Program-made: the position numbers and the translations under genes
Shown: in pieces, positions 1 through 38,397 of the stretch
How positions within the stretch are numbered: position 1 is the first letter of the stretch
How the letters are laid out: every line of letters starts with the position of its first letter
The notes under the pieces: generated by a model
Databases searched by the model: none
The model's input: the letters and a program-made list of their open reading frames with translations, nothing else
What the model was told of the DNA's origin: nothing
From: Anaerocolumna aminovalerica
GTDB taxonomy: Bacteria > Bacillota > Clostridia > Lachnospirales > Lachnospiraceae
Length of the DNA stretch: 38,397 nucleotides
Reading direction: 5' to 3'
Assembly: GCF_900115365.1 (NCBI RefSeq)
Contig: NZ_FOWD01000038.1
Location: 1-38,397, forward strand

Positions 1-1
1 C

Positions 2-214
2 ACTATGCCTGGTACTATGCCCGGCACTATGCCTAGAACTACTATGCCTGGTACTACTATGCCCGGCACTCAGCCTAGAACTACTATGCCTGGTATCAAT
101 ATGCCGGGTACTACTATGCCTGGTAACCCTATGCCTAGAACCAATATGCCGGGTACTATGCCCGGTACTACTATGCCCGGTACTCAGCCTAGAACTACTA
201 TGCCCGGCACCACC
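2..214 (+). repeat. Tandem coding repeat, 12-27 nt units encoding MPGT/MPGTT/MPGTQPRTT
   Basis: Thirteen or so near-identical units built on ACTATGCC[TC]GG[TC]ACT run in frame from the left edge. Third-position differences (GGT/GGC, CCT/CCC/CCG) show the array is not a recent perfect expansion. The 27-nt higher-order unit carrying QPRTT appears twice. Such arrays often vary in copy number between strains. Confidence 0.9.
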
Positions 215-871
215 CCTTCCAGTCCCGGAACGTCTATGCCGCTCCAACCTCCTTTTACCGTTCCTCCAACCCGGACACAAGAATATTACAACAACCAGGA
301 TAATTATAACATGAACTTTGAAAGCATGGATGATTACATTAACGAGTATTGGGATTATGATGATGGCAATGATGAAGATGATAATATGATAATGCCCGGC
401 ATGTTTATGAATCCTAGCCTTCCAATGGGAATCCCCCTTATGCCTCTATACGGGTATGATAATAGTGAAGACGCAGATAAAGATTGGGATTATATGAGAC
501 AGATGTATCCAGTTATTGCAAAAAAACTTCTTAAAGAAATTGAAGAAGAATGTGATAAGCTGGAATATGATGGCAGTTGTATGTTTGATGAATATCCTGA
601 TCGGGTTTATCTAAGTAGAATCGCAGATAAAATATATGATAGGGTAAAATATCTGGAAGATGATGACACTTTAGTTTCTCAAAGAAGTATAGAAGACTCT
701 AAAACAGAAGACAGTTCTGTAGAAGCGAACCAATTTTACCGCGATGGCAGACGTGATGGCAGAGATCGTCGCAGAAGGCCAGCCCGGCTAAGGGATTTAG
801 TTGAAGTGTTGTTATTAAACGAAATATTAAACCGCCGCAGACGTTTTAGAAGCAGAAAACGTTGGTTCTAA
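2..871 (+). CDS. PGT-repeat protein with conserved C-terminal domain (5' end outside window)
   Basis: The reading frame is open at the left edge, and the base triplet before the first in-window ATG already encodes Thr of the repeat, so the true start is probably upstream. The N-terminal ~70 residues are tandem MPGT, MPGTT and MPGTQPRTT units. An acidic Asp/Asn/Tyr-rich linker follows, with short Met/Pro-rich stretches. The C-terminal ~130 residues form a distinct domain with EEECDKLEYDGSCMFDEYPD, then a strongly basic tail (RRDGRDRRRR ... RRRRFRSRKRWF). From memory, this C-terminal pattern recurs in Lachnospiraceae and related spore-formers as small hypothetical proteins, sometimes near coat or envelope genes. 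A spore-coat or surface role is inference only. It is convergent with the next gene across a hairpin. Confidence 0.75.
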   Translation, partial: TMPGTMPGTMPRTTMPGTTMPGTQPRTTMPGINMPGTTMPGNPMPRTNMPGTMPGTTMPGTQPRTTMPGTTPSSPGTSMPLQPPFTVPPTRTQEYYNNQDNYNMNFESMDDYINEYWDYDDGNDEDDNMIMPGMFMNPSLPMGIPLMPLYGYDNSEDADKDWDYMRQMYPVIAKKLLKEIEEECDKLEYDGSCMFDEYPDRVYLSRIADKIYDRVKYLEDDDTLVSQRSIEDSKTEDSSVEANQFYRDGRRDGRDRRRRPARLRDLVEVLLLNEILNRRRRFRSRKRWF

Positions 872-890
872 TTATTTATATAATTTCGTG

Positions 891-939
891 ATATAGGGCG
901 AAGATTCTAATTCTACTGTATTAGATTCCTCGCCCATAT
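891..939. terminator. Hairpin between convergent genes
   Basis: The arms GGGCGA...TCTAAT and ATTAGA...TCGCCC pair across an 8-nt loop, extended by ATAT on both sides, with two internal mismatches. It lies between the stops of two convergent genes and can serve both. There is no long T tract on either side, so it is a likely but not strong intrinsic terminator. Confidence 0.6.
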
Positions 940-960
940 TTATGAAATCAAAACAACCAA

Positions 961-1761
961 CTAATATCCTCCATTTATAACCGGCGTTCCTAACAATATT
1001 CTGGTGCTATCTGTTTCTTCATCATAATCAATTGCAATATGAATATTTATTTTATTACCAACTGAGTTTACATATTCATCTAACAGCCCGCTATAAGCAT
1101 ATATTGTATATAAGTTATCTTGTCTGTTTGCATAAGCTATCTTTCCCTGCAGATCAGTAACCATGCTATCTGCAATTTCATTCATCTCATCTAAGGTCAG
1201 TTTTCCCTGACAAGTACCATTTATCTGCATATTGGTTTGAATATTTTCAGCTTTCAGCTTTTTAAAAATATCCTTTATTAAGTCACGATAACTTAACAAG
1301 CTGTCCATATCTTTATAAATAGTCAGACGAACCAGTAGGTAATGATTGATTTCTGTAATATCATTGGAATTCTCCACATCTACACTTACTACTTTGATTA
1401 AGGTTTGTGCATTTTGGTTCTTTTTCTCAATGTAGACCTCACTGTCATTATTTCTCCGGTTAATTATAACATTCTCATCCACTTGAAGCCCTATCTGCCT
1501 GGCAACATAGAGAATCAGTTCTTTTTTGTCAGCCTCACTTAAGTAGCCATTGCCATAATCAGCAGCTACCTCCAACTCAAAAGAAGACACCTCCGGATTG
1601 GTATTAATAAAAGCATCCAAAATATTATGATCAGGCCTTAAAAATGCATTTACCGCCAACTGCATAATTACGGATATCCATAATACGCCTAATATATATA
1701 TGGTTAATTTCGCTTTTTTACCAACAATAAATTCTTTGAATGTATTATTTAGCTTTTTCAT
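961..1761 (-). CDS. YwmB-like exported protein (DUF1779 family)
   Basis: The 266-residue protein has one N-terminal membrane segment (about residues 18-41, ILGVLWISVIMQLAVNAFL) and an extracytoplasmic remainder. The C-terminal motif, with an IDYDEETDSTRILLGTPVI stretch followed by a terminal tyrosine, matches the ending typical of Bacillus YwmB proteins. The YwmB family is of unknown function. In Bacillus it sits near murA and spoIID, so a cell-wall or sporulation link is plausible. It lies downstream of rpiB with a 185-nt gap. The family call rests on the C-terminal pattern and overall architecture; I could not align it. Confidence 0.6.
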   Translation of the reverse strand: MKKLNNTFKEFIVGKKAKLTIYILGVLWISVIMQLAVNAFLRPDHNILDAFINTNPEVSSFELEVAADYGNGYLSEADKKELILYVARQIGLQVDENVIINRRNNDSEVYIEKKNQNAQTLIKVVSVDVENSNDITEINHYLLVRLTIYKDMDSLLSYRDLIKDIFKKLKAENIQTNMQINGTCQGKLTLDEMNEIADSMVTDLQGKIAYANRQDNLYTIYAYSGLLDEYVNSVGNKINIHIAIDYDEETDSTRILLGTPVINGGY

Positions 1762-1946
1762 ATAATTACCTCCGCATCATACTGCATAAACTGCATATAA
1801 GATTGTATCGATTTCTTGTTTGTATTATTTCCATAATTTGAGAAACCTATACAGGGAGGTAATAAAAAACTAATTCATAGTAAGATTATATCATGAGCAT
1901 AAAGGATGTTAATGATCTGGCTGCCCCAATCGGTATTGTATGCTTG

Positions 1947-2375
1947 TTAGTCTTCAATTAATTCAATTCTTCTAATGTGTCTTTCATCATTTGAAAATGG
2001 TGTGTCAAGGAAGGTATCCACTATTTTTAAAGCCAATCCCGGTCCTATTACTCTTGCTCCCATTGCCAAAACATTTGCATTATTATGTTCTTTTGTAGCT
2101 TGGGCGCTAAAACAATCGTGACAAAGGGCTGCACGAATTCCTTTTACTTTATTTGCCGCAATGGAGATTCCAATTCCTGTACCGCAAATAAGAATGCCCA
2201 ATTCACATTCTTTGTTTACAACAGCTTCTGCTACTTTCTTTGCAAAAACAGGATAATCACAGGAATCTTTTGTATACGTTCCACAATCTTTATATTCAAT
2301 ATTTCTTTCTTGTAAATGTTTTATTACCTCTTGTTTCAATTCAAAACCACCATGGTCAGATCCTATTGCTATCAT
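1947..2375 (-). CDS. rpiB: Ribose-5-phosphate isomerase B
   Basis: This cytoplasmic enzyme interconverts ribose 5-phosphate and ribulose 5-phosphate in the pentose phosphate pathway. At 142 residues it has the usual RpiB/LacAB length. Visible motifs are GSDHGG (residues 5-10) and CGTGIGISIAANK starting at the active-site Cys64, followed by GIRAALCHD. Its ATG overlaps the ywlE stop by four bases (ATGA), indicating translational coupling. The order tsaC-ywlE-rpiB matches ywlC-ywlE-rpiB (ywlF) in Bacillus, which supports the assignment. Confidence 0.95.
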   Translation of the reverse strand: MIAIGSDHGGFELKQEVIKHLQERNIEYKDCGTYTKDSCDYPVFAKKVAEAVVNKECELGILICGTGIGISIAANKVKGIRAALCHDCFSAQATKEHNNANVLAMGARVIGPGLALKIVDTFLDTPFSNDERHIRRIELIED

Positions 2376-2830
2376 AATTGTTCCTCCTCGTTAAGTTTAT
2401 ATACTGTTTTCTTTACCAACCGAGCCAGTTCCACATAGCACTCCTCGTAGTCCAATAATGTACCTCCGTAAGGATCAGTTACATCACCAGTTTCGCCTAC
2501 AAATTCTTTAATTGTATAAACATTATCAGTATATTCAAATAATTCCATAATACTCAATTTTTGTTTTTCTGTCATAGTTAATATTAAAGTATTTTCATCA
2601 ATATCCGATTGCTTTAATGGCTTAGAAATATGACCTCCTAATTCTAAGTTGTGACTTTTTAACACTGTTTCAGCTTTTGGATTGGATGGTTCTGAAAATA
2701 ATACCACTAATCCTCTGGATATAACCTTAATATCACTATTGGTTTCAAGACTGCAGTATATGGTGGCTGCCATAGGGCTTCTGCAAGTATTACCCGTACA
2801 TACAAATATGACTTTTTCGTATTTAATCAT
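2372..2830 (-). CDS. ywlE: Low-molecular-weight phosphatase, YwlE-type protein-arginine phosphatase
   Basis: The protein has the LMW-PTP loop CTGNTCRSPMA at residues 11-21 and the general-acid motif DPYGG at 119-123. Thr at the second loop position (C-T-G-N-T) is the residue associated with phosphoarginine preference in Bacillus YwlE, where the enzyme reverses McsB arginine phosphorylation. No mcsB is present in this window, so substrate is inferred from the loop and from synteny. It overlaps rpiB by four bases. Its start codon is preceded immediately by a hairpin leader shared with two other genes here (see the element at 2831). Confidence 0.88.
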   Translation of the reverse strand: MIKYEKVIFVCTGNTCRSPMAATIYCSLETNSDIKVISRGLVVLFSEPSNPKAETVLKSHNLELGGHISKPLKQSDIDENTLILTMTEKQKLSIMELFEYTDNVYTIKEFVGETGDVTDPYGGTLLDYEECYVELARLVKKTVYKLNEEEQL

Positions 2831-2859
2831 ACTAACCTCGATTCCAGCACTTAAGCGCT
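2831..2859 (-). promoter_or_regulatory. Repeated leader hairpin plus SD, copy before ywlE
   Basis: Read on the minus strand, a 14-nt hairpin AGCGCTTAAGTGCT (5-bp stem, TTAA loop) is followed by GGAATCGAGGTTAGT and then directly by the ywlE ATG. GAGG supplies the Shine-Dalgarno. The 15-nt tail is almost identical upstream of the MOSC and nitronate-monooxygenase genes, while the stem sequence differs but still pairs. Confidence 0.7.
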
Positions 2860-2881
2860 TTTTAATGATATAGTTTAAAGC

Positions 2882-3964
2882 CTATGGCTCTGTTGCTAAA
2901 CCATTATCATGAACTTTAATTATATGGTATCCTGCTGCTTTTAATAATCTATTCATAATAGCTTGTCCCAGTTGTTTGCTTTCAAAGCTTTCCGTATAGA
3001 TATATTCAGCTCCTTCGTCATCAAACTCTCTTAGAATCTGAAATAATCCACGAGCAATGGTATCTTCGTCTTTTCTTGTTCCAATACTCTTTACCATTCC
3101 CTTTGGATAACAGGACAAAGTTTCATCTGTAGAAATAATACCAACTTTAAAACCTTTTGATGTTTTTTCCGCCGCATACTTATTGATTGCTTGAATAACC
3201 GCCTCAGTAGTACCTTCAAGTATGGTTAAATCACCCTTTGGTGCATAATGTTTATATTTCATTCCCGGCGCTTTCGGAATAATACCTGTATCCCCTTTCC
3301 TTGCAAGCACCGCTTTATCAAAATTCACAGGACCAACTACAGCTTCTAACATAGAGGCAGTAATGTATCCCGGCCTGAGAATAGTTGGAACCTCACCTGT
3401 TACATCCACAATAGTAGATTCTAATCCTATATCCACCATACCGCCGTCTACAATCATTTCAATTCTGCCATCCATATCTTCTATTACATGTTCAGCCATT
3501 GTTGGACTTGGTCTTCCTGATATGTTGGCACTGGGAGCTGCAATATATACTCCCGATTTACGAATCAATTCATAAGCAATGGGATGGGAAGGTATTCGAA
3601 TAGCTACTGTTTCTAATCCACCGGTGGTATTATAGGGAACCCTATCACTTTTATTAAAAATCATAGTCAGGGGCCCCGGCCAAAATGCATTAGCCAATTT
3701 CATACCTGCTTCCGGGCAATCCGCCGTTAACTCTTTTAATGATCCCATATGGGCAATATGAAGAATAAGAGGATTATCAGAAGGTCTCCCTTTGGCCGCA
3801 TATATCTTCCCAGAAGCCTCAGAATTTAATCCGTCAGCACCTAATCCATATACGGTTTCTGTGGGAAATGCAACTAATCCGCCTTTTCTAAGAATATCCG
3901 ATGCTTCCTTTAATTCATCTTCATTAAAATTATTTTTATCTAATTTTATTATTTTTGTTTTCAT
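2882..3964 (-). CDS. tsaC: L-threonylcarbamoyladenylate synthase (Sua5/YwlC type)
   Basis: The enzyme makes threonylcarbamoyl-AMP from threonine, bicarbonate and ATP for the t6A37 tRNA modification. The N-terminal YrdC domain shows GGLVAFPTETVYGLG, the KGRPSDNPL motif, and TTGGLETVAIRIPSHP followed by SANISGRPSPT. A C-terminal Sua5 domain (from about PGMKYKHYAPKG) brings it to about 360 residues, normal for the two-domain type. An ATG 66 nt further upstream is in frame, but I chose 3964 because GGAG sits five bases before it and the added N-terminus is unlike the family. It heads the tsaC-ywlE-rpiB cluster. Confidence 0.93.
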   Translation of the reverse strand: MKTKIIKLDKNNFNEDELKEASDILRKGGLVAFPTETVYGLGADGLNSEASGKIYAAKGRPSDNPLILHIAHMGSLKELTADCPEAGMKLANAFWPGPLTMIFNKSDRVPYNTTGGLETVAIRIPSHPIAYELIRKSGVYIAAPSANISGRPSPTMAEHVIEDMDGRIEMIVDGGMVDIGLESTIVDVTGEVPTILRPGYITASMLEAVVGPVNFDKAVLARKGDTGIIPKAPGMKYKHYAPKGDLTILEGTTEAVIQAINKYAAEKTSKGFKVGIISTDETLSCYPKGMVKSIGTRKDEDTIARGLFQILREFDDEGAEYIYTESFESKQLGQAIMNRLLKAAGYHIIKVHDNGLATEP

Positions 3965-4057
3965 TGTAACTCCATTCTGGGTAATTCCAGCCCTGTAAAT
4001 CAAAAACATTATAGCACTATATTTATTCATTTTCCATAACTAATTATGATTATAAGC

Positions 4058-4096
4058 AAAAATGTCATTCTGAGCCCTTTTATCCTCAGAATGACA
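4058..4096 (-). terminator. Intrinsic terminator after cwlD
   Basis: A perfect 12-bp stem, TGTCATTCTGAG with CTCAGAATGACA, has a 10-nt loop. On the minus strand it is followed by TTTTTG. It separates the cwlD/GH18 genes from tsaC. CTTTTATTAT on the other side gives weaker activity on the plus strand. Confidence 0.88.
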
Positions 4097-4148
4097 CTTT
4101 TATTATATTTCTTTCATAGTTATGGATTTTTTAATAGTTTCGTTATCT

Positions 4149-4889
4149 CTAATGAGGGGCATCTTTCGTGGATTGATTTATGTAACTTAGTATTCCAAGA
4201 TGTATGGACCATGCCAGTTTCTCTTGATAAGTTTCATCCAGCAGCAAAGCTGCCTCTGTATAATTGGATAAAAAACCGCATTCAATAATAATCAGAGGGC
4301 GATTACTTTTCTTTAGCATATAATAATTGCTGTTTGATTTTGCAAGCCGTTTATTACCGTCATTTAGACTTTTCTTTAATTGTTCCTGCATAAGCTCTGC
4401 AAATTCTTTCCCTTCCTCTGAATTGGAGTAGTAGAATACCTGAGCACCTTTTATACTTTCCTGCCCAAAACTGTTTTGATGGATACTAACAGCAACTACC
4501 GCATCACTGTTATTAATTATTTCCACCCTATTTCTTAAATCCGCAGCTTTCTTACTTGAATCACTTTCTGAGTAAAGGCCTTTGTCTTCTTCTCTTGTCA
4601 TGATAACATTAATATCATTTTGTTCTAATATGGTTTTTAGCTTTAATGAAATACTTAAGTTAATGTCCTTTTCGAGAGAATCATTTAAACCAACTTTTCC
4701 GGGATCAAATCCACCATGCCCGGGGTCTATAACAACGGTTATTCTTTTCTTATTGTCTTCCTTTAACCTTGCGGTACTATCCTGCATAACGCCTACAGAG
4801 GGCTCAGCCAGTATATAGATGGATAAGGCAGCCATAATCAGAAATACAAGGTTAAAATACTTTTTTATCTGTATTTTCTTTGGATTCAT
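4149..4889 (-). CDS. cwlD: N-acetylmuramoyl-L-alanine amidase, CwlD-like
   Basis: This is an Amidase_3 enzyme that cleaves the peptide side chain from muramic acid; CwlD does this during spore-cortex muramic-lactam formation. It has an N-terminal membrane anchor or signal (residues ~11-28) and VVIDPGHGGFDPG with His58. Glu73 is the likely second zinc ligand, His137 lies in SIHQNS, and catalytic Glu203 lies in IIIECGFLSN. At 246 residues it is CwlD-sized and has no extra binding domain. It lies 66 nt downstream of the GH18 gene on the same strand. The CwlD label rather than a generic amidase rests on length and the sporulation-type neighbour. Confidence 0.82.
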   Translation of the reverse strand: MNPKKIQIKKYFNLVFLIMAALSIYILAEPSVGVMQDSTARLKEDNKKRITVVIDPGHGGFDPGKVGLNDSLEKDINLSISLKLKTILEQNDINVIMTREEDKGLYSESDSSKKAADLRNRVEIINNSDAVVAVSIHQNSFGQESIKGAQVFYYSNSEEGKEFAELMQEQLKKSLNDGNKRLAKSNSNYYMLKKSNRPLIIIECGFLSNYTEAALLLDETYQEKLAWSIHLGILSYINQSTKDAPH

Positions 4890-4955
4890 ATGCTAATCTC
4901 ATTTCCTGTCATCATTATATTCTATGAAAGAAATGAAAACCCTATGATTCCTGAT

Positions 4956-6659
4956 TTAATTTATATACTTTTGAATTATATTCCAAACGGATTCTTTTTC
5001 AAGGCCCAGCTTCCAACCTGCTATTCCTGCCAAATCTGCCTGATCAATTAATTTTAATTTTGCCTCTATGGATTCATCTTCTTCCAGCCAGATTTTATAA
5101 GTAGCATCATCTATCTGATATTCACCATAATACTGTCCTGCTTCTTTATCCCATACCGGTTCCACATCGTTACGTTCAAGAGCATCTATTCCGGAAGACA
5201 TTCCTAAAGCTTCTGAAGTTACCTTAATCTCCCCATTTTCCTGAACTTCCTTCCACAGTCTCGTATAGAATGGAATTCCCATAATAATTCTTTCCTTTGG
5301 AACCATTTCCAAGGTACGTTTAATAGCCTGCTCTACAAAGCCTATGGAAGAAACAGAACCGCTTACCTCGGAATTTCCATGATGTTCATCGTATGCCATT
5401 ATAATTACATAGTCTGCCACAATACCTTGTTCACCTCTGTCGTAGTAAGCAGAATATTCCGCAGGTACGTAATTGTCTATAGATAAAACGATATCGTTGT
5501 TTCTGCACTTTACGGATAACTCCCGAATAAATTGAATATAATATCCTCCTGCTTCCGCGCTGATTCTTTCAAAATCAATATTTATACCATCTATATTATA
5601 TTTAATTACTTCTGCAAGTAACTCGTTAATCAGCTTTTCTCTCTTTGATGTATAAGAAAGAACTTCCAGCATATTTACTTCCGGATTAAAATCATCAACT
5701 AAAGCCCATACTTCTATTCCTTTGGAGTGGGCACGTTCCACATAAGTTTCACTAGCCAGTGAACTTATGTTTCCATCATTATTTTCCACTTTAAACCAGG
5801 TTGGAGAAACTGTGGTTACGCTTTTTGTTTTTTCAAGCAAATTCAAAAGTCCATTATTGGCATCCCGATTAGTAACCTGGTGCCATACCAAATTAATAGC
5901 ACCTTTTTTGGAAATATGAGTATATTCAGGAGCAACATAATCACTTTCTATGGTTTCATAGTAAGATTCTCTTATGTTTTTATTTTTAACATAACCAATA
6001 ATACCATCCTCTGTCATAACCTTACTAAAACCTTTTTTAACTACCTCACTGGTATCTACATATAAAAGCTTCGTATCCGCTTCTAATTGTTTTAATATCT
6101 TGCTCTTAATACTAGGTTCTATCCTTAATTGAGTGGTTTTTTTCACCGTTGTATACAAATAATCACCGGTTTTATATTCTATCACTGCTCGATTTGGTTC
6201 CTCATAGAATTCATAATCCAGATCGGTATATTGCTTTACAAAATCAATGGAAACATAAACTTGTTCCCCTTCTGTTTTCACAATTATTTTGTCCGCTTCT
6301 TTTTTGTTTTTATTGACAAAATATTCTCTGCTTCCCACTTCTGCTTTTATTACTTCTGTTGGAGTGGTATAACTTAATATGTTTTCAAAACCATCCCAGT
6401 GAAATCTTTTATTAAAGGTTTTAACTACGGTATCATAATCTAAATATATCTGGCCATCTGCAAGAAGTCCCTTTTTATCATATATTTTATCCTGCAGAAT
6501 AATCAGAACTTCTTTATCACTTACTTTATAATATTCATCTAAAGCTATAACCTCTTTACTTGGTGTCAGAGATTTCATAACAGATGCAATAATTATAATA
6601 AAAATTATTAATAAAGCAATACTGGTACCAATAATAGCTTGCTTTGTCTTTCTCTCCAT
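4956..6659 (-). CDS. Membrane-anchored GH18 glycosidase with SH3 and stalk domains
   Basis: The 567-residue protein starts with a membrane anchor (residues ~10-28). A copper-amine-oxidase-N-like stalk region (~45-165), a bacterial SH3 domain (~170-232) and a GH18 barrel (~255-567) follow. DGINIDFE at 357-364 is the GH18 signature, with catalytic acid Glu364, and MAYDEHHGNSEVSG follows. GH18 proteins of this build act on peptidoglycan or spore cortex (YaaH/SleL/YdhD group) rather than chitin. I chose the ATG at 6659 because GAGGAGG lies six bases upstream; the ATG 15 nt earlier would overlap that site. The adjacent cwlD supports a cell-wall role. Confidence 0.85.
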   Translation of the reverse strand: MERKTKQAIIGTSIALLIIFIIIIASVMKSLTPSKEVIALDEYYKVSDKEVLIILQDKIYDKKGLLADGQIYLDYDTVVKTFNKRFHWDGFENILSYTTPTEVIKAEVGSREYFVNKNKKEADKIIVKTEGEQVYVSIDFVKQYTDLDYEFYEEPNRAVIEYKTGDYLYTTVKKTTQLRIEPSIKSKILKQLEADTKLLYVDTSEVVKKGFSKVMTEDGIIGYVKNKNIRESYYETIESDYVAPEYTHISKKGAINLVWHQVTNRDANNGLLNLLEKTKSVTTVSPTWFKVENNDGNISSLASETYVERAHSKGIEVWALVDDFNPEVNMLEVLSYTSKREKLINELLAEVIKYNIDGINIDFERISAEAGGYYIQFIRELSVKCRNNDIVLSIDNYVPAEYSAYYDRGEQGIVADYVIIMAYDEHHGNSEVSGSVSSIGFVEQAIKRTLEMVPKERIIMGIPFYTRLWKEVQENGEIKVTSEALGMSSGIDALERNDVEPVWDKEAGQYYGEYQIDDATYKIWLEEDESIEAKLKLIDQADLAGIAGWKLGLEKESVWNIIQKYIN

Positions 6660-6714
6660 GGTTGTCCTCCTCATATACTCTCTTTCATCCTTCCAATCAT
6701 ATTACTGCAAAGAG

Positions 6715-6745
6715 GCATCTTAAATAATAGGTTAAGATGCTTTTT
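6715..6745. terminator. Hairpin with T tract upstream of the GH18 gene
   Basis: GCATCTTAA and TTAAGATGC form a perfect 9-bp stem with an 8-nt loop, followed on the plus strand by TTTTTCTTC. No plus-strand gene ends here, so its job is unclear. It could be a weak minus-strand attenuator or a remnant. It lies in a 729-nt gene-free stretch (6660-7388). Confidence 0.5.
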
Positions 6746-6879
6746 CTTCAGGCTTTGCTTCTACAAAAACTGTTTTGCACGTTCTGTTTTTCGCTTCAAC
6801 TCATTATAACATTTATTATTCTTGTCGTCATTACTAAAATCGACTTTTTCTTAATTAATACTACATATTATTTATATAG

Positions 6880-6928
6880 AAAAAGCAGGAGCAACCTATT
6901 TATATAAATAATATTGCCCTGCCTTTTT
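6880..6928 (-). terminator. Bidirectional terminator in the long intergenic stretch
   Basis: On the minus strand GGCAGGGCAA pairs with TTGCTCCTGC (one mismatch, one bulge) around an AT-rich palindromic loop, then TTTTTCT. On the plus strand the same stem is followed by TTTTTTATTT. It lies about 460 nt after the kinase operon stop, leaving room for a long 3' UTR or an unannotated RNA in 6930-7388. Confidence 0.65.
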
Positions 6929-7141
6929 TATTTAAGTTAATTATAAAATGTTTTTGCAATTAAAAAATCAAAATTTTATCGGTGATTATGAATTGTAAAA
7001 TTTCTTGTAAATTTAGTAAAAGGCCAACATTAGCATTGAGGATACGAATTGTAAAGCCTAATACTGTATTTATTCCATGATTCTTCTATATAATATTATT
7101 TCCCTTTCACGTGGTACTTATATTCCTCTTTATCTTTAGAT

Positions 7142-7167
7142 AATACTTAAAAGATCTTTTAAGTATT
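7142..7167. repeat. Perfect 26-bp palindrome
   Basis: AATACTTAAAAGA is followed immediately by its exact reverse complement with no loop. A loop-free perfect dyad fits a dimeric regulator site better than a terminator. The surrounding 6932-7388 stretch is AT-rich, and I see no convincing gene in it. Confidence 0.8.
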
Positions 7168-7388
7168 TGAAACGGATTGACATATTCAAAGTAACCGCTG
7201 TAGTCAAAATCTTATTCATTACTTTTTCTTTTATAATCCTGCAAGCAGTAAGAACCGGCAATATGAATTTATATCTTACTCAAAGGTGCATTATAATATT
7301 CATTAATTGACTTAATTGGGATAAGGAAGGTTAGATTGTGATATGCTATACCATTTTTTAAATCTATATGACCGGCTTACAACTATAC

Positions 7389-8030
7389 TTATATAATTTT
7401 CTGAAAGAAATGAATGGTTTCCTCAGACAAAGAAAAGGGATTAGGTTCATAGGGAATCCTCCATAACTGCTTTCGGAAATCCCTGCCCGCTTGCTTTATC
7501 CCCTGCTTCTCCACAAAGGGAATCATATATTGCCACTCATCACTTTGATTTATATGACAAGTATGCTCATAAAATCTTTCTAACTCATGTTGTTTCCATG
7601 GTGTCAGGCTGCTAACTACAATTTTTTTGTCACAACGGAGGAATTCATGCTTATTTTTCGTAAAATCCATTCCCAGATCCAATATGATGCAATCAAAAGA
7701 ACCACCTATAATCTCAGACAGATCAGCAGGTTTTACACTTTTGTAATAGGTCACCCGGTGAATAAGGAAAAAGCCCTCTTCCTCTGAACCTTCTTTTGCA
7801 CTACAGTATGTTCCTTCGTATAGATGCTGCATATGTTTTATATCTTTTCGCTGACCGTACTCCACATAAGCGACTTTTTTACCCAACCACTCACTTAGAT
7901 AGCTGGCAACCATAATACTCAAGTGGGTAACCCCTGCTCCATGATGAGTCCCTATTAATCCTATCGTTAATTTCCCGGGTTGATTTTCCTTTCGGGATAT
8001 TTTTTTTAGCAGAATGGGTACTTTCTTCAT
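7389..8030 (-). CDS. MinD/ParA-like protein with degenerate P-loop
   Basis: The 213-residue protein resembles the MinD/ParA/CpaE fold. After a short basic N-terminus comes LTIGLIGTHHGAGVTHLS (residues 21-38), where the canonical KGGxGKT is replaced by HHGAGVT, so the signature lysines are missing. A strand ending DCIILDLG stands in for the second acidic motif. Its C-terminal RIPYEPNPF recurs as RIPYEPDPF at the end of the upstream kinase, indicating homology between this protein and the kinase's C-terminal domain. It follows the kinase by 59 nt with TGGAGG before its ATG, so the two are probably one operon. Nucleotide binding may be lost; function is unknown. Confidence 0.65.
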   Translation of the reverse strand: MKKVPILLKKISRKENQPGKLTIGLIGTHHGAGVTHLSIMVASYLSEWLGKKVAYVEYGQRKDIKHMQHLYEGTYCSAKEGSEEEGFFLIHRVTYYKSVKPADLSEIIGGSFDCIILDLGMDFTKNKHEFLRCDKKIVVSSLTPWKQHELERFYEHTCHINQSDEWQYMIPFVEKQGIKQAGRDFRKQLWRIPYEPNPFSLSEETIHFFQKII

Positions 8031-8089
8031 ATGTCCTCCAGGTATAAAATACGGTAATTTAGGTTATTTACACTGATCTATATAAAAAT

Positions 8090-9442
8090 CTATTCAATCA
8101 ATTGATCTAAGAATTGACTTAGAGTTTTTCCGATCTGCCCCACAAACGGATCCGGTTCATAAGGAATCCTGCTGCAAGTCAGCTTTCCCATATATTTTAG
8201 AATTTCACGAAATCTGCTTCCGTCTACAAAATTAAACAAATATCTTACACTTTTCTTTTCACACACCAACTTTAATGCCTTTTCTGTTTCCTCTAATTCC
8301 CACTCCTTCCCTCCGCAAACCAGTAACGGAATATCGGAATTCAAAAAATCCTCATAATTGTCCTGATTTAATTTTCCATAGTCTAATATTTTTACCGGAT
8401 ATGCCTCCAATTGAGCAGGCAGGGGAACACGACAGCCGGGAAGCATATAACAGTTATGTACAATATAAGCACCGTCTTTAATCTTATTTTGTTTATATCT
8501 GTTTAATATAGAAGAAACATGGTCAGAATTATTTTTTTCCATATAGAGTGCCTTCATAGACTTTTGAGAATAATAATTGACAATTAAAAATCCAAGATGG
8601 GTTGTTCCAATCCGCTCCTGTGAGCCTGCAATTGCTATGGTAATAGACTTTCTTGATTCATCCTTTACCTTTACATTTTTTTGATGCAAATCTAATAATT
8701 TCTTCTTTAATGCGAATACACAGGAGTAACGTAACATAGGATAATACTGAAGACACTGCTTCATAATTCCTTGCAAAGGAGCAGAGCAATTTCTCAACCT
8801 ATTCTTAACACTCCTCTTTTGTTCGGTAACATTATAACTTTTGCCGGTTACCATAAAATAGATTAAAGTTCCTATTCCATATACATCCGTTCTTTCATCC
8901 GGTGTATGTCCACTATATAATTCCGGAGCAGCAAATCCTTTTGTACCAAGAGAATATTTGCGTTTACCTGTTTCATTCTTGTAACTGGAGGCTCCAAAAT
9001 CAATTAGCTTTACTTGATTCTCAGAAATAATAATATTATCCGGTTTTAAGTCCAAATGCAAAACGGGATTGTGAGTGGAATAAAGATATTGCAATAAATC
9101 GCAAAGTTGAATGGTAAATTCAATGATTGTTTTTTCCGGAATGTGCTCAGATTGATTTCTCAGCACTTTCAAAGACCGCCCTTCAATATATTCCTCAATA
9201 ATATATGAATATTCAGCATCTTCCTCAAAATCAAAGATGGTGGGAATACAAGAGTGGCATAGATTTTTTAGAATATGAGCTTCATTCAGTAATTGTGAAT
9301 GTAAAATATGATCCTTACGGATGCGCTTAATAGCTCTTAGGGTATTGAGTTTAGTGTGTAAGCATAAAAAAACATCCGCAGTTCCTCCATGCCCCAACAC
9401 CTTTATAATTTGGTATTTATGAAACCATATCTGGTTTGTCAT
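8090..9442 (-). CDS. Ser/Thr protein kinase fused to a degenerate MinD/ParA-like domain
   Basis: The N-terminal ~255 residues form a Hanks-type kinase. They show GHGGTADV (17-24), catalytic Lys39 in RAIKRI, HLDLKPDN with Asp131, DFG at 148-150, GTKGFAAPEL around 166-175, and DVYGIGTLIYFMVTG. The Arg of HRD is Leu, so it is a non-RD kinase. There is no membrane segment and no PASTA repeats, so it is not PrkC. Residues ~266-450 are a MinD-like domain opening with ITIAIAGSQERIGTTHLG, again without P-loop lysines, and ending in RIPYEPDPF like the next gene. Kinase activity looks intact. The target is unknown, though the downstream homologue is an obvious candidate partner. Confidence 0.82.
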   Translation of the reverse strand: MTNQIWFHKYQIIKVLGHGGTADVFLCLHTKLNTLRAIKRIRKDHILHSQLLNEAHILKNLCHSCIPTIFDFEEDAEYSYIIEEYIEGRSLKVLRNQSEHIPEKTIIEFTIQLCDLLQYLYSTHNPVLHLDLKPDNIIISENQVKLIDFGASSYKNETGKRKYSLGTKGFAAPELYSGHTPDERTDVYGIGTLIYFMVTGKSYNVTEQKRSVKNRLRNCSAPLQGIMKQCLQYYPMLRYSCVFALKKKLLDLHQKNVKVKDESRKSITIAIAGSQERIGTTHLGFLIVNYYSQKSMKALYMEKNNSDHVSSILNRYKQNKIKDGAYIVHNCYMLPGCRVPLPAQLEAYPVKILDYGKLNQDNYEDFLNSDIPLLVCGGKEWELEETEKALKLVCEKKSVRYLFNFVDGSRFREILKYMGKLTCSRIPYEPDPFVGQIGKTLSQFLDQLIE

Positions 9443-9509
9443 CCTCTCCTTTCCTGTTAGATATAATCAAATGCAAAAGAAAATGGTAAATCAAGTAAAT
9501 CCTATAAAT

Positions 9510-9538
9510 ATTATATCCAATTACCTATTTTTTCTCAA
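9510..9538 (-). promoter_or_regulatory. Sigma-A-type promoter of the kinase operon
   Basis: On the minus strand TTGAGA and TATAAT are separated by exactly 17 nt, about 68 nt before the kinase ATG. The -10 is perfect consensus. Confidence 0.7.
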
Positions 9539-9663
9539 CCTTTTTTCACATAGTTTTTTTACCAAACTTTTCTATCCATCTTTGGCAATAATTTTGGATG
9601 AATTTTGTGTCAAAATAGAAAGAATAACGTAAACTATTAATAAATGTTTCATATATAATCATA

Positions 9664-9692
9664 TTGACTTTAGTTAATATTTAAATTATACT
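9664..9692 (+). promoter_or_regulatory. Sigma-A-type promoter of mecA
   Basis: TTGACT and TATACT are separated by 17 nt, giving a leader of roughly 98 nt before the mecA ATG. It faces away from the kinase promoter in a 354-nt divergent intergenic region. Confidence 0.75.
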
Positions 9693-9796
9693 TTGTTTAC
9701 ACAACATAGACTAATGAATTACAGCTTATATTATATTATGTTGTATCACTTTATTGTTAAATTTTCAGGCCAGCACATAGAAAAGGATGTGATTCT

Positions 9797-10585
9797 ATGA
9801 AGATAGAAAAAATTAGCGATACGCAGATTCGTTGTACTTTAAGTAGAGACGATTTAGTTGACAGAGAGTTACGAATTAGTGAACTAGCTTACGGCAGTGA
9901 AAAAGCAAAGGCCTTGTTTCGAGATATGATGCAACAAGCAAATTATGAATTTGGTTTTGAAGCAGAGGATATTCCTTTGATGATTGAAGCTATCCCAGTT
10001 TCTCCTGAATGCTTAGTTTTGGTTATAACTAAGGTAGAAGATCCTGATGAATTAGATACTAGGTTTTCAAAATTTTCTCCTGATTCAGAAGATATGGATG
10101 TATATGATGAAGACGAGGATGAGGAACCTTATGCTGATGAAATAAATTCTTATGGTCAATCAGATGATTATATGGAAGATTCTATAGACGATAATAAAGG
10201 AGATTTTGTACCTTTAACAGATGCATTATCTTTTCACAAGGAGGAAAAGTTAGCAAAAGTTACTACAGCGGACAGTATTTCTTATCCGCCTAACTTGCTA
10301 AAGATATTTACCTTCCGTTCACTAAATGAAGTAATTAGATTATCAAGTATCATTGGCAGCTTTTATACAGGTACCAACACCTTATACAAAAACCCTTCTT
10401 CCTCCATGTACTATCTGGTTCTAAGCAGATCAGCACATTCACCGGAAGAATTTAATAGAATCTGCAATATCATTTTAGAATACGGAAAACAGGAACGCTT
10501 TACCTATGCTAGTCCATATTATTATGAAGAACACTTTGAAACAATTGTAAAGAATAATGCAGTCCAAGTACTTTCTAAAATGTAA
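9797..10585 (+). CDS. mecA: Adaptor protein MecA
   Basis: MecA delivers substrates to the ClpC ATPase for ClpCP proteolysis. The N-terminal substrate-binding domain is recognisable from MKIEKISDTQIRCTLSRDDL through MMQQANYEFGFE. A long acidic linker (about residues 92-130, rich in Asp/Glu) follows, then the C-terminal ClpC-binding domain with YPPNLLKIFTFRSLNEVIRLS and YYLVLSRSAHSPEEF. At 262 residues it is longer than Bacillus MecA (about 218), the extra length being in the linker. A consensus promoter lies upstream and a strong hairpin follows. Confidence 0.9.
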   Translation: MKIEKISDTQIRCTLSRDDLVDRELRISELAYGSEKAKALFRDMMQQANYEFGFEAEDIPLMIEAIPVSPECLVLVITKVEDPDELDTRFSKFSPDSEDMDVYDEDEDEEPYADEINSYGQSDDYMEDSIDDNKGDFVPLTDALSFHKEEKLAKVTTADSISYPPNLLKIFTFRSLNEVIRLSSIIGSFYTGTNTLYKNPSSSMYYLVLSRSAHSPEEFNRICNIILEYGKQERFTYASPYYYEEHFETIVKNNAVQVLSKM

Positions 10586-10648
10586 TATGGTATTTATAAT
10601 ATCCTATTATAGGACTGTTAAAAAACTGTTACAGCATTTTACAAACAA

Positions 10649-10697
10649 AAAGAGTTATGAGATGAATAATTAAGACTTATTCGCCTCATAACTCTTT
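10649..10697. terminator. Strong bidirectional terminator between mecA and the DUF1858 gene
   Basis: AAAGAGTTATGAG pairs perfectly with CTCATAACTCTTT, continuing inward with GAATAA/TTATTC around a 7-nt loop. Flanking A and T runs suit both directions for these convergent genes. Confidence 0.9.
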
Positions 10698-10708
10698 ATT
10701 TCTTATAC

Positions 10709-10915
10709 TTAGTTCTTTGTAGCAAGATATTCATTGATATTCGCTAATAATTCATCTGCATCCATACCATGAACCATAGCTGCTTCTTCTAAAGTTTCTG
10801 CTTGAGAAGATGGGCATCCTACGCAGTGCATTCCGGAACCTAATAATATAGGAACTATTCCTTGATCTACCATAATAATTTCACCGATAGTCATGTCTTT
10901 AGTCACTTGTGCCAT
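10709..10915 (-). CDS. DUF1858 / redox-disulfide domain protein
   Basis: The 68-residue protein belongs to the small DUF1858 (hybrid-cluster-protein-associated disulfide) family. The opening [28 protein letters not shown] pattern is typical, and CVGC forms the redox or metal-binding CxxC. AGGAGGT lies six bases before the ATG. In anaerobes these proteins accompany Fe-S and nitrosative-stress genes; the nearby ferredoxin fits. The exact role is unknown. Confidence 0.85.
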
Positions 10916-11182
10916 ATCGATTACCTCCTAATCTTTATATGAAAACTATAAATAATATGCTAAATTGCTACTTCATTATAAGCTAAGTTTTATTGTCAGT
11001 CAAGGAAGAATTTTGATGCTCATATACAATTTTTTAAAGGAGAAAACAGCGGAATTCAACCTTCACTTAAGGAAAAAGATGTGTTATCCTTAAAGTTTGA
11101 TAAAATTTTATCTTTTACTTGTATTATTTTATGTTATGTATTAAAATAGGTACTGAATTAAAAATAGAGGAGGATTAAAATC

Positions 11183-11350
11183 ATGGCATATAAAATTAGT
11201 GAAGAATGTATTAGCTGTGGAGCTTGCGCTGGAGAATGTCCAGTTGGAGCAATCTCTGAAGGTGCAAATCATTACGAAATCGATCCAGATGCTTGCATCG
11301 ATTGTGGATCATGTGAAGCAACATGTCCTACAGGTGCTATCGAGGCTTAA
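11183..11350 (+). CDS. 2[4Fe-4S] ferredoxin, 55 residues
   Basis: This short gene encodes a classical clostridial ferredoxin. CISCGACAGECPVGA and CIDCGSCEATCPTGA give eight cysteines in two CxxCxxCxxxCP motifs for two [4Fe-4S] clusters. The start MAYKISEEC is the family norm, and AGAGGAGG sits nine bases before the ATG. It is a cytoplasmic low-potential electron carrier for enzymes such as PFOR, hydrogenase and aldehyde:ferredoxin oxidoreductase. It stands alone and is followed by a large hairpin. Confidence 0.97.
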   Translation: MAYKISEECISCGACAGECPVGAISEGANHYEIDPDACIDCGSCEATCPTGAIEA

Positions 11351-11366
11351 TATATTCAAAAAAACA

Positions 11367-11449
11367 GGGGCTGCTTTATAATAAGCTTACATATCAGAGC
11401 GATTGCTATGCAACGTAATCTGAAGATCCGCTTATTATAATGTAGCTCC
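11367..11449 (+). terminator. Long hairpin after the ferredoxin gene
   Basis: GGGGCTGCTTTATAATAAGC pairs with GCTTATTATAATGTAGCTCC (17 of 20 positions), with a 43-nt apical part that folds further (CAGA...TCTG, TTGC...GCAA). CTTTCATTT follows. It probably stabilises or ends the abundant ferredoxin mRNA. It is unusually large for a simple terminator. Confidence 0.65.
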
Positions 11450-11611
11450 TTTCATTTATATAATAATATGAATACATATATCCGGTTCATATACTTTTTC
11501 ATTTATTTTCTCATGTACTTTGTATTAAATTATTCTTATGTTTTTTAATTCTCTGATAGAATTAATTACCCTTCCACTTATTCGTTTTCTTTAATGATTC
11601 CGGTATAAAAA

Positions 11612-12265
11612 TTATTTTAATTTAAATAAACCTTTTTTCTTTCTTTTTTTATCTCTTGCTGCTGCGTACTCAGCTCGTCCAAATTGAATATCTCTTAATG
11701 TCCTGTCGAATTGTTTAAATCGTTCTTCTTCTCGTTCTTCTTTTATTCGGAGTAAATAATCCATTTCTTTAATCACGCTGTTTGTAACGGCATCGCTAAC
11801 GGTTTCTGACAACACTTCATTATTATCTTTTAAAACTTCCGCTATCATATTGCTCATAATAACTTTAAATTGTTCCAATTTTTCCAGGGAGCTTGCCATC
11901 ATTGTTTCATCATTAGGTTTATCCGAGTCCTGAATAGTAAGTGAGGTTAAGTTAAGACTTTCGTTGATACCGTCCATGTACTTTTTATCCCATTCCTGCT
12001 GTACTTTTTCAACTTCATTGGTATCCATATTTCTAAGTTTCATTATTTCGGGAAGAAGCATTTTGATTGCCCGCAATTGATATCCCTTCTCCTTTAATAC
12101 TTTTACGGCTTTTAGAATATCAACATCCTCCTGCCGATAGTACCTGTGCCCCATCTCATTCCTTGGTATATGTAATTCCAGTTCCTCTTCCCAATACCTT
12201 AAGGTATGTTGTTCCACTTCTAATTGTTTTGAGGCATCTGATATAATGTATCGGATTTCTCCCAT
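11612..12265 (-). CDS. MerR-family transcriptional regulator
   Basis: The N-terminal ~70 residues form a MerR winged helix, with ASKQLEVEQHTLRYWEEEL, GHRYYRQEDVDILKAVKVLKEKGYQLRAIK. The remaining ~140 residues are charged, helical and probably coiled-coil, with a Lys/Arg-rich end, and contain no cysteine pattern for metal sensing. At 217 residues it resembles the DUF3967/RacA-like MerR proteins rather than metal sensors. GAGGAGG lies seven bases before the ATG. Its target is not evident; the AT-rich island begins directly upstream of it. Confidence 0.8.
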   Translation of the reverse strand: MGEIRYIISDASKQLEVEQHTLRYWEEELELHIPRNEMGHRYYRQEDVDILKAVKVLKEKGYQLRAIKMLLPEIMKLRNMDTNEVEKVQQEWDKKYMDGINESLNLTSLTIQDSDKPNDETMMASSLEKLEQFKVIMSNMIAEVLKDNNEVLSETVSDAVTNSVIKEMDYLLRIKEEREEERFKQFDRTLRDIQFGRAEYAAARDKKRKKKGLFKLK

Positions 12266-12542
12266 AAGTCTTCCTCCTCTGCTATTTTTTTACATTACTT
12301 TTATTATAGCACAGCTTCATTGCATTTCAATACACTTAACAAACTTTCTCAAGAAACTTGTCGACACCATCATCCAAGAGCTTGTCCCACTCAGCACACA
12401 TGGACAAAAACCTACAGCATAAAACATAAAATCTAAATTTTGATAAACAAGCATAAAGTATATCTCTACTCTACATATAGTTATTCTATACAATTTAGTA
12501 TATAATTGTAACAGGAATAAATGTATCTAAAGGAGAATAGAA

Positions 12543-13112
12543 ATGGAAGAAAAATCAAATAAGTCGTTGAAATATTTAAAGACAGTATTCATGGTATCTC
12601 TATTCATTTGTATAGACCAATTAATAAAGGTAATTATTTTGAACAATTATATGAATAAAAAATTTTACTTTATAAACAACATGATAGGCTTTGAACCAAT
12701 AATTAACACAAAATATTCCTATATCAATTCTTTGGGTAACTTTGGTATTGGTCTGACAGCCCATATCATCGGCGTCTTAATAGCCATACTAATAACTATA
12801 ATAATATACTTCTTTATAAATGAAACATATGGTACCAATCCTTTCCAAGAATTTATCTTCATCTTCCTATTTTCAGGTTCCTTCTGTTCTCTTATTGATA
12901 AGATAATATGGGGAGGCAGCTTAGATTATATACTGGTAGAAGGATTCTTTACCTTTGATTTAAAAGATGTGTATATTACTATTTTTGAAGTACTAATAAT
13001 ATCTTGCGTTATATTCAATTATAAAGGTCTTAGAAAATTTGATGAAAAGAAATTTTTTCGGGAATTAAAAGACTATATAAAAGAAAAATTAACAAAAAAA
13101 CAACACTCATAA
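12543..13112 (+). CDS. Divergent signal peptidase II (LspA-like) membrane protein
   Basis: The 189-residue protein has four predicted membrane segments (about 13-33, 68-91, 102-122, 142-160), the LspA topology. CIDQLIKVIIL matches the family DQxxK box. The two catalytic-aspartate regions are recognisable as SLIDKI (Asp119, with Ser replacing Asn of GNxxDR) and FDLKDVYI (Asp142, cf. FNxAD). Both aspartates are kept, so activity is possible, but the surrounding boxes are divergent. It is therefore probably a paralogue rather than the housekeeping lspA. AAGGAG precedes the ATG. It lies in a markedly AT-rich accessory island. Confidence 0.68.
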   Translation: MEEKSNKSLKYLKTVFMVSLFICIDQLIKVIILNNYMNKKFYFINNMIGFEPIINTKYSYINSLGNFGIGLTAHIIGVLIAILITIIIYFFINETYGTNPFQEFIFIFLFSGSFCSLIDKIIWGGSLDYILVEGFFTFDLKDVYITIFEVLIISCVIFNYKGLRKFDEKKFFRELKDYIKEKLTKKQHS

Positions 13113-13323
13113 AAGAATTCCTACATCAAAAGCGGGTAGTAATAATAAATAATTTGAATTTGGAATTTCTAATATAAATGCAAAATAGTATTATAAGATT
13201 TTTCATATTGTTTACCATTTTATTTACTATCACCAATTAATTACATAATTAGCACAAAATATTACAATTATATAAAGAATGTTATAAATTTCTATTAAAT
13301 ATAGTAAAATATTACAAAACGTG

Positions 13324-13353
13324 TTGACTTAAAATTACAATATGTGGTAGGAT
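13324..13353 (+). promoter_or_regulatory. Likely promoter of the secreted-protein gene
   Basis: TTGACT and TAGGAT are spaced 18 nt apart, about 70 nt before the chosen ATG. The rest of 13113-13423 is AT-rich without another gene that I can support. Confidence 0.5.
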
Positions 13354-13423
13354 AATTATGTAAATAATAGATTTGTCGACAACATTCATTATTTTACAAA
13401 AATTAGAGAAAGGGTTGTATAAT

Positions 13424-14371
13424 ATGAAAAAAATAACTAAGCGGTTTATAGCCTCAATTCTATCAATAGTACTAATATCTAATTTGGGAGTTAGTGCTTT
13501 AGCAGCAAGTGATACTAAAAATATTTCATCTAATCTTGATTATCAAATAGTAGATCAAAATACAGTAATAGTTAATGACTATACTTATCAATTAGAACAA
13601 ATTGATTCTCAAAATTATACAATAAGTACAATTAAGGATAATCAATTAGTGCAAACAATTAATGCCTCTATTGGAAAAGATGAAATCTATGTAACAAACT
13701 ATAGAAATAGTGAAGGTATTATAAGTTCTAAACCTATAACAACTGAAACACCAAAATTATCCGAAGTAATTCAATTTAATACTAATGGTTCCTTTCAAGA
13801 AGACATAAGCGCTAATGCAATCGAAAATAACTCTGTGGGAATTATGGGAACTGAGACTTATATTGGTTATGTAACCTATAGAGTATATAATCCATACACG
13901 GGTACTTCTTATGAAACACTAAATTTTTATAAAGACTTTTATAATTCTTATCATGGTGACTTTACTTTAAATGCAGGTGTAGGAACTTCACTTTCATATA
14001 TACTATCTGCGCTTATTGGTGGTTTTACTACTATGTTAACTATGAATTTTGCAATCGGATTTATAACTACATTGGGAGTAAGTGTGGCTGGTGATAAAAT
14101 ATCTAGTGCAATTAGCGCATCAGTAAATGGTACAGTATATAAATATGGACTTATTGCAAAAGATGTCCCTTCTTCTAGAACACGTAGCTATGAAGGAGCT
14201 AGAATCGTAGCTACTACATGGGACAATTTAAATCATAAACCAATTACAAAAACATATTATGATGGGTATTATCCCGAATTTATTACAAAACAAGATATAT
14301 CAGTAGCTTACGCAATATACTCTGATTTTTGGCTTGATTCAATGGACGTCTATTCATGGAATCCTTATTGA
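13424..14371 (+). CDS. Secreted protein with internal hydrophobic glycine-rich segment, unknown
   Basis: I do not recognise the family. The ATG at 13424 is chosen because AGAAAGGG precedes it and a clean signal peptide follows (KKITKRF, hydrophobic core, SALAA cleavage site near residue 30). An earlier in-frame start would spoil the signal. The middle is Asn/Thr/Ile-rich and extended. Around residues 185-240 lies a long hydrophobic stretch rich in Gly, Ser, Ala and Thr (GVGTSLSYILSALIGG, then FAIGFITTLGVSVAG), like a membrane-inserting hairpin. The C-terminal ~70 residues are Tyr/Trp-rich. The layout (export signal, buried hydrophobic hairpin, adjacent small membrane protein) resembles a secreted pore-forming toxin with an immunity gene; this is inference only. 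Confidence 0.7.
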   Translation: MKKITKRFIASILSIVLISNLGVSALAASDTKNISSNLDYQIVDQNTVIVNDYTYQLEQIDSQNYTISTIKDNQLVQTINASIGKDEIYVTNYRNSEGIISSKPITTETPKLSEVIQFNTNGSFQEDISANAIENNSVGIMGTETYIGYVTYRVYNPYTGTSYETLNFYKDFYNSYHGDFTLNAGVGTSLSYILSALIGGFTTMLTMNFAIGFITTLGVSVAGDKISSAISASVNGTVYKYGLIAKDVPSSRTRSYEGARIVATTWDNLNHKPITKTYYDGYYPEFITKQDISVAYAIYSDFWLDSMDVYSWNPY

Positions 14372-14435
14372 TTATCATGAGGTAATTTTATACTTATATT
14401 AAATAGGTATATTTCAATCTACTAAAAGTACAACT

Positions 14436-14524
14436 ATATAGATACTACATAATAATATATATAAATATATACCATTTTATAATCATAAAATACTAAAAAT
14501 ATAATTATTTTGTAGTATCTATAT
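14436..14524. repeat. Long AT-rich inverted repeat
   Basis: ATATAGATACTACA at 14436 and TGTAGTATCTATAT at 14511 are perfect complements. Pairing extends inward to about 20 of 21 positions, and a second hairpin (ATTTTAT/ATAAAAT) lies inside the spacer. It sits just after the secreted-protein gene and may end its transcript, but there is no T tract. Confidence 0.65.
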
Positions 14525-14536
14525 TTCAACAATTAG

Positions 14537-14568
14537 TTTTATAAAACAAAATACTTTGTTTTATAAAA
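14537..14568. repeat. Perfect 14-bp inverted repeat upstream of the membrane-protein gene
   Basis: TTTTATAAAACAAA and its exact complement flank a 4-nt spacer, ending 20 nt before the TTG start. It could be an operator controlling the downstream gene or an RNA hairpin in its leader. It is too AT-rich for a robust terminator. Confidence 0.7.
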
Positions 14569-14588
14569 GATATAGAGGGGGTAATAAT

Positions 14589-15131
14589 TTGAAGAAAAAG
14601 TTAACGAAAAATATTTGCTTTATTATAGTATTACTTGCTTTTATTATAGGAGCATATTTATTTCATTTAAAATTTAAAATTATAGGTAATGAATTAGAAA
14701 ATGAGGTAACAAGTATTATAAAAGAAAAAATAAAAACAAATAAAAATTTTGTTGGTAATAATCGATTGAGTGGTAATGAATCAATAAAGATTGTACAAAG
14801 TTCTCAGGAAGGTCTTTTAAAAGTTTTTGGCGGACAGATTATTACTAATGAACAACCTATAACTTTTATGATAACATTTAAAAAGCATCCTTTATTTGAT
14901 CTTTATATGTATGATAAATTTACATCAAGTGTAAAGTCTTCTGATTCCAATTCTATTATATTATTTTCTTCATACGGATTCGTTAATTATGATAGTAAAA
15001 TAAACTTTGAAAATTGTAAAATTTTTATAGAAAAAAAACCTAGTTATAAAAAAATACTACCTCCGCCATTAGTAGGTATTGTTATTTATACAATTTTATT
15101 TAATAAGAAGAAAAAAATAATAAGTAAATAA
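14589..15131 (+). CDS. Small two-pass membrane protein, unknown; possible immunity partner
   Basis: The frame reads about 180 residues from a TTG start at 14589, chosen because GAGGGGG lies seven bases upstream and a KKKLTKN signal-anchor start follows. One membrane segment lies at residues ~9-26 and another near ~154-171, with a Lys-rich C-terminal tail (NKKKKIISK). The ~125-residue region between them is Lys/Asn/Ser-rich. Both ends hydrophobic with a soluble middle is a common immunity-protein or small sensor layout. Codon use is as AT-rich as the preceding gene, suggesting they arrived together. No family is recognised. Confidence 0.65.
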   Translation: MKKKLTKNICFIIVLLAFIIGAYLFHLKFKIIGNELENEVTSIIKEKIKTNKNFVGNNRLSGNESIKIVQSSQEGLLKVFGGQIITNEQPITFMITFKKHPLFDLYMYDKFTSSVKSSDSNSIILFSSYGFVNYDSKINFENCKIFIEKKPSYKKILPPPLVGIVIYTILFNKKKKIISK

Positions 15132-15206
15132 TAATTTATTTAATAAAAGTTAACTTATAATCCTTAATATATCAACAAGTATTATCAATAAAAATTCAAA
15201 CTAGGT

Positions 15207-15236
15207 AAGGTATGTGGTTTATCTCATACCTTTTTT
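15207..15236 (+). terminator. Intrinsic terminator closing the AT-rich island
   Basis: AAGGTATG and CATACCTT form a perfect 8-bp stem around a 10-nt loop, followed by TTTTG. It ends plus-strand transcription from the membrane-protein gene. Confidence 0.88.
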
Positions 15237-15352
15237 GTTTCATAAAAGCAATACGATAATAGTGCCAATTAAAATTTTTAACTCAAAAATTCTTATTATT
15301 CAGGGTATATTATTGTCAGCCCAAAAAAGGCAAAAGAATAATTCCATACACA

Positions 15353-15628
15353 GCTTTGCCCCCACAACCTAAATTGACCTTAGAGAGTAGGACATGGTAT
15401 ATATTTCTTGTGACTTTGAGAAATTCGCTATGGTTCTTATACGATAGAAATCGCGCCAATATTTAAAAATTGTGATGTTTGAGCCGGGTACAACCCGGCG
15501 AGTTCGCAATTTTTAAATATGCTCTCAGCGATTACTATCGTATTAGAACCATCGAATTTCTCTATGGAACAAGAAATATATACCATATCCTACTCTCTAA
15601 GGTCTCTATAACCTCTATCGGGCAAAGC
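15353..15628. repeat. 276-bp imperfect palindrome, MITE-like
   Basis: The ends GCTTTGCCC and GGGCAAAGC are exact complements, and the arms pair almost throughout to a central GCCGGGT-ACA-ACCCGGC stem at 15483-15499. Long matching blocks include ACCTTAGAGAGTAGGA, ATGGTATATATTTCTTG, GAGAAATTCG, ACGATAG and ATATTTAAAAATTG, separated by short mismatched patches. No transposase is inside. It lies 13 bases after the dnaB stop in the gap of the convergent pair. I read it as a non-autonomous palindromic element or large structured RNA; it would also stop dnaB transcription. Confidence 0.8.
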
Positions 15629-15641
15629 GTCCTATTTCATT

Positions 15642-16979
15642 TTAATTATTCTGCCTCTCCAAATTCGCAAATTTCGTATACTGTGACAACCAAGCCAACT
15701 TAACCGTTCCCGTAGGACCGTTTCTTTGTTTACCTATGATAATTTCCGATATTCCCGCATCTTCCGAATCGTGATTATAATAATCATCCCGATAAATAAA
15801 CATAACAACGTCGGCATCCTGCTCTATGGCACCGGATTCACGAAGGTCAGAAAGCATGGGACGTTTATCCGGCCTTTGCTCAACTGCACGGCTTAACTGA
15901 GACAATGCCACAACCGGAGCATTGATTTCCCTTGCTAATGCTTTCAAGGAACGAGAGATTTCTGAAATTTCCTGTTGTCTTGATTCGGATTTTTTACTGC
16001 CGGACATTAACTGTAAGTAGTCAATGATAACCAGACCAAGATTATGTTCTAGCTTGAACTTTCTGCATTTGGAGCGAAGTTCGCTAATAGATATACTGGA
16101 TGTATCATCAATAATAAGATTTGAATTACCGATTGTTCTTGCACTTTCTACTAATTTCAGCCAGTCTTCATCCGATAAGTCACCGCTTCGAATTGCCTGG
16201 GAATCTACTTTTGAATGCATGGATAGTATACGCTTTACTAACTGATCCTTTGACATTTCCAAACTAAATATAGCAGTTGTAACATTACTTCGTAAGGCTA
16301 CATACTCTGCTATATTCAATACAAATGCTGTTTTTCCCATAGATGGTCTGGCAGCTATCAGTATTAAATCGGAAGGCTGTAAGCCAGCAGTTTTATAATC
16401 CAAATCATAAAAGCCCGTGGCAACACCGGTAACACTTCCTTTGTTCTTTGCCGCTGACTCAATACTTTCCAAAGATTGAAAGACGATATCTTTTATACTT
16501 ACAAAGTCACCGGAGTTTCGTTTTTGTAAAATATCAAATACTTTTTTCTCCGTTTCCTCCATTATGGTTTCTACTTTATCTTTATCTAAGTAACATTGAT
16601 TGGTAATTCCTTCTGTTACTTTTATAAGCTGTCTTAATATGGATTTTTCCTTCACAATGGTTGCATAATGCCGAACATTTGCTGATGTAGGTACAGCCGT
16701 TATTAAGTCTCTGATAAATTCCAGGCTGCATATCTCCGGCGGAACATCTTTTTCTTTTAATTTATTGGAAAGAGTAATTAAATCAACCGGCTTACCCTCA
16801 TTAAAGAGCTCAATCATAGCATCAAATAAAACACTATATCTTTGCTCATAAAAGTCATCCCCTGTTACCATTTCAGAAGCTGTTACAATGGCATCTTTGT
16901 CCATAATCATAGAGCCAATGACGGATTGTTCTGCTTCTGAGCTGTGGGGAAGAACTTTTTTTATAAATGCCTCATCCAT
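15642..16979 (-). CDS. dnaB: Replicative DNA helicase DnaB (DnaC in Bacillus)
   Basis: This hexameric 5'-3' helicase works at the replication fork. The N-terminal DnaB domain (LPHSSEAEQSVIGSMI) binds primase, and the RecA-like C-terminal half has Walker A ARPSMGKTA. LVIIDYLQLMSG is Walker B, followed by SQLSRAVEQRPDKRP and the DLRESGAIEQDADVV motif. At 445 residues it is full length. AGGAGG precedes the ATG. It lies 31 nt after rplI, in the classic gdpP-rplI-dnaB order. Its stop is followed closely by the large palindrome. Confidence 0.97.
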   Translation of the reverse strand: MDEAFIKKVLPHSSEAEQSVIGSMIMDKDAIVTASEMVTGDDFYEQRYSVLFDAMIELFNEGKPVDLITLSNKLKEKDVPPEICSLEFIRDLITAVPTSANVRHYATIVKEKSILRQLIKVTEGITNQCYLDKDKVETIMEETEKKVFDILQKRNSGDFVSIKDIVFQSLESIESAAKNKGSVTGVATGFYDLDYKTAGLQPSDLILIAARPSMGKTAFVLNIAEYVALRSNVTTAIFSLEMSKDQLVKRILSMHSKVDSQAIRSGDLSDEDWLKLVESARTIGNSNLIIDDTSSISISELRSKCRKFKLEHNLGLVIIDYLQLMSGSKKSESRQQEISEISRSLKALAREINAPVVALSQLSRAVEQRPDKRPMLSDLRESGAIEQDADVVMFIYRDDYYNHDSEDAGISEIIIGKQRNGPTGTVKLAWLSQYTKFANLERQNN

Positions 16980-17010
16980 TTCCCTTTCCTCCTAAGTCCA
17001 ACTAGTGCTT

Positions 17011-17457
17011 TTATTGCTCGTCTACTTTTACTTTTAATTCTGCTGTTACCTGTGGATGCAGTTTTACCGCCACTGTATGAGTACCAATTGTTTTAATTGG
17101 TTCAGGTAACTGTAATTTCTTCTTATCAATATCAAAGCCATGTTGTTCTTTTAAAGTACCGGCAATTTCTTTGGTGGATATGGAACCAAAGGTTCTTCCG
17201 CCTTCCCCGGCTTTAATGTACATGTTCATTGTAATGCTTTCTATTTCCTTTGCTAAAGCTTTTGCTTCATCTAATATTTCTTTTTGTCTCTTTTCTTCTG
17301 CTGCTTTTTGTAATTTAAGATCATTAAGGTTCTTTGGAGTTGCTTCTAAACCTAATTTCTTTGGCAGGATAAAGTTTCTGGCATATCCATCGCTTACATT
17401 TACTAAGTCACCTTTTTTACCTAATGATTTTACGTCTTGTGTTAATATAATCTGCAT
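17011..17457 (-). CDS. rplI: 50S ribosomal protein L9
   Basis: It opens MQIILTQDVKSLGKKGDLVNVSDGYARNFILPKKL, shortened here to its recognisable L9 N-domain (GKKGDLVNVSDGYARNFLxP pattern). A long helix and a C-domain with GRTFGSISTKEIAGTL follow. Its 148 residues are the standard length. AAAGGAG lies upstream of the ATG, and it is cotranscribed with gdpP and dnaB judging by spacing. Confidence 0.97.
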   Translation of the reverse strand: MQIILTQDVKSLGKKGDLVNVSDGYARNFILPKKLGLEATPKNLNDLKLQKAAEEKRQKEILDEAKALAKEIESITMNMYIKAGEGGRTFGSISTKEIAGTLKEQHGFDIDKKKLQLPEPIKTIGTHTVAVKLHPQVTAELKVKVDEQ

Positions 17458-17606
17458 ATGTCAAATCTCCTTTATTATAAAATTCTATCAAATTAACATT
17501 GTTTAATATATCATTATTTTTCTTATAATCTACCCCAGTACGAATACCATATATATAACCAGATTTCAAGGGTCTAATGGTTATAGGAATTGGCTTAGTC
17601 CGTCTA

Positions 17607-19664
17607 TTATAAATCCCCATCTTTGCTCATGGTAGCCAATGTAGTCTTTACATTATGAATGGCATCTTCTAAGGTACAATCTGTAAATTGAGCACCGGCA
17701 ACACTCATATGTCCTCCGCCGCCCAGTTTTTCCATAATAACCTGGACATTTACCTCATCAATGGATCTGGCACTTACATATATCTTACCATTAAAATCTG
17801 TAAAAACAAATGAAGCTCTAACATTTGTTATATTTAACAGTTCATTTGCAACTTGGGCAGCCAGTATGGTAGGACTATTAATTCCCTCACTGGTACATAT
17901 TGTGATTGCATAATGATCCAAATATATTTCAGTGGCGGTAATGGCCTCTGCTTTTGTTTTGTATTCATCCATATCACTACGGAAGGATTTACGGATACGT
18001 GTTACATCGGCACCGTTTCTTCTTAAATATGCGGCTGCTTCAAAGGTTCTTACACCTGTTTTGGTTAAGAAGTTATTGGTATCTATCATAATACCTGCAT
18101 ACATGGCATCTGCTTCCGCCTGTCTTAGCTTTAGTCCTTCTCCTATATACTGTAAAACTTCCGCTACCAGTTCACAGGAGGAAGAAGCATATGGTTCTAT
18201 ATAAGACAATGCCGCATTTTCAACATTTTCACCAGACTGGCGGTGATGGTCTAAAATAACTACTGTTTTTGTCAGCTCTAACAGTTCCTGACATTCTGTA
18301 TAGCTTGGTCTGTTCACGTCTACGATTACCAATAAGGTATTGTTATCCACAATTTGAAGTGCCTGATCGCTTTTTACAAACAAATCTTCATCATAATCCG
18401 GATTATTGATAAAACGTTTCATGATAGGCCTTACAGAAGTGGTTACTTCATTAATTACAATATGTGCTTTCTTATTCAGTGTCTTCGCAATCCGGAAAAC
18501 ACCTATAGCTGCTCCAAATGAGTCCACATCCGCAATAGAATGTCCCATAATTACGACCTTGTCTTTACCCTCTATGAATTCTTTCAAGGCATGAGCCTTT
18601 ACTCTTGCTTTTACTCTGGTATTCTTTTCAACCTGAACACTCTTGCCTCCATAGTATAGAAGTCTTTCTTTATCCTTAATAACTGCCTGATCTCCGCCTC
18701 TTCCCAGTGCCAGGTCCATGGCAGCACGGGCATATTCATAGCTGGTAAGATAGGATTCTGCATTTACGCCCAATCCCATACTGATAGTTACGGACATTTC
18801 ATTACCTATGTTAACAGCACGAACTTCATCTAATAAATTGAATTTATTTGCTTGTAACTGGGCTAAATATTTTTGCTTAAACATGAAAATGTATTTGTCT
18901 TTTTCCAATTTCTTAATAATAGCATCCATGCCCTGCATATATTTGTTGATTTTACGGTCAATTAATGCAATTAATAAGGAACGCCTTACTTCATCTATGC
19001 TTTCTAATGCTTCTTCATAATTATCAATATAAAGTAAGCCGATTATCATCTTCTGTTCTGTTTTTTCTCTTGTTAAATTAGTGATTTCAGTTTCATCATA
19101 AAGATAAATCGCAATTAAACTATTCGTTTCATTTAATACGGAATCTTCATCCTGAAAGACCCAACTTTCGTCTTCTGTAAAATCAGGAGCAACAATTCTT
19201 CTTAATATAGCATTATAAGTTTTTTCATTTCTTACTATCTTTATGGTTTGATCTTGCATATTCTTGGGCAGCATGGAATCTTTTATCTCCGGAAATATAG
19301 AAGATATTGGCTTTTGAGCTAACTTCTGATTCCCTAGAATATCCTGAAATTCATCATTACCCCAGAGCATCTTGCCTTCATTATCTAAAATTGCATATGG
19401 AAACGCCATTTCTTTTAATAATTGTTTTTGTACCTGTCCATAGTCTGCGGCAAAGCGAACCAGTTCACCTGTTATTGTAGACCTCTTCAGCAATAATACA
19501 ACAGCAATGGCAATATAGAAAAGCAAAAAACCAAGCATTAGTATACCAGCGTCACTATTCACCATATATATAGCGATATTCATTAATATCAATAATAGTG
19601 ATAATATAATTGGCCAACTTAAATATATCCTTAATGCTCCTTTTACGTTTATCCTTTTTCTCAT
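17607..19664 (-). CDS. gdpP: Cyclic-di-AMP phosphodiesterase GdpP (DHH family)
   Basis: The 685-residue membrane protein degrades c-di-AMP to pApA. Two N-terminal membrane segments (~12-60) are followed by a PAS domain (~80-170) and a degenerate GGDEF domain lacking the GGDEF signature (~190-310). The DHH phosphodiesterase core shows GHSIADVDSFGAAIG, IVDVNRPSY and ILDHHRQSG, and the DHHA1 domain ends with GGGGHMSVAGAQ. All metal-binding His/Asp residues are present. Length matches Bacillus GdpP (~660). It heads the gdpP-rplI-dnaB set with a 149-nt gap to rplI. Confidence 0.95.
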   Translation of the reverse strand: MRKRINVKGALRIYLSWPIILSLLLILMNIAIYMVNSDAGILMLGFLLFYIAIAVVLLLKRSTITGELVRFAADYGQVQKQLLKEMAFPYAILDNEGKMLWGNDEFQDILGNQKLAQKPISSIFPEIKDSMLPKNMQDQTIKIVRNEKTYNAILRRIVAPDFTEDESWVFQDEDSVLNETNSLIAIYLYDETEITNLTREKTEQKMIIGLLYIDNYEEALESIDEVRRSLLIALIDRKINKYMQGMDAIIKKLEKDKYIFMFKQKYLAQLQANKFNLLDEVRAVNIGNEMSVTISMGLGVNAESYLTSYEYARAAMDLALGRGGDQAVIKDKERLLYYGGKSVQVEKNTRVKARVKAHALKEFIEGKDKVVIMGHSIADVDSFGAAIGVFRIAKTLNKKAHIVINEVTTSVRPIMKRFINNPDYDEDLFVKSDQALQIVDNNTLLVIVDVNRPSYTECQELLELTKTVVILDHHRQSGENVENAALSYIEPYASSSCELVAEVLQYIGEGLKLRQAEADAMYAGIMIDTNNFLTKTGVRTFEAAAYLRRNGADVTRIRKSFRSDMDEYKTKAEAITATEIYLDHYAITICTSEGINSPTILAAQVANELLNITNVRASFVFTDFNGKIYVSARSIDEVNVQVIMEKLGGGGHMSVAGAQFTDCTLEDAIHNVKTTLATMSKDGDL

Positions 19665-19833
19665 ACTACCTCTTTTCTATGTATCTTATAGATACATGGG
19701 GACTTATTCCTGAAATTTATAACAAATATACGGTAAACAGTATCCCAGCCAACGGGCATTCCGATTACGGCTCTTTATTTATTTTAGGGATAAAATGACC
19801 TATTACCCCATTTAAACATTTATTGTGATGTAC

Positions 19834-19862
19834 ATTATACCATTTATATCACCTAAATTAAA
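19834..19862 (-). promoter_or_regulatory. Likely promoter of gdpP
   Basis: On the minus strand TTTAAT and a perfect TATAAT are 17 nt apart, about 170 nt before the gdpP ATG. Confidence 0.55.
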
Positions 19863-19909
19863 GTATTTTTTGCCGAAGGGGTAAATATCCTCATTTTTAC
19901 AATAAATAA

Positions 19910-19945
19910 GACGAAGTTCCTCTCACCGGAAAGGGTTACTTCGCC
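19910..19945 (-). terminator. Hairpin ending the molybdopterin operon
   Basis: On the minus strand GGCGAAGT and ACTTCGTC pair (one mismatch) with an inner CCT...AGG, followed by TTATTTATTGT. It starts 18 nt after the mogA stop. Confidence 0.7.
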
Positions 19946-19962
19946 TTCAAATTCTTTATTGA

Positions 19963-20466
19963 TTATTTCAGATGTACCGGCTGACCACACTCGGATGCTT
20001 CGCCTTTTAAAATATCCAGTCCATGCCCTAATCCGTCTATAATAACTTCCAGATTTTCTTTTACTCCTTTAGGACTTCCGGGAAGATTGATAATCAAGGT
20101 GCCTTTACGAATAGCTGCAATACCACGGCTTAACATGGCTCGCTTTGTAATCTGAAGGCTATAATAACGCATAGCCTCTCCTATACCGGGAACCAGCCGT
20201 TCCGCTACAGCGTAAGTGGCCTCCGGAGTAACATCCCTGTTAGAGAATCCGGTACCTCCGGTTGTAAGCAATAAATCCACTTTATAATTATCACACCAGT
20301 CCATCATCTTTTGTTCCAGCTTTTGCTGTTCGTCCGGCAATATTTCATATTCTGTCACTTGCCAGCCTTGTTTTTCTATAATCTCCCGTATAACGTCACC
20401 GCTGGTATCCACACGTTGTCCGGCAGAACCCTTGTCACTGGCTGTTATGATACCAACTCGAATCAT
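19963..20466 (-). CDS. mogA: Molybdopterin adenylyltransferase, MogA/MoaB type
   Basis: This enzyme adenylylates molybdopterin before metal insertion by MoeA. The 167-residue MoCF domain shows IITASDKGSAGQRVDTSG, LLTTGGTGFSNRDVTPEATYAV and INLPGSPKGVKENLEVI, all canonical. Its ATG overlaps the stop of the MOSC gene (ATGA) with AAGGGG upstream, so translation is coupled. It is the last gene of the cofactor operon. Whether it is strictly MogA or MoaB cannot be told from sequence alone. Confidence 0.9.
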   Translation of the reverse strand: MIRVGIITASDKGSAGQRVDTSGDVIREIIEKQGWQVTEYEILPDEQQKLEQKMMDWCDNYKVDLLLTTGGTGFSNRDVTPEATYAVAERLVPGIGEAMRYYSLQITKRAMLSRGIAAIRKGTLIINLPGSPKGVKENLEVIIDGLGHGLDILKGEASECGQPVHLK

Positions 20467-20912
20467 TTTCCCCTTCCCCCTTCAGAAAGAATAACCATTT
20501 CATCTCCTTCCGAAATAGTTCCTCCTTGTTTTACTACTGCAAACACTCCTTCTCTGGGCATAATACAATCTCCAACTCTTTTATAAATCTCACAGTGAGA
20601 ATGGCACTCTTTACCAATTTGGGTCATCTCCAGAATCACATCATTACATTGAAATACCGTCCCTATAGGAAGGTTCTTAAAATCAAATCCTTCTACAATC
20701 AGATTTTCTCCAAATGCACCATCTTCCACTTCAGCTCCACGCTGATTAAATGCATCTATTTTATCCTTTGATATGAGACTAACCTGTCTATGCCAGTTAC
20801 CTGCATGGGCATCCTTTTCTATTCCATAGTTTTCAATAAATGTTCCGCTATGGACATTTACTTTTTGAGTACCTTTTTTTTCACTGATACAAACCGCTAT
20901 AACTTTTCCCAT
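20463..20912 (-). CDS. MOSC-domain protein
   Basis: The 149-residue stand-alone MOSC domain has the characteristic start VIAVCISEKKGTQK, RQVSLISKDKIDAF, GENLIVEGFDFKNLPIGT and GKECHSHCEIYK, containing the conserved Cys. MOSC domains handle sulfur or bind molybdenum cofactor (as in the C-terminal part of Moco sulfurase), and stand-alone forms are common beside mogA and moaC in anaerobes. It is coupled to mogA. Its start codon directly follows a copy of the repeated hairpin leader, despite lying inside the operon, which hints at separate translational control. Confidence 0.88.
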   Translation of the reverse strand: MGKVIAVCISEKKGTQKVNVHSGTFIENYGIEKDAHAGNWHRQVSLISKDKIDAFNQRGAEVEDGAFGENLIVEGFDFKNLPIGTVFQCNDVILEMTQIGKECHSHCEIYKRVGDCIMPREGVFAVVKQGGTISEGDEMVILSEGGRGK

Positions 20913-20941
20913 ATTAACCTCGATTCCGGTGCTTTAGCACC
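20913..20941 (-). promoter_or_regulatory. Repeated leader hairpin plus SD, copy before the MOSC gene
   Basis: On the minus strand GGTGCTAAAGCACC (5-bp stem, TAAA loop) is followed by GGAATCGAGGTTAAT and then the ATG. About 30 nt further upstream also resemble the copy before the nitronate monooxygenase gene (GCACAA...ACT..TC...TTATTA). Confidence 0.75.
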
Positions 20942-20980
20942 ACTATAATAATGAAAGTGACTTGTGCTCCAACACAAATT

Positions 20981-21008
20981 GCTACCTCAATTCCGGACCT
21001 TTAACGCC
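20981..21008 (-). repeat. Degenerate fourth copy of the leader repeat
   Basis: On the minus strand GGCGTTAAAGGTCC is followed by GGAATTGAGGTAGC, matching the leader at most positions. The stem is broken and no start codon follows. It lies 68 nt upstream of the intact MOSC copy in the moaA-MOSC gap, which looks like a tandem duplication of the element. Confidence 0.6.
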
Positions 21009-21021
21009 TTTTGTTTACTAT

Positions 21022-22059
21022 TTATCCGCCTATTTGAGACATCCTTCGGCTTTCCAGTTCCTCCGCCGTAATTTGCTCCCCATCCTCTTGGATGTGAGAT
21101 AAATGATTAACTTCTTTTTCTTTATTTATTATTGCTTTAAAATGATGTTCCTTAGGTTTATGGGAAATAGCTTCCCTAATAACTTCTGACAGCGCCTCAT
21201 CATTAATTCCCTGCCGCATTAAGGATTTTATATCGATACCATTTGCATATTGGAGGCAATTTTTTAAATATCCTTCTGACGTAAGGCGGACACGATTGCA
21301 GGAATCACAGAATTGATGAGTTACTGCACTGATAAATCCAATTTTACCTTGAAATCCTTCTAAGCTGTAATAATGACAAGGGCCATTTCCCAGAGAAGCT
21401 TTATAGGGCGTTAGAGTTCCATACTCTTTTTCAATGATTTCTTTGATGTCCTCTTCCGTCACTCCCTTTAAATCCTTACCCAGCCCGATTGGCATAACTT
21501 CAATAAACCTAACATGAAGCTTCTGATTTTTTGCAAGAGAAACCATGGATAATATGTTATTGTTATTATAATCTTCTCTTAACGGAACACAATTTATTTT
21601 CACTGCAATATTATATTTTAGTGTTTCTTTGATTCCTTCCAAAACCTGATCTAATTTACGGAATCGGGTCAGTTGTTCAAATTCATCCGGATCTAAGGTA
21701 TCAAGGCTGATATTTACCGCGTCAATACCTGCCTTTGCTAAATCTTCTATTTGGTCTGAAAGTAAGATACCATTGGTAGTAAGGGTAACGTTTTGTATGC
21801 CGCTGATACTCTTAATCTCCTTAACTAAATAGGGCAGATTTTTCCGAACCAACGGTTCACCGCCTGTTAACTTTACTTTGCTCATACCTAGAGCGGCAAA
21901 ACACTTACAGAGACGAATAATTTCTTCATAAGTTAATATATTTTCATGGGGTATGAATTCCATACCTTCTTTTGGCATGCAATAAATACATCTTAGATTA
22001 CATCTGTCGGTAATAGATATACGAATATAATCAATGACTCTGTTATAATTATCTACCAC
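21022..22059 (-). CDS. moaA: GTP 3',8-cyclase MoaA
   Basis: This radical-SAM enzyme performs the first step of molybdopterin synthesis. The N-terminal cluster is CNLRCIYC (Cys20, 24, 27), followed by KLTGGEPLVR. The C-terminal substrate cluster is CDSCNRVRLTSEGYLKNC (Cys251, 254, 268). The protein ends in GG, as functional MoaA proteins do. At 345 residues it is slightly long because of a charged insert before the tail. The start is GTG, set by GGAGG seven bases upstream. It follows moaC by 72 nt. Confidence 0.96.
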   Translation of the reverse strand: MVDNYNRVIDYIRISITDRCNLRCIYCMPKEGMEFIPHENILTYEEIIRLCKCFAALGMSKVKLTGGEPLVRKNLPYLVKEIKSISGIQNVTLTTNGILLSDQIEDLAKAGIDAVNISLDTLDPDEFEQLTRFRKLDQVLEGIKETLKYNIAVKINCVPLREDYNNNNILSMVSLAKNQKLHVRFIEVMPIGLGKDLKGVTEEDIKEIIEKEYGTLTPYKASLGNGPCHYYSLEGFQGKIGFISAVTHQFCDSCNRVRLTSEGYLKNCLQYANGIDIKSLMRQGINDEALSEVIREAISHKPKEHHFKAIINKEKEVNHLSHIQEDGEQITAEELESRRMSQIGG

Positions 22060-22131
22060 TTAATCGCCTCCTTCCCTTTACTCAAAGCATCTAACTTCCT
22101 TTTTCGATTTTGATCCCAATATTAGTTTCCA

Positions 22132-22617
22132 TTATTCTGATTTATTAATAAAAGTTCCGCTTTTGCCTCCGGTTTTCTGAACCAGATGTATTTCCGTCAT
22201 TTCCATTGATTTATCAATGGCTTTACACATATCATATATAGTCAGCAGAGCAATATTAACACCAGTTAGTGCTTCCATTTCAACTCCTGTTTTTCCTTCT
22301 ACTTTAACAGTGCTTATTGCAGTAATGGTATTGTTTTTCTGATCTACTTCAAAGTCAATGCTGCATTTTTGTATCATTAGGGGATGACACATAGGAATCA
22401 GCTCCCAAGTCCGTTTGACAGCCATAATTCCTGCCACCCTTGCTACTCCAAGCACATCCCCTTTCTTAACTTCTTTATTCACAATGGCATTCATTACAGC
22501 ATCGTTCACCAGAATTTTGCCTTTTGCTATGGCAGTTCTGGAGGTATCCTGCTTACCTGATACGTCAACCATTACTGCATTGCCATCATCATCAAAATGG
22601 TTTAATTTATTCTCCAT
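22132..22617 (-). CDS. moaC: Cyclic pyranopterin monophosphate synthase MoaC
   Basis: The enzyme converts the MoaA product to cPMP. Motifs are [37 protein letters not shown] and [22 protein letters not shown], and the [20 protein letters not shown] ending is intact. It has about 161 residues, normal length. The ATG at 22617 sits five bases after AAGGAG; a GTG two codons earlier would be too close. MoaD and MoaE are not seen in the window. Confidence 0.95.
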
Positions 22618-22654
22618 AGACACTCCTTGTTTTGGGAATTATTAGAGGTTTATC

Positions 22655-23881
22655 TTATAATAAAAGAATCTCAACCACACTGCCCTTATGTAATTCCATG
22701 CTGCCTGCAGGTATGTCGATCAGGCAATTACAGCCTGCCATAGATGCCAGCATACCGGAAGAATGTTGTGTGGCAGGAGGTATGGATACTTTTCCGTCTT
22801 CCACTTTTCCACGTATAAATCTTCGGCCATTACTTACCTTTATGAAATCATCCTCCAGCACAGCTTTTTTTCTATTTGTGCATAAAGATTCATCCCTGCC
22901 TGCCATAGCAATATACGGCCTTACTAACAGTTCAAAAGTAGTGGCTGCTGCAAATGGATTACCGGACAAATGAAACATAGGTATTCCTTTATATACAGCA
23001 AACATTGCCGGAGTTCCCGGCTTTAGATTCACTTTCCAAAAAAGCCTTTCTGCCTCAAGAATGGGTAATACTTCATGGAATATATCCTTATCGCCTACAG
23101 ATACCCCTCCTGTAGTTATAACAAGGTCGGCCTTTTGACAGCTCTCTTCTATAGCTCTGGCAACTTCCCCCGGTTCATCAGAAAGATGTTTTGCTATAAC
23201 AGGTGCTATTCCAAACTCACAAAGTCTGGCATATAACATGAGCAGATTGGAGTCATATATTTTTCCCGGCTTTAATTCTGTCCCCGGCTCTACCAGTTCA
23301 TCTCCGGTTGCAAATACCACCGCTCTTAATTTATCATATACTTCTACCTGCTCAATACCTAAAGAAGATAGAATTCCCTGCTCGATATAGGTTAATTTTA
23401 CGCCCTTTTGCAAAAGCAGAGTGCCTTTCTTTACATCTTCCCCTTTAAAGCAGAAATTATCATAACGCTTTAATTCCCTGTCAACTAATATAAGGGTATT
23501 CTCCTCATTAAATCCTTCTTTTATATCCTCCAGCCGTATAACACAGTCTGCCCCCTCAGGTATCGGTGCTCCTGTCATAATCCGAACAGCTTCACCTTGA
23601 TTTACAGTCTGGTTACAGCAGCCCCCTGCATAAACAGTATCAATAACCTGAATGGACTTAGGTATTTCCTTAGAAGCCCCCTCCAGGTCTTTGGAACGAA
23701 GGGCAAAACCATCTAAGGGAGAACGATGAAAAGGAGGATTGTCAAAGGGAGCATATATATCTTCTGCCAAAATTCTCCCGTTTGCCTCTTTGGTAAAAAC
23801 AAACTGGGTTCTCTTCATCTTCCTTCCGCTGCTTAATATGATTTCTACTGCTTGTTCCAATTCTATTCCTATTTGTTCCAT
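22655..23881 (-). CDS. moeA: Molybdopterin molybdenumtransferase MoeA
   Basis: MoeA inserts molybdate (or tungstate) into adenylylated molybdopterin. The ~408-residue protein shows PFDNPPFHRSPLDGFALRS, RIMTGAPIPEGADCVI, VVFATGDELVEPG, TTGGVSVGDKD and FHLSGNPFAA, in the standard four-domain order. It starts two bases after the preceding stop, with GGGAAAGG upstream of the ATG. An ATG nine codons earlier overlaps the upstream gene and is less likely. It is one of two MoCF-domain proteins in tandem here. Confidence 0.95.
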   Translation of the reverse strand: MEQIGIELEQAVEIILSSGRKMKRTQFVFTKEANGRILAEDIYAPFDNPPFHRSPLDGFALRSKDLEGASKEIPKSIQVIDTVYAGGCCNQTVNQGEAVRIMTGAPIPEGADCVIRLEDIKEGFNEENTLILVDRELKRYDNFCFKGEDVKKGTLLLQKGVKLTYIEQGILSSLGIEQVEVYDKLRAVVFATGDELVEPGTELKPGKIYDSNLLMLYARLCEFGIAPVIAKHLSDEPGEVARAIEESCQKADLVITTGGVSVGDKDIFHEVLPILEAERLFWKVNLKPGTPAMFAVYKGIPMFHLSGNPFAAATTFELLVRPYIAMAGRDESLCTNRKKAVLEDDFIKVSNGRRFIRGKVEDGKVSIPPATQHSSGMLASMAGCNCLIDIPAGSMELHKGSVVEILLL

Positions 23882-23883
23882 TT

Positions 23884-24909
23884 TTACACGCCTTTCCCGA
23901 AGCCGCATTCTGGGAAGGTACAGACTTTACAGCCAAGGCACAGTCCGCCATGTCCCAATTTTACCAAATCCTTTTTCTCTATTTTTAAACCTGCTGCAAC
24001 TCTTGGAAGTACCAAGTCAAAGATTGTTGCTTTTGCATACATAACACATCCCGGCAGTCCCATAATCGGGGTTCCGTCTTCAAAGTATCCCATTAAAAAC
24101 ATTGCTCCCGGCAATACCGGTGCACCATAGGAAATAATGCCGGCTCCACTTGCCTTGATAGCACCAGGGGTACGGTCGTCAGGGTCTACGCTCATTCCAC
24201 CGGTACAAACAATCAAGTCCACACCTTTTTCCTTTAATTCTTTAATTGCCTTTACAATGTTATCCATTTCATCATTAACTGTAACATGCTCCACAGCCTC
24301 TATATTATATTGGGATAATTTGTTTACCACAACAGGGGTAAAGGTATCTTTGATACGTCCATAAAACACTTCACTTCCAGTAGTTACAATGCCTGCCTTT
24401 CTCTTTGGATATGGCAGCAGTTTTAACAAAGGTTCCGGTCCTGCAACTTCCTTAACCTCATCCATTTTTTCTTTTTCTATAACTAAGGGAATAATTCTGG
24501 TTCCCGCTAATTTATCTCCTTTTTTAACTGGATAATTGGTATGCCTGGTTGCTATCATCATATTATCCATGGAATTAATGGCTTCCAGTCTATCCACATC
24601 AACTACAAATAATCCGTCACATCCGGCAAACAGCTCAATTTTTCCTTCTTTCGTTTCCGAACGGGTCATATTTTCATTTTTACAAACATCATATAAAATT
24701 TCTGCTGCTTCATCTTCATGTAATAAGTTACTATCTTTTTCCCATACATAAAGATGTTCCTTGCCTATGGATAATAAAACCGGTATATCCTCTTCTTTTA
24801 CTACATGGCCTTTGTGAAATGCCACACCTTTTTCTACATCTTTTACGATTCTTGTAATATCATGACATAGTACATGACCCACTGCATCTAGGGTATTGAT
24901 TAATTTCAT
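23884..24909 (-). CDS. Molybdopterin-binding (MoCF) protein with C-terminal Cys motif
   Basis: The 341-residue protein is MoeA-related but not a standard MoeA. An N-terminal ~110-residue region (LINTLDAVGHVLCHDITRIV) is followed by a MoCF domain with GIVTTGSEVFYGRIKD, IVCTGGMSVDPDDRTPGAI and MGLPGCVMYAKATIFD. It ends with four cysteines (324, 327, 330, 335) in CLGCKVCTFPEC, a possible Fe-S or zinc site. Such proteins occur in clostridial Moco operons next to moeA. The ATG at 24909 has AGGAAGG seven bases before it. It is the first gene behind the presumed riboswitch and terminator. Confidence 0.85.
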   Translation of the reverse strand: MKLINTLDAVGHVLCHDITRIVKDVEKGVAFHKGHVVKEEDIPVLLSIGKEHLYVWEKDSNLLHEDEAAEILYDVCKNENMTRSETKEGKIELFAGCDGLFVVDVDRLEAINSMDNMMIATRHTNYPVKKGDKLAGTRIIPLVIEKEKMDEVKEVAGPEPLLKLLPYPKRKAGIVTTGSEVFYGRIKDTFTPVVVNKLSQYNIEAVEHVTVNDEMDNIVKAIKELKEKGVDLIVCTGGMSVDPDDRTPGAIKASGAGIISYGAPVLPGAMFLMGYFEDGTPIMGLPGCVMYAKATIFDLVLPRVAAGLKIEKKDLVKLGHGGLCLGCKVCTFPECGFGKGV

Positions 24910-24993
24910 TATGTTACCTTCCTTTCCCGGACAGACCAAAACGCAAAGATTTACTGATCTTAGCTTCTAAGGTTGAATACTGATTTTATTAAC

Positions 24994-25027
24994 AAAAAAC
25001 TGCCTTCTCTCTTTCGGAAAAGGCAGT
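24994..25027 (-). terminator. Terminator in the leader of the molybdopterin operon
   Basis: On the minus strand ACTGCCTT and AAGGCAGT form a perfect 8-bp stem, followed by TTTTTTG. It lies after the riboswitch-like RNA and 85 nt before the first start codon, the arrangement of a transcriptional attenuator. GAAAAGGAGTAT upstream could pair with ATACTGCCTTTTC (one bulge) as a competing antiterminator. Confidence 0.82.
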
Positions 25028-25043
25028 ATGAAGACTAGAGTCT

Positions 25044-25175
25044 GCTCCAGCAGCCTCTATCTAAATACTCCTTTTCAAACACGGAAGGCTGAGGCGTTTC
25101 CACTTCAACCCAAAAGCAAATCCATTGCTTTGGCGAAGCATCCTAGAATTCTCCTTAGATGCTTTTGCTCGGAGC
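25044..25175 (-). ncRNA. Probable Moco/Tuco riboswitch
   Basis: This minus-strand RNA has an outer stem GCTCCGAGC/GCTGGAGC and a hairpin AAGCATC/GATGCTT at 25136-25164. A second hairpin CCAAAGCAA/TTGCTTTTGG lies at 25110-25133, followed by a conserved-looking AGTGGAAACGCCTCAGCCTTCCG run. Position before molybdopterin genes, the multistem fold and the GGAAACGCCTC...CCTTCCG run fit my memory of the MOCO RNA motif (Rfam RF01055). That RNA responds to molybdenum or tungsten cofactor. The family assignment is from memory and needs a covariance-model search. Confidence 0.72.
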
Positions 25176-25202
25176 TTATTATTAAATTGTATTGGTTAAT
25201 AA

Positions 25203-25988
25203 TTAGTCTATGAAATCATCCTCATGTGCTAAGGCCTTGGCATACTTTGGTGTCATGAATTTCGTAGAGAATAGAAAATCAACATTTTTGTTATTCGTAA
25301 ATCGTTCTATATCACTATTTTCTTCTTTACCGGAAAGAACAGTATAAGCCCTTTCTATCTGGGGCCTGGTTGCATAATAAGGATGTTTTTCAAAGTAGGT
25401 TACAGGAGTTGGTGCCGGATATGTCTTACTATTAAATCGTACCATATTCACTATGGTGGTGACCAAATCTTTGTCTTCTACTAATGATGATATCATAGCA
25501 TAATTATCGCTCATATTCAACTTAGAATAATAGTATTTATCATTCTGACCTTCCTTATATACAATGTCTTCGCAGGCTTCATCCTTCTTTATTTCCATAA
25601 GAATTTGATCCACCTCTTCTATCTCTTTTTTTAAAGAAGCATATTTGGTTAAATTACCGGCAGCTGAACGAAGACGTATATAATCTGCCAACTTCATTGC
25701 TTCTGTCATTTCTTCATTTTCAGCCTCGTTTTGGTCTTCAGGCTCAACAAGATCTGCAAATTCATCTTCTACATCAGGCAAGGATGAAAGGAATTCAAGT
25801 AAATCAGGCTTTTCTGAAGTTTTATTTGAATCTTCCGCTTCGTTTCCTGTTTTAGAATTTAAATCACTATCATTTACTGAGGTTTTATTCTCCGTTGTTT
25901 CCTGAATTGTTTCTTCTGAAATATTATTTGCATCTTTATCGCTTTCTTCAATCTTTACAAAACCCGGTTTCTTTCTTCCAAATAACAT
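25203..25988 (-). CDS. Hypothetical acidic protein between the oxidoreductase and cofactor genes
   Basis: I do not recognise this 261-residue protein. Residues ~15-95 are low-complexity and very acidic (Asp/Glu/Asn/Ser/Thr), probably disordered. The C-terminal ~165 residues look folded: DYIRLRSAAGNLTKYASLKK, a helical Glu-rich segment, then TYPAPTPVTYFEKHPYYA. There is no signal peptide, membrane segment or cysteine motif. AGAGG lies before the ATG. It is 82 nt downstream of the YdhV-like gene, so it may be cotranscribed with it and act as an accessory protein, but nothing in the sequence proves that. Confidence 0.7.
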   Translation of the reverse strand: MLFGRKKPGFVKIEESDKDANNISEETIQETTENKTSVNDSDLNSKTGNEAEDSNKTSEKPDLLEFLSSLPDVEDEFADLVEPEDQNEAENEEMTEAMKLADYIRLRSAAGNLTKYASLKKEIEEVDQILMEIKKDEACEDIVYKEGQNDKYYYSKLNMSDNYAMISSLVEDKDLVTTIVNMVRFNSKTYPAPTPVTYFEKHPYYATRPQIERAYTVLSGKEENSDIERFTNNKNVDFLFSTKFMTPKYAKALAHEDDFID

Positions 25989-26070
25989 GTTATATCCTCT
26001 TTCTATGCCAGCTTTTATCAGGGCTGCACTATAAATAAATTATTGAACTAAGTTTATATGATTTTCCTTA

Positions 26071-28197
26071 TTATCTTGGGAGAATTCCTCTGGCTTCCAG
26101 ATCGTCTGCCATATCTCCTAAGCCAAATTTCTCAAGGGTTTTTCTTGTAGGAATACCGGTCTTAACATCCCAGCCCATTTCTTCATAGAAATAGTCCTTG
26201 GCAAGTTCCATATCGTCACGGTCCATTTTATAAGTACCCTCTTCAAATGCTTTGAAATCAGGATCTTGCTCAAATACCCAATTAGGAATCGCATCATGTG
26301 TATTACGTAAACTAGTGTCCCCAAATGCAATATTAAAGGATATTGCTGTCATAACACGAAGCATTTGAGATATACGTTCTGATGCAAATTCAAGGCTTTC
26401 TCTCGTATAGTTTACACCGGTTACGGCTGACATAAAATCAGCTTCCAGATTTAAGTCACCAACGTAATTTCTCTCTCTTGAAGGTGATTGTGTCATTGGC
26501 CACATCCAGTTACACACAGTAGCACTATCGTGGAATTGTTTTCCGTTAAATGCCCATTTAGCTACTTTGGCTTTGTTTCGGTTCATAGGTGTATAAGCCT
26601 TCTTATTATCGTAGCAGCCTTTACCAAAGAAACCTTCCATAGTTGCTTTCGATACTTCGTAAGGGGCACCGGAATTTTCAACATTAGTTAAATGATGAAT
26701 CATACAGTCACGATTATACATTAAGTTGAATAGTAAACCAATTTGTCCGGAATCTTCATTTGCATGATGTTTTGGATAACCGTTATATGTAATATTGGTA
26801 TTATTTGAATCAATCTTGTCAAAGTATTCTTTTCCAAGTTTCCATTTTTCAACCATGGCAAGAGTACCTTCTCCTAAGGTTGCAAGTTCACCTTCCTTAT
26901 AAGCAATACGACGAATAATTTCTATTGCCCAGCGAGGATCACCGCTCTTTTCCCATTCCCAAGGAAGGCTGTCATATTCTTCTTTAGGAAGCACTTCTTT
27001 TGCCTTGCCGGATACAAATAACCAGTTAAAATCTCTATAAAGGTTGGCATAATTACACCATAATCCCATATCATCCAGTGCATGTGAAGTTGCACCGCTC
27101 ATAACAAGGCTTGCATCTCCTTCATATTCAAAATCCTTAACTCCGCTTGGGTAGAACATAAATCCATAAAGGATAGGAACACAAGTATTAGATACATGAA
27201 CCGGAAGATCAAAATCTGCAAGAGGATCCATTTCATATTGGGTGTAACAACGAATTGGACAAGAGGTACATCCGCCTTGCTTTATTATGTAATTTGATGC
27301 GACTTCACCATGGTCAAATACACCTTTTAAAGTACGGTATGCTATCTTATTAATATCACCGCATGGTTGTTCTCCCATGTCAATAGGACCGCCTTCTGCT
27401 TTCTTCCACTGACGGCCAGGACCACCTGACCAACGGTTCTTTCCGCCTACCGCAGAATACTCTGCCCAGCTTTGAGGAACTGCAGGAACATTATGATTGT
27501 TGTTAGCGCCAATCAGGTCTTTTAACATGTAATTATTTAATTCCATGACTTTTTGGGGATCTGCAACTTTAACAGAGCCGGTACCACGCACTGCGATACC
27601 TTTTAACTTCTTACTTCCCATAACAGCACCGATACCGCCGCCTCCTGAGTTACCAAAGGAAGTATTCAAGGTTGAATAATTAACTAAATTTTCGCCTGCT
27701 GGTCCTATTGCTGCTGTTTCAAACTCCCGGCCATTCTCTTCCGTCATAATCCTATTAGCATCAAAGGTACCTTTTCCCCAGATATGGGATGCATCTTCTA
27801 AGGTTACTTTATCATCATCTATCTTAAGATATACTGGAGATGAAGATTTACCCTCCACTACAATAGCGTCATAACCTGCAAATTTAACACGAGGCCCAAT
27901 ATGTCCACCCATATGGGCATCTATAATAGAGTTACCTTTTGACCATGGAGATAAGAAAGAAATATTCATTCTTCCTGAACATGGTACACTTGAACCGGTT
28001 AACGGTCCTACTCCCATAACAAATTTTGATGCTTCATCATATGGTTTTGTTTCTAAAGGTACTTCTTCGTATATAATACGATAACCCATACCCATACCAC
28101 CAATATAATCCTGAAATCTTGTTGAATCTTCTGTTGTAATCTTTCCTGTTGTTAAGTTAACACGAAGAATTTTTCCAGCCCATCCGTATGTTGCCAT
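26071..28197 (-). CDS. YdhV-like aldehyde:ferredoxin oxidoreductase family enzyme
   Basis: The 708-residue protein is an AOR-family oxidoreductase with a bis-pterin Mo or W cofactor and one [4Fe-4S] cluster. It starts GWAGKILRVNLTTGKI, has GGMGMGYR, and binds the cluster through Cys310, Cys313 and Cys317 (CTSCPIRC) with Cys562 (TVCNWMWPM) as the likely fourth ligand. Length and motifs (IGANNNH, PQSWAEYS, YTPMN, CNWMWPMT) match E. coli YdhV (700 residues) more than archaeal AOR (~605). E. coli YdhV is known to carry bis-Mo-molybdopterin, so molybdenum is as plausible as tungsten. No export signal is visible. AAGGAGGG precedes the ATG, and the gene follows its ferredoxin-like partner by 13 nt. 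Confidence 0.93.
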   Translation of the reverse strand: MATYGWAGKILRVNLTTGKITTEDSTRFQDYIGGMGMGYRIIYEEVPLETKPYDEASKFVMGVGPLTGSSVPCSGRMNISFLSPWSKGNSIIDAHMGGHIGPRVKFAGYDAIVVEGKSSSPVYLKIDDDKVTLEDASHIWGKGTFDANRIMTEENGREFETAAIGPAGENLVNYSTLNTSFGNSGGGGIGAVMGSKKLKGIAVRGTGSVKVADPQKVMELNNYMLKDLIGANNNHNVPAVPQSWAEYSAVGGKNRWSGGPGRQWKKAEGGPIDMGEQPCGDINKIAYRTLKGVFDHGEVASNYIIKQGGCTSCPIRCYTQYEMDPLADFDLPVHVSNTCVPILYGFMFYPSGVKDFEYEGDASLVMSGATSHALDDMGLWCNYANLYRDFNWLFVSGKAKEVLPKEEYDSLPWEWEKSGDPRWAIEIIRRIAYKEGELATLGEGTLAMVEKWKLGKEYFDKIDSNNTNITYNGYPKHHANEDSGQIGLLFNLMYNRDCMIHHLTNVENSGAPYEVSKATMEGFFGKGCYDNKKAYTPMNRNKAKVAKWAFNGKQFHDSATVCNWMWPMTQSPSRERNYVGDLNLEADFMSAVTGVNYTRESLEFASERISQMLRVMTAISFNIAFGDTSLRNTHDAIPNWVFEQDPDFKAFEEGTYKMDRDDMELAKDYFYEEMGWDVKTGIPTRKTLEKFGLGDMADDLEARGILPR

Positions 28198-28210
28198 AAT
28201 TTATCCCTCC

Positions 28211-28843
28211 TTATACAATAGCTTGAGCAGCTGCAGTTACTTCATCCCAAGGAATAATAGCTAAAGCACCACTAGGACATCCCGCTGCACAAGCACCACA
28301 TGCAATACATTTGCTTGATTTGTTTGTTTCCGGATTCACGGCTGGCATATGCCATGGACAGGCTTCTACACAAGCTCCGCAACCAACACATTTCGATTCA
28401 TCTACCACCCTTGTCCCCTGGCCATTGGCAATGATAGCTTTTTGTGGACATGCATTACCACATGCAGGGTCCTTACATTGACGGCAGGTATCCGGATAAT
28501 ATGTAAAACTGCTATTATACATACCTTCTTTTCCATGAATATGTAGGTTACGGCTTACTTTAACTCTTGAAACATAAGTAGAAATCTCCCCATCGTTTAC
28601 TAATGTACAGTTATGTTCACATCTTTCACATCCGGTACACTTTGCAGTATTTACTACTAATAAGCCTTGTGGAAGCGCCCAGGTTGCTACCTGTTCATTT
28701 TCAATTTCCCGTTGTGAGCAACCGAATAAGGAAAGCATTGTTGCAGAAACAGTGAGTCCTGCTATGCTTTTCCCTGAAATTTTTAAGAACTGCCTTCTTG
28801 TCATTTGTTTGTCAAAAAAGCTCGTCTTCACGTCATTAGACAT
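28211..28843 (-). CDS. YdhY-like four-cluster ferredoxin with Tat lipoprotein signal
   Basis: The 210-residue electron-transfer protein has sixteen cysteines in four groups: 69/72/75/79, 120/123/128/132, 152/155/158/162 and 179/182/185/189. That is enough for four [4Fe-4S] clusters. The N-terminus carries a twin-arginine motif TRRQFLK (Arg16-Arg17), a hydrophobic run, and a lipobox-like SLFGC with Cys42. It could therefore be exported folded by Tat and lipid-anchored. The overall pattern matches E. coli YdhY, the partner of YdhV. GGAGG lies seven bases before the ATG. The tatA-tatC pair is divergent and adjacent. A Tat-anchored partner for an enzyme without a signal raises the question of where the complex sits. 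Confidence 0.93.
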   Translation of the reverse strand: MSNDVKTSFFDKQMTRRQFLKISGKSIAGLTVSATMLSLFGCSQREIENEQVATWALPQGLLVVNTAKCTGCERCEHNCTLVNDGEISTYVSRVKVSRNLHIHGKEGMYNSSFTYYPDTCRQCKDPACGNACPQKAIIANGQGTRVVDESKCVGCGACVEACPWHMPAVNPETNKSSKCIACGACAAGCPSGALAIIPWDEVTAAAQAIV

Positions 28844-28889
28844 AAAAAATCCTCCATTCTAGTAATTTTTTTCCTTTATGTCTCTTTCC

Positions 28890-28944
28890 TATTGCATTGA
28901 ACTTTATCCCCTAAACCACTGAAAAGTTCAGGCCCTGTGCAATA
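28890..28944 (-). ncRNA. Candidate cis-regulatory leader RNA of the ydhY-ydhV transcript
   Basis: Read on the minus strand, TATTGCA...TGCAATA (7 bp) encloses CAGGGCC on the 5' side and an 8-bp stem TGAACTTT/AAAGTTCA capped by a 17-nt loop containing GGTTTAGGGG. Both stems are perfect. It begins about 8 nt after the predicted transcription start. Its asymmetric purine-rich internal loop and large apical loop look like a ligand- or protein-binding RNA. It is not followed by a terminator, so control, if any, would be through stability or translation. I do not recognise the family. Confidence 0.55.
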
Positions 28945-28958
28945 TCTCTAACTCCTTT

Positions 28959-28988
28959 ATTGTATATCGGCATCATGTAGTTAGTCAA
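28959..28988 (-). promoter_or_regulatory. Promoter of the ydhY-ydhV genes
   Basis: On the minus strand TTGACT and TACAAT are 18 nt apart, giving a leader of about 110 nt. Confidence 0.62.
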
Positions 28989-29029
28989 TATACTTTCGTT
29001 ATTTTTTTAACATTTTGGACAAATATTTA

Positions 29030-29058
29030 TTGATTTTGAAATATATCTAATGTATAAT
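29030..29058 (+). promoter_or_regulatory. Promoter of tatA-tatC
   Basis: TTGATT and a perfect TATAAT are 17 nt apart, about 50 nt before the tatA ATG. It is back-to-back with the ydhY-ydhV promoter, with about 41 nt between the two -35 boxes. Confidence 0.75.
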
Positions 29059-29111
29059 GAGGTAGAACTTAGAAACTGATTTAATAAATAATTGGAAATG
29101 AGGTAGTTATT

Positions 29112-29309
29112 ATGTTTGGAAGAATTGGACCTTTTGAATTAATTCTAATCCTTTGTATTGCTTTGGTTGTTTTTGGGCCTAGTAAACTTCCACAAGTTGG
29201 GCGTTCTTTGGGAGAAGCGATTCAAGAATTTAAGAAGGGAAGTTCTCAGGTAAAAAAGGAGCTAAATAGCATAACAGAAGATACTATAGAAGACGACAAA
29301 AACGCTTAA
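29112..29309 (+). CDS. tatA: Sec-independent translocase protein TatA
   Basis: The 65-residue protein has the TatA layout: a membrane helix (~6-22) ending in FGPSKLPQVGRSLGEAI, the signature hinge and amphipathic helix, then a charged tail. TatA forms the translocation pore with TatC for folded twin-arginine substrates. There is no TatB in the window, as usual in Bacillota minimal systems. The neighbouring YdhY-like protein is an evident substrate. Confidence 0.95.
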   Translation: MFGRIGPFELILILCIALVVFGPSKLPQVGRSLGEAIQEFKKGSSQVKKELNSITEDTIEDDKNA

Positions 29310-29319
29310 GGTGGCAGAT

Positions 29320-30063
29320 ATGGATTCGACGAAAAAGACCAATAAACTGGTGGAACATCTGGCTGCACTTAGGAAAAGGTTAATCATCATTTTGGTTGTA
29401 AATATTGGTGCAGCATTGGTCTGTTATCAATTTATGAAAACTCTGATACAATATATTTTAAATTTAAACCCTGGGATGCAGTTCGTATATCTATCACCCT
29501 CTGAGAATTTTATGGCATGTATAGAATTAGCAATAACCTGTGCTATTGTCATATGTTCCCCCATAACTATTTTACAGATTTGGATGTTTGTATCCGCCGG
29601 GCTTTATAAAAAAGAAAAACTATACGTCCTTTTATCCCTGTTTTTTGGATTCTTTTTCTTTATTGGCGGCGTGTTGTTTTGCTATTATGTTGCGCTTCCC
29701 ATCACCTTAGACTTTTTTATGAGAATAAGTTTGGAGACCGTAACTGCAGCTGTATCAATCAGAAGCTTTATTTCTTTTTGTAATACAATGTTGTTATGCT
29801 TTGGAGTCGTATTTGAATTACCTGTAGTTGCATTCTTATTATCACTACTCGGCATTTTAAAACCTGCCTTTTTGAAGAAAAGCCATGGTGTATTAATATT
29901 AATTATATTTATCATTGCCGCAATTATTACACCACCAGATGTGGTAACGCAAATAATGCTGGGTGTTCCTATGACAATCTTATTAGAATTAAGTATATTA
30001 ATATGCACAATTGTAGATAAAAGCAAAAAGAAAAAGCGAGTTATGAGCGAAAGCCATACATAA
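29320..30063 (+). CDS. tatC: Sec-independent translocase protein TatC
   Basis: TatC is the twin-arginine signal receptor. The ~247-residue protein shows LVEHLAALRKRL at the N-terminus, then six membrane segments, with FVYLSPSENFMACIELA and the FELPVVAFLLSLLGI box. I place the start at the ATG at 29320, because AAGGTGG (29308-29314, overlapping the tatA stop) is its ribosome binding site. A GTG nine bases earlier lies inside that site. It is translationally linked to tatA. Confidence 0.95.
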   Translation: MDSTKKTNKLVEHLAALRKRLIIILVVNIGAALVCYQFMKTLIQYILNLNPGMQFVYLSPSENFMACIELAITCAIVICSPITILQIWMFVSAGLYKKEKLYVLLSLFFGFFFFIGGVLFCYYVALPITLDFFMRISLETVTAAVSIRSFISFCNTMLLCFGVVFELPVVAFLLSLLGILKPAFLKKSHGVLILIIFIIAAIITPPDVVTQIMLGVPMTILLELSILICTIVDKSKKKKRVMSESHT

Positions 30064-30091
30064 TAATGAAGGGGACACTTTTATAATATAA

Positions 30092-30129
30092 AACAGATTA
30101 TCTACTATAAGTGGATAATAGAAATCTGC
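30092..30129 (+). terminator. Hairpin after tatC
   Basis: CAGATT...AATCTG encloses TCTA...TAGA and a short loop, about 30 nt after the tatC stop. It lacks a T tract, so termination is uncertain. Confidence 0.45.
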
Positions 30130-30140
30130 TTCTTAAAGAC

Positions 30141-30373
30141 AAAACCATGATGCATTGGGTATGCACCATGGTTTTTATTTATGAGTTTATTTTAAATCAT
30201 TTACACCATTCTGTTTTTAATATAGCATATTTAAAAGTACTAAAAAAATTTGAAGAGTAGTTGCTTTTCCCACTACTTTTAAAAAAACCATGATGCACTT
30301 GGTATGCACCACGGTTTTTATATATAAAACTATATTTTAAACCTATTACACCATTCTTCTTTCAATATGGCAT
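30141..30373. repeat. Tandem pair of ~90-nt hairpin-bearing elements
   Basis: Unit 1 (30141-30228) and unit 2 (30284-30373) each start with AAAACCATGATGCA, then GGTATGCACCA[TC]GGTTTTTAT. Each continues with shared ATTTTAAA, TTACACCATTCT and AATAT[AG]GCAT blocks. Each hairpin is flanked by A and T runs and can end transcripts in both directions. A small extra hairpin AGTAGT/ACTACT lies between them at 30256-30277. The rest of 30374-30639 shows no gene. Confidence 0.75.
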
Positions 30374-30639
30374 TTCGTAAGTATCAATCCATATAGGTTC
30401 ACCATTAGTTTTAAAATAGATATTTTGCAAAAGTAAACCCTCCCGTCTCATAAGTTAGCGTTCATCAATTCCAAGTAGGTCTTTCTTGGGATTACACATG
30501 GCTGCAAACTATGCTTTCTATTTTAATCTCCTTCGTTATCTTATAGGAGAATGTTCCATCTATATGACAACTAAACCACTTCTTAATATATTATGAACAA
30601 GCCCTGCCTATGACAGTCTCACTTTTTACATAAGAAACA

Positions 30640-31434
30640 TCACTTATTTAATACTGCTTCCTTTAAAAAGAAATACCCATTATTAATTGTAACAGCAACA
30701 GCTTTTGAAGAAACAGTTGCACCTGATATAGCATCCATATCAGTGACATTTACTGGCTCTCCTGCCGGTTCTTCTTCACTTCCACTCACCAATAGATTAG
30801 CTTTTTGCAGTTTAGCCTTTGCCTGATCCTCCGGTGATAAATCTGTAAGGGGTGTGGATAGCTTTTCACCATTTTTAGAACTTGCCAGCAAACCTGCCGC
30901 ATATAAAGTACGCATTGCATTAGCTTCCGGTGAAGTATCCCCTGGATTCCATTCTGATGAACTATAATCTTCACCAGCTAATTCTGTTGTTGCAGCAGCT
31001 TCTCCTGATGTATTTACCTTTCCGGTAGTTGGTGATACCACTTCTAAATCTGCAACTTTAATAGGTGCAGTAATATCATGGAACTGGCTTAAAAATGCAT
31101 CTTCTGTTACTTTGCTGCCTATACCATCTGTCTCTCCCTGTGATACAATTTCTAAAGATAAAATATTTTCTCCGGTCTTATCAAAGGTTACTGCTGTTTC
31201 TATATCACTTGCAAATCCTTTGGCTGTTCCATACACCACATAACTTCCGTCCTCCAATGTATGCAATTCTTTCACCTGATATGTATCCCCACTCATTCCG
31301 GTTATATCTACCGGTGTGCCGCTGGCAGCAACAACTGCCTGATCTTTAATTGTTCTCATGCTAAAAATTATCCCCAAGGATAAAACACACATTGCACCTA
31401 AAGCAATACCTTGACCATATCTTCTTCTACGCAT
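30640..31434 (-). CDS. Exported FMN-binding domain protein
   Basis: The ~264-residue protein starts with a basic RRRRYGQG stretch and one membrane segment (~8-27). Inside the extracytoplasmic part DAISGATVSSKAV carries the [ST]GAT-type motif to which FMN is attached covalently through Thr by ApbE in the RnfG/NqrC family. The middle includes QGETDGIGSKVTEDAF, also typical of FMN_bind domains. I use the ATG at 31434 because AGGAG precedes it; an ATG 27 nt upstream overlaps that site. It is probably an extracytoplasmic flavin electron carrier. No apbE is in the window. Confidence 0.88.
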   Translation of the reverse strand: MRRRRYGQGIALGAMCVLSLGIIFSMRTIKDQAVVAASGTPVDITGMSGDTYQVKELHTLEDGSYVVYGTAKGFASDIETAVTFDKTGENILSLEIVSQGETDGIGSKVTEDAFLSQFHDITAPIKVADLEVVSPTTGKVNTSGEAAATTELAGEDYSSSEWNPGDTSPEANAMRTLYAAGLLASSKNGEKLSTPLTDLSPEDQAKAKLQKANLLVSGSEEEPAGEPVNVTDMDAISGATVSSKAVAVTINNGYFFLKEAVLNK

Positions 31435-31530
31435 AATCTCATCTCCTATACATTTTGTCATGATTTAGCAAAGTTATCTGCCACCGTCTAATTTGTAAAA
31501 ATCCATTTATTAAGAAAATCTCTCTTTAAA

Positions 31531-31559
31531 ATGATACCAAATTGTACCGTACATGTAAA
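31531..31559 (-). promoter_or_regulatory. Promoter of the FMN-binding protein gene
   Basis: On the minus strand TTTACA and TATCAT are 17 nt apart, about 97 nt before the ATG. Confidence 0.6.
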
Positions 31560-31635
31560 GATTATTTGTTAAACATTTATCAGTTTCTTTCTAGTTATAT
31601 GAACTGGTTTCTTTCTTGATTTCTTATAAAAAAAT

Positions 31636-31670
31636 GGCCTTATATCATATATTTTTAAGTATTTAAGGCC
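31636..31670 (-). terminator. Hairpin in the divergent intergenic region
   Basis: GGCCTTA and TAAGGCC form a perfect 7-bp stem, followed on the minus strand by ATTTTTTTAT. No minus-strand gene feeds it, so it may shield the FMN-binding gene from read-through. The rest of 31671-31946 contains small dyads (ACCGCTTAGCGGT, GTGAAG/CTTCAC) in what is probably the leader of the MobB-like gene. Confidence 0.55.
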
Positions 31671-31946
31671 TTTATGGTAATTATCAGTCTATTATCCTTT
31701 CATCCATATTGTATCTTAATCCTGTAAATGCTATAATATATACAATTTTAATAGACTAAAAAGTCTTAAGATTGAAAATTATTTATCAATCCCCTCCTAA
31801 CAGGATATCCCTATGAGGTCAAATAATTTGCGAATAATATCTTTTTCTTCATGCTTATAAACATGAACCGCTTAGCGGTATTCTAAAATAGGTGAAGACT
31901 ATTTTCCTTCACATTTTACATACTTACTGAAAGATTGGAGCCATAT

Positions 31947-32522
31947 ATGAATACAGAGAAAGCAGATCTTCTGCAAGCAAAACAGATGATACTAATTGGA
32001 GCAACAGGTCGTAATAGTGGAAAAACAACACTTGCTCTCCGGATTATTGATGAATACAAAGATAAAATGCCTATTATCGCATTCAAACTAATTACCGTAC
32101 ATGATAAAGGGGATATATGTCCCAGAGGGGGTAAAGGATGCGGTATATGCAAAGGGTTAAAAGAATGCTTTGATATAACAGAGGAAGTTGGCGAAGGTAC
32201 AAAAGATACTATGTTATTAAAAAAAGCAGGAGCCAGGCATGTTTATCTTATCCGTGCTTTTAAAGAAAATATAAGGGAAGCATTAGAAGAAGCATTGAAA
32301 TTGGTACCAAAAGACACTCTGGTTATCTGTGAATCTAACAGTGCACGTCTTGTAGCAGAGCCTGCCTGCTTTATTATGATTGAAAGCAGTACATCTTCTA
32401 GTATAAAACCAAGTGCACAGGCGGTTTTAGAGTATGCAGATTTTACTCTAAAACAAGAAGAAGATTCATTTGCTAATTTTGCGAAAGTGCATCTGCATCA
32501 AATAATAAGTAAATGTATGTAA
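31947..32522 (+). CDS. MobB-like P-loop protein with a four-Cys insert
   Basis: The ~191-residue protein has Walker A GATGRNSGKTT (18-28), close to the MobB form, and a strand ending DTLVICESNSARL. Between them a CPRGGKGCGICKGLKEC insert places cysteines at 58, 65, 68 and 74, unlike classical MobB, suggesting an Fe-S cluster or zinc. MobB assists nucleotide attachment to molybdopterin, but no MobA is visible here, and YdhV-type enzymes use cofactor without a nucleotide. The gene may therefore be a regulator, a metal or cofactor chaperone, or act elsewhere. I start at the ATG preceded by GGAG; the TTG 12 nt earlier overlaps the GGAG. Confidence 0.7.
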   Translation: MNTEKADLLQAKQMILIGATGRNSGKTTLALRIIDEYKDKMPIIAFKLITVHDKGDICPRGGKGCGICKGLKECFDITEEVGEGTKDTMLLKKAGARHVYLIRAFKENIREALEEALKLVPKDTLVICESNSARLVAEPACFIMIESSTSSSIKPSAQAVLEYADFTLKQEEDSFANFAKVHLHQIISKCM

Positions 32523-32529
32523 TTTCTAT

Positions 32530-32604
32530 TATATGGCGAACACCGGCACGAATAACCTCCGTCTTTATTTCGGCTTCTTGGTTATTCGTGCGAAGTCCCA
32601 TATA
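32530..32604. terminator. Large hairpin between convergent genes
   Basis: TATATGG/CCATATA encloses a perfect 12-bp stem GCACGAATAACC/GGTTATTCGTGC with a further CCG/CGG at the tip. The internal loop is asymmetric (9 and 6 nt). No T tract follows on either strand, so it may be a structured RNA or a 3'-end stabiliser rather than a simple intrinsic terminator. Confidence 0.6.
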
Positions 32605-32649
32605 TCAGGTATGAACCTTATTGAATTACTATAATAAATATTATATTTG

Positions 32650-33600
32650 TCAGAACACCGATAATAATCTTCTTGTTGCCAATTCAGAGTCTACTCTAAT
32701 GCAATATAGAATTTCGTCATGAGAATAATCTGAAATAAATCTTTCGTCCGTCTTAATCATGCCGCGGAACTCCTGACTTTCATATTCCACAGCAGCACGT
32801 ATCATACGATACTCACCGATAGATGGATTTTCTGCAATTAGCATTGCTAAGGGATCATGAACTACACATCCATCCTGAATTCCTGTTGAATCATAATTAA
32901 ACTTAAAATAAAACTTTAATGCTGATTTAATAAAATCGACAATATCTCTGTTTTCCTCAGCACAGTATTTTTCTAATGTAGAGATATCCTGTCCTGATAA
33001 ATAAGTTTCTGTTGTAACATCAAGACCCACCACTGTCATGTGGAAACCTGCACGGAATACTATGTCTGCTGCCCTTGCATCACCATAGATATTGGCTTCT
33101 GCATAAGGATTTACATTCCCTGGTTTATTTATAGTTCCTCCCATTATAACAAGATTTTTAACTTTATAAGGCAGTCTGGGATCTTTTACTAAGGCTAAAG
33201 CAATATTGGTTAACCGCCCTAAGGCTACAATAGTTAAATCCCCTTGAAGTTCATTTGCTTTACGTATAATAAAATCCGGAGCACTCTCCTCCAGTAATTT
33301 TTGTTCTGACTTTGGCAATTCTACATTACCAATACCATTGTCTCCGTGAATATGGGTTGGAATGGGGCCATATTCACCCTCCAGATTCTCATTTGCACCA
33401 AGTGCCACTGGTATTTCGTAACCGCATTTGGATAGCTTAATTAAACGCAGCGTATTTTCTGCTGCCTGCCTAGAAGATGTATTACCGTATACAGTTGTAA
33501 AACCTTCCACATGTAAACCTTTACTTTTCAGCGCGTACAAAATTGCAATAGAATCATCAATTCCGGTATCACAATCAATTAATATATGTTTCATTTTCAT
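32650..33600 (-). CDS. Inosine-uridine-preferring nucleoside hydrolase family protein
   Basis: This cytoplasmic enzyme hydrolyses ribonucleosides to base and ribose. DCDTGIDDS at residues 9-17 is the calcium-binding signature, with HGDNGIGNVELP, VALGRLTNIALAL and NPYAEANIYGDARAADIVF following. At 316 residues it has the usual length. AAAGGAAG precedes two adjacent in-frame ATGs (33600, 33594), and I keep the first. Base preference cannot be read from the sequence. It stands alone behind its own promoter. Confidence 0.9.
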   Translation of the reverse strand: MKMKHILIDCDTGIDDSIAILYALKSKGLHVEGFTTVYGNTSSRQAAENTLRLIKLSKCGYEIPVALGANENLEGEYGPIPTHIHGDNGIGNVELPKSEQKLLEESAPDFIIRKANELQGDLTIVALGRLTNIALALVKDPRLPYKVKNLVIMGGTINKPGNVNPYAEANIYGDARAADIVFRAGFHMTVVGLDVTTETYLSGQDISTLEKYCAEENRDIVDFIKSALKFYFKFNYDSTGIQDGCVVHDPLAMLIAENPSIGEYRMIRAAVEYESQEFRGMIKTDERFISDYSHDEILYCIRVDSELATRRLLSVF

Positions 33601-33746
33601 TATCTTCCTTTCATTTACACAAATGTTTAAAAGCTTTTATATTTCTGGCAGGATGGAAGGTTCTGCTTTTAATGGTAACTAATTTGCAGAATCTATGATA
33701 AATAACTAAAGATCGTTTTAATAATGCAGTTTATTGTCCCATTATT

Positions 33747-33774
33747 ATTTTACCATTAATTACCCTTCAGTCAA
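33747..33774 (-). promoter_or_regulatory. Likely promoter of the nucleoside hydrolase gene
   Basis: On the minus strand TTGACT and TAAAAT are 16 nt apart, about 147 nt upstream of the ATG. The 33601-33898 stretch shows nothing else that I can support. Confidence 0.5.
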
Positions 33775-33898
33775 CCCTTCCCTTTTATCCTACCCTTTCA
33801 TAAATGATTTGGTAATACCATGATACCAGCTTGCTTATTCTTTTATGTCTATCGCTTGAGAGTCTGTTGCTTTACCACATCCTAATATTTCTTCGCAA

Positions 33899-33955
33899 CA
33901 AAAAAAGCCACTACACAACCCAGATAAGGTATCCCCTCCATGTCATGTAATGGCT
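33899..33955 (-). terminator. Terminator of the rpsF-ssb-rpsR operon
   Basis: On the minus strand AGCCATTACA pairs with TGTAGTGGCT (10 bp including one T-G), followed by a run of seven or more T. It lies about 80 nt after the rpsR stop. Confidence 0.85.
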
Positions 33956-34034
33956 ATTTCATTTTTTCTACAAGTTGTGTACAAGCCGTGTAAACCGACT
34001 TCCACAATCTCAGGAACCCTAGTAAAATAAGGGC

Positions 34035-34310
34035 TTAATCTAAAGTGTAAGGCATTAAAGCGATATGTCTTGCACGCTTAATAGCTACTGTTAAAGCTCT
34101 TTGATGCTTAGCACAGTTACCGGTAATTCTTCTAGGAAGAATCTTACCTCTTTCAGATACATATCTTTTTAATTTATTCACATCTTTATAGTCAATTCCT
34201 GTATGATTCTTATCTGCGCAGAATACACAAACTTTCTTTCTTCTGCGAGGTGTTCTTCTTCTCATTGGGGAATCGGCTCTATCGTTTCTATCATTTTTAT
34301 TAAATGCCAT
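34035..34310 (-). CDS. rpsR: 30S ribosomal protein S18
   Basis: The 91-residue protein has KVCVFC and [24 protein letters not shown], the S18 core. Four potential zinc ligands (CxxC plus CxxH) are present, so this is the Cys-containing (C+) form. The basic N-terminus [10 protein letters not shown] is typical. It is the last gene of the operon, 52 nt after ssb. Confidence 0.97.
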
Positions 34311-34362
34311 TGCACCTAACCTCCTTATCCGATGATGATTATTACATATATTATTCTAATGC

Positions 34363-34797
34363 TTAATTAAATGGTAATTCCTCGTCAATACCATCTGGTA
34401 TATTCATGAATCCATCACCGATCGCTTCTGTTGGAGCTGGTCTTGATGTATTCTGATAACCGGATTCACTACTAGCGGACTTGCTTTCTGCAAATTCTGT
34501 TTCTTCTACAACAACTTCCGTTGTGTAAACCTTCTGACCTTCTTTGTTGGTATAACTACCAGTTTGAATTCTTCCGGTTATGGCAATTTTAGTTCCTTGT
34601 TTCAGATATTTTTCAGCAAATTCTGCAGTTTTTCCAAAGGAAACACAACTGATAAAATCAGCGTCCTGTTCACCCTGTCTTTTAAATCTACGGTCTACAG
34701 CTAATGTGAATCTTGCTATTGCTAAAGAATTCTCTCCCTGAGAGTATCTAACTTCCGGGTCTCTTGTAAGACGGCCCATTAAAATGACTTTATTCAT
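34363..34797 (-). CDS. ssb: Single-stranded DNA-binding protein
   Basis: The 144-residue SSB has an OB fold starting MNKVILMGRLTRDPEVRYS, with FTLAVDRRFKRQGEQDADFI. A short disordered linker leads to the acidic DEELPFN tip that binds partner proteins. It lies between rpsF and rpsR in the usual order. Confidence 0.97.
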   Translation of the reverse strand: MNKVILMGRLTRDPEVRYSQGENSLAIARFTLAVDRRFKRQGEQDADFISCVSFGKTAEFAEKYLKQGTKIAITGRIQTGSYTNKEGQKVYTTEVVVEETEFAESKSASSESGYQNTSRPAPTEAIGDGFMNIPDGIDEELPFN

Positions 34798-34818
34798 ATT
34801 AAGGAATACCTCCTTCTA

Positions 34819-35106
34819 CTATGCGTCCTGTCTAATGCATAAGAATCTGATAACATTTTCCATGATACGAATTCTATCTTCGACTTCGCCTGGGCATGTT
34901 GAATCAGCATCGAATTGGATGAAATAATAGAAGCCTTCTTTCATTTTCTGAATTTCGTAAGCTAATCTTTTCTTACCCCATTCATCAACGTTAGTAATTG
35001 TACCGCCAAATCTAGTAATAAGTTCTTTAACGGCATCTACTGTTGCTGTTCTGGCTTCATCCTCGATTTTTGCATTTACAACTAAGGCTAATTCATATTT
35101 GTTCAT
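34819..35106 (-). CDS. rpsF: 30S ribosomal protein S6
   Basis: The 95-residue protein (MNKYELALVVNAKIEDEARTA...) has the S6 core FGGTITNVDEWGKKRLAYEI and FYYFIQFDA. The start at 35106 is set by AAAGGAGGTG nine bases upstream. A longer in-frame reading to 35217 would run through the promoter and leader, and its N-terminus is unlike S6. Confidence 0.96.
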   Translation of the reverse strand: MNKYELALVVNAKIEDEARTATVDAVKELITRFGGTITNVDEWGKKRLAYEIQKMKEGFYYFIQFDADSTCPGEVEDRIRIMENVIRFLCIRQDA

Positions 35107-35134
35107 AGTTGTTTGCACCTCCTTTTGGTCTCTG

Positions 35135-35154
35135 GCCCTTTCTTTGGAAAGAGC
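35135..35154 (-). promoter_or_regulatory. Leader hairpin just upstream of the rpsF SD
   Basis: On the minus strand GCTCTTTC/GAAAGGGC forms 8 bp with a CAAA loop, ending about 16 nt before the AGGAGGTG. S6:S18 feedback on rpsF leaders is known in many bacteria, but I do not see the CCG bulge of that motif, so the role is open. Confidence 0.4.
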
Positions 35155-35188
35155 AAGGAAAATTTTGTATAACATATCACGAGTATAA

Positions 35189-35217
35189 ATTTTATCACAG
35201 TTTGCCAAGCAATGCAA
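35189..35217 (-). promoter_or_regulatory. Promoter of the rpsF operon
   Basis: On the minus strand TTGCAT and TAAAAT are 17 nt apart, giving a leader of about 75 nt before rpsF. Confidence 0.68.
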
Positions 35218-35270
35218 GTAATTTTTATTTTTTTATCCATATTCTTAAAGTTTCGTTATTTTTTATAAAA

Positions 35271-36323
35271 TTATCCAAAATAATCAGCTAAAACTTCCTT
35301 TACCGTTCTTATTCTTGTTTCCTTATAAGCATTGGCACCACAGAATAATAATGCTTCATCTAAATTACCTTTTGCAGCGTTAGTAAGGGCATCCGTAATG
35401 CAATAAGGCGTAGTGGCGGGATTACATGGTATAATACAATTATGACATTTTCTGACCGGAATCCGTCCCAATGCTGCACGTTCCATAAACTTATTCCTGA
35501 TAGCACGTCCCGGCATCCCTACCGGACTTTTTACTATAATAATGTCTTCTTCTTTACAATTAATATAAGCTTCTTTATATTTTATATCTGCATCGCATTC
35601 TTTTGTTGTAACGAATTTGGTAGCCACCTGAATACCTTCTGCTCCTAAGGACAGGTAATGTTCCATATCTGCCTTATTTTCAATGCCGCCTGCTATGATA
35701 ACCGGAATCTCTTTTTCATATTTTGCTTCGTAACCTTTTGTAAGCTCTATGATCTTTTCTATTTCTTTGTCGTAATCAGGAAGGCTAATATCTTCTAATT
35801 CCTCCGGTTTAAATCCTAAATGTCCTCCCGCTTTCGGACCTTCTATTATAATGGCATCCGGTACTGTATTATCTTTTTTATCCCACATTTTAAATATAAC
35901 ATTAGCAGCTTTTAAAGAAGATACAATAGGCACCAGCTTGGTTTGGCTCTCTTTTGCAATTGACGGCAGTTCCATAGGCAAACCTGCCCCTGATATAATA
36001 AGGTCAATTCCGCTTTTTATTGCTTCTTTTACATAGGAAGCATAATTCTGTGTAGCCACCATAATATTGACACCCAATACTCCTTTCGGTGCCAGCTTTC
36101 TTGCCATTTTTATATGTTCTCCAATCATTCTTAAATTAGCTTTTAACGGATTTACATCAAAATCCGGTTCTGTAAAACCTATTTGGGCTGTAGAAATCAC
36201 CCCTATACCGCCTTGAGCTGACACGGCTCCTGCCAGGGAACTCAGGCTGATTCCTACCCCCATGCCCCCTTGAATGACAGGTAGTTTTGCAATTAAATTT
36301 CCGATTTTAAGTGGTTTGTACAT
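35271..36323 (-). CDS. Nitronate monooxygenase / FabK-like flavoprotein with Cys motif
   Basis: The 350-residue protein has the NMO/2-nitropropane dioxygenase barrel: VIQGGMGVGISLSSLAGAVS (16-35), IIEGPKAGGHLGF and PVIIAGGIENKADMEHYLSLGAEGIQVATKF for FMN binding. Near the C-terminus CHNCIIPCNPATTPYC places cysteines at 293, 296, 300 and 308, which typical NMO and FabK proteins do not need. This looks like a metal or Fe-S site and marks a clostridial subgroup. FabK-type enoyl-ACP reductase is the alternative; there are no fab genes nearby. The ATG directly follows a repeated hairpin leader. Confidence 0.85.
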   Translation of the reverse strand: MYKPLKIGNLIAKLPVIQGGMGVGISLSSLAGAVSAQGGIGVISTAQIGFTEPDFDVNPLKANLRMIGEHIKMARKLAPKGVLGVNIMVATQNYASYVKEAIKSGIDLIISGAGLPMELPSIAKESQTKLVPIVSSLKAANVIFKMWDKKDNTVPDAIIIEGPKAGGHLGFKPEELEDISLPDYDKEIEKIIELTKGYEAKYEKEIPVIIAGGIENKADMEHYLSLGAEGIQVATKFVTTKECDADIKYKEAYINCKEEDIIIVKSPVGMPGRAIRNKFMERAALGRIPVRKCHNCIIPCNPATTPYCITDALTNAAKGNLDEALLFCGANAYKETRIRTVKEVLADYFG

Positions 36324-36352
36324 ATTAACCTCGATTCCGGCGCTTTAACGCC
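36324..36352 (-). promoter_or_regulatory. Repeated leader hairpin plus SD, copy before the NMO-like gene
   Basis: On the minus strand GGCGTTAAAGCGCC (5 bp with a terminal T-G pair, TAAA loop) is followed by GGAATCGAGGTTAAT and the ATG. The 15-nt tail is identical to the MOSC copy. Upstream similarity to that copy continues for about 30 nt. Confidence 0.75.
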
Positions 36353-36643
36353 TTTTAATAACGGACAGTCATTTGTGCACCGCGCGAACTGCCGGTTCAG
36401 AAGATCTATCTTTAACATTTCAGACATGTTACCGAATTACGGCATCTCAAACAATGGCTGTCAGTGTAAAACGACTATTTGTATTTATTTCATATGGTTT
36501 TCAGAATCTAGGAAAATCCCTGATTTCACGTCATAAACCTATACACTTAATTTAATCTAATCTTGCAGGAATTATTGTGCAATGAGCAAGTTAAATGCAA
36601 TTATTGTACCTATAAAAGATCATATAATCATCAAAATAAAAAA

Positions 36644-36698
36644 GGCCCTTTGCAATACTATATTTGCCAGACTCTGAATGACAAATTTGCAAAAGCCC
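36644..36698 (-). terminator. Terminator after the DUF951 gene
   Basis: On the minus strand GGGCTTTTGCAA pairs with TTGCAAAGGGCC (10 of 12) around a 31-nt loop, then TTTTTTATTTT. The stretch 36353-36636 between it and the NMO leader shows no gene. Confidence 0.7.
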
Positions 36699-36771
36699 TC
36701 ATTTATAACTATTTTTCAATTGACTATTATTCATTTAATCACTACTTAGATAATGTTTAAATTGATTTCAT

Positions 36772-36957
36772 TTATTCTTGTTTTTTTGTTATCTGTCTAA
36801 TGCTTTTTTCAACCTGCTTTCTAGGTAGCATAATTTGATGTCCGCATCCCATACACTTTAAACGAAAATCTGCACCTATTCTTAAAACTTCCCATTCACT
36901 GCTTCCGCAAGGATGCTGCTTCTTTAGTTTAATAACATCTCCTAACTGAATATCCAT
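36772..36957 (-). CDS. DUF951 family protein
   Basis: The 61-residue protein matches DUF951: DIQLGDVIKLKKQHPCG, SSEWEVLRIGADFRLKCMGCGHQIMLPR. Three cysteines in a CG...CxxC arrangement suggest a small zinc-binding fold. The family is common in Bacillota, often near ychF, parB or rpsF, and its function is unknown. The ribosome binding site is weak (AAAAAGA). Confidence 0.88.
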   Translation of the reverse strand: MDIQLGDVIKLKKQHPCGSSEWEVLRIGADFRLKCMGCGHQIMLPRKQVEKSIRQITKKQE

Positions 36958-37223
36958 AAAATCTTTTTAGGTCTGCTGCAAAATGAATATTTATATCAGA
37001 TACTATCCTAATATACCTATAATCAACTAATCTGGTATCTCAATTTATTTTACAACAGTCCCTGCTCTCCTTTCTTTTTTTACTTTGTTAAATTCAACTT
37101 TAGTCTGCTTATTCCAAGCCTTTTTCTACTCGTAAACACTGTATTCAACCTATATATAAGATCCGCATACATAATTTGTCTAAAAAAATCGAAATCTTTT
37201 TCACAAATAAACCAAATTTACTA

Positions 37224-37252
37224 TTGAAATTTAGTTTATAAAGGTGTAGTAT
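37224..37252 (+). promoter_or_regulatory. Likely promoter of the hemolysin III family gene
   Basis: TTGAAA and TAGTAT are 17 nt apart, about 147 nt before the ATG. The rest of 36958-37398 is AT-rich with no gene seen. Confidence 0.5.
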
Positions 37253-37398
37253 TGATTTATATTTCATATGGTTTTAAAAACTACGTCTTAAAGTTATTCA
37301 ATCGTTATATAGAGAAATAATAACTATATAGCATGAATAGCTAGAGTTCTAACAGCTCATAATATTTTTACATTATATAATAAGAAAGGAATGATTTT

Positions 37399-38067
37399 AT
37401 GTCTCAAAAAATTAAGAAACTAAAAGACCCGGGCAGTGCAATTACACATTTTATCGGTATGCTGATGGCTATGTTTTCTGCCCTTCCACTGTTAATCAGA
37501 GCTTCTGATTCCCCGGAGAAAGTACATGTAATCTCCTTGGCCATCTTTGCTCTAAGCTTAATCTTATTATATACTGCAAGTACAGTATATCATACCTTTG
37601 ATTTAACAGACAAGATTAACCGACGTTTAAAAAAATTTGATCATATGATGATTTTCATATTAATCGCCGGCACCTACACCCCCATATGTATTATCGCTCT
37701 AAGAGGTAAAGTTGGCATTAGCTTACTTATTGCCATATGGGGCATGGCTATTCTTGGTATCTGCCTTAAAGCCTTCTGGGTGTATTGTCCCAAATGGGTT
37801 TCTTCCGTTATATATATTACCATGGGATGGACATGTGTTCTGGCATTTACACCATTAATGAGCGCTCTCCCATCTGCCGCTTTCGGATGGCTGTTGGCAG
37901 GTGGTATTATCTATACCATCGGCGGATTAATCTATGCATTAAAATTACCTATATTCAATAATAAACACCCTAACTTTGGAACTCATGAGATTTTTCATTT
38001 GTTCTGTCTGGGCGGAAGTATCTGCCACTTCATCTTCATGTATAGATTTATTGCAGTAATGCCTTAA
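37399..38067 (+). CDS. Hemolysin III / YqfA family (PAQR-like) membrane protein
   Basis: The 222-residue protein has seven predicted membrane helices. The family's putative metal site is complete: STVYHT, FDHMMIFILIAGTYTP, and HEIFHLFCLGGSICHF near the C-terminus. Length matches the bacterial hemolysin III group. Despite the name, function is uncertain; PAQR relatives are linked to membrane lipid homeostasis. AAAGGA precedes the ATG. It stands alone. Confidence 0.92.
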   Translation: MSQKIKKLKDPGSAITHFIGMLMAMFSALPLLIRASDSPEKVHVISLAIFALSLILLYTASTVYHTFDLTDKINRRLKKFDHMMIFILIAGTYTPICIIALRGKVGISLLIAIWGMAILGICLKAFWVYCPKWVSSVIYITMGWTCVLAFTPLMSALPSAAFGWLLAGGIIYTIGGLIYALKLPIFNNKHPNFGTHEIFHLFCLGGSICHFIFMYRFIAVMP

Positions 38068-38242
38068 GTTTTACTCTATTTGTTGCAGTAGGACGCTCAA
38101 TGTCGTCAACTTTAGATGATAGCAAATTTCTACAAGAAAAATATTATATTATTTATATTTTATATTTTCATTTTTTTAAAAAAAGAGTATAATAAATAAA
38201 CCTAACAGAATAGGCTTTTTGCAAATATTCACTTAAATATAC

Positions 38243-38397
38243 TTATAAAGTTGGTTTTGAGTTTTTGTGATATTTTCTTCTGTTACGTGTCATTTGTCGT
38301 TCATATTTCCGGTTACGACGGATTTGTGAACGACATTTTTGAATTTCGTAAATTAAATCATTATATATGTAAATCCAGTCTTTTGATGATTCTATTA
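38243..38397 (-). CDS. 3' end of a basic protein running off the right edge
   Basis: On the minus strand a reading frame is open from the right edge for 51 codons to a TAA at 38245-38243. The encoded C-terminus is Arg/Lys/Asn-rich (IQKCRSQIRRNRKYERQ, then MTRNRRKYHKNSKPTL). I do not recognise it. A 9-bp inverted repeat TGTCGTTCA/TGAACGACA lies within it. It could be a chance frame, since only the tail is visible. Confidence 0.4.
   Translation of the reverse strand, partial: IESSKDWIYIYNDLIYEIQKCRSQIRRNRKYERQMTRNRRKYHKNSKPTL

What the first reader, a model, noticed from the sequence alone, without database searches (positions are those of the whole stretch)
2831..36352. A repeated hairpin-plus-SD leader abuts the start codons of three unrelated genes
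At 2831-2859, 20913-20941 and 36324-36352 (minus strand) a 14-nt hairpin is followed by GGAATCGAGGTTA[AG]T and immediately by ATG of ywlE, the MOSC gene and the NMO-like gene. The stems differ but stay paired: position 3-12 is C-G, T-A, C-G; 1-14 is G-C, G-C, A-T; 5-10 is T-G, C-G, C-G. The tail is 14-15 of 15 identical. Covariation with a fixed tail containing the SD suggests a conserved RNA element, perhaps a mobile ribosome-binding-site cassette or a shared translational switch. The MOSC and NMO copies also share about 30 nt further upstream.
Basis: seen in the sequence. Interest (0 to 1): 0.72.

Follow-up and report, generated by a model that had tools for sequence, protein, structure and literature searches.

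The report
Mobile ribosome-binding-site cassettes
The three matching gene leaders are worn copies of a small repeated DNA element that appears to insert itself exactly between a gene's ribosome-binding site and its start codon while supplying a replacement ribosome-binding site, so that genes can be invaded without being switched off.

Summary
The three leaders are worn copies of a ~90-nt, three-hairpin dispersed repeat. The host (genus Anaerocolumna, Lachnospiraceae) has 32 exact tails and 142 covariance-model hits at E<=1. Of 96 distinct copies examined, 79 end exactly two bases before an ATG, although the model contains no ATG; 0.36% of random positions do so with an ORF. Upstream usually lies a Shine-Dalgarno (SD)-like sequence plus "TA". 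Seven of eight G013/G004 pairs show occupied and empty sites differing by one 88-89-nt unit between SD-TA and NN-ATG. Congeners and nine genomes of other Lachnospiraceae genera carry diverged copies with the same layout. Downstream genes are unrelated. Worn copies keep hairpin 3 and the SD tail. I conclude: a non-autonomous mobile element that targets translation-initiation regions and rebuilds the ribosome-binding site. No mobilising enzyme was found; Y1 transposase gave no match in 8 of 15 genomes. Rfam TD-2 matches the opposite strand, below threshold.

The parts
2833..2845 (-).
2846..2859 (-). hairpin 3, ywlE copy; hairpins 1-2 not recognisable (whole copy 31.1 bits)
20915..20927 (-).
20928..20941 (-). 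hairpin 3, MOSC copy (GGTGCTAAAGCACC)
20942..20956 (-). linker TTTCATTATTATAGT, MOSC copy
20957..20982 (-). hairpin 2, MOSC copy; hairpin 1 is missing
20983..21010 (-). probable remnant of an earlier tandem copy (worn hairpin 3 + GGAATTGAGGTA)
36326..36338 (-).
36339..36352 (-). hairpin 3, NMO copy (GGCGTTAAAGCGCC)
36353..36367 (-). linker TGTCCGTTATTAAAA, NMO copy
36368..36393 (-). hairpin 2 remnant, NMO copy
36394..36420 (-). hairpin 1 remnant (CTGAACC kept), NMO copy

Best explanation
The leaders are old copies of a non-autonomous mobile element of about 90 nt. An intact Anaerocolumna unit reads: native SD-TA | GGTTGAAAA..TTTTCAACC (hairpin 1) - AATTTGTGC..GCACAAATT (hairpin 2) - linker - GGYGC TAAA GCRCC (hairpin 3) - GGAATCGAGGTTA (SD tail) | NN-ATG of the host gene. 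It sits in the sense orientation between the native SD and the start codon, just behind a TA. Its 3' end is itself an SD at suitable spacing, so the gene keeps a ribosome-binding site; the target is thereby re-created, which allows head-to-tail arrays. Shown here by sequence: anatomy, copy number, position, empty sites, subfamilies, retention of hairpin 3 + SD in worn copies. Inferred: that it moves by an enzyme acting in trans, perhaps through a circular or single-stranded intermediate whose end-to-end junction (GAGGTTA|GGTTGAAA) resembles the target (GGAGGTTA|NNATGAAA); that the tail is the SD actually used; that hairpin 3 helps keep it usable; that the displaced native SD may now drive a short ORF from the element's own TTG/GTG.
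For: 32 exact tails in the genome; 142 model hits in G000 and 98 in the incomplete relative G014 at E<=1, at most 150 candidates scored per genome. 3' context: 79 of 96 copies NN-ATG; 85 of 96 have a start codon with an ORF of at least 60 aa within -2..+7 nt and 4 more run into another copy; random controls 0.36% (NN-ATG with ORF) and 6.4% (loose test). Nearly identical young copies in G011, G013 and G004: 29 of 30 loci read abut NN-ATG, one runs into another repeat, so decay of misplaced copies does not explain the placement. Empty sites: 7 of 8 G013/G004 pairs match the joined flanks ungapped at 23-28 of 30 positions, better than each shift tried. TA ends the left flank in 64 of 86 preselected copies (one of the 86 a false hit) and 26 of 30 young ones, against 15 of 50 native starts with TA at that place. 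At apt, different subfamilies occupy the same spot in G000/G014 and in G011, while G012, G003 and G002 have none. Other genera: of 23 loci read, 20 have ATG within 6 nt, 1 TTG, 1 a tandem copy, 1 nothing (ORF lengths not measured).
Against: No mobilising enzyme and no longer, autonomous form found: the hairpin-1-only search gave the same 36 places as the hairpin 1+2 search (30 of the 36 were read). No movement was observed. Which state is ancestral is inferred. One of eight G013/G004 pairs (L242, 20 of 30) does not fit cleanly; five comparisons of G011 loci with G013/G004 (L227 twice, L229 twice, L223; 18-20 of 30) are too diverged to judge; the G011 orthologue of L234 is itself occupied. Many copies retain only hairpin 3 + tail, which could also be a separate short element. 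Predicted folds do not uniformly leave the SD free.
Confidence: 0.87

Rival explanations
1. A conserved cis-regulatory RNA (riboswitch-like or protein-bound leader) shared by a regulon.
For: Stable hairpins (z -1.9 to -5.0 for six intact copies); hairpin-3 covariation; hairpin 3 and tail persist in worn copies.
Against: 73 downstream proteins hit 106 Pfam families with no theme; missing at orthologous genes in most congeners read; lineage-specific subfamilies; hairpins 1-2 decay; the three window copies do not fold clearly better than shuffles (z -1.1, +0.3, -0.2).
Confidence: 0.07
2. A sub-reading of the best explanation, not exclusive with it: a MITE- or REP-like relic of an IS200/IS605 (HUH Y1) transposon, moved by a Y1 transposase.
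For: Palindromes near both ends, no terminal inverted repeats, no clear target duplication, insertion behind a short motif; these are traits listed for IS200/IS605 (PMC4227781, passages read). The own genome does hold Y1 transposase pieces.
Against: PF01797 gives no match at E<=0.001 in 8 of 15 Anaerocolumna genomes, among them single-contig G002, G003, G011 and G012; G011 has 16 young copies. A lost or very divergent enzyme is not excluded.
Confidence: 0.3
3. Spread of ribosome-binding sites by recombination or gene conversion between leaders, without a dedicated mobile element.
For: Some copies share only hairpin 3 + tail.
Against: Units of ~90 nt with fixed ends, empty sites and tandem arrays; flanks of different copies look unrelated.
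Confidence: 0.05
4. Chance similarity of three leaders.
For: Loose matches to the tail within the window are not above expectation.
Against: 32 exact 13-mers in the genome against 1 for the reversed pattern.
Confidence: 0.001

Closest known systems
TD-2 RNA motif, Rfam RF03162 (clan CL00124)
   Same: Order and shape of the three hairpins when TD-2 is read as its reverse complement; full-length matches 1-98/98 in six element-bearing Lachnospiraceae genomes; on the opposite strand 17 of 20 of those read lead to a start codon with an ORF of at least 60 aa within -2..+29 nt, a loose test without its own control.
   Different: No match reaches the gathering score (best 39.0 of 48.7 bits); five Anaerocolumna genomes with the element give no TD-2 match at E<=0.1; listed as sRNA on the other strand; the model ends before the SD. 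That TD stands for Treponema denticola is recalled, not from a call.
Small interspersed repeats / MITEs such as BOX, RUP and SPRITE of pneumococcus (PMC3049150; passages read)
   Same: Short, structured, multi-copy, thought to be non-autonomous and parasitic, nested in one another.
   Different: The passages report enrichment between convergently transcribed genes and, for MITEs, terminal inverted repeats and target duplications. The present element sits at start codons and lacks inverted repeats.
IS200/IS605 elements and IStrons (PMC4227781; listing of abstract, and passages)
   Same: Hairpins near both ends, target motif on the 5' side only, no inverted repeats; IStrons likewise render insertion harmless, by self-splicing.
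   Different: Here harmlessness would come from carrying a replacement SD; no transposase ORF; no PF01797 match in 8 of 15 genomes of the genus.

Membership tests
TD-2 RNA (RF03162) | Score at or above gathering cut-off (48.7 bits) | tested here: not met
   Best 39.0 bits; 0 of 15 genomes over cut-off
TD-2 RNA (RF03162) | Same strand as the gene-sense element | tested here: not met
   Where places listed overlap (13 pairs, compared by eye) the strands are opposite
MITE | Short, multi-copy, non-coding, structured, no enzyme of its own | tested here: met
   a leader ORF is open in the young subfamily but not generally
MITE | Terminal inverted repeats | tested here: not met
   Ends GGTTGAAAA... 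and ...GAGGTTA are not inverted copies, by eye
MITE | Target site duplication | tested here: inconclusive
   TA on both sides in most Anaerocolumna copies; right end GATT without TA in G346
IS200/IS605-derived element | Subterminal palindromes, 5' target motif, no inverted repeats | tested here: met
IS200/IS605-derived element | Y1 transposase (PF01797) available in the carrier genomes | tested here: not met
   Matches in 7 of 15 genomes; none in G011
Riboswitch | Association with genes of one pathway | tested here: not met
Riboswitch | Ligand binding | not testable with these tools
   needs in-line probing
Any Rfam 15 family | Match at or above gathering score on an element | tested here: not met
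   Window: only the Moco riboswitch elsewhere. In the loci (16; 1; 8) the one match over its cut-off is the SAM riboswitch at L155:100-198, upstream of the element

The most novel reading that the evidence does not exclude
A class of mobile cassettes in which the translation-initiation region itself is the recombination site: a dedicated, still unknown recombinase joins a circular or single-stranded cassette, whose end junction mimics SD-TA|NN-NTG, to the SD-start-codon gap of almost any gene. Genes thereby acquire interchangeable 5' leaders, and some motifs catalogued as RNAs (TD-2) are this class read on the wrong strand.
Probability: 0.4. Interest if true: 0.92.

Novelty: new variant of a known kind. 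Interest (0 to 1): 0.78.

Why it matters
Mobile elements usually limit damage by landing in tolerant sites or by splicing out (general knowledge). This family lands in one of the most sensitive gaps of a gene and seems to pay for it by bringing the missing part. It could alter translation of more than a hundred genes per genome, offers a natural source of portable bacterial leaders, and points to an enzyme that recognises ribosome-binding sites in DNA (or RNA). It may also re-explain a catalogued RNA motif.

Tried and rejected
Leader peptide: the element's TTG/GTG sits where the start codon used to be. The ORF from it ends in the tail in 26 of 30 young copies and overlaps the ATG in 2, but in G000 it stops earlier in 27 of 43 (that regex preselected copies beginning GGTTG or a close variant), so no conserved coding is claimed. 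Autonomous form. Y1 transposase. Plasmids: one young copy as query, no match. Viral contigs: no exact hairpin-3/tail match; one hairpin-1 match without the rest of the element. Phage collection: 12 records named Bacteriophage sp. from human faeces, 76-82% identity; the 5 opened are marked UNVERIFIED and lead to an ATG within 8 nt; they may be bacterial DNA. TD-2 consensus in phages and plasmids, and a TD-2-like stem in viral contigs: none. Class-level survey: of 391 genomes only the own one rang, but only 10 candidates per genome were scored, with strict filters, so diverged subfamilies would be missed; one search has the same limit. The single exact hits in G026 and G350 are one orthologous site, also two bases before an ATG but with only a possible short stem; left open as chance. 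G002's two tails have no hairpin.

Rows dropped: of 99 hits one is a duplicate place (L013:2598 = L114) and two weak ones were judged false (L124:214, L151:802), leaving 96; 32 of these are the exact-tail copies. One search dropped one more. The 53 rows include the false L124:214, and selection by score favours a good tail when the rest is worn. Novelty in print rests on ten answered searches of an open-licence library, seven of which returned no paper; no paper describing this element was seen. The text of PMC2864571 (Weinberg 2010) was searched for TD-1 and TD-2 with no occurrence.
Full report
What was checked. The three copies are at the stated places with the stated tails and paired stems. 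In the own genome the 13-nt tail occurs 32 times exactly, against once for the reversed control. Most of the copies printed are followed by two bases and ATG, and many carry further hairpins upstream.

Anatomy. Head-to-tail arrays in the relative G014 reveal a unit of roughly 93-97 nt: hairpin 1 GGTTGAAAAA..TTTTTCAACC, hairpin 2 GCAATTTGTGC..GCACAAATYGC, a linker TATTAWAA, hairpin 3 GGYGCTAAAGCRCC, and the tail GGAATCGAGGTTA with the SD. A covariance model without the ATG (R1) finds 142 hits in G000 and 98 in G014 at E<=1, with at most 150 candidates scored per genome. All three window copies are hits, the ywlE one weakly (66.2, 50.7 and 31.1 bits). The MOSC copy keeps hairpins 2 and 3 and lies behind what looks like a remnant of an older copy; the NMO copy keeps parts of all three; the ywlE copy keeps hairpin 3 and tail only.

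Position. Of 96 distinct copies (84 G000, 12 G014), 79 are followed by NN-ATG, 5 by NN-TTG, 2 by NN-GTG and 10 by something else. With a start codon and an ORF of at least 60 aa allowed from -2 to +7 nt, 85 of 96 qualify and 4 more run into another copy. Of the seven left over, five (L147, L097, L018, L118, L128) do show NN-ATG but with a short ORF, L151 has an ATG one base nearer with a short ORF, and L120 has none. Random positions in the same loci give 0.36% for NN-ATG with an ORF and 6.4% for the loose test. Thirty-two of the 96 are the exact-tail copies; neither pattern nor model contains the start codon.

Other species. R1 hits at E<=1 number 39 in G011, 28 in G013, 10 in G001 and 0-9 in the other ten congeners. 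Of 24 such loci printed, the 14 strongest all lead to NN-ATG; among the 10 weaker ones, read on the fitting strand, 8 have ATG within 5 nt, one (L076) a tandem repeat and one (L089) is doubtful. In G013, G004 and G011 a young subfamily has 16, 4 and 16 places; 29 of 30 loci read abut NN-ATG, though at L219 the ORF is only 3 codons. A broader model (R2) gives hits at E<=1e-4 in 13 of 397 Lachnospiraceae genomes from 12 genera. Of 23 loci read from the 11 genomes outside the genus, 20 have ATG within 6 nt, one TTG, one (G266) a tandem array and one (G327) neither, so nine of those 11 genomes show the full layout. In 15 of the 23, by eye, the element itself begins TA|NN-(T/G/A)TG. In 391 Clostridia genomes only the own genome rang. 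The exact hairpin-3/tail sequence was found elsewhere only in a metagenome-assembled genome named uncultured Anaerocolumna (7 stretches).

Mobility. Orthologues of 11 G000 genes were read in up to six congeners. accA, rarA, pheT and the L103 aminotransferase have the element in G000 but not in G014. For the two window genes compared, ywlE carries hairpin 3 + tail also in G014 and none in five other species; the NMO gene carries none in five other species, and no G014 orthologue was listed. apt carries a different subfamily at the same spot in G011. Four orthologue starts were not located properly (accA in G011, apt in G001, leuB in G002, L103 in G003), and only two genomes were read for fumA. 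For eight G013 insertions with a G004 orthologue, joining the flanks at TA|NN-ATG matches the empty site ungapped at 27, 25, 28, 23, 25, 27 and 27 of 30 positions for seven, better than each shift tried; the eighth (L242, 20 of 30) does not fit cleanly, and five G011 comparisons (18-20 of 30) cannot be judged. The inserted unit is 88-89 nt. TA ends the left flank in 64 of 86 preselected copies (64 of 85 without one false hit) and in 26 of 30 young ones, against 15 of 50 native starts.

After insertion. Among 53 G000 rows taken by model score, the third with the most worn hairpins 1-2 (identity 0.47) still has hairpin 3 at 0.84 and tail at 0.88, like the least worn third (0.80, 0.87, 0.88); selection by score exaggerates this. 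Hairpin 3, anchored on the tail only, pairs at all five positions in 58 of 84 G000 copies (shuffle mean 39.5, maximum 48 in 2000), with C-G 45, T-A 22 and T-G 6 at pair 3-12. Both fit retention of a working SD behind a small hairpin. Six intact units fold better than shuffles (z -1.9 to -5.0). The SD is free in the centroid fold of four of them, weakly paired in L022 and paired in L278, so free access to the SD is not shown. The three window copies do not fold clearly better than shuffles. In G014 metK the copy lies behind a SAM riboswitch, and in G000 valS behind what reads by eye as a T-box terminator.

What moves it. Unknown. Ends with hairpins, no inverted repeats and a 5' motif resemble IS200/IS605 (PMC4227781, passages), but PF01797 is without a match at E<=0.001 in 8 of 15 genomes, including single-contig G011; some of the others are incomplete. 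No longer form with the same left end was seen in three genomes. The end-to-end junction in arrays (GAGGTTA|GGTTGAAA) resembles the target (GGAGGTTA|NNATGAAA), which suggests a circular or single-stranded intermediate; this is inference.

Relation to known families. Rfam TD-2 gives full-length, sub-threshold matches to the reverse complement: L282 31.6 bits and L175 24.2 bits. In a test of 15 genomes, 6 element-bearing ones rang at E<=0.1, none over the cut-off; five element-bearing Anaerocolumna genomes, four genomes chosen without R2 hits and 14 control genomes did not. On the opposite strand 17 of 20 matches read lead into a start codon with an ORF within 30 nt (loose, no control run). I suggest, but do not claim, kinship. 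Treponema sequences were not reached.

Verdict. A real, abundant family of probable mobile elements specialised for the gap between SD and start codon, not described in the papers that my searches returned.

Noticed in passing
window 25052-25186 (-): Moco (molybdenum cofactor) riboswitch, 82.1 bits, upstream of a run of minus-strand genes that look by eye like molybdopterin genes and include the MOSC gene with one element copy.
   Followed up: no
window 5-871: ORF beginning with many MPGT/MPGTT repeats, a low-complexity repeat protein.
   Followed up: no
L245 (G011) upstream of the orthologue of the L234 gene: Tandem copies of another repeat type (GTGTGAAAT..ATTTCACAC ... CCACATCTGAAGCAGATGTGG ... 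AATGGGAG) in front of an element related to the young subfamily.
   Followed up: partly
L156 (G014 pheT): Array of short repeats (AAGCATGTCATACTAAG and the like) upstream of pheT, apparently unrelated to the element.
   Followed up: no
L305-L309 (MT837141, MT838294, MT836618, MT837919, MT837311): A further subfamily (AGATTGAAAAATAAAATTTTTCAATCG...) in unverified human-gut 'Bacteriophage sp.' scaffolds, again leading to ATG.
   Followed up: partly
G000 contig ends (C7, C13, C24, C28, C33, C40, C43, C50, C55, C56, C69, C72, C73, C81): Most of the 17 Y1 transposase matches in the own genome lie at contig ends, so an IS200-like element probably breaks this assembly.
   Followed up: no
L046 and L047 (G350, G026; another genus): One orthologous site has GCTCCGGAATCGAGGTTA two bases before an ATG; single occurrence per genome, origin unclear.
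   Followed up: partly
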